Part shown: piece by piece, positions 1-64,000 of the stretch
Layout of the letters: every line of letters starts with the position of its first letter
Numbering within the stretch: position 1 is the first letter of the stretch
Source: Branchiostoma floridae
Taxonomy: Eukaryota; Chordata; Leptocardii; Amphioxiformes; Branchiostomatidae
Assembly (NCBI RefSeq): GCF_000003815.2
Contig: NC_049983.1
Location: 20,422,579-20,486,578, forward strand
Length of the DNA stretch: 64,000 nucleotides
Direction of reading: 5' to 3'
Notes under the pieces: model-generated
The model's database searches: none
What the model was told of the DNA's origin: nothing
What the model saw: the letters and a program-made list of their open reading frames with translations, nothing else
Made by a program: the position numbers and the translations under genes

Positions 1-168
1 CATGTAGAATAGAACTAGGTACGTTTTTTTACAGTAACAAGTACAGTAAATACAGTAACTGTAATACTAATGTCAACATAAACATTGCTCTTTAAAAATT
101 GCATTCAACATTGAAGCTGAGGAATTTTCATGAAAATAATGCCACATGTAGATACATTGCATTGTATA

Positions 169-210
169 CTTGGTAGTTCTATTGTGGACATGCCTGAAAA
201 TGGGCATCTT
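169..210 (+). repeat. Intronic 42-nt repeat, copy 1
   Basis: This segment starts CTTGGTAGTTCTATTGTGGA and is about 90% identical to 639-679. It contains a short potential stem, ATGCC paired with GGGCAT, around the loop TGAAAAT. Its role is unknown. It could be a dispersed repeat or part of a structured intronic RNA. Confidence 0.6.
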
Positions 211-638
211 TCAAACTTGTCCATGGCCCTGAAGGATCTTATTAAGCTTCAGTGGACTTACTTCACGATATCCCAAGCTAAAGTTACCAGGGAATTTGGT
301 TGTTAGCGGAAGTACGTTATCACCGCTTCCTCTGAGTTATCTGTGGGACATTCTTCCCTGTGGTTTCCACGGTGACAGCCAATGAGGTTCAAGGTCCCTG
401 TGATTTGCCACAACCTCATGTTTATTTCGGTGGGAGGGTGGATGTGGCAGCTGTTGAGGAGGAGTGATGGGGACCAGGCTGAACACTTGTTGTTGATAAC
501 AGTAGGCCTGAAAGATGCTTGAATAAAGATGTGTGCTCCTCCTGTTGAAAAGGGCTGTCTGGAAATTGATTACACATGATGTATGTGTACATATTTAGTC
601 AAATGTCCTCCCTGTTATCTCTGACAAATTTTTTCTCC

Positions 639-679
639 CTTGGTAGTTCTATAGTGGACACGCCTGAAATGGGCAGCTT
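639..679 (+). repeat. Intronic 42-nt repeat, copy 2
   Basis: This is the second copy of the element at 169-210, in the same orientation, with about four differences including one deleted A. The small stem (GCC paired with GGC around TGAAAT) is kept although the flanking sequence is unrelated. Confidence 0.6.
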
Positions 680-1229
680 GTGAAAAGTATACAGAATGAT
701 ATGATACAACTTAACTGCACAATTGCAAAGAGAAGATGCAGTTCTATTGCACTCGTAGTTTGTAACATTACCAGTCCAGTGATCAAAACTGACATCTTTT
801 GGTTGATGTAACAACATGATTTATAAAATTGGCTCTCTTTCTTTATAAATAGCCAATTGCTTAGATTTAATTCTCAACAATCTAATGGAACATAAAGGCA
901 CGGTGTACAAGTCTAATTTTGCCTTCTTCACGGCACGATTTTATGCAAAACTTGCCAGATAGTGAGACATGAGTGCTTGGTACACTTACTAACATAGCTC
1001 AAGTGCTGCAATGAAAGGTTTTTACGCACAAGCTGAGATTTACAAGTGGTTTCAGGGCTTTTTCAATAATAAACATTTTCAAGCTTACTGACCTTTGAGT
1101 TTCAGTGTTCAGTGTTCAATGGCTGTATTTGTTATCTGCTAGTCCCAGGCTGGGCATGCTAAAGACTTGCCAAGAGGATTCCTCTCAATACTTAATGTAT
1201 GCCTTTCTTATCTTGTTCTGCCCTTACAG

Positions 1230-1304
1230 GTTGACCCCAAGTTCTTGAGGAACATGCGGTTTGCCAAGAAGCACAACAAGAGACACCCGAAGCCCAAGGA
1301 GTAA
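1230..1304 (+). CDS. RPL29: 60S ribosomal protein L29 (eL29), last coding exon
   Basis: eL29 is a small basic protein of the large cytosolic ribosomal subunit. The exon encodes 24 residues and a TAA stop. It opens with VDPKFLRNMRFAKKHNK, which matches the most conserved block of animal L29 (VDPKFLRNMRFAKKHNK in human), and ends RHPKPKE. The acceptor (TTACAG) ends at 1229 and the exon begins in frame with the GTT valine codon. The protein stops soon after this block. From family knowledge, short tails are usual in invertebrates and yeast, while vertebrate L29 has a long lysine- and alanine-rich extension. The rest of the gene lies upstream of the window. There is no AATAAA just downstream; an AATAAG variant at 1399-1404 is the nearest candidate poly(A) signal. 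Confidence 0.95.
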   Translation, partial: VDPKFLRNMRFAKKHNKRHPKPKE

Positions 1305-4300
1305 GCTTGCTGGCGGCATCCATCCGTAAGACGAACGTCCACCCTTCTCGTCTGAACCCCATTGACCATGTAACATCTGGATGGACGTGGACTGTATCAA
1401 TAAGAGGACACATTCTGTGGTGTCACACCTTCTTGTGATCTTTTCCCTCGGTCAACAGCCAAGGAAAAGGAAAGAGTAAAGATGTAACATCCGATTTACT
1501 GTGTGCTGTACTTCCTTTCAATATTGACTTACTGTCTTGTCTGTTGTTGTTGCCTGGGTTCAGTGTTAGGAGACTATAGAAGAGGTTTGGGAAAGCACAG
1601 TTTTGGTAAAACACAAATGCCTGTGTGAAAGGTTGAATGGAATGTGTGGTCAAGTGTTGTCTTACAGCTTACAACTGAAGCATGGAGTGTGAGTCAGGTT
1701 TATTCATATTCCTTCCACTGCCAAGCTTTCTATTTCATTTGCGTTCCGTCCCCTGCCATGCTTTCATTTTATTTGCCATCGTTCAGTATTTATACTTGGT
1801 GAAACTGAAAATATGACAGTACCTTACACAGGTCAGCGGCTCAGCCTGTGCTGGTACAATCAGCACCATATTCCATAAGTACAGCAAAATAGCTTGCATT
1901 GTTTCTTTCCCTAACTAATGTGGTTTGGGACTAGGTCCATAGCAACAAAACACAGCACACCATTACCGACTGCTGGTAGGACTCATCCCAGTGTTGTGGT
2001 TGGTTTAGGTTTACTGCTGGTGTGCTGCAGTGTGGAATGTATGACGGGATGTCAGCCAGAGTGACAGGCCGCATATGGAACAACATGGCCAGGAAACGGG
2101 CTCTGCAGACATAGTTCCCCATTTGTACACTCCCATTCTTGCTGAGTTATGGTAACCCAGATTATATAGCCCACCCTTGGTCAAGGTCCTGTGTTGGGCA
2201 CATGTGTGTGGATATGATTGGAGTAGCCTTGTTTCCACTGCAGCGCTGCCCAAAATTATCAAACTGATTTTGGCCCTTTCCTCCTAAGTAATGTCTGTGT
2301 ACCAAAAATATCTCTACCTATATCATATGTACAATATGGTAAGCAAGGTTTGTAACCTTGAGTCCTTTTTGATGTGGGATAAAATACATTGATCTGCTGT
2401 TGCTGCTTGGAGGAAGCAGAAAAGAGTACTTTTAATCTACTTTATGTGTTAGAATCCTTCTGGCAACAAAACTTAAGTGTTTGGCACAGCTGTTGGAGGA
2501 AGACAGTAAAAGCAGCATCCACGAAGCAAGAGGGCATTAACCTCTGATGGTAAAATACCGGCATATATTCTCCTTCTCCCCATCTTGACCCAGTGGTACT
2601 TTACACAACATAATGACCTGCATTGCCTTTTTTCTTGCAGCCTGAGCAAAGAAGGTTTTACTGAAATTGCCAGTCACCAAGCCTTGATCTTGTAACTGCC
2701 ATCCTATCCCCCCAGTAGGCAGATATTAGAACCAGGTTTAGCTTGGCACTTTCCCTGGGTAATGGCGAACAATGCCAACCTTCCCTTTAATGTCCTGCCA
2801 AACTGGCAAGCAATCCTCCAGCGGTGCCATCTCCCCCTGCCACTGCAGCGACCTCTGGATCCTCTTCTCATAAACAGGAGATCGCATCAGTGCACCGCGC
2901 TGTCTCACTGGGGCCTGGCCAGCAGTACAGCAGGCTTCTGGCTCTACAGCAGAGTCTAATGGTATGGTAGAGCTGCTAACATGGCACATAATACTTACAT
3001 CTTTATCTTCATGATACATCAGTGAGAGTTGGACTTAAAGGCTACTTTCTTAAGGTGCATACAGTATATACCCAAAAGGTTATGAGACGATGTTAGATTA
3101 AAGGCACAGTGTGGGTAGACTAAACTGATAAGGGGAAACTGTTCATTTTAGGTGGACACATCTCACTCAACTTCTGTATCTCTCACTAAAGCCACAATAT
3201 TGTTAACACTTATATCAAGCCTTGTCAGGTTTTGGTCTGCTGATTACATTTGATGACTGCTCGACAGTTGGCCTCTTCAGAAGTTTTACTCTCTGACAGG
3301 TATGGAATGTATGCATGGAATCCTGGGGAATGCAGGAAAACCTTGTCAACACCCTACACAACTGCATATGTCTGAGTCACTGCTGACCTTTGAATCGACT
3401 AATGACCCAACAGGATGCTACCTTTACTGAGGACAAGGACATCCCCTCCTTTCCCTGTTGTCTGTTCCCATGGCAACAATCGATAAAGCATCTGCATCTT
3501 ATCTTAGTTGCATGTCCCATGTGTAGGGACATGTGACTAGGAACTGAAAGAAAGTGTATTTTGTTGAAAGTGTCAGAGTTACAAGAGACCTTAAAGTAAG
3601 ATCAGATGCAGAGATCTTGCCTGTTGTTGCCATGGCAGCAGTAAGTTCGTGTGTAAACATCCCACCCTTGTGTCATATTTACGTGCTTCCTCCAATGACA
3701 TCCTGCATCACTGGGGAAAAGTGCTCTGAAGAGATATATTCAATAACAAGAAGAGAGCAGGAAACCATAGTGTGTTAGAGTTCACCATTGTGGCTTCAGA
3801 TATTTGGTCCCTCCCTCCCACCAGTTCCTCAGGAACATACAGACATGGATACCAGGAAGGCAGACAACTATCTAAACCTTAAGAAAATAAAGGAGGAAGT
3901 GTAATAGGAAATATGAATGATTTAGTGCAAAGATGGTACAATGTTGGTAAGCTGAAGTGAAAATTGTTACATCCTCTTTGTCAGGAATTACAACCCAGAT
4001 GGGGATGTGTGACACATGTTGTTGACTTGCGAATGCCCAGAGAAGTTACACAAGGAAGTGCCTGGTGCTGTGCATGTTTACTGGCAGCATTCCATGTTAC
4101 TAAGGAAGCTTAAAGTTGTCAGAAGAAGATGTGGGTGAAGTGCAGGCTGGCAGGTGTCTCCGCTTTACTTACCACATCTCCCCCGGGGAACGTGTCAAAA
4201 GTTCAGACATTCCCGCTTGTTGGCTCACATTCTCCAAGTTCCCTGCGCAAGTTTTGCGTGTTCGCTTTTCCCGCTTTTGGCATTTTGATTGGATGAAGTA

Positions 4301-6531
4301 GGAGTAAGTGGATTAAGTGTAATTGTGACTATCTGAAGGATTTTAAATGGACGCCTAAGTTTGTCTCTTGACTGCAGGTCTCTTCTTAATGCATGTTTTA
4401 CCTGCATAAGGCACTTATGAAACATACTACAGTGACCTGTGATGGTACAGTACCTTTATTTAGAAGTCATAAAGCTAAATGGGTTATTCAATTGGATTAA
4501 GTGTACAATTTTAGACGGATTTTAGATTGTCTCTTAATGCATTGCTAGTCTGAATGTACAGAACTACTTCCAACTTGAGGAAGAGACACACTACATTCAT
4601 TCCAAAAAAGCTAAATCGAGAAAGCTGTAAGGTATCTACAACAATCTCTAGAAGCCTTCAGAAAGAAAACAGCCATGCATACATGTATCAGAACATTTCA
4701 GTACATTTTTTATTTACCGGTATATGACTTTCTTGTATTCAAGTGTAATGTCATATACTGTTAAAATTTTTGTAAAATACTGAAAGTTTGCACGCTCAAC
4801 CAAATATATTGTTGGCATTTTGGGTTTCCATGTACATGTATAAAGCCTATTACATCCTTAGCAGACGTTTGCCTGCCCAAAAGCTTGACTTGTGCCCCAT
4901 GAATTGACCTGGAATGTGTACTCCTTTTGTAGTGTTCACTAACTATCTGGCTTACCACAGAGTTACACCATTAGTAGCTAAAGCCTTGACCTCTGTGTAG
5001 CTGGCAATTAAAATGTGCCTTCTCTCTGAACCTGAAGGTACAGGAAATGATGGCAAGCCTGGGTGCTCAATTCAAGTCTTGTTCAAGTACTACAGCACAT
5101 GATTGGCCAAAAAAGATGATGTCATTTAAAACCTACCCTAACGAAGTCTGCCCTGTAAGTACCCAAAGCCCTTTCTGTCCCCTTTCCAAGACAGGCTGGC
5201 ATGGACTGATAGTGGGTTTGTGGTGGTCAGGATGTGGGTTGCACAAAATACCTTATGTATTAGCCATGTAGAGTGACCATGATTTCCTAGATAGGCCTGT
5301 GATGTTGACTTTCTCTTCGAATAACTTGGTGTAGAAAGATGATCTAACACACTTGCGAAGAATGGTAGGAGTGATCTGGCACTACTGTACAGGTCTTCCC
5401 AAAAATTGTCATGCTTCACCTTAGTCTCAGGTCTCTGCTTTACCTTTTCTTTTAAAGAATCAGTTTGTAAATTGCATTTCCATCACACAATACTCTGTAC
5501 AATACACACGAGTGTGCATGGTCACTTACAACTTGCACTTCAGTCTCGTCTTTCCATAGAGCATAAAAGATTAAGATTACGTACAATAAAGTTAGCATCA
5601 ACAAGTTGATGTTCTGTAACCAGAAGCCCTGTGGTTGTGGTGGCCTGACGGGGGAATGTAGATGTGTTGTGCCAGGGTTGTGAGCCATGTAGCATGGAAG
5701 GAATGTTACCATGGTACACAGGCTTCTCCACAAAGCACACACTGAGGGCACATGTCAGAAACTCACCATTTTCAAGCCAACGACACAGCCTTCGGTGCTA
5801 TAGGGTGTTGTGTTTTGTTCTGCTGAAGAACGCAGCATTGTGAATATGCTCAACTATGCCAGGCCACATGACAGCACATTTTGGTCTTCTTTTTGCTGCC
5901 ACCACGAGTTGATGATCATCTACAAAGGGATTTTGTTCTTAACATTCCAAAACTTGACATTGAATTGAAGGAAGAAAAGAAAATGGAATTCAGTAGAGAG
6001 CAGAATTCAGTGTGCCTTGTAAAATGTCATCGTGGTCAGATATAGCAATAGGATTTTGGGTTGAAAGACAGTAAACCCTTTGAAAACACATACACATGGT
6101 ACACGACTCACTTTGTACATGTAGATGAAAGAAATTCAGTCCTTTTTTTAAGCACCAATTTGCATTGTTAATGACATAACAAGAGTCTCAGCATAAAGTG
6201 CTCAGCTTTCCGTGCCTTAGCATTTCGTCCTGTCGTGCTTAATCCAGGATGTCCCCTTTCCTGGCTTTTCATGTAGGATTTGCTGTGTTTGGAATTACTG
6301 CATTAACATTCTTCTGTCCTAATATACAAACTGTCATAATGTCGTGGTAAGTAAAGGGGTACAGATGGCACTGGGAGTCTGCACGAACAACAGGTTTATA
6401 TAACTGTCAGTTCAAGATCAAGCAACAGCTCCATAACTTTTGTTACCAAATCCTGATTTCGTTGCCTCGGGCATTTATCATCCCTTATCCCTATCCATTC
6501 ATCTGTATCTAAAGATGAAGCGTCACATGTC
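1305..6531. other. RPL29 3' flank and intergenic DNA, no gene seen
   Basis: The first 100 or so bases are probably the RPL29 3' UTR. Beyond that I see no conserved protein, no tRNA and no clear transposon ends. All open frames are short and overlap on both strands. A GC-richer patch lies at 2700-2960. A perfect match to the RFX X-box pattern lies at 3474-3487. Confidence 0.5.
3474..3487 (+). promoter_or_regulatory. X-box-like (RFX) motif
   Basis: GTTCCCATGGCAAC fits the X-box pattern GTHNYYATRRNAAC at every position. RFX factors bind such sites upstream of ciliary genes. No first exon is recognised nearby, so function is unproven and the site may be chance. Confidence 0.3.
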
Positions 6532-7030
6532 ATTGCTGTCATTACCGGATTTTACTTTTTCTTTAAGATTCCGGTTATTCATGCAAAGTCCATCAGTTGC
6601 TTTAGTAAGGCCCAAATGTCTATTATTAGCATGTTGTCAACATTATGGTCTCAATACTATACCTTTCAGGCAGCCAACGCCTTTCCAGTAATTGCTGTTA
6701 CTTGTCAAATTTTGATTTCCTCATGGATGCCATTCATGCCCAAGTCCAAACTAATTCCATGAATTGCTTTTAAAGTAGCCCAGATGTCTATTATTAGTAA
6801 GTTGTCAATATTTTGGGTACCTGGTATGTAGTGTTGCCTTTCATGTAATCCTTACAAGGGCTTAACTAATTGCTGTTACTTGTCAAATTTTGATTTCCTC
6901 AAGGATCACCATTCATATAGTTATGTCCAAAAAAAACCCATGAATTGCTTTAAAGTGGCAGAGATGTCTATTATTAGTAGGTTGTCAACATTTTGGGTTC
7001 AATGCTGCCTTTCAGGTAACCACCGCCCAT
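6532..7030 (+). repeat. Three-unit tandem repeat, about 160-180 bp per unit
   Basis: The landmark ATTGCTGTTACTTGTCAAAT recurs at 6691 and 6869, with a diverged form at 6532. The landmark ATGTCTATTATTAG recurs near 6616, 6784 and 6964. Spacings of about 159, 178, 168 and 180 show three head-to-tail units of unequal divergence, the second and third being most alike. No open frame is conserved across the units. Confidence 0.8.
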
Positions 7031-8774
7031 GTCTGTTTGAAGTGTCACGTTATGTGGCAAGGAACAGGGTGGGATTTCCGTTCTTGTCATGCCTCATCCC
7101 TCGAGATGTCTGTGCCTGGCACCATCATGGTACAGGCAGCCAACAGCTCTGTCTAGTCCCTAACCAACCAAGGTTATATAACCTCCTCGAACTAACATAG
7201 GAGATAAACACCTGGTGATGTTTTGACGTAATACATCATATGCAGCCAAGGACGTAATATGTGATATATAGACGTTATGTTTCTATATAACATCCTTCGT
7301 CCACCCTGTCATGTCCACTTAATATTTCTAAGAATTAAGACCTTCACATTGTGGTAGAGAATGAGAGGAAAGAATGTCGTCCTGTCGCATCATATCTTAA
7401 TGCTGTACAGTATAATCGGCAATCAAGTTTCACAGGCAGTATACAACATTTGAACATATTTAAATAGCACTGGAGATAAAAGTGTTTTGTGCTTTGGTCG
7501 TTTGACTCACAACAGTTTCACTGAAACTGAAATCAATTTTTTTCACCTGCGACAAATCCTTATCTTTGTTTCAGTGGTGAAGAAAAGTAAACAGTACACC
7601 TATTTGGTTTCTCCACCTGGACATCCAAGAAACCCCATACCCATTGTGATGTTCACTTTCACTGTATTGTACACAGTGTTGTACGCCAAACATCTCTTTT
7701 CCTTTACCTTATGTGGCAAAAAGCACTGTCATCCCAAAAACATTACCCGTCTTTAGTGGGAAAGAAAAGTACACATCTCACTGTTAGCACTTGACAACCA
7801 TTCTACTTGTCTACTTTGTTTCTTCGGAGGAGTTAATGAAATCCAAGAAAAAAAATTATTCTCCTTTTCAGAATGCAATGTCCTAGTTGTATTGTCCCAG
7901 TCTTTTTTGTCAGTGTCAGATGTTATAAACTTTTCTCAGTTGGCTCTGTACCATAACCAAACCTGAATCCCCGCTCCGCATTCATGTTGACTCTTGTTAT
8001 GGATACAGTGATGGTTGTGATGGCCGTGGTCTTGAAAGGAAGGAACTGTTCTCAGCCCCACCTTTAGCTTCTACGTCATGGTAGAAAGTCTGCCGGAAAG
8101 TCCCAGAAGCCACTCATCGGGTAGTAATTGTCTGTAGCTTTTCCCAGCTGTAACTTGTTACCTCGGTATGTATTGGGCTGAAACAGTCAGAAGAGCAAAA
8201 TTCATTTAACCTTTCAGCAACACACCTGGTGCTAGATATGGACATCCACAATAAAATCCTGATTATTGAGAATGGGATCTTTTCAATTTCTTGTGAAACA
8301 CGACACAATTAGTGTTTTACAAAGTTGCAATTGGACTTGCTTTTTTTCTCTTGGTGTGAAAAATGTGGCATTATTACCTGGAAAGAAAAATTTATTTGGT
8401 AAGACACATGAACCCCTTTTATCATTTGCTGTTGAAAGCATCTAACTTACCTTAGTTGATATCTACTAAGTACCAAGTACAAAGTTATACTGCTTTTTAT
8501 TGAATGGCTTGCACTTGGCCAGGCCTCCCCTATTCTTACATCAGATAAAAAAGTATGAAAAGAATCAAAAAATGTATCAATGGTCTATAGCAAATGGGAA
8601 GCATTTTGCAGCATGCTAGTGACAATTAGCAACTTTTAGGCATAGATGTCTAGGAGAAAAGTACACAGGAAATCCCAGGATGACAGAAAGACAATGAAAG
8701 GTGGCAATTCACAATACTTATTGGCTCATTGCCGTACAAGTTTATAGGATATAGATGCATATGCAAACATTCAT
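7031..8774. other. Intergenic DNA, nothing recognised
   Basis: The sequence is AT-rich with only short overlapping frames. A locally palindromic patch of TATATAA and ACGT motifs occurs at about 7240-7300. I see no gene and no clear element ends. Confidence 0.4.
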
Positions 8775-9404
8775 ACAGTCAAACCTATACAAGACCACCT
8801 CTACATAAGGACCATCTGACCAAAGGTATCATATGCATCTTCATACCTTACATAATTTCCCCATTGACACAAGCATTAGAATCCTGTCTATAGTGCCCAC
8901 TAGGGGTGGGTACCGGTACAGAAAATTCAGGTCCAGGTCCGGTTCAGGTCCAAAGGATCAGGTCCAGGTCCGGACCTGAACCTGAACCTGATGCAGTATG
9001 ACTCATACCGATGGTTCATTTCACTACGAAGACATCTGTTTGGTGGAGTATTAGACTTACACTGACGTTTTAGAATCCTACAACGCTAACTGCACCTGTG
9101 CAATTGGCTGTGAAACTTGATAGAAATTAATATAAACTCTACTCTACTTCACTCTTGTTATTTTCTTCCACCTGCAAGCGCCAAAATGTGTGAATTCCTG
9201 ATAAAATAATCTGTTAATTTTCTAATCGGTCCAACATCCGGTCCACCTATTTTTTTCAGGTCCGGTTTTTCTGGACCGGTCCAATAAGAAAAACCGGTTT
9301 TGTACCGGTACGCTGTACCGATACCCAGCCCTAGTGCCCACCTGTCCACACATACCAGATTATATTGATTCACTGAGTGGTCTTCTTTGGGCAGGTTCGC
9401 CTCA
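8775..9404 (+). mobile_element. Old CAGTCAAACCT-type TA element, split by a hAT MITE
   Basis: The left end ACAGTCAAACCTATACAAGA at 8775 matches the terminus of the better preserved element at 20732-20911. The diverged counterpart GGCAGGTTCGCCT near 9390-9403 is its inverted right end. The middle is interrupted by the insertion at 8901-9333. Without that insertion the older element is about 190 bp, similar to the copy at 20.7 kb. Confidence 0.6.
8901..9333 (+). mobile_element. hAT-like non-autonomous DNA transposon (MITE), 433 bp
   Basis: The terminal inverted repeats are TAGGGGTGGGTACCGGTACA on the left and the complement of TGTACCGATACCCAGCCCTA on the right, with 2 mismatches in 20. The element is flanked by a perfect 8-bp target duplication GTGCCCAC at 8893-8900 and 9334-9341. 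An 8-bp duplication with TAGGG termini is typical of the hAT superfamily. The interior carries subterminal arrays of AGGTCC/GGACCT and no transposase, so it must have been moved by an enzyme encoded elsewhere. Confidence 0.9.
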
Positions 9405-10008
9405 ATTTTTGATTGTAAATAATATGTCTAGATTGCATACATTATCTACAAATAAATAAGTCTATAATTGTGTGCAAAAGTGAAGCCTTTAAAGCAGTCT
9501 AACAGTCAGAAAATCTGCACAATCACAAAATGCATATAAAAATAGTAACAAACTAGAGACAACATTGGAAGTTATCATGTGTACCTTTCTTCCATTCCTA
9601 TATTACCCAAACTACTGGTACTTCCACAAATGTCACAGTCTGATAAAAATATATACCCACCTAAGAAATGAAACAGACAAGAAATAGATGGAGAAACACA
9701 GCTGCTAAAAATACAAGTGTCCTTTCCATCTCCATGGATACCAACTGGATCGCCCTGGCATGCAAGAAAAGTCCATACCTAGACATTAGAAGCTCTTCTC
9801 TTCTGGGACATCCACAATGCTAAGAGTCAATAGTCTAATTCCAGGCTTCTGTCCTTTGTGATATAAGATCAGGTAGATAACATCTAGAAGGTCACAACTT
9901 GAAAGACCAATCAAATTAATGCATTGATTGGGATGTTTGTCCTTCACTTAACAGAAGATGATGGGTGTATCAATGCTAAGAGGTTACTGAACCCAACGTG
10001 GGTGTATC
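9405..10008. other. Intergenic DNA, nothing recognised
   Basis: I see no gene. The segment TCCATGGATACCAA near 9733 recurs in the arms of the hairpin at 10033-10089. Confidence 0.4.
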
Positions 10009-10030
10009 GTGTGTGTGTGTGTGTGTGTGT
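10009..10030 (+). repeat. (GT)n microsatellite
   Basis: Eleven uninterrupted GT units lie directly beside the hairpin at 10033-10089. Confidence 0.9.
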
Positions 10031-10032
10031 CG

Positions 10033-10089
10033 TTGGTATCCATGGAGGTGTGTGTACCATACATGCACACACACCTCCATGGATACCAA
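10033..10089. repeat. Perfect 23-bp inverted repeat (hairpin)
   Basis: The arm TTGGTATCCATGGAGGTGTG plus TGT at 10033-10055 is exactly complementary to 10067-10089, with an 11-nt spacer. The central part carries CCATGG. It may be a decayed foldback transposon or a recent inverted duplication. No target duplication is obvious. Confidence 0.85.
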
Positions 10090-10831
10090 TGACACGTGCA
10101 TGTGTGCCGGCTTTCCCTACAAATTTTTATGACTGAAAATATGATGCCTACACCTTAGCAAAAAGGGGCATGCAGGCCCTCATGTATGTCTGTTAGTTTG
10201 TGAGTGTGTCTTCGTGTGTTATCAAAGCACAATACAGCAAGTGTTGTAACACGTGTACTGGCATGATTTGACTTTCCCTGTCCCATAGAATCCATCAGAC
10301 TCTAATAATTGCCTAAGCTCCCCTTTAGTTCTTCCACCCCTGCAAGTACAGCAGGCAGTTTAGCCTGTTAACAACTAAAGCAGGGCAGCGGAGATAACCT
10401 CATGTCACACTGATTTGTAGGGTAAGTGGATAAATCAGGCACATGGCTTACAATGTGCTGAAGGCTCCCAACAGATCTTATAGGGAGAAAATCCAGGGTA
10501 ATGTAACTCTAGCTCTTTGGTGAAGGTTTAGATTTTTAGTTTACATAGATCTACATGTATGTTTTTATTTTAAAAGAAGAAGAATGTGTTTTAAAAAACT
10601 GCCGTCTATATCTATTAAATTAAATTGCAAATCAAAAAATTTGTTATTGCTTTGTTTGTTATCTCCCTTAGAATATTCTTTTAAAAATGCTGTTCCAGAG
10701 TAAGCTGCCAGGGGGCCCAAACCTACACCTTCCTTATATCATAAGCTATCTGTAACCAAACACAAGACCGGCATGTCCATGTCAAAAGATACAAAACAAG
10801 AGAAATTCTGCTTCAGTACCAAGGTCACATA

Positions 10832-11712
10832 CGAGGGGGGTTCAATAAGTTCTTGTCCTCACCAAGAAATAACAAGCACAACTCAGATTTTCAGGCACAA
10901 CTTCATAGTATGAAGTCTTTTATCAATATCCTCCAAATTTCAAATCATTGGAGTCATTACTTTCCAGGCATTCGTTTTTCCTAAATTAGAAGGTAAGTGG
11001 CGAGAAAAAAGTTGTGTGAATTGTGATCAGACATGTGTGGGTCTAGTTTCCCATGCCATAAATTAACAAAAGACGTTGTCAAAATGTTTGATAATGATTC
11101 TCTTCCTATTTCAAGCAAAAAGAATTGGGTTTTTAACTTCCAGCAGCGCAAATTGACCCACACACTCAGGTCAGGTCAATTGTCCACGTTTTTTTCCTTC
11201 TCCCTCACCTAACGTTACTGGGTGTCGCCTGCAAAGTAATGATCACACTAATTTGAATTTTGGTACATATCTATATAAGACTTTATACTTGACATCTATG
11301 CTTCGAAATCTGAGCTGTGCTTATTTTTTCTCGGTAAAGTCGGGGACTTATTGATAACCCCACGTACATGTATAAAGTCTTATATAAATGTGTACCAAAA
11401 TTCAAATTATTGTGATCATCATGTTGCAGGCGACACCCAGTAACGTTAGGTAAGGGATAACGAAAAAAAAAGGTGGACAATTGATCAGCAACCTGAGGTG
11501 TGAGGTCAAATTGTCTGATCACACTTCACCCTTCTTTTTCTCCCCACTTACCTTCTAATTTAGAAAAAACGAATGCCTGGAAAGTAATGACTCCAATGAT
11601 TTGTAATTTGGAGGATATTGATAAAAGACTTCATACTATGAAGTTGTGCCTGAAAATCTGAGTTGTGCTTGTTATTTCTTGGTGAGGCCAAGAACTTATT
11701 GAACCCCCCTCG
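10832..11712. mobile_element. 881-bp foldback element with TA target duplication (mariner-like ends)
   Basis: The ends are CGAGGGGGGTTCAATAAGTT and its inverted copy AACTTATTGAACCCCCCTCG, flanked by TA at 10830-10831 and 11713-11714. This end sequence resembles mariner-family inverted repeats. The outer arms (10832 to about 11010, and about 11530-11712) are nearly complementary. A second complementary pair lies inside (about 11207-11280 and 11370-11460), carrying ACGTTACTGGGTGTCGCCTG and its inverse. The left half has about 150 bp of extra sequence between the two arm blocks. No transposase motif is seen, so this is a non-autonomous foldback. Confidence 0.85.
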
Positions 11713-11714
11713 TA

Positions 11715-12066
11715 CCACCAGTTGACCTAGACCATCATCTTTCCAACACCTATCCTTTTACCAAATATCATGATTACAATCCATCAAGAGATTCAAAAGT
11801 TATATACTGACCACAAATATCCAGAAACACAGACACTGTGCTTCTATAGTGCAGCCTCCCTCTTTGAATGCAATCTTTAGACAAGGACAGTGAGAGGTGC
11901 TGAACCTTAACAAATTTGATATATCACATTTTGCTTGGTGATGATTTGTTTTATCACATTTGCTGCCATTGATATGCCATCTTTGAAAATCAATAACCAA
12001 TATAACGTACACAAAACCTGTATTAGGTTCTAGCCGGGATTGTCAACATGCAGACAATAAAGGACC
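11715..12066. other. Intergenic DNA, nothing recognised
   Basis: This is unique-looking AT-rich sequence between the foldback element and the minisatellite. No gene or repeat ends are visible. Confidence 0.4.
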
Positions 12067-12221
12067 AATGGTGTGGGTTCACTGCCCACTAGTGCCCAGT
12101 GGTGTGGGTTCACTGTCCAGTGGTGTGGGTTCACTGCCCAGTGGTGTGGGTTCACTGCCCAGTGGTGTGGGTTCACTGTCCAGTGGTGTGGGTTCACTGT
12201 CCAGTGGTGTGGGTTCAGTGA
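12067..12221 (+). repeat. 21-bp minisatellite, about 7 units
   Basis: The unit is GGTGTGGGTTCACTGCCCAGT, with GCC/GTC variants, repeated head to tail. The first unit is longer, with an inserted ACTAGTGCC, and the last is diverged. Because 21 is divisible by three, the complement reads as a repeated seven-residue peptide, but no flanking coding signal supports translation. Confidence 0.9.
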
Positions 12222-12577
12222 CCTGTTGCTGATGTAGCTGCTAACTAGGTCACCTGTCAGACTGAGACATGTGCATCTGATATTCCAGATGCTCAACAGG
12301 TGTAACATTCAAAATCAGTGTACCATTCAGACATTTCTTGATTTCTTAGACCAACCAGGGGACCAATAGAATTTGACCCATGCAGACAGGTAGAAATAGA
12401 CAGTTATTTACCACAGAGCAGTTGATTTCAGCAGTGCTGTTGTGATCAACTGTTAGCAGTAAATGATCTGTATCCAACTACAGTGTGGTATCTGCTATCT
12501 GAACATGAATGCAGTAACATAAAGTTAATCATCAAAATTGTACTACATGTAGTATAAGACACTGTTTGTGGTGGTTT

Positions 12578-12840
12578 TAATAATAATAATCATCTGGTAT
12601 ATTTTGCCAGCCAGTAGGTACCCCAAGTATGAGTAATGAGGCTGTTTAGTGTGGTCGAGGCACCTCCTCGAGCACGGAACCCCCGTTGTACGTCCCTCCC
12701 GGAAGACGATTTTGTGGAAAGCTTCGTGAGGCTACAGCAATCTGGACGTCCTTGGTTGGTCCCCCATCCAAGCACTATCCGGACCGCGCGTTGCTTAACT
12801 TCCGAGATCGGGTGTACCAACGCGCCACACGGCCGTAGCT
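12578..12840 (-). mobile_element. 5S rRNA-derived SINE (SINE3-like)
   Basis: Read on the minus strand from 12840, it matches 5S rRNA in order: GCTACGGCCGTGTGG, then CCCGATCTCGGAAGTTAAGC, then GCTTGGATGGGGGACC, then GCTGTAGCCT. It lacks about 10 nt of the 5S middle and continues into an unrelated tail ending in an ATT repeat at 12578-12590. A 5S head joined to a foreign tail with a simple-repeat end is the plan of SINE3 elements, which use the internal 5S promoter for RNA polymerase III. It is not a functional 5S gene. Confidence 0.85.
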
Positions 12841-12841
12841 T

Positions 12842-15800
12842 AAGTTCAATCATGGTGAAGAATGTAGCACAAAAACACAAATCGAAAGCCATCCTCTTGC
12901 AAGAAGATTTACATTTACATTAGCATTTCCAGTACTGGAATACCGTACAGGAACTATCCTTCCCACTCCTTCCTGTTGTTGCAGCAGCAGCACTGTAGTC
13001 AGTGTCACCTGTGGTTCTGTCATGCCTTATGGATGATCTATGACGCCACGTGGCAGGAAGTGGTATTGTTACACGTATGATTCACCACGATTGTTTCTCG
13101 GAAGAATTATCACTTCTATTACCTGTCCAGGTGACCCTGATGACAATGTCAGAAGGAGTGGCGCAGTGATTGCGACACATGACGAAACCAAGACTGGGAT
13201 GGGTAAAACCTGACAGTTTATTGCCTGCAGTAAAACGACCTGTAGGTCATGTAGGGACCTATACAGATTACTCCTTCTAGTACAGTCATTCGAAATTGGC
13301 AAATACATTTTACTGTGAGATAGACAAACTCCATATTTATGTCGGAATTTGCCTTGATTAAAGGTGAAAGAGAGGGGGCTTGAAATTGAAGACATACATG
13401 GCAGAATACATGTAGATATAAGGTACTGATAAAATTACATTTCATTGGAGAACTTTTGGTCCACAATCTTCCCCAGGGCAAGCAGTGTTGACAGATAAGG
13501 CAAACTTGATAGTGTGAAAGAAGAATTCAATATCCTATGATCTACCAGCCTGATGAAACTCTTCACTAATAGAACAGTCACACACTTTCCCACAGGTGTT
13601 GAAGATAATTGTTCATCAAGGTGTGGTGTCAGCTGTGTCACCCTGACAGACTCAGGAACTCACACTGCTTGTCTACAGGAAGGAGACTCAATTTCCTTCT
13701 TCTGGCAGTGCCTACAGCAGTGTCTGTAACGTGTGTAAAGGTTCATGGTGACTTGGCAAAATTTGTCTGGAAATTATATTTTCAACCAGTATCAAACACC
13801 AGACAAAAAGGCACAATGAAAGACTTGTTGCACAACTGATTGAGATGCTGCTGTTCGCATATTGACTTAACATTAAAAACATTGATGAAAGTTTATATAC
13901 ATTACATATGTTTGCATTGAAGGCTAAATGATTGACAGACCTTCACCTTAATCCATTTTTCAATCAATTATCATCTATCATCAATGGGAAACAGAGGGTG
14001 GAACTAATGTCCATCAAACTGTTAAATCAAACGTATAATCAGCTATACTTATGTCAATCAGCCCTGAGGAGAAATACTGTATCTTGAAATGCTGTATGCT
14101 TGGTCTATATCTATACTATAATATTATTTTATGAACTATTTTGCTCAAAATTACACAGGGGGGGTCAAAGTTCATAAACAGCATATCTTACCCCACAGCT
14201 TTTATTATGTCAACATCAGATTCCCATGCCTGACTGTTTATGCAACCTTCCCTGACTGTCATGTGGACATGGTTGTCTGTGTACTTTTGTTGTGGGTAAA
14301 GATATTTACTTCCTCTTGCCCAAAGCCCTGCAGGTAAGCCTACTGTAAACATGAAAACTTTTTGCAAAGATCTAAAGACAACACTGGCAGAATGCTAATC
14401 TAAATGCTGTAAGCTTTTTGTGTGATTGTGGATATATTATATAATTTCTGTGGCTAAGACTGAATCCATAAAACTATGAAGCTCCAATCTACAGGTTTTG
14501 CATGAATTTTAGTTACAGAAATTTTTTCTTATTTACAGTAACCATATCAGGTGATTTCAGGTGGGGTCTGACTCACAGCTGTCAGATTGGCTGCTCTCAC
14601 GAGAGGCGTTGTATATACCTCCAGGTAACATCACACCACTTACACAATGGTTGGAAATCACAGGGTGCTGCAGCTGAAAGTCAGCCAGAGTTCACTCAGA
14701 CCACACCAATCTAGTATCATATTCTGCAAGCAGAGTTGGGCTGTGGAGATCATCAATGTACGTAGTGGTATTCCCTCAGTTAAATCCCGACCACTACTAT
14801 TCTCCAAGTCACCCTGCCTCTGCTTGGAGAATACTATCTTCATAGTTCTCTAATATTTCTAAGCGAAACTCAGCAGGCAGTCAAGATGAAGACTGGGGGT
14901 GGAGAGGACAACTCCCGAGTCTCTGCATTCACTCCCTAATGCTGGGTGGAGAAGTTTTCCTCAGACTCTGTTTCCATTTGAACATCGCATTTCAAGATCT
15001 TTTTCTTTAAAATCTAAGAAACAGCATATCAAATTGATTCAACCTTACATATAATTATAAATATACATATATACATATGTGGACCTACTGTATGAAGGGA
15101 ATTCTGGATTTGACACCTCTACAATATCCATACAACTGACAACGTGGTCCTCAAAAATTCTACACGCCTGTTTAGAAACTCACAACTAGCAGCTATCAAA
15201 TGTACATAGTCACTTGATGATTTAACACATGTACACATTAACACATGTACAGACCACAATATATAACATTGTGTACAAAATATCTATAAAACTCTTTTGT
15301 GTAATTCAACCATGTTGGGTTTGCTCCACTATATTGTCAAGTTTCTTCAAAACTGAGAAAAACAGACTTACACTTTTCACGCTATCATTATGTTCACTAA
15401 TAACCACTTCACGCTCATTTTCATTCCTGGCAAGTACAGTAATAGAGCAACTTCTAAAGGGGCTAGTTATGAGAAAAACATCTTGAATTTGCCATATAAA
15501 GCATGCTGCCAATTCTTCTTCATACACGTGTTCATACACAAACCGGAGACGCTGAAGTTTCAAAACGTCACAAAGAGCCGTGTTGAATTCGACGAACTCT
15601 TGAGGAGCAATTAGAGCTGCAATTTGTGCCATTCGAAGTGCAAAACAACCTGGGTGATGTGCTAATCACAGGTGTTGAGTACCTTGTGGCTGGGTGATTA
15701 ACTAAATGAGTACCAACTAATTGGTTTTTGTAGCTAACATTTTTGGCAATGCCTCAGAGACAGGACTGTTTATATAGTGATTCAACTGTGTCAAAAATAT

Positions 15801-15999
15801 TGTTACTATTTCATTGGTACGTTTTATAAGAATTGGATTCTGCAGACTGGTGAGTGCATGGTATATAGTAAGGCAAGTATACCGTATATAATGAAAGTAA
15901 TCTGGATCACTGAAGAGCTAATTTTCCACTGGTCATGACAGAGAAGACAGACACACCCACTGTGTACTTGTACAGAATTTACAGGTTCTTTGTGATGGA
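12842..15999. other. Intergenic DNA, no supported gene
   Basis: Only short overlapping frames are present. The most protein-like is a 108-codon frame on the minus strand at 15306-15632, listed separately. A 36-bp palindrome at 14798-14833 (TATTCTCCAAG and CTTGGAGAATA) looks like a minimal relic of the TACTCTCC foldback family. Confidence 0.4.
15306..15632 (-). CDS. Unrecognised 108-residue open frame
   Basis: The predicted peptide begins MAQIAALIAPQEFVEFNTAL and has a balanced, acidic, protein-like composition rich in leucine, valine and glutamate, unlike the other short frames here. I recognise no family. No clear splice sites or poly(A) signal define a gene, and frames of 74-85 codons overlap it on the other strand. 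It may be a captured fragment of a gene or a chance frame. Confidence 0.2.
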   Translation of the reverse strand: MAQIAALIAPQEFVEFNTALCDVLKLQRLRFVYEHVYEEELAACFIWQIQDVFLITSPFRSCSITVLARNENEREVVISEHNDSVKSVSLFFSVLKKLDNIVEQTQHG

Positions 16000-16008
16000 A
16001 AACTCCAC

Positions 16009-16111
16009 TAGCCTGGTATCCAGCTGTATTATAGCTCCCGAGTCTCTTCTGTCCTCTTCGAAGAGGAAGAGGATATAGCATATATATATACTACAACTGG
16101 ATACCAGGGTA
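16009..16111. mobile_element. 103-bp MITE with TAGCCTGGTATCCAG ends and 9-bp target duplication
   Basis: The termini TAGCCTGGTATCCAG and CTGGATACCAGGGTA are inverted repeats with 1 mismatch in 15. They are flanked by perfect 9-bp copies of AAACTCCAC at 16000-16008 and 16112-16120. The interior has a small palindrome (CCTCTTCGAAGAGG) and a TA run. The 9-bp duplication suggests a Mutator- or Merlin-like enzyme, but superfamily is not proven. Confidence 0.8.
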
Positions 16112-16169
16112 AAACTCCACTAGCTCCGTTTGACAAGATCTTTGGTCAGTGGACTGCAACCCTTTCCAG

Positions 16170-16262
16170 GAGTGGCATGCCGGACAAGCATCAATAGCCG
16201 GGATTTGAACTCCAAACCTTTTGAGCCAGAGGCAAGCTATCGACTGGACTGTGCATGCTACT
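16170..16262 (-). mobile_element. Possible tRNA-derived SINE remnant
   Basis: On the minus strand GGAGTTCAAATCC resembles the tRNA B box (GGTTCGANTCC), preceded by a poor A-box-like GATAGCTTGCCTCTGG. It does not fold into an intact tRNA by eye. Low confidence. Confidence 0.3.
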
Positions 16263-16269
16263 AAACGCT

Positions 16270-18047
16270 CTAGGTAGAAGCAATGCGAAATGTTTAAGAT
16301 AGTGTGACTCCTTGGTCATATTGTAGATAAATTGACTTATTGGTATTATGCTATCCAAATAACACATCTTATGATATCAGTTAATCATTTTAAAAGCTAA
16401 TCCTGGATCTGAACTTGATGCATAGACCATGTGTATCTTAGTGTGTACATTATGACTAGTCTCTACCAGACTCCCGTCTGGCCGAATGGTAATAGGGGAC
16501 TTTGGGCAAGTTAGGATAAAAGCCTAGTAGGAGTTAATTGGCCTAGGAGTGTTGGCCGGCCTTAGGTCGCAAATTGTAATCCTCGGCCATCTAACTCCTC
16601 TGGCGTGTTTTCTGTCTCATTTGGCCAGTAATTTGGTGTTATAAGCTAGAAACCGTAATAGGACTGCAATTATCTTTAAGGGTTTTGTTTTTCCCTCCCC
16701 AGAGAAATACAGGCATTGTGATAAGTTGATGAGGAGTCCTCGCTTTATGAACTATTTTTGACAGCTCAAGTGTTTGTGCTGCTCTCATCACACCTGACCT
16801 AATTACAGCACTTTCCCTTACAAAGGGATGCGGGGCTGAAAAACACGCACTGAGATATCCTTCATGCTCGAATGTGAATGTACATCATTTTTCCACCTTT
16901 GTTTTCAAGCTTAAATCAAAATTGTTGAAGTGTGATACCTTTTCACGAAGAAAAACAACACAAATTGCATGCTGATAATGACGTCAGAATTCATATCTTC
17001 AAAAGAAAACAGATGATGATATCAGAGACTGCCAGGGGACTTCTTTGGATATCAAAGAGATGATTTTCACGAGAACTTCTTAAATCCCAGAGCAGTATGA
17101 TGTTTCTTGCTTGCCGACACAATATAAAGAAATCAGGGTTAAATGAAATTAAGTAAATTGGGCTATCATAAAACGAAATGTCAGTGGTTTGCCATGTGGG
17201 ATTTACTGGTGAAAGAAACAAGTTTTTTAGATGTGTTTTCATCATTTCTTCATGTAAAATAACATAGCAGGTTTACTAAGTGAAGCTCAAAGTTGCTCGG
17301 ATAAATACTATATTTTGTTTGTTCTACTCATTTCTTCATGCATGCATTCATTTTCACTTCATATTGTATTCAAAATTTGAATAGAAGATGAAGTGAAGCA
17401 TCTCACGTTACCAATAGTGATACAGGTAGTGAATAATGTCAGGAACCAGTTTTTTCTATTGTTTTATCAATCATCCATTCATTCACCCAAACCAATCAAA
17501 GTGCTAAAAACCATCATCCCTACACGATATTTGGTATAAATGACAATACAAGCATGTTGTAAAGAGATATATCCTAAATCCCTTTGCCTATGCAACCATG
17601 GGCAATAGGCCTCGCAATTCTAGTCAGTGAGCAAGCCGAACCGAGCCGACAAGAAAAAATGATGTCCCCATCACCTGTAGTGATCCCATGTGGTTGGGCC
17701 GCTTGTAAGACCCCGCCCCCACACCCCAAAAGACACTTTCAACGCCCTATTATGTTTAACCAAGGACGTTGTGGTTTAACAATTTTGGGTACACTCACGT
17801 TGTATATACTTGTCTTACTCAAGACTGAATCACATCACTGTAACTTTGTTGAAACAGGCAACGTTTTAGACGGACCTGCATGGTATTGCCAAATAAAGGT
17901 CGACTGGCAACAATAAGATAAAACACTCAAGCAACATTTCACACAAGATACTTTACGAATGAATACTAGTAGATTATAAAGACTACAATGATAATAGATA
18001 AGACATTGTACAACCACCTCAACCAAGCAACCCCCACCCCGACCCTA
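16270..18047. other. Intergenic DNA with one imperfect hairpin
   Basis: I see no gene. A 43-bp near-perfect hairpin at 17354-17396 starts TCACTTCATATTGTATTCAA and has two mismatches between its arms. The segment 16460-16620 has a mosaic look with inverted GGAGTTA/TAACTCC motifs and may be another decayed foldback element. Confidence 0.4.
17354..17396. repeat. 43-bp near-perfect hairpin
   Basis: The left arm TCACTTCATATTGTATTCAAA pairs with the right arm across a single central base, with two mismatches in 21. It is a possible short foldback remnant. Confidence 0.7.
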
Positions 18048-18355
18048 TTCTAAAGTTTGAATCTGGTGTAAAGCATTCAATGAACAATGGTAGCCTACTA
18101 AAAACTCTTGTGTACTGTTTGACTGCGTCCGTCGCCACCACGTGCTCACAAGGTAGGCGTGTGGTCTAGTTGGACCTCTGCCCAGGACCCAGTTCTAAAA
18201 CTTGAATCTGGTGTACAGCATTCAATGCAGAATGGTAGATAACTACAAACTCAGTACAATGTTTGACTGATATGAGGTTTAACGGCTGAGTGCGCCGCCC
18301 CTATGTGCCCTCTGGTAGGCGTGTGTCTAGTTGGTCCGTAGCCCCGGGCAGGACC
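18048..18355 (+). repeat. Two-copy tandem duplication, period 145 bp
   Basis: Copy 1 is 18048-18190 and copy 2 is 18193-18355. Shared landmarks in the same order are TTCTAAA..TTGAATCTGGTGTA, GCATTCAATG..AATGGTAG, GTTTGACTG, GGTAGGCGTGTG..TCTAGTTGG and a final AGGACC. Copy 2 carries a small insertion. No coding frame is shared. Confidence 0.85.
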
Positions 18356-20638
18356 TTGTAGACGCACACGGGCGCACCGTGATGTAAGAACTCCGGCAAT
18401 GACGTGTTGGAATCGGCAATTAGTGGGGAGGGGTTCTGTCTTGTTCGTTATTTTTGACATTCTCGTGCGCGATTTACTTATCTGTAGATAGATCGTTCCA
18501 GCGGGTGATTATTAGCCACACATGCGGTAAATATTAAGATGACCCACAAATCATTTCCAATTCGTTAGGCAGAAGGTGAAAGTTTTTCCCAAGGCTGTTG
18601 GCGAAAGCGATAGATATTACAAAAGACGACTTGATGATAAAGAAAAACGAGAGACAATCACAGTCTAGCGAATTGACGAAAAACGTGCCTAGTTTTGGCA
18701 GGGCACACACTTTTTGATACCCTTGACCTACGCCAAGAAGAACCTTCAATCGTTGCCTATCGAGTGGCCTGGCATCATCAATCGCATCCTACAAGTTACA
18801 CTTTACTACTACTGCCCATACAAAATTCTGGTTTTCCGCCGACTGATGCCAACCAAGTTGTCCAGTGCTAGCTACATCTCTCAAAAAGAAAATCAGGATT
18901 TTGTTTTTTTAACTTTTTGCATGCGCCGATCAAAAGCGACTGAAACTCGGGAGACACCCGTTCTTTTCTATATGATTGTGAATATTTCACTAGTAAGCGG
19001 GAGACACCTTTTTTTAGAGGAAGCTTGTTTCCGACGGGCATCTTTAACCTCTGTCAGCTGCGCCGCGCGCTGTCATAACAGGTTTGGAAGTCTGTGGTGT
19101 TGATGCTTGTTGTGTATTCTGTTCAGGTAGACTTCACATACACAAGTAGAAATACGCCTTTTGTAAACATTATTTGAATTGGGGTTCTTGATTCTTAAAT
19201 ACTAAAAAGTGTGTCTTCTCAGGCTGATTTCGTTACAAATACATGTGTGTTTTTTATTCATCTTTTTCATTTGAAAAGCGACATTATCCAGGTGGTTAGT
19301 GCATTTCGGCTTAAGTTCAGGTGACCCAACAATAATAGCCATTGCCTACCAAACCGGTCGAGCAAGTCTTTGAGACTTCAGGAAAAACAGAACCCACACT
19401 GCGTTTCGTTGTTGTTGTTTTTACAGCTAATTTGCTAGTAATGACATCTCACTTTTAGTATCCTTTCTGAATTATGTTTTCCCAAATCTTACCGCACTCA
19501 ACCGTCTTTTGATGCGTCTGTGGCATACACCCCTCTCTTCTCAAATGACCTGTCGAACGACTTTCGGGCGGTGTCGTTTACCGTGAATAATTTGTTTACG
19601 GAACACAATACTCTCTACCTGGTGGGGAAGGTGTCTGCTTCGTTTTCTTTTAAAGCTTCGATTTTTCCAGAAATCAAGCTCGTCCGACATTTCAGTCGGC
19701 GGCCTTGCGTGTCCATAGTTTGCTGCTGGTTTTCTGGCAACTGTTTAATCAACACAAGTTTTTATAGCACGTTGTATATGGACTTGCCTAAGGTCAGGGG
19801 TCAATCTACATGGTTCATCTCTCGTTGAGGTCACGACAGGTGGATTCAAATCGCAGGTATCAAGAGGACTTGTTTTGATCATTGCCAACCCTACAGGTGA
19901 GTTAGAAATAAAACCTTCTTTCTTAAGCATTTTCAATTTCCCCAAGCCTCACACGATGTAGAAATTGCTTGGTAATAAGCAATGTATTCCCAGTAACACT
20001 ACTACATGTAATCATAATTGGTCGTATTGCCTCATTATCTGTGGTTTTGTGTTTCTTCTGTGCATGCCTGTCACTTCGGCAGACAACCTGTCAGCTCGAA
20101 AATCATTAGCAATTGCGTTATAAGTAGAACGTTTACAACTGACGTTACATTTTGTGCACAATATGCTAACATGAACAGGAATGTCCTTGATGTGACCCAT
20201 GTTGAGGTTGTTAAGAGCAGAATATTTATGACACAAATATTAAATGGGCGCCGTACAATAGACGGTTTGATTCATTAGCGTTATATGTACGCAACAGGCG
20301 TCAGGTCACCGCCCTAAATTGGCGCGGGATAGAGACATATAAACCTGTCCGACGGGTGTCTTTGTGATTAAAAAAACGTACAAGAGAAAGATAGACTCAA
20401 ATATGTGAATTATGCACGATATACAAAACGCTACCCCCAAAAACGCTATTATGCAACCCACTTTGGTCACGACCAAATAAGCAAAATCAATGTTCAAAGA
20501 GGCAAGAGCCTCCAAGGAAATCCCATGCAAATTTACCATCGCAAGCCCCCCTCCCCCCAAAAGAAACGCCACCCGCACACAATAGGACTTCTCAAATTAC
20601 AGTCAAGTATCAAAACACTACAGTCTAGCCAAAACGAG
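18356..20638. other. Intergenic DNA, no supported gene
   Basis: This stretch is somewhat richer in CpG than its surroundings around 18.3-18.5 kb and 19.5-19.7 kb. Frames up to 129 codons occur (18714-19103), but they start at non-ATG codons or have low-complexity composition and match no family I know. Confidence 0.4.
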
Positions 20639-20685
20639 GCGTTTGGTTACTCTCCAAGCAGAGGTTGAATCGCGCAGATATAGTA

Positions 20686-20733
20686 GTAGTCGGAAAAATT
20701 ACACGGGCGCTCTTGTGTAATTTTTCCGACTAC
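20686..20733. repeat. Perfect 19-bp hairpin core of the TACTCTCC element
   Basis: The left arm GTAGTCGGAAAAATTACAC (20686-20704) is exactly complementary to GTGTAATTTTTCCGACTAC (20715-20733), with a 10-nt GC-rich loop. Perfect arms suggest recent origin or gene conversion between arms. Confidence 0.9.
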
Positions 20734-20910
20734 AGTCAAACCTGTCTATAGCGGCCACTCAAGGGAGCGGACAAATTTGGCCACTATAGACAGGTGGCCT
20801 CTGTATAGAGGTGGTAACTTGTAGATAAAATACCCAAGGGACCGACAAAAAGTGGCCACTATGGACAGGTGGCCCCTCTGTAGAGGTGGCCCCTAATACA
20901 GGTTTGACTG
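20733..20910. mobile_element. Nested 178-bp MITE, CAGTCAAACCTGT ends, TA target
   Basis: The inverted ends CAGTCAAACCTGT and ACAGGTTTGACTG are flanked by TA on both sides (20731-20732 and 20911-20912). The interior repeats GGCCACTATAGACAGGTGGC-like motifs. TA duplication and CAGT.. ends fit the Tc1/mariner/pogo group. It is the same family as the split copy at 8.8-9.4 kb and has no transposase. Confidence 0.85.
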
Positions 20911-20960
20911 TACTGATGTATCTGCGCGATTCAACCTCTGCTTTGAGAGTAGCGTTTGGT

Positions 20961-21495
20961 ATGGTGACCCAGCAGATGTACACAGCCACCGATGAAACTT
21001 TTCTATTACAAACGTCTTGTTACCAGTTTTAAATTCAACATTTTCAGCATTTAAAGCTTCGAATTCTTTGCAACATGTTTCAATTAATTTCAATTTCAGT
21101 CAACTACAGCCCATAGACATACTTCCGTCATCTACATTCTTTATACACACAAAAAAAATGCGTCAAAATATACAGTCGGAGGCTTTCTACAGTCTGAGGC
21201 TTTCTACATTGAGTGACCTAAGTATAGTGAGCAGATACTCCACAGTGCACACCTAAGGGTTACAGTCCAAAATCTCCGTGTACAATTGTTTCCAACGTCT
21301 TAGTTCATTGCCTTGAAGTGGTCTAATGACAATCTCACTTAAAATTCGTTTGTAAAGCTTTACACTTCACTTTATTGGGATCCATACTTAGCTTCGATCC
21401 ATATTATACGTTCGCGTAAGCCCAATCCATATTACAACTTCTGTAGAATCACAACTTTTGTAGTGTGAGCTTTTAATTCTTTTATTTCTCTAACT
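20961..21495 (+). other. 5' flank and possible 5' UTR of the membrane-protein gene
   Basis: No clear TATA box or conserved promoter pattern is seen. The sequence before the start codon is pyrimidine-rich (TTTTATTTCTCTAACT) without a good splice acceptor, which favours a start inside this exon. Confidence 0.35.
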
Positions 21496-22386
21496 ATGGA
21501 ACGCCCGTCTTTCACAGGTTGTTCTGTTCTTGAAAATATGCGAGGAGGTTTGCTAGAAGGAGCCGCACAACAGCCCATGCGATGGAGGAGTTGGATCACC
21601 AGTCCCAAGGTCCTAGGCTTTGCGTCTTCCGCACTGTTCCTCGTACTTGTGAACTACCTTCACTTCGGCGTCATCCTGAAGACGTGGTCTCCACAGAAAC
21701 CCCCCGTGGACAGGGAGAGCTGCACCTGTCCGTGTTGGGACACCGTCTTCAAGGGGACCTACCAGATGGGAATCAGCGGCTACAAACACATGTACTTCAA
21801 CATCACGCCACAGGCGCTGAAGATGTGGACCCTGACTGTTGTCGCCATTCTGTTGGTACATGAGTGTATCTGCTACATCATCCGCATCGTTCAAACCAGC
21901 AAGCTCAGGCTGTCGATGCTCGTGTTGCTGTTATCTGTCATCCACTCGCACTACTACTCATGGTGGGTGATGTGGGGGTACTATAACGACGATTTCTACT
22001 CGCAGTGGCCGCATCAGATGTTCTTCAGCCTGACGGAGCTGATGTCTACGCTCCTGGTGGTGTGGCAGCTGGATGAAGCCACACCCCTGTCCCCACGACT
22101 GTTGCTCGTCATCTTGGACATTGCCCTCCTGCACATCCTGGCCGGGGGAATTGACCAATTTGTTCTCAACGTGATCTTACGGCGAGGAGAACGTCATCAA
22201 GTGCTGAGAGACCTCGCTTTTATGTCGTCTGATGTCATATATCTGATCGTAGCGTGCACAGAGTTGGCACGCTTATCGTGTGGTAACGGAATTACTTTAT
22301 CGCTTCTCTGGAAATCACTGAAGCGGGATTTGCTGTACTCCGCTCTCGTTATAACGACCCTGCTCGTGTTCTTATCGTTCTTATGA
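21496..22386 (+). CDS. Intronless multi-pass membrane protein, 296 residues, family not recognised
   Basis: This is a single uninterrupted frame with a good start context (A at -3, G at +4) and a poly(A) signal 180 bp downstream. Base composition is clearly more GC-rich than its surroundings, as expected of real coding sequence. By eye there are seven hydrophobic segments, near residues 39-61, 108-131, 137-162, 174-192, 200-227, 239-259 and 278-296. The first loop (62-107) holds three closely spaced cysteines (CTCPC at 76-80) and a possible N-glycosylation site (NIT, 102-104), so it probably faces the lumen or cell exterior. A strongly aromatic stretch, HSHYYSWWVMWGYYNDDFY, lies at 150-168. 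I cannot assign a named family, and seven segments alone do not make it a GPCR: I see no DRY or NPxxY motif. Lack of introns could mean a retrogene or a naturally single-exon gene. Confidence 0.85.
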   Translation: MERPSFTGCSVLENMRGGLLEGAAQQPMRWRSWITSPKVLGFASSALFLVLVNYLHFGVILKTWSPQKPPVDRESCTCPCWDTVFKGTYQMGISGYKHMYFNITPQALKMWTLTVVAILLVHECICYIIRIVQTSKLRLSMLVLLLSVIHSHYYSWWVMWGYYNDDFYSQWPHQMFFSLTELMSTLLVVWQLDEATPLSPRLLLVILDIALLHILAGGIDQFVLNVILRRGERHQVLRDLAFMSSDVIYLIVACTELARLSCGNGITLSLLWKSLKRDLLYSALVITTLLVFLSFL

Positions 22387-22565
22387 CGTATGTTGCATTT
22401 TTATCTTCTGATACGCTATCTTCGTGGCTTCCGTAAAGCTAAGCTAGTTGAGCTGTAAATGAGGACATGTCCGAGCTGCACAATTTTTGTTATCTGCATT
22501 TCTGGTAATACACCAAACGCTGTAAACATTTGTGTACGTATATAAACACTCATAGTCAGCACTGT

Positions 22566-22571
22566 AATAAA
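22566..22571 (+). terminator. Poly(A) signal AATAAA
   Basis: This is the first AATAAA after the stop codon of the membrane-protein gene, 180 bp downstream. A second AATAAA follows at 22634-22639. Either could define the mRNA end. Confidence 0.6.
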
Positions 22572-22639
22572 CTCATTGGAAATTTAAACCATAACTTTGT
22601 CGTTCAAATTTCGTGACCCTGTATTGATGAGACAATAAA

Positions 22640-25600
22640 ATCCAATGGCTACCAGTACATGTTTGTCATCGCAATTTTATATACTTCTCTCTTACTCTTG
22701 ATAAACTGCACTTGAAGTAAATAGTAAGACGTGAACACTACGATGGAGTATCAGACACAAAAGGAAATTAAACGTGCCTCAAAGAATTTTCGGCCGTATC
22801 CACCGGCTTCCCCGAGGACTTCATCCCATTTTCCTGACACACACAGATCTTAGGACTTGTGACGTCAGGAGTGGTCCAAAGCCTGTGCATGGAAGTCGAA
22901 ACCTACGATCGTCTCTGTTCAACGTGAATTACAAGCCTAGGGTAAATTACAATTGCGTTCTCCAGTGACAAAAAGAAGCTGTTTTTCTTACTTTTAGTGT
23001 TACAACACAACAAAGTTTGAATCAAGTTTGTCTTTCGTTTACCGTCTACGATAAAATTGTTGCGTCATCGTTGTAACTTAAGTTGTTTTAGTTTCATTTC
23101 AAACTCAAAGTCTTGTATTACTCTTCAATCGTTATGATTGTACAAAACAAGTTAAACAACTTTGTAAGGTCCCTAACAGAGACGTAATTTTTTTAAATGT
23201 ATTGCGCATCTGGATGCTTTACCTTCATTGACGTAAATCTCCAAGCAGTTTCACGAGCGAGCTTCGGTCTTTTATTTGCGCGGTTTTGTGCGTGTGTCAG
23301 ACGAATGTTTCCTTTTCTCTGTTCGTCTTGTTATGTTTTCTTATCTTTAACTTTGTCCTTAGTCATTAGCTAACCCAAACGATGACTCATCGGGGAATGT
23401 GTGAGTTTTCCCGGGTCGGAGATCGCTATCCATGCGCGCAGTTCTGTGGTCTCCCCACGCCGGAGGCTCACCCAACACCGCGGCGCCACTCCGGCGTGTC
23501 GTCTGCGTGTTGTGTTCTCCCAGCCAGGTGGAACACGTGTCCGGAAGGCAGGAGCCTGGTAAACAATAGGACTTGCACCTCAGGTGATGGGGCAAGGGAT
23601 GAATGGCTGGATGAGTGACTGCGCTATACCTGTTTAGATAATGCGGTCTAGACAATGCGTTAATGAAGTGTTGATTTTTTTTCACATTGTCCTTCAGTTA
23701 GAACAAGGAGGTTATAAAGAACTATCCTACAAACGAAGCTCGGAGTGCCTTGAAAATTTACTTATAGACCATTACCAACCCGAGATTATTATTCTGATGA
23801 AAAGTGTTTGTTGAAATTAGCGGGGTCCACATATTAGTATTTACAGTCTTAACTCAGATAACATTATTGTAGATTATGGTATGATCCTTTACTTAACAGC
23901 CATTTTTGTCAAAGAAAAGTGTAATGTCGGACGATCAGTTCGACTCGGCCATGTGCGACCAGTCCGGCTGTGATCTTGTACAGTTTGCCACAAGCAGCTG
24001 TTATACATGGATTTTGGCTCTTTTGCCTTCTCGCAACCGCCTTCATCTCCAGGTCATTTTCTGAGGCCTTGATGGAGTTTGTGCCGCCGTTAATTAAAGT
24101 GCAATGTCATTTAAGAAATACTTATCATGGCACCAACTTATCAGACATGATATATACCCATAACGTTGACAGACAAGATTACTTTATAATGGTGTCCCCA
24201 TTTTGTCTTTCACTGATTGCCGGTTATGTTGCGTGCGAAGTATGCCTAACCCTCACCAACTGTGATGAAAGGTTATCTTTGCATCTTTTGTTCCGTGCAA
24301 TTCCTTCTGCACCATTTCCTCCGCAAATGTAATCAACTGACATTTTAAACTGACGCACCCAGAAGCTTTGATGATTGATTGTTGTGGGGAAAACCATTTC
24401 AGAATGATAATTTCATCTCATCAAAAATGAATGAACAATTGTTGTAGATTGACTGTATGTCTGAGGTATCTGTGCCATGCCATCGTTACTCGTGAGTCAT
24501 TGTTGCTTCTGCTTAATTAGGCTTCTAAATGTTCTTTTTGTGTCAGCATTAAGTATGCATGACGTCCTATATAGGACAGTACATCACACCAGCTCATTAG
24601 CTCTTAGACAAACACTCAGATGCTGGGATGAAGGCAGAGGAAGTGTTTATCTGCTCTTTATATTCTCTGAAGTTAACAATCAGTCTTCATTTAAGTCTTA
24701 GTAATTCTGCTACTATTGTACTTGATTATAATTGCTCATCAAAACGTTTTGACTTTGTATGGAATTCAAAGTAAATGATGTCATAAACATCCAAAGAGCT
24801 ATAACAATTTGTTGATTATCCACACATACTGGGTAGTTAGAATTATTTTATTTCTGTCAGCAATAAGAAACAAAGTGTTCTCAACCATTATCCACCCTCA
24901 CTGTAATAACCAGCACAAGTTTATCCAGTTTGCACAGAGAAAGTTCCCTAATCAATGGAAAAAAGTGACATTTCAAAGGAATATTTCTTGCCACTAATGG
25001 TGACCCAGCACTTAACTTTCAAAGCTGTGAAAGCTCCAATTGGAAGGACAGGAAGAAAACCACATGGGTGCCTTCAAGTCTGATGTCATTTTTATTGCCT
25101 TTCCAGTCTGCAGACCATTACATGTACCCATTAGTGCTGCAGACACTGTGAGAGACTGAACCCTGCAGACTGGGCAGTAAGCCATTACATTCAAAAAGTT
25201 TGGTAGGGAGCATTGTTAAAAATAAAGGACAGAACTTTTTAACAGAGAGAAAGTGATAGACTAGGTGTAAAAAAAACATGTATTAGAATTGATGCTTGGT
25301 ACTGTATGCAGTGTTTAGAACAATAAAGCAAAAGGCATTTGCAATGAAAGAAGTTTATTGAACTTCATGTTTTAATCATACATTTTACATCACTTCTTCT
25401 GTTGTAGCAGAACAATGAGAAGAACAATTCTACAACATTTTCATCACTCAGAATCTGATTGGCAATATTTTATCCTTCGCTAGTGATCGGCCTAAGCTGC
25501 TGTGGTCTGCATGTGTTTGCTACGATCAGTTAGGTATCCAAAATTGCAACACCAAGGCCTAAACCATACTGATCTTTTTCAACGTCATTCTAAGGTGGCA

Positions 25601-27392
25601 TTCCAAAAATATTGACAGCCACTTTGCGTCATTGTTACTTAGATCTGTGAGAAATTTATCAATGAGGAGAATATTAGCTGTATGGTGAACATTGATCTAT
25701 GTCCTTTAATATCATGTTGCAGTGTTACAAGGGATATCTAATTGCTGTTAACATTATCTCTTGATGACATCTCAATGTCAATGCAAGCAGCATTATGATT
25801 AAGCACCAAGGTCATTTCAATGTCAAGGTCATGAGAGGTGTGACCTTCACCTGAAGTACATGTAGCATCACTGGTGTCATGACCAATTTCAATGAATAAT
25901 TCAGCTTCTCAATGCCGGGCCCGTGGGAATTGTACTGCAAGGCTAACAGATGTTCTTGAGACATTAGAAGATGTTGAGGGATGAAATATTCAGTTCAGAG
26001 AATTAAGTTACCCTGTGTTACTCAATCTCCCACTGTCAGGGGCTAGTCATACATGAAATAAGAATAAAATGGTTGTTGTTTCTTTTCTTTTTTTTTTAGT
26101 TTTTCTCAGCTCCTACATATTTTAATCTAAATTTCTTTTTTCACCCACCCCACTTCAAAATACCATCTTTTGTGTCCAGGTACACAACCTTGAAATTAGA
26201 TCAAATCATGTATTACATCATGGAAAATTCCACTCAATTGGTTTAGCATCCAGGCGACCTGCCCATGACCACTTGATTATGATACTTTAATCAGCAACAT
26301 ATGATCTTTGCCCATATTGTATTATAGGTAGAACCTTTATAGGTAGAACTTAACGTTGTAAGGGGTCTCAGTGGTTTTTGCTTTGACCAAAACTTTTCTG
26401 TTGGTCCTGGTTTTTGGATGAGTTATTCCATCCAGTGCCTTTAAAAAAAATGCTGATTTACTTAAAGGTGCTGGGTTTTGTTTTGCTTGAAATTGAGACG
26501 TGATTTAGAATTTTCGCCTTTATTTTGGCTTTTAAAATACCCCTTATACAACACGCATTAATATGGATATCCCATTTATATCTTGTACTAGACAGCGATG
26601 CTGTCTGTCTGACCATAATTGAATAGAATCGTCTAGGATCATTATAATTCTATTACCTTACTTTACTTACAATTGGGGCAAATAGTCTAATGTACAAGTC
26701 ACGTTTAATTCACCCCTGAGTTACATTTTGAGAACATATAGACTCAAGATGAAAATAGCTTAATCTTTGTGCATGACTATAATAGCTAAAAATGAAGCAA
26801 GCGTCTATAGTTCTGTATCTATGTTATGGGATGATTGAAAAATTAAAATGATTTTGATTGGAGATTGGAAAAAATACGCTTTTGGTCTGTCTTTGATCTG
26901 TCTACGTGTAATTATACAATGTTATACTAGTAAATGAGAAAACTACTTCATATCATCTAACGTTATCACAATTCTGAAAACCACTGTATAGTTGGTATCA
27001 GGCCATAATCAGTAAGGCTTGCAGAAAGCTATGAAATATGTATGGAGTTGTGACAAAAAGTATGATTTATGTGGTCTGGGTACTGGTCCTGATGTTCCAG
27101 ATAACACAGACTGTAGAGATGCGATTGTTTGCTTCATGGCCAAATCTTAAGCATATGGTGCATGTTTGGGGGATAGTCTGAAACAACGGTCGAAGAATTG
27201 AAACCTAAAAGGATAATCCCTAAATTAGAGTGGATTATGTAACAGACGTAACATTCATAAGGTACTAGAGTATCTTACTCATCTCTCATTATAGAGGGCG
27301 ATGTGTGGTCATGAAAATCAAAGGAAAAGCCGCATGAACTTTTTACCCCGAGCTTTACCAGCATTTGGCATCAGAGGTTTCCATTTCATTTC
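22640..27392. other. Intergenic DNA, no gene seen
   Basis: The sequence is AT-rich and mostly unique-looking. A short GC-rich patch lies at 23380-23560. No conserved protein, RNA gene or element ends are recognised in 4.7 kb. Confidence 0.45.
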
Positions 27393-27395
27393 TAA

Positions 27396-27762
27396 GGCCA
27401 CACCGATTTAATTCCTTGGTTCACGGATTCGCTCGCTCCTATTTTTTGGGAAAAAAAATAAAAATAAAAATTACCACTCAGCAAATTTTCACCATTAATG
27501 AAACCATTCACCAACTTTCTGGTGTAGCAAATTGGCCTTTATATTATAAGCTCCTTAAAGTGTGGGTACAGGTGCTGTTACTGTACAAAAATAGTGTTTT
27601 TGTACTTTTTTCAAGCTGAAAACTTTTTTTCTTTACGTTTTGGATTAGTCGTTACCTTTACCCCAACCATTTTACAAGTTTTATTTTTATTTTTATTTCG
27701 CCCTCTCGCTCCATATTTTTTATGAAAAAATCCGTGAACCAAGAAATTAAATTGGTGTGGCC
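27396..27762. mobile_element. PIF/Harbinger-like MITE, 367 bp, TAA target
   Basis: The inverted ends GGCCACACCGATTTAATTCC and the complement of GAAATTAAATTGGTGTGGCC match over 34 bp with two mismatches. They are flanked by the 3-bp target TAA (27393-27395 and 27763-27765). A TWA duplication with GG.. ends fits PIF/Harbinger. The interior is A- and T-rich with no transposase. Confidence 0.85.
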
Positions 27763-27765
27763 TAA

Positions 27766-29276
27766 TCCTCTCTGCAACTTAGAGCCAGGAGTATATAAGG
27801 AAAATTAGAACCAGGACTTTTCACATCTTGTACATAATGTTATACAGCTAAATTTCGACAACCGAAGAACTCTTTGAATTGTCAAACAACACATAAAGGA
27901 ATAAAGCAAAGAACTGTGTTTTTTTAATTCTATTTTATTGATATGAAAATAAAAAGGTAGTGTGGAATTTATCACTTTGTGGGAGAAGTGGTTTGAACAT
28001 TAAATTGACCGGTGTTTGCCTACTTTTAGCCCTTCTCTAAGTACACATGTCCAATCCTATTAAATACACTGAACCGTCCGTAAAACAAGTGGCTATGTAT
28101 TATGATGAATCATCCATGATGAATGATTAAAGACAGTATACTAGTATATCAGCTCACTCATTCTTTAGGCCCTTATCTTGTCTAATCATTCCTTCTCTTC
28201 AAGATTATGTCTGAACAACACATCATAGGATTTTAGGTGTTACCAATTCATTTCTTAGTATTTCCCAGATCAATGAGAGTCCAGACAATATAAAACACTT
28301 CTGATAACGTTAACAGAAATCTCTGTCAAAATCAGGTGATGATAACTACTATTTTTCACAAGAACTGTGCTATTATATCTAAGCTTTTATGGACTAGGAT
28401 ATCCTACTTCTATGAATCACTAGTTTTATGAATATCTACTAAAAGTAATGATATTCAATCTAGACTATATTCTGTGGGTAATGACTTTTGGGTTTATCAG
28501 TAATAAAAAAATGCCAGCACTGATAGCTTTACGTAGGGCGGAGCCTTTCTTTTTATGCCCTTGTAGCTGACCCATTTCAGTCCATAAAGCTAAAAAAGGA
28601 AACGGAAGTATGCAATGACAGGCTGTCAAACATTTAGTTTGTTCTAGCGAACGGGCAACTTTGCCCTAGTTTTACCTGTGGAAACTGTGATTTCCTGATA
28701 CTATATTACACTTTAAACCATACACTTGTATTTTCTACCCAAACTTATATCAAGTTTATAGTAGGACGTATTATTTCTAACTTCATTAGTGGATTTATAA
28801 TGTCCTTAGAAGGAACAAGAAGGAATGACCTGGACATGTTTTTAAGAAGCCCTGTCAGCAGGTGAGTCACGCCAGCTGTACCCACTTGCAGTGACTGGAG
28901 CTGATTTATAGGTGACATGGAGTCCCCCTCCCATGATGGATGACCTGTGTACTTAGGGCAGGTTGGCAGGGAGGGGCAGTGGTCTGACAGGGGAGGAGCT
29001 TTCAAGTGGTTCTCCAAGAAACATTTAATTGTCCTAGTTTATAGCTACCATACTTGCCAATACCAATTGCCTTTCAAAGCTCTGGCTTTCCAGCTTCTTT
29101 TAATTTACTCATTATTCTGCCTGCATCATTTTTTTTTCTTCATAAAGTTATGATATTATCATGGAGCATTTAGTTAACTTTTATGTATGTCCATAATATC
29201 AACTATGTATGAATGTATATTCCAATGTATTAATATATATGCTCCATGACCGTATAAGAAGGTGTATTCCATGTCA
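27766..29276. other. Intergenic DNA, nothing recognised
   Basis: This is unique-looking AT-rich DNA between the two Harbinger-like elements. No gene is seen. Confidence 0.4.
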
Positions 29277-29279
29277 TTA

Positions 29280-29588
29280 GGCCACACCAAATTTATTTGT
29301 TGCCTCTCGGATTTGTTCAGAAAAAAATTGGACTGGCAGGTCGAAAAAAAGAAGAACTTTTTCAAAAAGGGGATTATTCAAGCTTTCAGCTTTTTATAGC
29401 TTTTTGCATGCCCCGTTGATCTGTTACTACTGTTCTGAATTGTTTTTAGACCGAAATGATGTGTATGTGGCACTATTCATACGTTTGTGATATCAAAACC
29501 TGTTTAATTTTTTTCTAGGGACTTAATTGTATTTAATTTTTTTCAAAAAAGGCAAATCCTAGGAGCAACAAATAGATTTGCTGTGGCC
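29280..29588. mobile_element. PIF/Harbinger-like MITE, 309 bp, TTA target
   Basis: The inverted ends GGCCACACCAAATTTATTTG and the complement of CAAATAGATTTGCTGTGGCC match over about 25 bp with three mismatches. They are flanked by TTA at 29277-29279 and 29589-29591. The outermost 11 bases match the element at 27396-27762, but the interior differs, so these are two sub-families likely moved by the same enzyme. Confidence 0.85.
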
Positions 29589-29591
29589 TTA

Positions 29592-32500
29592 TCCAAACAA
29601 TGATTAATTATTTCCTAGCTGTGCTGATAAGCTTTTCCTATTTGCTTGATAATTTCTGTCAACACTTCCAGAGCAGTTTTCATTGAAGGCAGTCAATTTT
29701 GATTGACAACCATACAAGACATCTGGAAACTGTCCAAAGAAATGGGGAAAGTAAGTGTCAAGTTTTCCAGGCCACTCTGTACCTGCTTCCCCTAATACTT
29801 CCCTATTGTAAGTGCTGGTGCCTCCTCCCTTGCACTTAAAACAATGTTATTGGCTGTACCAAATAGCCAACAATTGAAGTTGGAAAGCTTTCCCCCAATT
29901 GTTTCTAGAGGGGAAATGTCACGTAGCTGTCAATTTTATCAGAAGGAAGTTTGAGTGAGTGGGGCCCATGTCATTTATAGACGTCCCCTCTCACCAAAGT
30001 AAACTGGCCAATGCCAGACAAAACACAGATTACACATGGCAAACTTTGAACAAGTGCCAGCCTACGGAGGAAGCTCATGTTGACTTGAAGCTGTGATAAG
30101 ATATGGCAGGCATGATGGGTCCTGGTCGACTAGAGGTCAGCACTGCCCTCTCCTGTTGCCAGGTACCCAACCGATTTTGATTCAAAACACTGCATCTAAA
30201 GTTTCAAAACATCCATTTGACATACCTTCGCAGTGATTCTGCTCAAAAGGAAACACACTAAATTGATTTCTCACATTTGACTGGGCAGAATGGATGGTGT
30301 TGACATGTGAAATGCAGTTTGTTCAAACCCAGCATTAGTTTGTCAAATGGTTGATACTTATGATAGATTGACATAGAAACATTTCTTTGTGATATGAGTT
30401 TGCACACTAGAAAAGTGGAATTGCCCTAGATCTGTTCTGTCCTAATTTTATTGTTATTGTTATTGAAGTTGGCCATTTCTCAGGCTATCAAACAAGGGAA
30501 GGATTTGGCATGACTGATGGCTTGCTTGGCATGTGCACCTGTAAAAGAATGTTGGCATTGAAAAAAGAGTTCTATTGTGTCATCATCAATCTCATTTAAC
30601 AATGCATTTCCAGCAAGTGTGATTAACGAAGTATAATTAAACCTTGACCACATTTCATATCGCACAGCAAGGTCACCTCTGCACCACTGCTGTTGAACCA
30701 GGTGTATGAAATCAATGACATGTTTCCCAGGGAGCCTTGCACCACAGTGATGGGGTAAATAAATGAAGGACAGTCAATATTTTTCGTGGCATATGTGCAG
30801 CCTTGTTGTGTTTTTCTTATGTTTTTTTTTGTGTGTGTCTCAGGTAAGCATCTTTTCTTTATGAAGAAAGAAGTTTTAGTATTTTGATAGGGGCACACCA
30901 ACAAAGTTACATCAAGTTAAACACTTAACTTTCAAAATACCTATTTGGCATACTTTATAAAACCACTGGTATGGTATCAAGTATTGATTTCAATGACTTG
31001 TTTTCTAAGTCTGAAGGTTATAAATTTTCAATAAAGCACAGAAAACAGTTTAAAGCAAGGAATTATATTCTGCAGTAGCTTTAAGAAAAGATTGGCCTAT
31101 TGCATTTACAGGCTGCCTTCTCACTTACACATACCATAGCATAAGCATCACCAGATGTTCTTGGTTACAGACACATGTACAAATGTACATGTCAGTGGGG
31201 AAAAGGTGAAAGTCTCAGTACTGATAAAGATTTTCTTCAACAAATTAGAAGCATGGTAAGACATTCACTACCGGTAGTCACAAGTTTAGACGGGGCATTG
31301 TACGAAGTGTAGAAATGTAGAAATGTAGAACGTTATTGTAGCCTGCTCATCACTTTTTATTGCCACTGTGTAATAATGGTAGTCATGAAGTTTACATGTG
31401 ATTTACTTCATGTTTAATGATCAACTATTGATTGGAAGATGTCTACCCACACAAGTCATTCACGGACCATCCCATTCAGTTCTGGCTACCCTGTCAAATG
31501 TGATAATGGTTCTTCCCTATGGTACATCTCAGTGAATGGCAAGAAGGATCTTTTCGAAAAGGAGAGGGATCTTCACTGGTTGGAGATAAAAAGATAATGT
31601 TAACACAAACTACCATTTCCAAGTTCAAGAATGGCCATTTTCATACATTCTCCTCCTTGGAGGAGACCCTTAGGGACATTGGTTGCCAGGAGCTCCATGG
31701 AGATGTATTGATTCTTCAGTCATTACCTTTGAAAGATGACTCTGGAGGGGAAGGATTTGCATCTGCCCACACAAAACCTTGAGGAATCGTGACCATTAAA
31801 TATTGGAGGGGCCAAGATGGTATTTACCTCAAGTCAAGCAGCTATGTATATGTACATCTGATACTTTCAATATCAATACTGTATCATTGTTATCTCACAG
31901 GTTTAGATATTTGTCCATAGGAGAACAGGAAAATGTGATGACTGGAGCCAAGCCAGGATTTTGTGGTTCCCACAGCCCAAAATAACACAGGAAGCTGGGG
32001 AGGTCTTAGTTATCTCATGACCCTCTTCCTTCCGTTTCCCTTGGTCTCTGAGTGGTGTCTTTGGCCAACAGACAGTATCCTTCCTAAAATACTGCTTACC
32101 TTGGCTCCTGCGGTGGAAGAAATAAATCTTAAGTTAAGGTTGATAGGACTATTTCTTAAGCCAGATCACTCACATGTTATATCAAGGATGTTATATAACG
32201 TCCTTGCATATATAGAAGAAGGTTCTAATATAACGCTGTTACTGCCCTCCAGCAGAAAATAGAAAATATAATGTTATACTTTCTCCATTACAAAGCTGGA
32301 ATAGTAAATATGATATCTTTCAAGTATTAAAGGTGTAAGCTTAAAATAGAGTCTATTTCTTAACCGCAATCCTAAAATAGAACATGTCATGTAAGCTGTC
32401 AACTGCATCTGTTGCTAATATGCCTAAAATAGAAGATATTCATGCAACCTTTCAACTACACCTTGGAATCATATAAAATCCTTGGTGTAAGGTATATCAG

Positions 32501-34414
32501 AGGTTGTGAAAACGTGAGGTCTAGGTAAATGGAGTTGAAGGTAATTCCTTCATGTCTAGTGCACTTCTGTGTCTGCAGTTTCACTACTGAAGGCCTTTTA
32601 GAATTCTAGCCATAATCATATTATGTTAATCTATAGGAAAATACGAGTTTCTAGTCAGGTATTAGACATGAATTGAACTGTAAGAGAATTATTGTGATTA
32701 TGCAGGACTGCATCAGCTGTGTAGCAGATTTGTATATTAGCATTCTGGGCTAACACCTTTGTGAATGGGGACAGGTAGCTCTCCCATTCATTGATTCCAT
32801 TCATACTGAATGTGCTGAATGGACCACAGACTATTGGGGTTAATGGGGAGTGAATAGGGTCATCTGTCATTCATATACATGAAGGTGTGCCAGTAAAGCA
32901 GGCATCCAGTCTACTGAACATTGCTGAGTTGCTATTCCCGCTGTAAGGGGCACCCCATAGGGTGATACCTGTGATGTATTTAAGTGCAGTGAGAAAATTA
33001 TACAGAGAATGATGCAATGACAAATACAACAGTTGTCAAAGATACAATTCCTTTTGATCTAATAGTGAAAATCATACTCAAGGTGGTTTTTCACAATATA
33101 TAATTATAATTTAAGGTTACCACATTGTTTGAGAAGTTAGGGTACCAAAATTGGTATGAAAAACACCACATATTGTTCAGCATATTCTGTGATCTTAATA
33201 TATGTGATACTATCAGTACACCTGCTTGTGCAGCCACTTTTAAAGTCCTACTATAACTGTACTTCAATGTTTCATCACTGAAAATGTTCCCGCTTCCGGC
33301 CACAACTTGGTACAGTCCATAAAAGATGAGTTGTCTGAATGGTTGCTGGGAGTGATCAATACAGAGGGGGCAAGGCGAAAGTCAGGTAAATGTCTGGGGG
33401 CTATTTTTAGCCTGGTGCTTGTCATGTGGTACTGTAGGACGTCAATGTGTGGGCGGATGTGCTTCAGAAAGCCATCACTCTGCGCTCCTCTGTTCAAGTG
33501 CCAGGCTGGAGGGTCCAGCATGCTTTAGCCGGAATTAAATGTGAGTTGCATCAATTTGATGCACAGGATTGGCGAAGAAGAGCTATTATGATATACTCAT
33601 CTAAACGGGAGTTTTTGAAAAGTTGTTGAAAGAGAAGATTCTGGAACCAAACATGTACAGGGGAGGAGAAATGAATGTGTGTCATTTCATCTTAGACTTT
33701 ATATTTTCTAATTGAATATTAAGAAAGTGGTTTGAAATTGGGAAAAATTTCTTGTCACAACAGGAAAAGCAAGGAGATTTTGAAAGAAAAAATAAATCCC
33801 AGAACAAATACATGGAAATAAATGCATGTAGCTTTAGCAATGATTTCCTCATCAAGGTTAAAATGCAAGCACTCAATGAATACTAAAAACATTTTTTTTA
33901 CATTAGGACTTATTTCTTTTCACGCACAAGCCACATACTGACTGCCCAACATTGCATGCTGTGTGACTAAACACACACATGTAGAATGATGTCATTGTTT
34001 GCACTATGACCAATCTCTACTCAAACAGCCAAAAAATGGATATGTTTACATTGCTTCAGTCAGATTGGAAAAACAAATAGCAAATGCTATCCCTGAATCT
34101 ACTGCTATCAGTTCGTCAGATAAGTCAGCCCTAGATTTTGGACATTAACCTGTTCAAGGGTGAGAAAGGGGTCTACACACATACACTGGTAGTACCGGGT
34201 AGTATGTCAAATACATGCCAAAAAGTCATTACCTGAAAAGTTCCTGCTAAGTCACAGCAAAATAGATGTCAGTCTTATAATTGGCTATAAAACCACAAAT
34301 GCTGAGAGAAATCTGTACAAATGTGGAGTTCTACTCTCACACTAATCCCCATTCACAACTTCCTGCAGGTGCCTCTTGGGTTATGTAAAGTGGTAGGGCC
34401 AGATTGTATTCAGT
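29592..34414. other. Intergenic DNA, no supported gene
   Basis: No coding region, RNA gene or clear element ends are seen in 4.8 kb. A short GTAGAAAT triplication occurs near 31310-31330. The longest frames are under 100 codons with no recognisable features. Confidence 0.45.
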
Positions 34415-34695
34415 ATGGGCAGCAGGATCAGATTTCAAAGGTTGGACTTAAAAATAAAGGGCTTGTTTGACAATGTGAACTCATGCTTTACTTCCCTATA
34501 TTCAAGAGGTTTTGACATTTGTCTATTGGTGCTAGAGAAAATGTACTTGGGAAATACAGTTGAATTGTTCTTTGGTGTATTGGACCGGTTGATCGGTTAT
34601 GTCGGAGTGAAGTTTGATGTACCAGGGTCTCCTGAAAATCAGGGCGCCCGTCCTGAGTGAGCACACCTGGCTAAATAAATAAATGAATGAAATGA
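34415..34695 (+). mobile_element. LINE 3'-end fragment with AATA/AATG tail
   Basis: The stretch reaching GGGCGCCCGTCCTGAGTGAG then CACACCTGGCTAAATAAATAAATGAATG looks like the end of a non-LTR retrotransposon: a 3' UTR followed by a short tandem tail of AAATA/AATG at about 34673-34698. No reverse-transcriptase motif remains, so the copy is severely 5'-truncated. It could also be a SINE mobilised by such a LINE. Confidence 0.45.
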
Positions 34696-34699
34696 AATG

Positions 34700-35790
34700 A
34701 TCCCAAGCCCACTTCAAATTCAATATATAGATCTAGAAATTTATCAAACATGTCAGAACACAGCAAAGACTGTTTTCAGTTCTTTTAAGTTCTAACCATA
34801 GAAATTCTGTTGCCTGTTTTCTTTATGAAATGGAAGAGAAATTAATACTTTGTATCAGTGTTCAGACACAATCTTCCCTCTCCCCCTCAACTACCTTGAC
34901 CTCTATCTACATTCTTGGGTGCCATTTGTTTTTTCACCTAAGCTGTAGTTTTCCGTTTAAAGCCAAACAAGCCAATTAATAACCGAATTTCTTGGCACCT
35001 AAATGGCCAGTTTAATATTTAACCTCCCCCCTACACAGTCAGGGTATTGAACATAACTAAACATCTTGGTAAGATCTTAATCAGTAGGAGTGAGGCATTT
35101 CATGATTCTGAGTAAGTCAGTGGACTATGGAAATGTGGTGTCATCTTTGTTTCAGATTACGTAACTTTGAAATAAAGGAAATCGTGACAAGACATCCTGT
35201 CCTGATCTCATACCTAGGTTTGCAGTATTACTCAGTCTGGTTAGTCACTTATCCACCTTGTTGACTGGACTGACCAATCAGAGGCCTCCACAGGTGACCC
35301 CACGACCTCCCCACGACCTGTGCATTGTGATGTCACCAGGCGTGTTTACCTGTCAAGAGCCCCCCACTGAGCCCAGGCATAATAGGGCCGGAAAACTTAA
35401 CATGTCATGGCGGCAAAGGCAAACAAAGCCGGGAAAACAATCTGTGCGATCCGATCACCTGTGATCAGTGGGCGTCTGAAAGGCACTGATGTCAGGCCCG
35501 ATCAGTGACAATACCGATCCGACAATTCTATTCACAATGTCCTTGTAACACCGGGCAGGCTGTGAATGGAAGGGAAAACATTGCCATTCTTTCGATCTTT
35601 GTGGGAAAGGACTTTGCGGGTGACCCATACTTGGCCAGGTCGCAACAAAAGAGGCTGATTTTGAAAGCTAACACCTCTCTTACATCCAACCACACACAAG
35701 TCTTGTGGTTGGTGGCCTGAAAAGACCACCTAAAAACCTCTCACACACATTAACAACCAGAAGCCGGATGAAGTAGATTTCTCTTCATAT
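34700..35790. other. Intergenic DNA downstream of the phosphatase gene
   Basis: No gene is recognised. The segment 35255-35480 is richer in CpG and contains two ACGACCT repeats and a CCAAT motif (GACCAATCAGAGG), but no first exon is evident. Confidence 0.35.
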
Positions 35791-35795
35791 AAAAC

Positions 35796-35801
35796 TTTAT
35801 T
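35796..35801 (-). terminator. Dusp6/7/9: Poly(A) signal of Dusp6/7/9 (minus strand)
   Basis: TTTATT on the plus strand reads AATAAA on the minus strand, about 600 bp after the phosphatase stop codon. It gives a 3' UTR of normal size for this family. It is the best candidate by position, not proven. Confidence 0.5.
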
Positions 35802-36400
35802 TACATTAGGGACCTTCCTGTTCATAATACACAGTGACATTGTACATATTTTACAATATACAGAGGAAAAAAGAATTTGATCCCTTGGAAAAATATTGCC
35901 ACATTTATACCAGATGGTTTTGGCAGGAAAACCAAGATGAGGTCAGAATTTCTTGCTCCTCTTACAAGAAGCACCTTAAACTCACCATTATGTAGTACGA
36001 CTATGAGGAACAGTTGACAAGGATGTCATATATTGGGGGAAGGGTCCCCGCTCCTGAGATAGAAAGGCACTTTTGTTTTGGGAGAAAAGAAAAAAATAGT
36101 GATATACATACAAGATATTTTAAAATGGCTGACGACAATTAGCGCCCTACATTTATATGGTCCACTGATAAAGTCTACCCTTCTGCTGTTGACAACAGTA
36201 TCTCCACAACCATTCTTTTCTATAATATATTCCTTCATATGTCCCGAATTTTCTACATCAATATCGTCCTATTCAGGACATCTAACAGAAAATACTTGTT
36301 GTTAAGTGCAGCAATCTAGAGTCCTGACTGCAGACAGGGTGATGATCCACCACTGTCCATGTCTTCGCTACAGAGTGATTTGAGTCCGGCTCTCCCGAGC
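35802..36400 (-). other. Dusp6/7/9: Probable 3' UTR of Dusp6/7/9
   Basis: This is AT-rich non-coding sequence between the stop codon at 36401-36403 and the candidate poly(A) signal. DUSP6-family messages are known for unstable 3' UTRs. The extent here is inferred from position only. Confidence 0.4.
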
Positions 36401-36696
36401 CTAGCTATGGAGGGGGGTTATGGTCGGCGTCGCTGTGAACTGCATTTTTGGCACATTGTCACACTGGCAATTTGTACAATGGTGGCTGTGCTCCAACATA
36501 CGCTCGAAGTCCAGCAACTGGCCCATGAAGTTGAAATTCGGCGAAATGTTCGACTTTCTCTGCTTGACATAGTCGTACGCGTCGTTCAATGACAAGTTCA
36601 GTTTCTGCATGAGGTACGCCACGGTGACCGTTACGGAGCGACTGACGCCGGCCAGGCAATGGACGAGCACCGCTGTCTTCTTCTGGCGTGCTTCCT
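36401..36696 (-). CDS. Dusp6/7/9: Dusp6/7/9 exon 3 (catalytic loop and C-terminus)
   Basis: It follows the acceptor TTTTACAG (intron ends at 36697). The read-through join gives SFI-E-EARQKK, matching the family. It holds HCLAGVSRS (nucleophile Cys and phosphate-binding Arg), the ASP-domain stretch [20 protein letters not shown] and a short tail with clustered Cys/His ([10 protein letters not shown]). Stop TAG is at 36401-36403. Confidence 0.95.
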
Positions 36697-39288
36697 CTGT
36701 AAAACATGAATGGAAGGCAGTCTTTAGTGATGGAGTTATCACCTGAGTCTTTCATTCAGAAAAGCCTTAATTCATTCACAGTGCATTCTCAATAAGAGGT
36801 TGTCAATGTATTACTTATGCAGCAGCATTGTCATAAGACCAACACTGATCAAACGGACAACATGAAATGTATCACTGAGTATAAAATATTCACATCCTTA
36901 CACTACGCTTCGCCCTGCACGTAGGTAGAATATTTTTGTATCATTTTAACGTTCTAATTTTAATTCTAAGTAAAACAAATAAACCCTTCGCCACAAGCTT
37001 GGCACAGTTCCACCCCAAAATTATTATAGCATATATTACGTTGTTACAATAGTGACTGTAAAATGTAGATTATTTCTGTTATCGTTCGCAATCGGATCAA
37101 ACATTTTCCATTATAAAACTGCTCTCCTGGAGTAAATACGACAGGCCGGAAATTCAATGGGGAGGCCGGAGATTGGGCGCGAAGAAGATTTGTTGTGAAT
37201 GGGGCCCCCGCATTGATATGAAAATCGTTTCTACACACACGGCCCGGGTCGGCCGGCCCCGCTGAGTAAAGCGCATCCGTGCGTGCCAGGAATACCAAAA
37301 CCCGCCTGTCCCACAAAACCTGCTCCAAATCTGTCTCCGTTTGGGGCCTGCTTCTGCGGAAATGATGCAGTTTGGGGAGCCGGGGGTCACGGACAAGGGC
37401 TCGCATCAACATCTGGAACCTGTGTCGGCTAGCAGGGGGAAGGTGGGCGAGCGGCTATCGAGTTTCCCCTATTACACACATCCGCGAGCCTGATGGCTTC
37501 AGGCCCGCCGGAAATTAGACGCGGGGCACCTCCGGAGCAGGGGCTCCCTGTGCATACCAAACACACGGGAAGAAACACTGCCTGGCACGGTCAAAACAAC
37601 AGCATAAACACTGGGAAAACTGGAGAACCCAGAAGCATCCCCAAAACACATACATGCCCGTCTGTAGTATATGCCATGGGGGGAAAGAATCCCTACAGCA
37701 TACAGGAATTCAAGCAACCAGGGAACGGCTGACTTTCAAGCCAGGAAAAGGATTTTGGCAGGGAAATCTGTGGAGTCCTGCCAAAACTATAAAGCCATGT
37801 GGACGTGTTTAGACTCGTTGATGAACTCTTGACGGGTCGGAGCTGCTCGGGAGGAGGGGCACTGGCTAAGGTTTCAAACGAAAATATTTCTCAAGTAAAT
37901 AGAGGATATTGCAGGGCCACCTGTACACACCTGGTCTAGGCAGATCTGGCCTGTCAGGGTGTGTAAATAATGACACAACTTCTGTGTACTTCGTCTCCAA
38001 GCTGCGGGTTCAAAACTTCCCCTTACTGCCTTAGAACAGAAATATAGTGCCGGGTAAATTTGTGAAACACACATCCCCTAAAAGAACGTCATTTTTCTGA
38101 CAATTTCTGTGGCAAGCTTGTGGGTATGGGCAAACTGAAACGGCAAAAAAGAACAACATAATTTTGAAGACAACTTACCGATGAAGGATATGGCATCAGG
38201 AAAGAACTGGGAGAGGTTCTGGCTCCAGTGGTCTGAGATGGGGATCTGCTTGTACGTGAAGGTCTCGGATCCCTCGAATTTGTTGGGCAAGTTGGGGGTG
38301 ACGTTGAGGATATGTGTGATGCCGTACTTTCTCAGACTGTCCAAGTTGGCCGCGTCCTTCGCCGTGCCGAGGTAGAGGTAGGGGAGGATCTGGACGGGGT
38401 AGGCGTCCAGGGGAGGCGAGTCGCTGTCCGAGGAGTCGCTTGCGATGTCGGAACCCTCCGAGCTGGAGGACGAGTCNNNNNNNNNNNNNNNNNNNNNNNN
38501 NNNNNNNNNNNNNNNNNNNNNNNNNNNNNNNNNNNNNNNNNNNNNNNNNNNNNNNNNNNNNNNNNNNNNNNNNNNNNNNNNNNNNNNNNNNNNNNNNNNN
38601 NNNNNNNNNNNNNNNNNNNNNNNNNNNNNNNNNNNNNNNNNNNNNNNNNNNNNNNNNNNNNNNNNNNNNNNNNNNNNNNNNNNNNNNNNNNNNNNNNNNN
38701 NNNNNNNNNNNNNNNNNNNNNNNNNNNNNNNNNNNNNNNNNNNNNNNNNNNNNNNNNNNNNNNNNNNNNNNNNNNNNNNNNNNNNNNNNNNNNNNNNNNN
38801 NNNNNNNNNNNNNNNTAGTCTGAGAAAATTGGAGCAAAATCTACTGTACCAAACGTACTGCATGACAGCACACCAGGTGTTCAAATAGTTGACATACAAC
38901 CGGTAAAAAACCGAAGCGAGTAAAGGGGCGTACCTTGTAGGTAGAACGCTCTGCAGCCGTCCTCCTGCAACTTTTTCATCAGAAGGTTTATGGTCTGGCT
39001 CGTGCACCCTGAATCTGTCGATGCCTCGTCGTACAAAATAACAAAGTCCTCCTTGCACCTACGGTTGAACCTCTCCTTGCCGACATCGCTGAGGATTAGG
39101 GTATTGATTGAACAGTTCCCCTTTTTGAGGCGCTTCAACATGAGCGAGGGAATGACAACATTAATGGCGCCCTCGATGTGCGAGGCGGCGTAGTCTTCGC
39201 ATGCCCTGCAGTCCAACTGCAACACGTCCATATCCTGTGTCAGATGGTCGTACAACCAGTCCACGGATTTTGTATTCGGTTCCGTCAT
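36401..39288 (-). CDS. Dusp6/7/9: MAP kinase phosphatase of the DUSP6/7/9 (MKP-3) type, three exons
   Basis: This enzyme family removes phosphate from both threonine and tyrosine of activated ERK in the cytoplasm, and acts as feedback control in FGF/ERK signalling. The gene has the full family plan: an N-terminal rhodanese-like, ERK-binding domain in exon 1; a serine- and aspartate-rich linker followed by the start of the phosphatase domain in exon 2; and the catalytic loop and C-terminus in exon 3. The pieces read [34 protein letters not shown] (general acid Asp) and [20 protein letters not shown] (active-site HCxxGxxR). Joins have matching phases: exon 1 ends after one base of a glycine codon, and exon 2 ends ATC-G while exon 3 begins AG-GAA. 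The 5' part of exon 2 and its acceptor lie in the assembly gap, so about 339 nt are unread. Orthology to the vertebrate DUSP6/7/9 ancestor, not to one paralog, is my inference. Confidence 0.95.
36697..38178 (-). other. Dusp6/7/9: Dusp6/7/9 intron 2
   Basis: This is a 1482-bp GT-AG intron. The part at 37140-37560 is GC-rich, unlike the AT-rich remainder, and could carry regulatory sequence. I recognise no exon or repeat inside it. Confidence 0.85.
38179..38476 (-). CDS. Dusp6/7/9: Dusp6/7/9 exon 2, visible part
   Basis: The readable part begins inside the acidic serine linker ([20 protein letters not shown]) and runs through the first half of the phosphatase domain to PDAISFI. The donor is ATCG/GTAAGT, with the intron starting at 38178. 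The general acid aspartate is in PISDHWSQ. The 5' boundary is hidden by the N run. Confidence 0.93.
38477..38815. other. Assembly gap, 339 N
   Basis: A run of N hides the start of Dusp6/7/9 exon 2, its splice acceptor and the end of intron 1. Sequence resumes at 38816 in what must be intron 1. Confidence 1.
38934..39288 (-). CDS. Dusp6/7/9: Dusp6/7/9 exon 1 (rhodanese-like domain)
   Basis: It encodes 118 residues plus one base. It starts [16 protein letters not shown] in a good context (AAAA before ATG). Features include [18 protein letters not shown] at 27-44 and the ERK-docking basic motif LKRLKKG at 51-57, equivalent to the kinase-interaction motif of DUSP6. It ends CRAFYLQ-G with the donor CAAG/GTACGC, and the intron begins at 38933. 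Confidence 0.95.
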
Positions 39289-41624
39289 TTTTGTTACTGT
39301 CCGAAGTATTGTCTCCTCTTGGACTGGAATCTTGACGAGCTTCTCTCTCCGTGTGGAGAGTGCCTTTTCTCGCTGGTAAAATGTGATGGAATGTCTTGCT
39401 TGAGACGCGAATCGGCGGTAGCACTGCCCCGCTCTAGCCGGCGAAATTCACCGTTGTTCGTCGATAAAATCCTCGGTGTCGCCTGGATCTTCCTTGCCGA
39501 GGTTCCTGGCAAGTCTTCCCGGTATGGATTGGCTACTTCACCCGGTAGCAACAACTGGAGATCTTCGAGAAATACGGCCTGAGCGCTTCTAATGCCCGCC
39601 TCACATCTGACAACACACACACTCTCTCTCACCGACCCCACTCACTTCCATATACAGCACAAACAATACATACTCCTTCTTTTAGACAGCCAATCAGCGT
39701 GCTCCTTTCCATTATCGTCATCGCCGTTACTATGGTGACTAATAACCTCATCTTCCATTGTGTCCATTGACGTTTACGGGACCCGCCTCCGGATTTGGCC
39801 GATACAATATAGTGCACGGTTGCCATCAAATTCAACCTATATAAAATATCGGATGATAATTTTTTCTCGGTATCGGGCAAACACAATACGGTCGGTGCCT
39901 CTGTATGTCGTGTTATGTTTTGTCTACGCATTGATTTAGGGTAATTTTCCGAGGAAGTGCTTATGCTTTTTTTTGGCCAGCAGCGTCTTCTTATTCAATT
40001 CTAAATAAAGAAGACGTACTGATATCATAGTGTGTGACAGTGATCTTGCTTGGCGTACTTTTTGGGGAAATTCGGTCTGGAATATTTGGCGTGAGGTAAT
40101 AAAACGCCCCAATATCATTAATATTGACTCTCAAGATTTGTCTCAATGGAGACCAATCTTGAATAGATAACAATGATTGATGATAGATAAGCAATAATTA
40201 GCATGAGAATATGTGGAAAAGGCATTTACTTAGAAATAACATTCTCTTGGATAATGTTGTTGTTCTTGATTGTCATTAGGTGTTATCTTAAGCATTGCTA
40301 ATATACTACTAGTAGTAGTAGTGGGAAACCAGAGTAAACTTTGTTATCTATCATTTTCGTGTATCATTTTCAGTCCTGTTGTGGAAGGCCACAGATCGTT
40401 TATGAGACAAGCTTTCACATCATTAGTATGAGGACACATCGAAATTGAAAGGCATTTGTCATCTGTCAAATCGCCCACGCAAAAAATTAATGACAAGTCC
40501 CATGTAGAGCTAGAACACACTGCATCTAGCGGACAAAAGCGTTACTGCAGAACGTAACAAATGTGCGCGAAACAGGCGTGTGTATAAAGGTCGCCCCTGT
40601 GGTTTTTCTTCAAATGCCTCGGGGGTCTGGTATTTCCGGTGGCGGTTTACACACAAACACATCAGATGGAGCATACAAATCACTCAAATGGTTAGGGGAG
40701 GAGCCACGCCATTGGCCAGCCGGTCCCCCGGGAGCAGGGATAATTGGTTGTACGGAAGCGAACTGGGTCGATAGCAGTTGTCCGAGAGCGGGGATGACCG
40801 GATGGAATTACTGGGACTGTAAGCGTAATCACCGAGACGGGACGGTAGCAGAGGGCTGAACGGACAGACGGCTGGGACCATGTGTCCATTTAATACGGAA
40901 AGTCGTGCACGAATATTATATTCAAACATTTTTGGTAAAAACCAAACACTCACAACCAGACACAGTGCGAATCAGGGAGAGTGCAGTGAATCTCTTTGTG
41001 AATATGCATTTAATGTATTAGATCTACAATCTATATTATTTATTTTCTGTTCAGATGTACCCCACAAATGTTGTTTGCCTCGACGTCAAAACGATTGATA
41101 AAACCTCACGACAAATGAATTGATAAAGACAAATCCTTTCGAAGCAAAAACAGCGAAACGAGGAATGATAAAATTGATAACATCTATTTATTTTAACATT
41201 TCGTGTGGCGAAATATACCACAAAATACGACAAATATCAGTGTACATTTGATTGACTGCAGCTGCATGCTAATAGATTCGCCCTGGGTGCGCTGAGGCTT
41301 ACACAAGCGTGTCTGTAGCTGACACAGTCTCGGGGATTTTCTTAGCTTTCCTGCGCGGAAATGCAGGTGCTTAACCTTTCCCAGCACTAAAATCACTTGA
41401 AACAACTCTGTATACTCGGGTCATATCCTGTATTGGTATAGGGGAGTTGTATAAACCTATCTTTGGCTCTAGGTAATGGCGGGACTCGTGCCTTGTCGGT
41501 TCGAGGAGGCCCTTTATTTACCACGAGAATTCCGGAAGCCAATTTTAAATGGTTCATGGGCACAGTTGGAAAGGGCACGGTAATACTCACAGCGACGTTC
41601 GGGCTTAGGACTTCGCTAGCACAA
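39289..41624 (-). promoter_or_regulatory. Dusp6/7/9: 5' UTR, promoter and upstream region of Dusp6/7/9
   Basis: The first 350 bp upstream of the start codon are CpG-rich and probably contain the 5' UTR. A CCAAT box (plus strand 39690-39694), an ETS-type GGAAGTG (minus strand near 39650) and a near X-box GTTACTATGGTGAC (39726-39739, one mismatch) follow. ETS sites would suit a gene induced by ERK, but single short motifs are weak evidence. A second CpG-rich block with a CCATTGGCC motif lies at 40620-40860. I see no other gene here. Confidence 0.4.
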
Positions 41625-41656
41625 GATAACTCAGCCTAGGCTCAGGCTGAGTTATC
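41625..41656. repeat. Perfect 13-bp hairpin
   Basis: GATAACTCAGCCT at 41625-41637 is exactly complementary to AGGCTGAGTTATC at 41644-41656, with a 6-nt loop. It is followed by neither a T run nor a gene, so a terminator role is unlikely. It may be a foldback relic. Confidence 0.75.
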
Positions 41657-44600
41657 ATTACATAGTCGGTGTAGTCGATCGAAGTGACTGCTGAATGGAG
41701 CCTTGCTCAGTCATTGCTAGAGCCAAGTACATTTACCAAATGCCCTCGCTGAATGATCAAGATTTTGGACCGTCGGACCTCAGAAAGGAAAAGGGATTGT
41801 ATTGTCTCGGCCTGATGATTATCTTGAGAATAACTATAAGTACAACTGTATGTTGTAGGATCACATCGATGACCCATCGATTTCTGTCATTCTCTACTTT
41901 TCTGTCTCAGTTTCTGCAAAACAATTTCGTATTCGTCCAGAGAAACAAAAACAACTGACAGTATCTAAGTAGGTCGGTCGGAACGTACGTACTCTCCAGG
42001 TAAACAGTACAGAATAAACTGTTTTGGCAGACGTCCTTCCAAACCGTGAATGAAGAAAGCCGGGTGATTAGTTAGTACGACATAATGTGCGTGTGTCTAA
42101 TCCACATGGGACCTCGGCGGCTTCCTGTTTACCTTCCACCTTTCATTCATAAAAATCCGTTTGTCACACACGCTGGTTATCGCATTAGCATGTCAATGGA
42201 CAGGTGACTGTGGACAGGATGCGTCAAATCTAGTAACGACACGAAAGCCACAAACTGCAGGTTCCACCTCCTTGGTTACGATAGGTGATAATGATATAAT
42301 GGGCACGTGTGTAGCGACCTAACATCTTCCTGTTTTCCTGTTAAAGGATTAATGAAATCAGTAATTTAGAGCAAATTGGTGTTATTGCTATTTTGTGATT
42401 CGCTAGTACTGTTGTCAGTTGTAGCCCGAGAAAGCGAAATGTCAGATGGTCTCAAACCCCATATTTTTGTCAGGATTTGAACGAGCATTACTATTGTGCA
42501 TATGGATACTAGTTATACGTTCTGAACAGAATATTTGAGTTCAATAGGCACTAGCGTATAATGTGATTAGTTACTGATATAACGTCATGTTGTACGTGCA
42601 AATTCTCGCGTGTATCAAATATTATCTATACATGTACACAACAATTCGCAATAAAATAAGATAAATTATTAATCTTATTCATATTTGGCAGGATGTGCGT
42701 AAAGATCCGATGAATTGAAACACACCTAGCACGCGACCAAGTGATTATGCACAAGGGCAGGGATGGTGTGAGGCCATTTGATAAGGATCTTTTCCCGCCA
42801 TTTCCTCTGTTCCCGCCATGTCCATTCATGAGATCCCAGGTAATTCATGAGTCATGCGTGATCTGGTCAGGATGTGATTTTGCGGATTCGGTTGTTGTTC
42901 ACAAGATGTGCGTACACATTACAAACCGACCCGCAAAATGACCCAAAAAATGTGACAAATTGTGAACCAGAATGTCGTCTGCCAGACGATCGCACGACGC
43001 TAAACCGGAAGGGACACATACTGCACGCCCATCTTTCCTACTGCATTGCATTACCGGCTGCCATTCATATTAGCACTGCTTTTCACAGACATATCATTGT
43101 ATAGTCAAATAATGATAATAATGACAACCATGAGATGCTTCAGTGGGAGCGGTGTTGGGAGGGTGGTCACACATATCACAAAAATATATCAAGGTGGAAT
43201 TGTAAATGTTGAATTCATGTAAGTAACAGAAATTACCATGCAGGCAATGCGCCAAGCTAATACTGAATATTATATTCACATAACGTTACATTTAATATGT
43301 CACGTTTTTCCCAATGTATTTCGATAAAACTAAAAGCTTCAAACTCACAAAGGAAAAAATAAACCGTTGGTAACAATGCCAGCACTGTTTCCAATTGTTA
43401 TGATGTCAGCAATTTGTAGCCGCCAACACATACAGAAATGCAATACTCCTCGCTCAAATACGTATCGCAGACGACGGAGGTGCACTGAATATATATTCCA
43501 TTCATACCATGATAGTAGAGGTGCGGACTGACAGTACTAGTCTTTTCAGTACCCAATGTAACGTTACGTCAATCTGATGTAGGACCGTTAGTTTTTGTCC
43601 CTCGCTGCTGTAAACATTTAGAATTTTGTCATCATAATGACGTCATAAAGTCACGGATTTAATGAATATGCTTATAGATCGGTTGATATTATCATTTGAT
43701 TACATACATCATACTAGTATTTATTTGCGTTGCCAACCCCATCTAATGTTGTTACATATTCTTTGGCGCCAAACGTTACATTGGAAACCATTCTATGTTC
43801 CAAGTCTCATGATGAAGTATCAAAAGAAATCAATGGCGTGTTGTCGCATTTCCGGGGGGGGGGGGGGGGGGCAGTGACCTTCTTTTGAGGACACCCCATC
43901 CGTGATGGCATGAATGAAACGGGCGTAAAATCAATGGCTGGCTCCCGAAAAATGGCGCGCGCGGGTAGACATCTCCAGCGTGGGGAATTCGTCTTCAGTA
44001 GAAAGAATGAAAGCAAAGTCTGCTTCGTGCACGAATAATTTTACCTCCTGATGGATCCATCATCTGTGAGGACTGATCGGCCAATTTAAAACTGAATGTA
44101 TTAGACTGATTTGACAGAGCCTGATGATAAATTGGTAGAAAGACAAATCTGAAATATGGAGTTCAGCACCAAAGGGAACTATTGACGTTGACTAATGTAC
44201 AATAATACAAAAATTATGAACATCTCAACATAAAGCAGGAATATTATAGTTATGATTCCACGGGATGGTGCATCATCGGCTGATAAGCCAAGAGGCCATG
44301 TTTCATCCGGGACATTGAACCTATATACTTATTACTTTATACTTATGCCAGCGTTTTTTAATTCTTTTATTTGATGTATTCGGCTGTATATGCCAGTGTT
44401 ACGATGTTTTGATGACATGAGTGGATGGAATTTTGGGAAAAGTGCAGACATCTTCATATTTAGAAGTCTCGGAACATAATGATACATGTATAAGCTACAT
44501 AGAGTCTATTCCGAGTCACCGAAATGATTTTGTAATTCTAAATTGTTTAAACAATCAAAAAATTAAGTTTGAACATATTGATATTTTTTAGACATTGGGA

Positions 44601-46200
44601 AAGTAACGGTACAAATATCTCTTTATTTAGAACAATTTCAAACATTATGTGTTTTTTCACTGTTGGAACAAGTTCCATCAATTTGCGTCGTTTCTCCCTC
44701 TATAAATACTTCCATTGCCGTCGGAACCGAAGCTGCTATTATAAAGCTGGCTCCATTGTTTGGCTCTTGTATATTTTCTCTATATAGCTATAAATAAATA
44801 GACACTGGCGACGCTTTTGTGCATTTGGAATTTCCTTGGTCCGACAGAAAAAAAGCTTTTCAGTTGATCATTACTCTGTATTGTTGGTGGAGGCTGATGC
44901 CCGGTCATTAACACTGGTGCATTTGCTCGGCTACTGGCTGTGTTCAATTTGCTTGTGCCTAAAGCGGTAGCATAGAAATTACCACTCAACCTTTGCTAAA
45001 ACGAAGAAAGCGGTGCTGCGGTTCAATGTCCTGAGTCCTGAACACGAAGCATCGATCGCGAAAGCGTTCTTACCACCCTAATATGTCTAGATAAATGCAC
45101 CCACACTGGCCACAGGGATCTAGTCGAAATGGACTTTCAACACGGCCTATGACCGGAGATGCAGCGTAGACATCCGCATAGCCACAGTCGGCAACGTAAT
45201 AAGACGGTGCCCACAGGTACAAGAAGAAAACCGCTTATGAGGCTGAAAGGAGATGAGGAAATCTGGTCAGCATGACAGTTCGCTTTCGACCGCTCGAGCG
45301 GACGTTGAACTTCTTTCTTCCTCAGTTGTAACTTGCAGACCCAGAGAGACACTACGGTAGAGAGACACGCCTATAATCATAAGTGTCCGGCTCTGAGTTT
45401 TAGGCGCGTATTTCTGAACTTTGGTACGTCTATCCAGCAGCTCGACGCTTAAACCACGAATTGTGACAGTAGGAGTTAGTCAGCTAGTGTCCTAGGACAT
45501 GTAGGAGTGAACTGGACGGCCGGCGGTGATAGCTGGATAGACTGCAAAAGACTGACTGAAATCCCATGGCAACGTATTTGTCCCTATTTGGCTAAATTTT
45601 TCTCTTGTTGTATCCAACTGACACGTCTGCTTGGAGACTAACAAGAAAGACATACTTGTATAGACCGCCACAAGACCTGAACACTGAGTCGGCACCGTAC
45701 ATCTGCTTGGACATTAGGTGCGTGTCGACTCTTACTCTAAGAACACACCACTCTCTTACATAATGTCAAAGTGGATTTTCTATAGAAATATTTCAACACG
45801 AGTCATCTTGAGAGACGTTAGAAAAGCATCCTGTCGACTCTGACCGAATTCAATTACAGGCTTTGAACATGACTATGGCCTTCACATGGATTGAGATTGA
45901 CATCTCCATGGACGTATGGAAATTCAAATACGTGCTGTAGGAACTGCACAGGGAAAACGTCAAACGCACTAAGAGTAGACAGACAGACAGGCGACAGAGC
46001 CATTCCGACAACCAAACTTGGTTAATTTACTCGGCAAAACTACAAAGTAGCTATGAGTCTGACGCCCCTTGGCCTACTTAGCGGTTGTATCGGATCGTTT
46101 TTTTTTTAACATGACCTGTATCATTCAGGAGGGCACAATGTGACGTGTGTGGCACTTGGGGTCAATGTGAGGTATGCTAAGTTTTATCAAACGTTTTCCT
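41657..46200. other. Intergenic DNA, no supported gene
   Basis: All frames are short. An 18-base G run lies at 43854-43871. No element ends, RNA genes or known protein motifs are seen. Confidence 0.45.
43854..43871 (+). repeat. Homopolymer run G18
   Basis: Eighteen consecutive G. The exact length is prone to sequencing error, and the run can form G-quadruplex structure. Confidence 0.9.
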
Positions 46201-46212
46201 GTCCATCCGTAA

Positions 46213-46227
46213 CGTCACATATATAAA
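46213..46227 (+). promoter_or_regulatory. Candidate core promoter: CRE half-site and TATA box
   Basis: CGTCA (46213-46217) is followed immediately by TATATAAA (46220-46227). This would start transcription near 46250, about 370 bp before the candidate start codon at 46618. Both motifs are short, so chance is possible. Confidence 0.3.
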
Positions 46228-46617
46228 CTGCATCTGTTCCCTGGCCGGTTATATTCCTCTGGCCGGCTTACTCCTCTATTTGTTCCATTTCTACGATTTT
46301 TCCAGCGATCCGGAGTCTGGTAGAGACTAGTATCGATCAGCGACAATCGCAATTGGGCGCGAAATCATGAAAATTGTGCAAAGCGTTGAGCAGCATTTTA
46401 TCAACGCAAATCTCTCTTTGATTTGATATCATTTTTTGTACAGATTTTTTTGTTGCTTCATTTGCAACACTGCGGATTAGAATAACTATCTTGTATTGAA
46501 ACTGAGAATTTGACATTACGGATGCGGATCCGGACATATTGTAGGGATCATCTCGGCTTCATACAGTCCAGTAAGATACCCATTTACCCACTTTAGGTTT
46601 GCTTTTCTCTTAGCAAC

Positions 46618-46725
46618 ATGAATCCAGCGAAAACCAGCAAGTTAAACAACAACATCGTGTTCCCCGGATACGTCGCCCCCATGAAGATCCGAAAAGAAAG
46701 TTTGCGCCCTCGGCGTCGCACAGAA
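46618..46725 (+). CDS. Candidate first coding exon, unrecognised
   Basis: The frame opens MNPAKTSKLNNNIVFPGYVA and continues through a basic stretch (KIRKESLRPRRRTE) in locally GC-richer, codon-like sequence. A GTATGC donor-like site follows at about 46726. The frame stays open to 46884, but its residues there turn serine- and proline-rich, so I place the boundary at the donor. No following exon is recognised in the window. A TATA box lies about 400 bp upstream. I know no matching family. Confidence 0.25.
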
Positions 46726-46884
46726 GTATGCACACTGACGGCTTTCCCCTATCGGTCTTGCGAGAACGCTCGCTCGCTCAATAATTGCGCATGTTGTTCT
46801 ACTGCCCTTTCGTCTCTGAAACAAATGTTCCTTTCCACGAAACGCCCACACTCATCACAGTTTTCTGCGCCCCCTCCTCACTAA

Positions 46885-47664
46885 CTCATCACCTACATCA
46901 TTCCGTTACCAGCACACGACTGCACTGTTACATAGTATCACATATAGATACGTTAGTATCTCAGTTGCTACTCCATTTACTAGGAGTGAGATTCGCTAAT
47001 AGATGGTGTAATTAAGCTAATCTAAACGTAATCACTATGATCGCGCCTGCTGTGAAATATGTCCTCTATATTTCAAGCTGTATATCTGATCAACCCCCGT
47101 GGATAATACCAATAACATGTGAATAAGAAAAGCCAATGTCCTCCATCATAACTGTTCCAGATTATAAAACAGTCTTATGCAGAAACTTGTCTTATGCAAT
47201 AACTTGACCAAGCGTCAACTCCATGGGGCAAAAATCTTATGTGAAGTACTGAGCAAAGCATTGAAACGCCTTTTTTAAATCTTGCCTTCATCATCTGGGG
47301 CAACTTCAGAAGGGATAGCGCTTTGGTCATGGAAGTAAAACCTCTTAGGGAAAACTAAAAGCATGTAGACTCCTTGATAGAGTGATTCAAAGGCCAGGTC
47401 CGGTCACTGAACAGTAAACATGAATGCACGTATTCACAGTGGCTGCGTTGCTTCAATGCTTGGCGCGAATTGAAAGCTCTTCAGTACCTAGGGCGACGCC
47501 TACTCTGTCCATGTGGACCTGAACTTTGCTTCTGACAGGAAACTAGAGAGTCGTGACTGTAGCAGCCAGAGGTAGATCACCGGGTGATGGACTTGAAAGT
47601 TTCACTGAAAAAAAAATCTGTCTCAAGTTCTCTTTTCAAATCTGACTTAACAACTAGCAAAATA
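46885..47664. other. Intergenic or intronic DNA, nothing recognised
   Basis: No gene, repeat ends or RNA is seen. If the candidate exon at 46618 is real, this would be its intron. Confidence 0.35.
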
Positions 47665-47672
47665 TGTGTGTG

Positions 47673-47720
<48 letters not shown>

Positions 47721-47762
47721 TGTGTGTTTGGTGTGTTTGTTTGTTTGTGTGCTTGTGCGTGT
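47665..47762 (+). repeat. (TGCG)n / (TG)n compound microsatellite
   Basis: About a dozen GCGT units are flanked by GT and GTTT runs. The apparent CVRACVRA-type peptide across it is an artefact of the repeat. Confidence 0.95.
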
Positions 47763-48540
47763 GGGGATGTTTGTGTTGGGGGTGGGTGTATTTATGTAAA
47801 ATTACTAACAACTAACGACTGTAGGGCAGAGACGAAACTTACAATACAACCGACTAACTAGAAATTCCCCTTTCGCCATAACAGTGGGCAGGCAATGACA
47901 CGCCACATCGAGAATTTCCCCTTCGTGAAATGGATCCTGTATGGGGGCGTGGTTCCGTCGTGACGCACCTGTGAGTTTCCTGTTGTACAATTTAGCCATC
48001 CTGCATGCAGTAGCCTGAAGTTTTGAGACACGCTCCACGCCACGCCAATGAGCCATTACGGGCTCCTCTCCTCCCGCCTCCTTGCAACATTCTACTTCGC
48101 TAACGACTTCCACCGTTCCGGTAACTTCATTACAACTCCTGGCCAATCAATGGGGACCTCTAACCTCTGTAACCGTGACCTTGCTGTCACAAACTGTCTG
48201 TTTTCTGTAACAGCAGCATGAAAAACGTGCTTTGACTTATTGATTAAAAGCATGGGGTAGTGCCACCGTAGTAGCCATTCAAACGTTGTTCAAATGTACA
48301 GGGTGGCCAGTAGAATACTAGTAAATGTTACAGTTGCTACGTTCTGTTCAGGTGTTTTAGTCGAACTGGGGAGCGTAGTAGATGAGAGAGGAAAGATCAC
48401 TTTCTTAGAGACTAATCCACCTGACTACGCAAATACAATTTTTTCAGCTCACGAGTATCAAGTATAGTTCTTCCCTTCTACCGCTAGGATATTGAAAACA
48501 AACTCAGTTTCGCTAAGTTTGAGGTAGTTGGTTGGTTGGT

Positions 48541-48624
48541 GAGTGAGAAAGTGAGTGAGTGAGTGAGTGAGTGAGTGAGTGAGTGGGTGAGTGGGTGAGT
48601 GAGTGAGTGAGTGAGTGAGTGAGT
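48541..48624 (+). repeat. (GAGT)n microsatellite
   Basis: About twenty GAGT units with a few GGGT variants, preceded by a short (TTGG)n run. Confidence 0.95.
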
Positions 48625-49165
48625 CAACCCACCAGTACGTTGTTTCGCGAAAGTGTGGGAGGAGACGTTATGTAAGTTCATGAGCCAGTTTCATGGTACA
48701 TGTATTGTGATATTACCACCATCACTGCCATAAACGATCTCGTGCAATTAGATCCGAAGGAAAACTAACTTCGCATTTAAAGTTGTGGTGATTTGATCTT
48801 CAGCAAATACGTACGCACACGGAACATCTTTCTAAGAGTCCTCCTATCAGTACGAGTATGTGTAGTAAATGTTTCGATAAGCTCCTTCCTGTGCAGCTGA
48901 AGCCCAGCAATATTCAGCTATGCGGGCCTGCTACGGAAGCCGGAAAGACATGACGCAAATCGTAGGTGGACACTGGCGGCGTGGCCGATACATCATTCCC
49001 TCGCGCTGATGAAAAATACCTGACTCCGCGCGGCATTTCAGACTTCGTTCTTTAATCTTCATGCTCTTTCCAAGAACACAAGCTGAAGCATTTTCGTTTC
49101 TTTCTAACAAAACATATCACAGTTCTGATGTTAATGCATCTTCTAACCTTTGGTTTGTATTGTCG
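48625..49165. other. Intergenic DNA, nothing recognised
   Basis: Unique-looking sequence with no gene or element ends seen. Confidence 0.4.
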
Positions 49166-49380
49166 ACTATAGGGCCATGTGGTGCAACTACTCGGAGTGT
49201 AAGGCCCAGATATTTAGAGGTCCTGGGTTCGGTTATGTAACTACTTTAACGTACCTAGATTCAGCCTTTAGGGGCAGAGATTGCCCTAATCGTATGGGTA
49301 CTCAAGTCAAAGACTCTGACTTAAGGTGTTAGGTCCTTCTGTGCCTACAGGCAATTTGGACACTACTAGACTAACAAACC
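49166..49380 (+). mobile_element. Candidate tRNA-derived SINE
   Basis: GGGCCATGTGGTGCAACTAC at about 49171 resembles a tRNA 5' half with an A box. It is followed 50 nt later by TCCTGGGTTCGGTTATG, which contains a B-box-like GGTTCGGTT. The acceptor stem does not close, so it is not a tRNA gene. The 3' limit is uncertain. Confidence 0.45.
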
Positions 49381-51393
49381 TCCGGAGGCCGACTAATCCT
49401 AGTTTTTGGAGTCCAACTCCTGAGCTAACCCACTTGCCAGTCCATTCTTGTTAGCCATAGTTCGCTTCCGACAGTCGCTACCTCGCCAAAAATCGTTACA
49501 AGACCCCAGGGTAGCTTGCCAGCTCCTAGACGCCTCCTCCTAAAAACCAGAATCTAAACTTTTCAAACAAATTATCTAAATCTCCGGAAGCCTGATCACT
49601 AATTTCCAATCACAACGTCGATGCAGTCAGAATAAAGGGGCGTGGTGTCTTCCTAGCTAGTTTGAGGATGCAAAAATCGACGACGCCATATTGTCCGAAC
49701 CTGTGACGTCAAACGGGAGTGAAGGGCGGACGTTTTTCCGATCATCTCCGGTCACTTGACAAAGGGTTATGATTCCCTGACAGTACATCGTGGCGCCCAC
49801 GACTTTCAAACTTTTAATGACAAGAAAAACTTTTACACAAGCATCGCAGAGTTATAGAGTGCGGATGTCCTTTTGTTGCAAGTTTTGTCTAATGTTAGTC
49901 AAGTGTGTGCTTTGTCGCCGGTGTTTTTCCCAACATAGACGATACACTGGTATAATGTAGAACATCAAGAGCTAAAGGGACGAGCGTTATGTATACGTAA
50001 CGTTATACGAAGACTTCTAAGTTCAAGTGCGGATTTGCTATGTTACTCACAAGAACAACACATGTTTGTGTAGACGCGCCTGTAACGTTAGGTCTTGACG
50101 TAATTATTCGAAATTGCTTTTTTGGGGGGGCTTGGAAATGTAAAGGAGACATGTTTCAATCTCCGGCGACGTGAAATTGAAATTGTAAGCGGGGGCGAGG
50201 TCTGGGAACTCCGCTGGACAATTCTGCTGATGCGTCTGGAGAAAGGTCATGTGGTGATTACGTGGCAGATAGCATCTTGGGATTTCAAATACAGACGGTA
50301 CAAAAATGTTTGCAATTAAGAAGTGCAAAGACGCTTGAGTAAGACGTAAATGTCATCCCCAATGTTTCAAAGGAGCAAATAGATGGCCTGTCCCTATTCT
50401 GGGATTAGTCTGCTGATCGGGTTAGCACGAAGAAAAGAGCCGACATATTCTTTCTGTAAACTCATTGGGGCTATCGCAGATTGCATCTTGACACGTGACA
50501 TTTGTAGCGTGTGTAGATTTTTTTCGATGTATCTGTTCCTTCAAGGATGTCAAAGCTTAGGTCTTACTCTCTTCGAGCTTCTTAAAGCTAAATGTACTAA
50601 AAGAGGTCAGAGTAAGACTAGTAGAACGAATAATGACACATACTACAGGATTAGCTTTGATCAGAAGAGTTTGACTCTCATTGATAGCTCCTCGGTACCA
50701 TGGAGAGACCCACGTGAACCATTACATTCAGCCCATATCTCCTTCAGACACAGCCCTTCCAAACATCCTGAATCTTAGATACCCTTAGTAGCTCGCACGT
50801 AAATATGTTTTAGATCAGGACCACAGACGCAAAAAGTTCTAATAATATGTCAGGGAAATTTAGAAAGAGACGCTGAATAAAAAAACTTTTTTTAGTCTTT
50901 GAAAGGAGTAAAAAAAGCTTTTTGTGCTGTCACTGAAAAGAGAAAGAACTCAATGTTCTAAATGTAGATGTACCATTCATCAACACAGATAGAATATGAC
51001 AAGAGCGATACTGTTGATCTAAGAAACCCTGCTGTAAATGACATATTTTCGAGCAGTTATTTTGGATATGTTGACGTAGGCGTTTCATCAACGACGTTAC
51101 ATGTAAGGAATTCCAAGAAGCTGTAAATCTGTCTTGTAAATCTCCGGTCACGTGGTATTTCTTACGTACGATAGGGCCTTTGAAGTAAAGAATTTCATTT
51201 ATACATCCGCATGTTGTAAACAGGGTCTAGGGCATAGAGTATACTGGATGGAACCGGTGAGGATAAATGCTAACAAAATAACAAGAAGGCTTACATGTAC
51301 TTACTACAATTATCTTTCTTAGTGGCAAGCTTTCTCAGGCGCACGACTTTTGGGCGTTTTCGCTCGTTTCATTCTCTATGCAGACTAAATTAT
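49381..51393. other. Intergenic DNA, no supported gene
   Basis: A 131-codon frame at 50383-50778 (+) shows no family motif, splice signals or codon bias, and I do not call it. No repeats with clear ends are seen. Confidence 0.4.
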
Positions 51394-51402
51394 ACAGCAC
51401 AG

Positions 51403-51472
51403 TAGTCTCCAAGCAGAGGTTGGTGTGTACTGTGTGAGTACGATTTTTTCCAACGACCTCTACTTGGAAAGT
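51403..51472. mobile_element. TACTCTCC-family foldback MITE, 70 bp
   Basis: The left end TAGTCTCCAAGCAGAGGTTG and right end CAACGACCTCTACTTGGAAAGT are inverted repeats of the same family as 20648-20951. The flanks ACAGCACAG (51394-51402) and ACAACACAG (51473-51481) match at 8 of 9 positions, consistent with an aged 9-bp target duplication. Confidence 0.8.
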
Positions 51473-51481
51473 ACAACACAG

Positions 51482-52547
51482 AGCATGGTTAGGCTGGCCG
51501 GTTGTCTGTGAAAACGAAAGAATAGAATATGTTTACGTAAAATGTACGCAAATAATGACCACGACTATTCACTGTGTAGTTTGATGTCTTTTACTGTTCC
51601 TTCCCGAAAGCTGCCCGGTCTGGTCCGGTTTGGAAATGTGACGGAGGCATTACAGGGACAGCTAAACACGTTCAATACTAGTAATCATTTTACATGTGGA
51701 GAGAGCTTGCGTTGAGGAGTGGATGGGTGAATACGTGGCCTATATGGCAACATTAGGAACGGTTCAATGCATGGTAGTTTTGGCTTGTTCCGGTGACCGT
51801 GACAGGTTTCTTTGGTTAGGTGGTCTTTACCTTTAGATCATGCTGCACTCCCTCGGAGAGACAAGCACATGGAATGACTTACAGGACGATCTGTCGGTGA
51901 TTTGGATTAGTTTGAGTCCCTCGTTAATGACAGGATGTTGTCTGCCTCTCGACTAAAGAGCTTTTTACAGACGTCATAGAACGTCATTGTCTGAATCTAG
52001 TCCCAGCCGGTATTCTCAAGTTTCTATTGGTTCCTGGGGATGTCAAACCACGTAGCTAGATTGGTCTTCAGAGACATAACATTTCTACCTAGACAATGGC
52101 AAACGGAAACAAATAAGCATTTAGATGATCCACAGCTATTGGGGGAGGAGACGATGACTGTTCTGGAAGTGAAGTGCAATAACAGTGGAAACGTGGAAAG
52201 CCGATCAGCACCAAGGGCAGCATACAGTGTTTTTGTTCTGTTCACCTTGTAGTGCGTAGTGACATATTGGTCCGCAAGTTTCCTGAGATTTTCTGCAGCA
52301 AGTTTACTTTTACAGGGAAAATTTGCTAACCCTTCTCCACATTAACGTATTTTAGACTCACCCTCGGACGTAGGAACTCCATTTTACCCGTATTTTAATA
52401 AAAGACAATGTTTAGGCGAATTGCTCGAAGGCTATGCTATATAGGTACTCAAAAAAGTTGAAGAGACCAGAAGATAGCGGCGTGGATTTGGTAACTGGAA
52501 AAAGACGAACAGCCACGAAGAATAGTATAACATATGACTGCTCTGGT
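51482..52547. other. Intergenic DNA, nothing recognised
   Basis: No gene is supported. Short frames overlap on both strands (for example 52024-52252). Confidence 0.4.
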
Positions 52548-52639
52548 CTAAATGCTCGCTTCAGATTTCGACTTGTCAGATTTGACTCCTTCTGAAACAG
52601 TATCAGTGGAAGAAGAAAAATCCCGTCTGTTACGTATAA

Positions 52640-52920
52640 GTTCTGCTTTGTTCGAAGGTGAATATTTTGCTTTTTGTCTGTAAACATGAAGGAATGAGGA
52701 TGATTTCGATGGTATCTTTAAAGTGTTGCATCCTCTTGTGATCGTATAAGGGACAGTTCGAAATAAAGTGTGTTTTATCATTCTTAATTTCAAGAAACGT
52801 TCTTGGGACTCCTGTTGGAGTCTTTCCTATGAAACTTGTTTTATGCGGCATAATTTCTTCTTTCATCCACCCACCACCCGTTTGATTTGTGTAATTGGAT
52901 TTGTTGACGTGCCCAAACAA
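52640..52920 (-). mobile_element. Decayed LINE C-terminal fragment
   Basis: On the minus strand a frame reads FLEIKNDKTHFISNCPLYDH, which fits the end of the zinc-finger-like motif (H-X4-C followed by PLY) found near the C-terminus of many non-LTR retrotransposon polyproteins. The preceding GKTPTGVP fits the usual lead-in. The expected CxxC pair is lost and the frame breaks downstream, so it is a pseudogenised scrap. Confidence 0.45.
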
Positions 52921-54012
52921 GTATCAGACAATAGACCCTAGAGGAATATCGAGATAACCACTTTGAAAACTTAATAAAGGGTAATATGCGGGGGCGTCGA
53001 AGACCGGAATATCATGGCTTGCTGATTTTCTGGAGCAGAAGGGGCTGGAAACAGAATAGACTTAAATGTATAGAAAGCATGTATTTCCCTCCCTCAGTAG
53101 CCCCAGACAATACAAGGCTCTTATGGCCCTGAAACGTCTGTCTTTCGGCCTCTGTGAATATTTTGATGTAATATTTTCACGTCAAATGTAGAAATATGAT
53201 TTGATTTCATATGCGTTTATTAAAAATAGACCTTTCAATATAACGCATGTGCACCTCTATCACGTTTTGAAGTCCTAATGTAAAAGAAATGGTCTGCTTT
53301 CTCAGTGTGAATTATTCCAAACACACGTGCACAATTTAAAATCGATTGAAGTCCAAAATAAGCCAGACATTCTCTGGCATTTTAGCACACGCCTGTCAGC
53401 GTATACTAACACTCCTTTTTTACAGGGCCAGGACGATATAGTTCTCTTTTACAGTGTGCTAGTTTCATCTAGATAGGCATCAGTCAATTGTCATCAGTCC
53501 ATTCAAAGGTTTTCAAATATTTGTCGTAATTCTTAAAATTTTTAATTAAAGAACATTAAAGTCACAACAGTTTTAAGTTGTTATGAAAATGAAACGAAAA
53601 TATAAATATAGATATATTGGCAATATTTTGATATTTTGGAATATTGCGAAAGAAATATTTACGAACATATGCAATATTTTCCAGATTTGGGTTATTGCAT
53701 CCATAAAGGTAGGTGATACTCCGGCCCTACTGTATGCTACTGTACATTATTAGATTTCACTGCTGGACACTGGATCATTTTGGTAACTAGAAATAGTCTC
53801 TAATTTATAAATGAACTCATGAAAAGTTTGTGAACGTATGGTACGGCAATACTCGTGCCATCAATCATGATGTGTTGTTTGTGGAGTTGTCTGGGGTCGT
53901 AGATAACGCGACATGTGGTTCACCTGTCACGTTGCGCGAGATGTTAGAAACGTGCGAGAGGGAGACAATGTAGATGAGCTTGAGAACACCTACGACTGTT
54001 TGTTCCAGTTCG
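52921..54012. other. Intergenic DNA, nothing recognised
   Basis: AT-rich sequence with ATATTTTG/CAATATT runs at 53600-53700. No gene is seen. Confidence 0.4.
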
Positions 54013-54026
54013 GTCGCCATGGCAAC
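54013..54026 (+). promoter_or_regulatory. X-box-like (RFX) motif
   Basis: GTCGCCATGGCAAC fits the X-box pattern GTHNYYATRRNAAC throughout and has the strongly palindromic GCCATGGC core. No adjacent gene start is recognised, and the assembly gap at 54371 may hide one. Confidence 0.35.
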
Positions 54027-54370
54027 GAAACAACAAGACAATACGTGTTTCTCTTTGATTCTTGGTCTGATAATGTTACTAATTAGTAACGATGGATGAC
54101 TAGTAACATGAATGAATCACAAACGCAAATAACCCACGCATGAACTTTCCTTACCCTGAGATCTATTTAGAATCTGTACCATGGGGCTAATTTACAGGAC
54201 TAATTAACCAATCCATACGGCTTGAGTCTTTGACCAATGAAACTAACGAGCTCTTCACGCACCGATTTTCATAGATGTCCAGACACGCTCCGTACAGCAA
54301 TGACTTGATGGGTGCAAAGCGAATCGAGGTGCACGTATGGTGTAAAAGGATGACATGATGGCGATTTGAT

Positions 54371-54470
54371 NNNNNNNNNNNNNNNNNNNNNNNNNNNNNN
54401 NNNNNNNNNNNNNNNNNNNNNNNNNNNNNNNNNNNNNNNNNNNNNNNNNNNNNNNNNNNNNNNNNNNNNN
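54371..54470. other. Assembly gap, 100 N
   Basis: A run of exactly 100 N, probably a placeholder of unknown true size. Confidence 1.
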
Positions 54471-54790
54471 TAGCTGGAGAGGGATCCTCAGTCGACATGA
54501 GCCAATTCGTTACTAGTTGATGGTCCGTTGCCCTCACAGAACTGTGACAAAAGCAAATTTTATATAAGTTGCCATCATTTACAGAGGTAATTCTGAAAGA
54601 AATGCGCATCACGAATTACAGAATGATTAGATTTTCTCATCACGCCTGCAATGGGTACACGCGTTTCAAGAACCAGACTCAAGCAAGCTCCCTCAGTGAC
54701 CGTAAAGCAACAAAGATAGAAAAGTGGCAAAGAATGCGAATGATTTGCAAGAGAAGTTAGCTGGTCATAGCGGTAAAGCTTGCCATTACG

Positions 54791-54870
54791 TACTCTCCAA
54801 GTAGAGGTTGGTGGGGAAGATTGTGGTCTGTTTTATCATATGCCCCACCAACTTCTTCTGCTTTACTTAG
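54791..54870. mobile_element. Probable degenerate TACTCTCC-family MITE
   Basis: The left end TACTCTCCAAGTAGAGGTTG is clear. The inner arm GGTGGGG pairs with CCCCACC. The right end (AACTTCTTCTGCTTTACTTA) is diverged and the target duplication is not visible. Confidence 0.6.
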
Positions 54871-56039
54871 TCATACCGCTACAAAAGATGGTAAGTTGAT
54901 CTGAAACTTAAAGAGTAGTACGACTGCTGTGGTCATGGGTCGTGAGTGAGTGAGTGCTTTGATACAGCTATCTTACGAAAACCTTAGTCTCCGCTACAAC
55001 TTTAGCAGAATTGGACCCTATGGTCATACGTCTTAGGCTATAGGAAATATGTGAACTAAGTCAATTGTTTTCGTCTTAACAGTAAAGCATACATTATGAC
55101 GGAGTCAACCTGCATTTGTGTCATCGATGGTATGTAAAACATAAGAGGTTATTGCTCCCACTCGAAATGAAAACTTATAAGTACTGGCTATTTCCTGAGT
55201 GCAATTATAAGCACCCAGGAAGCTATGATCTGATACGGAAGTAGCTCTTGGCGGAGACCGGTAAAAGGTTCATCTTGTATATCACCTACATTTGTAATTT
55301 CATGAAGCACACTCGTACTTTTATCTCCGGAACCAGCTCTTCAGTGGTGCGCAGTGATTTCCCGCCAGCACAGATCCACAGAGAGATGTAGAGATGGCCC
55401 TGACGCAGTAAACGTGACAACGTTCGTGAGAACACCCACTCACACCTCTGGTGCACCTGCCAATGAGGTTAATTACTTTTCCTCTGAGTACACATTTCAC
55501 GTGCTCACCCCTTTCACTTTAGAACCTCACTTTCACCTGCCGCCCATACCCATCACATTTTCTTGGAAAATGGAAAGATACGAGCCCACTGCGGTAGGTT
55601 TTTCCAGGAACATGGTAATTGGTGATGTTGCTAGTGTTACGCTGCGTCTGTAGAGATAAAAGCTAAAACGCATAACGGGCTCCGCGCCAGTGCTCTGGTA
55701 CCGCCGTTTTTTTTAAGGAGCTGATTCCGTGTGTTTCCGTGTTTCGATAGGTCCTGATGGCAGATGGCTTTTGACGCCAGGACAAGGTGGGACAAATTTG
55801 AGCCCACTAGGAACTGTAGGATATGTTATTCATGACAGATAGAACATAAACAGATACCAAAGATGCAAATGAGGAATTGGTTTGCATAATGGCAAAACTA
55901 CTTCATGATAAATGATGAGAACTTCATACTTGTGACGTGTATTAGTTATTTGAAAGTGAACATCACCATGCATGAACAGACAAGGACAATGTGACACTGC
56001 ACTCAAGTTAGTAATAAAATAACTTACATTACCATTTCC
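54871..56039. other. Intergenic DNA, nothing recognised
   Basis: A 99-codon frame at 55354-55653 (+) shows no family features. No repeat ends are seen. Confidence 0.4.
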
Positions 56040-56458
56040 ACATACACAGTACAGACAGAAGGTAAAGGTAGTCTTTTCTTTTACCTCCGCGACCGAAGTC
56101 AGGTACCCATTTTTACACATGGGTGAAGTGAGGAAGGTAGTGGAAAGTGCCTTTCCTAAGGGCACAACGTCGGGGGCACGGCGAGTACGAACTCGGGACC
56201 TTTATTGATTCCGAGCCGAACGCTCTACCAGTTACTACTCTCCAAGCAGAGGTTAGGCTCTTGCTGTTTTTTTAACGTTTTTTTAGTCGTTTTTATCGGG
56301 CTTGTTTATATCTTGCTGTGTCAAAACCTTCGGCTGGCGTACTTCAAGAAAAATGACAAAAGAGAAACCCCGATAAAAACGACTAAAAAACGTTAAAAAA
56401 AAAACAGCCGGTGCCTAACCTCTGCTTGGAGAGTACCAGTTACGCCACACACGACAAA
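56040..56458 (-). mobile_element. tRNA-derived SINE with conserved core, interrupted by a foldback MITE
   Basis: On the minus strand the head reads GTGGCGTAACTGGTAGAGCG (A box) and then CCCGAGTTCGTACTCG (B box), as in a tRNA. It is followed by the core TTGTGCCCTTAGGAAAGGCA ... CACTTCACCCATGTGTAAAA ... GGGTACCTGACTTCGGTCGC. This core resembles a widespread invertebrate SINE domain (possibly Nin-DC), from memory. The insertion at 56236-56434 splits the A-box region. The 3' limit is approximate. Confidence 0.75.
56236..56434. mobile_element. TACTCTCC-family foldback MITE, 199 bp, inside a SINE
   Basis: The ends TACTCTCCAAGCAGAGGTTA and TAACCTCTGCTTGGAGAGT are inverted, flanked by perfect 9-bp copies of ACCAGTTAC (56227-56235 and 56435-56443). 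The inner arms AACGTTTTTTTAGTCGTTTT and its complement extend the palindrome on both sides of a roughly 70-nt centre. No coding sequence. Because the duplication is SINE sequence, this insertion is younger than the SINE. Confidence 0.92.
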
Positions 56459-56794
56459 TATATTTCATGGGGGTATGAGGTCGCCGGACTCTAGTTTTTT
56501 TTTTTTTTAAATGGCTCGCCCACATTTCGGTAGAGGTATCTTGTAAGATGTCGCCGATAATTAGACAAGTTTCAGGTAGCAAAGATGAAAGGGTCCCACG
56601 AGATGGCAATGTAACGTCTTTCATCATGGCTTGTCTCCGGATACAGCTAAGAACGCTCTCAAAAGCTTGGCGAACTGAATCCATTTCTACAAATGAAGAT
56701 GCATCATTACAAGCTGAACAGATGTGTATCTATATTTTCAACAAGATTTTCAACTTGCACACAAGCGGCCTAAAACATCAGTGTGTCAAAGTTT

Positions 56795-57600
56795 ATATAT
56801 ATATATATATATATAGAAGAACTTTATTGCGCAACAATTGTAACAGTTACAATGTATGGCAATATGAACAACTATATACTAATACAAATAACTAACAACT
56901 AATGTAATGTAATATAACAGTATAAACAATCTAGTGAGTATCATAAAGCATTATCTCGTTTTTGCAATGAGTTGTAAATAAATTGGCCAACGTAGGCAGA
57001 TATATGAACAGGACATGATAATATCAAATGGAATACCTCTGACCTAGCAGGTGGCAGTACAATTTCGGACTTACATACAATATTTTGAAATAACTTTTGA
57101 CGGTCTTCTTCATAAGTCGGACAATCCATTACAAAATGAAATTCATTTTCTATGTCATTATGGCATGTGGGACAAAGTCTCTCATTGGCTGGTATGTTGT
57201 AGTGTCGGCCCTTTTCAATTTGTAAGGTGTGTGCACTAATCCTTAGTCTCGTTAGGTCATTTCTAAACAATTTGTTTTGAACAGATGAAAGATATTTTTC
57301 GAAACAGAATTCTTTTTTGATTTTACAATAAGTACTGAGTTTGTCAAAACTTCTTAATTCTTGTCTCCAACCAGAGAGAAACGTGTCTTGCAGACGGTTC
57401 TTAAATATATTTCCAAAACGGTTGGCATTAACAGCAGGATTAAGCATGGTGTAAAAAGGTGGTTTGTACATGCGCTTTCCAGACCGTTGAAACTTTATAC
57501 AGCTATGGTCCATTGTATTCAAGATGTGTGGTTTATGATCTAATTGGAAGATTTTGTCGGTGTGGCGGTGGAAGGTGCATTGTGGAACCAGAAAAAAACC
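56795..57600 (-). mobile_element. 5'-truncated LINE (non-LTR retrotransposon), C-terminal part of ORF2
   Basis: An open frame of at least 193 residues ends at 56941. It reads through NKLFRNDLTRLRISAHTLQI, then ERLCPTCHNDIENEFHFVMD-C, a C-X2-C-X8-H-X4-C motif typical of the C-terminus of many LINE polyproteins after the reverse transcriptase. The frame stays open upstream of 57522 to about 57600, where the LINE-like sequence fades. The 3' UTR ends at about 56815 next to a (TA)n tail (56795-56814). No reverse-transcriptase or endonuclease domain is left, so the copy is dead. The intact frame suggests it is fairly young. Confidence 0.85.
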
Positions 57601-59659
57601 CGAGATGGAGATTCGCGCTGCCGTTGTATGAGCACACCGGGTGGGTAATTACCTTGTTAATACCTCACAGGGTTTTCCGCAGTATCCGGACTCCTAGAGG
57701 TCGCCAGGAAGCGGTCTGATCAGATTTAGCTCATCCATCCTCATGCCGGATGAAGACAGTATGAGCGGATGTGGAAACTAGGGCGCTCTAGCGCGCGTGC
57801 TACAGCAAGATATTCAGACTTTTTGTTTTTAAATTTCTTGTTTCATTCATTTACAATATTGCGAATTTTTCCCTACTTCTGTGTTTTCATCCTCTGTAAG
57901 CCTGCAGGACAATCTTTGAAACGGGGTCAAACGACCATTCCAACCCTGCCAGCCTCCGGTTACGCCATCTTCCACCTCACATCCTGTCACTCTACAATAT
58001 TCATAAAAAAAACTTTTCAAAAAAGCTATGGGCACACAAAGATACAAACAGACTAAAGAGAATACCTTCGTTTTCACCTAGGGAATGACTGGGTGTTGAT
58101 AATAGCAAAGCAAATGTTTGCGGTATACGCTTTACAGTTGGTCTTATAGCATATTGCAGTGCTGAGTATTCCTCTCGCCTCGCTTCCTACCAAACGCACT
58201 AGTGAGCACAAAGACAAAGTCCGGCAGTTACGGTCTTCTACCTTTGACTTTTCGAATTGCAAAGGGAAAGTACAATGCGGACACTAGGCAGCTAGCAAGC
58301 TGATATTGTGACCACGTACTTATATTTATATATACAGTACAAAAAAAAAGGAACAAGCGTCAGTGCAACATCTGCTGGAAGATTATCTCGTTTATACTCC
58401 CCCACGAGGCAAGGCAATGTTTAAAAACACTTGAAAAGCGCACAGAAAATGAACACCTGACACACACACAACAGATGTTGTATACCCGTGCGTAAAGGTT
58501 ATTGCTGCTTGAAGGTTTGAAAGAGGCAATGATGAAAGCGCTTCCTGAGTCCGGATATCTGCGGTGACGTTTGATTGCCTCCCTCGTGAGCTCATTATGG
58601 AACTGCAAACGCAAATTGCTGTCCTAGGCGAGCAATCATCTCGGCGCAGATGCGAGGCTTCCAGTGTTTTCTACGGTTTAGATTCTATCTCCGCCAAAAG
58701 GTTGATGTGATGTGTTTCTGGTAACACTTGTAACTGTTTTTGTGGATAAAGAGCATATAAGCTATGGATCAATTGTCATGGCATTTCTATGGCATTGAAC
58801 TATATATAATTGAAGACATTAGATTTGGGCCCCCTGGCGGCTTTTCTTGGCGTTGGTATCTCCTAGTCTGGACAGGCTATGGTCACGCTTTGGGTTGTAG
58901 CCGCCGTTGGGCTCTAAAAGACATAAGTGACATAAGAATATGCTGTTCATGTGTATTTCTATCACTGTACTTGGCTCTCGCGATCCTATATGGAAAGAGT
59001 AAATTAAGGCTCAATATTTAAAATCAGAATACCAAATCATGAAACACTTCGGAAACAAAAATCTAGAATGGGGTTATCACAAGTTATTCTACACTTGCAA
59101 GCTGTGATGAAAGTTGTTTTAAGACGCCTGATACTTTATGAAAGACGTTTTGATGTCCGAACCTGATGTCATTCCGCTTTTACGAAAACAGCCTGCTAAC
59201 ATTTTAAAAGACGGCGTTGAATCGTGGGCGTTTGTGTTCTCTCCTAGATGACGCTGCCTTTATGCGGAGGCGTAGCTATCAAATGGAGATGAAGGAGGTT
59301 GCGGAAATTGACAAAAGTCCTTTTCATCATTCGTAGCCCAGATGTACCGGATATTACTGCCCAATACCGAGGGGAAGGGGAAGAAGTTTTCTTTCTGTCC
59401 ACACGTGAAGTCGGCGTAGCGATAGACCTGATAACGTCAGGGGAGTGAAGGACACCAAACTTTGACGGTAATCGGCCCACTTTTATTAAAATGTCCCATT
59501 CTTTTTGTAAATTGGGAAGAAGTGGGTATTTTTGAAGTGCACTCTCCAAATGTTTGTAGTAGTGTACACGTTTTTTCTGTGACGTCTGTGCGTCTTTCTA
59601 GTATAATATAGTTTTCCCGCCTCGACCCTACCGTAGAAAATGCACTGAAAACAACCGAA
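57601..59659. other. Intergenic DNA, no supported gene
   Basis: Short frames only. No repeat ends are recognised. The frame at 59244-59549 (-) lacks family features. Confidence 0.4.
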
Positions 59660-60075
59660 ATGGACCGAATCTTTATTTATTCATTTACTTAGAGTTCACC
59701 GCAAAACAAGGTTCGTTGAGCCACTCAAGCGTTTTAAGTTACATTGCTGTATTGTGAAGAGATAGAGATGTCTGTTGACCCTTAATTTAAACAGTTTCAG
59801 ATTGTACCCCGTGGGGAAGCAAGTCCGTGGAAGTTTATTCCATAGCGATGTTGTTCTAGGAAAAAAGCTCTGAGCGTGGAACTTCCTCCTGTTATGAGGA
59901 TTGTGGAGGAAAAAAGGAGGATTTGCTTCCGTGGAAGTGGCTAAACGGGTTCTTGCAGTGAAGTTTCGTATTGGAGGCACAAGTTCTGCCGAGCATTTAC
60001 CATGGAAGTACCGATAGAAAAGTGCTAGGCTAGCCTTTGACTTTTTGAGTCAAGAGCTGTAGTGTGGCGAACACG
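59660..60075 (-). mobile_element. 5'-truncated LINE, extreme C-terminus of ORF2
   Basis: The minus-strand frame contains FYRYFHGKCSAELVPPIRNF followed by RTRLATS and SFFPRTTSLWNKLPRTCFP, ending near FKLRVNRHLYLF. This is the usual C-terminal signature of many invertebrate LINE polyproteins (small fold with FFPR..LWN.LP). An in-frame stop occurs upstream near 60047, and a tail of AATG/AATA units lies at about 59670-59690. It is a different lineage from the copy at 57.2 kb, since it lacks the zinc-finger-like motif. Confidence 0.75.
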
Positions 60076-60466
60076 TCGCTGCCAACAATGTATTTTATAC
60101 CTATTTATACCAGTTGTCGACGGTTTGTTTCCGTCGGTTTTAGTTGTTTTCAAGTTATTTTCGGTAGTTAGTTCTGCTCTCTAGCTCCTCCTCCCCCACA
60201 CTCACCACTAAAAAGACCATTCATCAAGCTTTGTTGAAAGTACGAGCAATCTATTTTACTCAGATAACTAGACGAAAGCTGCGGTTCCATGTTGCTAAAG
60301 CCATCCAAATGTAGGCGCGGATCCCTGACCACTTCCCAACTGGGATGTCATCCACTGGCGGCTGTTGAATGTTATCTATGTACCACAAGACAGCCCTGGT
60401 TCTTACAAAACACGTACTTCGGTCATTCACCCCTCTACTACGACTACGAAGGAAGTCACGGCGGAT

Positions 60467-60532
60467 GCGCTTTGTGTTATTAACAAGCAAATGATAAGTG
60501 CGCTTTGTGTTATTAACAAGCAAATGATAAGT
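60467..60532 (+). repeat. Perfect 33-bp tandem duplication
   Basis: The unit starts GCGCTTTGTGTTATTAACAA and runs to GATAAGT, present twice without a single difference. This indicates a recent duplication, or an assembly slip. Confidence 0.9.
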
Positions 60533-62803
60533 CCGCAAGTAAATATAAGTACCCCGATGCATGGCGTACGAGCTGTTACGTGCTTAGCCTGATTAAATCT
60601 CGCTTATAGCAGCCCGCCAAACATCCACCGGCCAGTTAGAGCCCTGGACAGCGGAGTTTGTGTTACACAGACTATTACGTGCTAACCAGCCATGCTCCGG
60701 CGACTATATATACATTTCTATGTCACAAGTCAGAAAACAGGGTGACACTGAAGTAAACGTCTCGTTTAAAGATGTTTAAAATAAGAATAAAGGACGCACC
60801 AAACCCATAGCTATACAATCGCAATCTATGTGTCAGACGGCAATGTTTACAATATGTAGGTTCATGCAGAATACATGGCAAGGAAGCTAAGACTTAATAT
60901 GCAACGTTTCTTTAGAAAATAGATGAAGGTCATCTAACAGGTAAAAGGTGAATGACCGGTGTGTACATCGCCCCATTACATGATCAGCCATGCTTGTTTC
61001 CCTCACCAAATGACGTGTGAAGAGTAATTATTTGATTTGTGCATCGTACGTCCTTGGTCCCTGGTTACACTCGCACTGTGATGGAGAAAAACACAATTCT
61101 CGTACGTCCTACCGTGTCGTGGGTGTTGTCTCTTCCGTGTACTGTGAAATTCGGGAGATAGACTGGAGTATGCGTTCGTAAGGTCGATGAACTTTGGAAG
61201 AACAGCTCACGTTCTCGGAGATTACGGTCTACAAATACGCCTGTGTACTACATGCTTGGCATTTTTGAGAAAAAAATCAAAACACTGTTTATGATAAACC
61301 AGATCCCTCTACAGTAGATCTATAATTCAGGTCATTCTTTCTTTGATTTTGAACATTTATAGCGCATACTCTTGCCACCGCATATATTTTGATTTTTCAA
61401 GCTTCTTAATTTGTCCCCATATCTCTTAGGTTTTGAGGGCTCTTCGTGAACATTATTACATTAACAGGTTTTTCAAGACTTCTATACTGTCACAAAGTTT
61501 TAGAACGAGTGTGCTATGAGTATGGCTGCTATCTCGCTACATCGACGTTAGTGTGATTTATACTTGTGGAGCAACACATTCACTTGGTATCAACATGACG
61601 CACACTTTCCCGTTTCATATGTTTTCCGTGGGTTCACCATAAACACTCCAACGTTTGAAAGAACCACAAAAAGTGAGAACAAAGGTACTGTTGACACACA
61701 TTTGTCCTGTTTTGTATGCCAATGTACATTGTACAATGTAAAACGTCATAGTTGGATATGTTCCAAGCCTTCCCACAGGTGATCTAATGTCAACACTCGA
61801 GCCGATCCGCTGAAAAACACTTCAACGTGACAGCAGAGGGCAATTCAACAACTGTACTGCCTACCGACATGCATACAACAAGAAAGAAAGAAGGAAAAGA
61901 GATTCCTTTTGGCAAAATAAAGTTAATTTCTCGTTGGATTTCACATCATATGTTAACCATGAGCATATCTGTTCACTTGTGTAGCAAACTTAACTTGAGC
62001 AGTTCCATGGCCATGTATGATGCTGAAATATGAACAGTAGCATTGCAAGGCAAACTCACGAAGGCAGGAACTTTTCAAACCCGGACGAAAATTTGTACTT
62101 TACAAATCACCGCACCTGTGTGACGATGAGACTTATGAAGACCTTGAGGACTTCAAACCATGCCGAACACGATGTCTTTTATAACGTTATGTTTGAAATT
62201 GCAGTATCTGACGATTTGTTAGTATTTGCAAACTTGTTTTGCCACCTTCTCTGGGCCATACCTTACCAGAAAATCAGGTTTCTCGAATTTTCCACAACTT
62301 TCCTCAAAATTCATGTAACGTTACCGACTGGTCACTCTCCAACTTTCTTCAGTTAGAAAAAACACCGCTCTTATCAATTTCAAGATTGACAGATATACCC
62401 CCAATAAAATACGTGATAGAAATATAGCCGTTGTGTTTGTCAGGTAAGGGGAAGGGCGCCGCCTAGATTTCAAACAACAGCGCTAATATCCTGGATACGA
62501 GAGGGTGCGCTCAACATGGGTCGATACGGAACTCCCGCGCAGCTAAGGCAAATAAAAATCTATTTGCGAGGGGCTAAATGTAGCCAGATTTCCACCCGAC
62601 TAGGAAGGAAACACTTCACAGTGTAAAGGACGTATTTCAAGTAGAATCCTCAAAAGGGATGTACCTAGCTATTGGATTTGAATTGCTTTCAGGAAATGAC
62701 TTTTAGCAATAAGAAAATAGAAAAATGTTGAAAATAGGAAATGAGTTATCAAACAAGTGTGTATTACGTATACATTTTCAGCACATTGACGAACAGGGGA
62801 AGT

Positions 62804-62826
62804 CCCCCCCCCCCCAAAAAAAAAAA
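62804..62826 (+). repeat. C12A11 homopolymer pair
   Basis: Twelve C followed directly by eleven A, flanked by unique sequence. Confidence 0.9.
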
Positions 62827-64000
62827 CACCTGCTAGAAATTTTCGCTCACATTAAGTACAGTTTGTATGTGTTCAAAATATCATTAATAAGGGTAATGAG
62901 GATATGGAGTGTTTGAGAAATCCCTCCCTCCTGCACCACCAAGTCGCATGCTTAATTTTTCTATAGAATAGCTGAATGATTGAATAGGTTCGACAGGTTT
63001 ACTGTAAATCTCAAATAGTCTACACATCTATCATTACGCATAAGCATCGAAACATTTTTGGGAGGTCTTCTGGTACCTTCCACAATCGTCTCTGGTGGAG
63101 ACTCTACAGAATAACCATCAGGCCCTCGTGCCTAGCCTGGAGTATTTCATTCATAAGAATACACCTAATGAACGCTGGAGGATACTCCTCCGTGCACGAC
63201 GCAGCAATTACGTCTCCTGCCCTGATTGACCATCCTTGTCACAAGACAGGAATAGAACAGATGACAGCCGGGGCCGCTGGGAACTGGCTACTTTTAGAAA
63301 CAGGATATTGTGAGAGGATGTTGGCTATTAAGTTATATTGATCCACGCTGAGCCACGCGAGTACTGTTTTCCTGACTTCTACAAAATTAACCCTTTGTAG
63401 AGGACGTTATTACAGACAGGATAGCCCGGTAGCGATGCACGATGGAATGTCCGTGCCTGCCAGGGAAGTGTTATTGAATGCCAGGTCTCCTAGATAGATC
63501 TCTGCAGCTCAGCGGTATGTCGGAAAAAAGTTGAACGTAAAGATTGAGAGATGCCTGTAACCTGCCAGTATTTCTACGTATATCAAGGAGGTTAAACCCC
63601 CTTGCATATACACGAACGTACATTTAAGTCAAGACATTTAGTTAAACACCATTGTCATGGATTTAACTTAGTCTGGAGCCTGCCAAATATGCGCCAATAT
63701 ACTACATGATCCTACATGTGTGGGACACCCGGGTGGTCAGAGCTGATTTGACCGCACTCTAACACTACACCCAGTGATGCTGGTATGGTATGGCGTACAT
63801 GGATATCCGGCAGAAGTGTTGACCCATCAAGCTTAACCAAGAGGGGATGGTCAAATCTGGAGGCAGGGTCAGCATTTATGTTCAAGGGGCACATCATAAA
63901 ATGTGGACGCCTGTTTAGAAGTCTCCTTTTGGACCAATCACTCTCTACGTCTAACTTTTATGTAGTCATCGTGATTTTCACTATGATTGTATTGTGAAAT

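What the first reader, a model, noticed from the sequence alone, without database searches (positions are those of the whole stretch)
20648..56434. A foldback transposon family with TACTCTCCAAGCAGAGGTT ends and 9-bp target duplications
Three clear copies (20648-20951, 51403-51472, 56236-56434), one degenerate copy (54791-54870) and a possible 36-bp relic (14798-14833) share the same 19-bp end. Target duplications are 9/9, 8/9 and 9/9. The interiors are unrelated between copies yet each is palindromic, so only the ends seem needed for movement. 9-bp duplications point to a Mutator- or Merlin-like enzyme, but the ends do not match a family I can name.
Basis: seen in the sequence. Interest (0 to 1): 0.7.

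Follow-up and report, generated by a model that had tools for sequence, protein, structure and literature searches.

The report
Short hairpin transposons sharing 19-bp ends
A handful of short pieces of jumping DNA in what looks like an animal genome share the same 19-base ends, and three are clearly flanked by 8-9-base copies of the insertion site; this looks like an ordinary non-autonomous transposon family, probably of the Mutator type, although its enzyme could not be found.

Summary
The finding is real, with corrections. The 19-bp end occurs 9 times (up to 3 mismatches) against 0.01 expected. At symmetric edges three copies have target duplications of 9/9, 7/8 and 8/8. The last two become 8/9 and 9/9 only if the element's final A is given to the target, so 8-9 bp is safer than 9. 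Two degenerate copies have weak 6/9 duplications.

"Each interior is palindromic" holds strongly for 2 of 5 copies, weakly for 1, not for 2. The first copy's odd interior is a 178-bp element at a TA (pogo-like, label recalled) inside a 124-bp hairpin of 58 pairs. The 36-bp "relic" may be part of a 114-bp one.

Best reading: a non-autonomous foldback/MITE family moved in trans, most likely by a Mutator-like (Phantom-type) transposase, as mosquito Muta1 moves relatives with unrelated interiors and makes 8- or 9-bp duplications (PMC5225508, passages). No transposase was found; the window's own genome could not be searched, so the superfamily is inferred. New member of a known kind; low interest.

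The parts
20648..20951 (.). copy 1, whole element including a nested insert
   Evidence: 19-bp ends with 0 and 1 mismatches; 9/9 duplication; hairpin with z -15.9, nested insert included
20648..20666 (+). left end of copy 1
   Evidence: exact match
20933..20951 (-). right end of copy 1
   Evidence: 1 mismatch
20639..20647 (.). target duplication GCGTTTGGT, left
   Evidence: 9/9 with 20952-20960
20952..20960 (.). target duplication GCGTTTGGT, right
   Evidence: 9/9
20733..20910 (.). nested 178-bp element CAGTCAAACCTGT...ACAGGTTTGACTG flanked by TA on both sides; not part of the family
   Evidence: the pogo-like label is recalled, not tested
51403..51473 (.). copy 2 (71 bp)
   Evidence: ends with 1 and 3 mismatches; duplication 7/8, or 8/9 if the last A is given to the target
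56236..56435 (.). copy 3 (200 bp), long hairpin arms
   Evidence: both ends exact; duplication CCAGTTAC 8/8, or ACCAGTTAC 9/9 with the right edge one base further in; z -14.7
54791..54869 (.). copy 4, degenerate
   Evidence: left end with 1 mismatch; right end degenerate, not found by the scans, placed by eye; duplication 6/9, weak
   Evidence: left end score 12, right end score 13; duplication 6/9, weak
45622..45640 (-). single end without a convincing partner
   Evidence: 3 mismatches; one weak candidate partner at 43234
45698..45716 (-). weak single end
   Evidence: score 11, where 0.35 ends of score 11 or more are expected by chance; no partner

Best explanation
These are copies of a non-autonomous cut-and-paste DNA transposon family (foldback/MITE type). 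The shared terminal 19 bp would be the site that a transposase made elsewhere in the genome binds and cuts. It would insert the element at a staggered break, leaving 8-9-bp target duplications. The enzyme is most likely Mutator-like (MULE, Phantom group). Two copies (20648, 56236) have inverted arms of about 60 bp, probably because one end was copied twice in inverted order during repair of an excision or replication break. Shown here: shared inverted ends, duplications, dissimilar interiors, nested insertion. Inferred: movement in trans, the Mutator enzyme, the repair origin of the arms.
For: Ends far above chance, inverted at both edges of three copies. Duplications of 9/9, 7/8 and 8/8 abut those edges. 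In 9 of 13 ends, chosen by me, 12 of the first 17 positions are invariant and agreement fades after position 18 (c4R, c5L and the two weakest single ends left out; the ends were found by likeness to the 19-mer, so some agreement is built in). No similarity between interiors in 9 of 10 pairs at p < 0.05, uncorrected. Precedent, from passages: Muta1 insertions in yeast had 8-bp (21) or 9-bp (39) duplications, with little or no sequence preference; its transposase mobilised the natural non-autonomous relatives Muta1NA1-5, whose interiors differ; 14 Aedes MULE families are said to have 8-9-bp TSDs (PMC5225508). MULEs have TSDs of 8-11 bp, and the elements analysed in that study had TIRs of 14-500 bp (PMC6446971). 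Tm1, a foldback family with 8-10-bp, mostly 9-bp, duplications in 45 of 53 complete elements, includes a member encoding a Phantom-like transposase (PMC3169594).
Against: No transposase with these ends was found. 13 of the 21 ORFs of 120 aa or more listed were scanned against Pfam and none matched a transposase; the other 8, and all shorter ORFs, were not scanned. A foldback shape does not tell the superfamily: Galileo, also foldback, is a P-type element (PMC3169594, PMC3573991). I made no systematic comparison of these ends with known MULE ends; the Tm1 terminal motifs given differ from them. Copies 2 and 3 fit 8 bp at symmetric edges, which other superfamilies also make (recalled: hAT, P, Merlin). 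No empty site was seen: the joined flanks of copies 1-3 matched only themselves in the window.
Confidence: 0.55

Rival explanations
1. The same kind of non-autonomous family, but moved by an enzyme of another superfamily that duplicates about 8-9 bp, such as Merlin, hAT, a P-type (Galileo-like) transposase or the Mutator outgroup Rehavkus.
For: At symmetric edges two of the three good duplications are 8 bp long. Foldback shape occurs with a P-type enzyme (PMC3573991, passages). Rehavkus has 9-bp TSDs (PMC6446971, table passage). Duplication lengths of Merlin (8-9), hAT (8) and P (8) are recalled.
Against: A 9/9 duplication abuts copy 1 exactly, which fits strictly 8-bp makers poorly; mixed 8 and 9 bp matches Muta1 (PMC5225508, passages). 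The ends do not look like the hAT, P or Merlin ends that I recall (not tested).
Confidence: 0.38
2. Several distinct MITE families, each with its own autonomous parent, that share only a conserved terminal motif, rather than one family served by one enzyme. (Overlaps with the other readings; it concerns family structure, not enzyme.)
For: 9 of 10 pairs of interiors show no similarity at p < 0.05; arms agree only over about 18 bp.
Against: Copies 1 and 3 share 19 identical bases at an edge, long for a motif kept by convergence. Copies 2 and 4 agree over 23 bp at 91%, but that is only 4 bases past the end and their interiors as a whole are unrelated (p 0.89).
Confidence: 0.25
3. Not transposons: chance or functional hairpins (regulatory or RNA genes).
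For: Strong hairpins in copies 1 and 3.
Against: Shared ends far above chance, with duplications exactly at the edges. No Rfam family reached its gathering score at these places.
Confidence: 0.02

Closest known systems
Muta1 and its non-autonomous relatives (Mutator/Phantom, Aedes aegypti; PMC5225508, passages; placed with Phantom in PMC6446971, passages)
   Same: 8- or 9-bp target duplications, shared ends, variable interiors, classed by its authors as a foldback element
   Different: Muta1 has a known transposase and 145-bp ends with tandem subterminal repeats; Tandem Repeats Finder lists no array inside copies 2-5, and in copy 1 only one inside the nested insert, and no transposase was seen
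Tm1 (Mutator/Foldback, root-knot nematodes; PMC3169594, passages and first part of the discussion)
   Same: foldback shape, 8-10-bp and mostly 9-bp duplications, MITE-like members
   Different: Tm1 ends are composite, with asymmetric terminal motifs and about 14-bp repeats; here the ends are simple and symmetric
FB4 (Drosophila foldback; PMC8277862, passages)
   Same: 9- to 10-bp duplications, inverted-repeat build, non-autonomous, enzyme unknown
   Different: about 700-bp inverted repeats against 19 to about 60 bp here
Maize Mu elements (PMC3276141, passages)
   Same: conserved ends with unrelated interiors and 9-bp duplications
   Different: about 220-bp ends; Mu13 is 1494 bp long
Galileo (P superfamily foldback; PMC3573991, passages)
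   Same: foldback build; the two arms of one copy nearly alike (98-100% in Galileo)
   Different: very long internally repetitive ends; P-type transposase

Membership tests
non-autonomous TIR transposon (MITE/foldback) | same sequence inverted at both edges of several copies | tested here: met
   copies 1, 2 and 3 clearly; copies 4 and 5 degenerate
non-autonomous TIR transposon (MITE/foldback) | target duplications at the edges | tested here: met
   9/9, 7/8, 8/8; two further 6/9 are weak
non-autonomous TIR transposon (MITE/foldback) | long inverted arms filling most of the element (foldback) | tested here: inconclusive
   strong in 2 of 5 copies, weak in 1, absent in 2
Mutator (MULE) | 8-11-bp target duplications | tested here: met
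   in three copies; not specific to Mutator
Mutator (MULE) | MULE-domain transposase in a full-length member | tested here: inconclusive
   none in the 13 of 21 listed window ORFs scanned; the genome could not be searched
Mutator (MULE), Phantom group | FLYWCH zinc finger plus MULE domain (PMC3169594) | not testable with these tools
   no autonomous copy available
Merlin | 8-9-bp duplications and a Merlin (IS1016-like) transposase (recalled) | tested here: inconclusive
   duplication length fits; no transposase available
hAT | 8-bp duplications (recalled) | tested here: inconclusive
   two of three good copies fit 8 bp, copy 1 shows 9/9

The most novel reading that the evidence does not exclude
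One transposase needs only about 18 terminal bases and the elements between them are built afresh: each long-armed copy is an independently formed inverted duplication of different DNA. The family would then be a record of hairpin-forming repair events (strand switching) caught between minimal transposon ends.
Probability: 0.12. Interest if true: 0.5.

Novelty: new member of a known kind. Interest (0 to 1): 0.22.

Why it matters
If genome-wide copies bear it out, the family would show how short the essential end of an animal foldback transposon can be, and would let one ask how near-perfect palindromes arise inside such elements. As it stands it is a small non-autonomous family of a familiar build.

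Tried and rejected
Whole-genome search for the end with the genome search 'own': not answered in 13 of 13 requests. Exact-match scans of viral contigs (18 bp) and of bacterial and archaeal genomes (19 bp): none. These collections are not expected to hold animal DNA, and the tool says that records near the window's genome may be left out, so this says little.

Full-text search for CTCTCCAAGCAGAGG: 0 papers. TACTCTCC together with amphioxus: 4 papers, judged unrelated from title and start of abstract only. 'LanceleTn': 0 papers, though one paper writes 'LanceletTn-2', which that term would not match. The amphioxus MITE paper that I recalled is not held. Other paper searches were seen as listings, apart from the papers cited. 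Repbase and Dfam were not available, so I cannot say that the family is uncatalogued.

The amphioxus origin is a guess. What is shown is a DUSP6-like protein on the minus strand at 38881-39444. Partners for the single ends at 45640, 45716 and 58385 were sought within 2.5 kb: one weak candidate for the first (6/9 duplication, 10/19 end), none for the others. A transposase in the window: 13 of the 21 ORFs against Pfam gave only a rhodanese domain. Empty sites: the joined flanks of copies 1-3 matched only themselves in the window.

The length-9-only probabilities printed were inflated because runs of N matched each other; I use those, where N was excluded. The shuffles come from a routine of my own that swaps segments between equal bases. 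The 36-bp relic as a complete element was rejected: no duplication at its edges.
Full report
What was checked. The end TACTCTCCAAGCAGAGGTT occurs 9 times in the window with up to 3 mismatches; 100 shuffles gave a mean of 0.01. A gapped scan found 10 ends at score 12 or more against a mean of 0.05 in 20 Markov-model sequences, adding a left-like end at 14720, and two weak ends of score 11 at 45698 and 58367 (12 ends at score 11 or more, 0.35 expected). Of 13 ends collected, I stacked 9; positions 1, 2, 4, 6, 7, 9, 10, 11, 13, 14, 15 and 17 are invariant in them, and agreement fades after position 18. The four left out (c4R, c5L and the two weak single ends) are more degenerate, and because ends were found by likeness to the 19-mer, some of the agreement is built in.

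Target duplications. At symmetric edges (TACTCTCC ... GGAGAGTA) copy 1 has GCGTTTGGT 9/9, copy 2 CAGCACAG/CAACACAG 7/8, copy 3 CCAGTTAC 8/8. Both readings fit 8-9 bp. Chance of such matches at fixed edges and length in this window: 2e-5 (9/9), 6e-4 (7/8 or better), 5e-5 (8/8). Over lengths 7-11 the values for copies 1, 2 and 3 are 0.00015, 0.0024 and 0.00035, and with shifts of one base also allowed 0.0005, 0.004 and 0.0005. Copies 4 and 5 have 6/9: 0.013 at fixed length 9, 0.05 over lengths 7-11, and 0.17 and 0.06 with shifts. They support the reading only weakly.

Copy 1 explained. Its interior holds a 178-bp element at 20733-20910 with ends CAGTCAAACCTGT...ACAGGTTTGACTG and a TA on each side. 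From recall, such ends and a TA target are those of pogo/Tigger-type Tc1-mariner elements; that label was not tested. Part of it recurs at 8776-8825 (77% over 52 aligned positions). Without it the host element is a 124-bp hairpin with 58 pairs and a 4-base loop in the predicted fold.

Palindromic interiors. Beyond the 19-bp ends, the two halves of the interior match each other in inverted order in copy 1 (score 64, shuffle maximum 29) and copy 3 (74, maximum 44), weakly in copy 4 (16, p 0.014), and not in copy 2 (8, p 0.63) or copy 5 (16, p 0.08), with 1000 shuffles each. Whole elements fold better than most shuffles, as they must with inverted ends: z -15.9, -14.7, -4.8, -3.1 and -6.1 for copies 1 (nested insert included), 3, 2, 4 (taken as 54791-54870) and 5. 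No shuffle reached copies 1, 2, 3 and 5 (100 shuffles for copy 1, 200 for the others); 1 of 200 reached copy 4. Of 10 pairs of interiors, 9 show no similarity at p < 0.05; the tenth (copies 1 and 5) has p 0.045 without correction (200 shuffles each). Copies 2 and 4 share 23 bp at 91%, 4 bases past the end, but their interiors as a whole do not match (p 0.89).

Surroundings. The window looks like animal DNA: a reading frame on the minus strand at 38881-39444 matches dual-specificity phosphatase 6 (entry 1hzm, 2.5e-29) and a rhodanese domain. Copy 3 lies in a stretch that reads like a tRNA-derived repeat (by eye; ARAGORN found no tRNA gene in the window). The joined flanks of copies 1-3 matched only themselves in the window, so no empty site was seen. 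No transposase was found in 13 of the 21 ORFs of 120 aa or more.

Mechanism. Inverted ends with flanking duplications are the marks of cut-and-paste insertion (anatomy shown, process inferred). The elements are 71-304 bp long, too short to encode a transposase, so they would have to move in trans (inferred). The 8-9-bp spacing and free interiors match Mutator-like elements best: in yeast the Aedes element Muta1 gave 8-bp duplications in 21 and 9-bp in 39 insertions, and its transposase mobilised the natural relatives Muta1NA1-5, whose interiors differ (PMC5225508, passages). MULE duplications are 8-11 bp, and TIRs of the elements analysed in that study 14-500 bp (PMC6446971, passages). Tm1 is a foldback family with a Phantom-like transposase (PMC3169594: passages, and the first of two parts of the discussion); FB4, whose enzyme is unknown, is judged by the authors of PMC8277862 more likely a MULE than Tc1-mariner (passages). 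Galileo shows that a foldback build can also go with a P-type enzyme, and its authors call TIR length no reliable feature for classification (PMC3573991, passages). How the arms of copies 1 and 3 grew is inferred; the Galileo authors propose that repair of one end from the other end as template can copy a longer tract.

Limits. The decisive step, a search of the source genome, did not complete in 13 of 13 requests. Scans of viral contigs and bacterial and archaeal genomes found no exact copy, which says little for animal DNA. The text search for a 15-bp core found no paper, but repeat libraries were not at hand, so the family may already be catalogued.

Verdict.

Noticed in passing
27393-27765 and 29277-29591: Two elements with left ends GGCCACACC, right ends GGTGTGGCC and GCTGTGGCC, and 3-bp flanks TAA/TAA and TTA/TTA, as in PIF/Harbinger-type MITEs (label recalled; sequences).
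   Followed up: partly
10830-11714: Inverted arms of 180 nt, 98% complementary, beginning TACGAGGGGGGTTCAATAAG, like a mariner-type element (label recalled), with a second inverted repeat nested inside at 11189-11469.
   Followed up: partly
12729-12840: A 5S rRNA match on the minus strand, 48.6 bits against a gathering score of 38; a gene, pseudogene or 5S-derived repeat.
   Followed up: no
20733-20910 and 8776-8825: A nested TA-flanked element inside copy 1 and a partial relative of it elsewhere in the window.
   Followed up: partly
56100-56460: Copy 3 interrupts a stretch that reads like a tRNA-derived SINE on the minus strand (by eye).
   Followed up: no
56941-57648: An ORF of 235 aa on the minus strand that by eye resembles the C-terminal part of a LINE reverse transcriptase; Pfam gave no match up to E 0.01.
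   Followed up: partly
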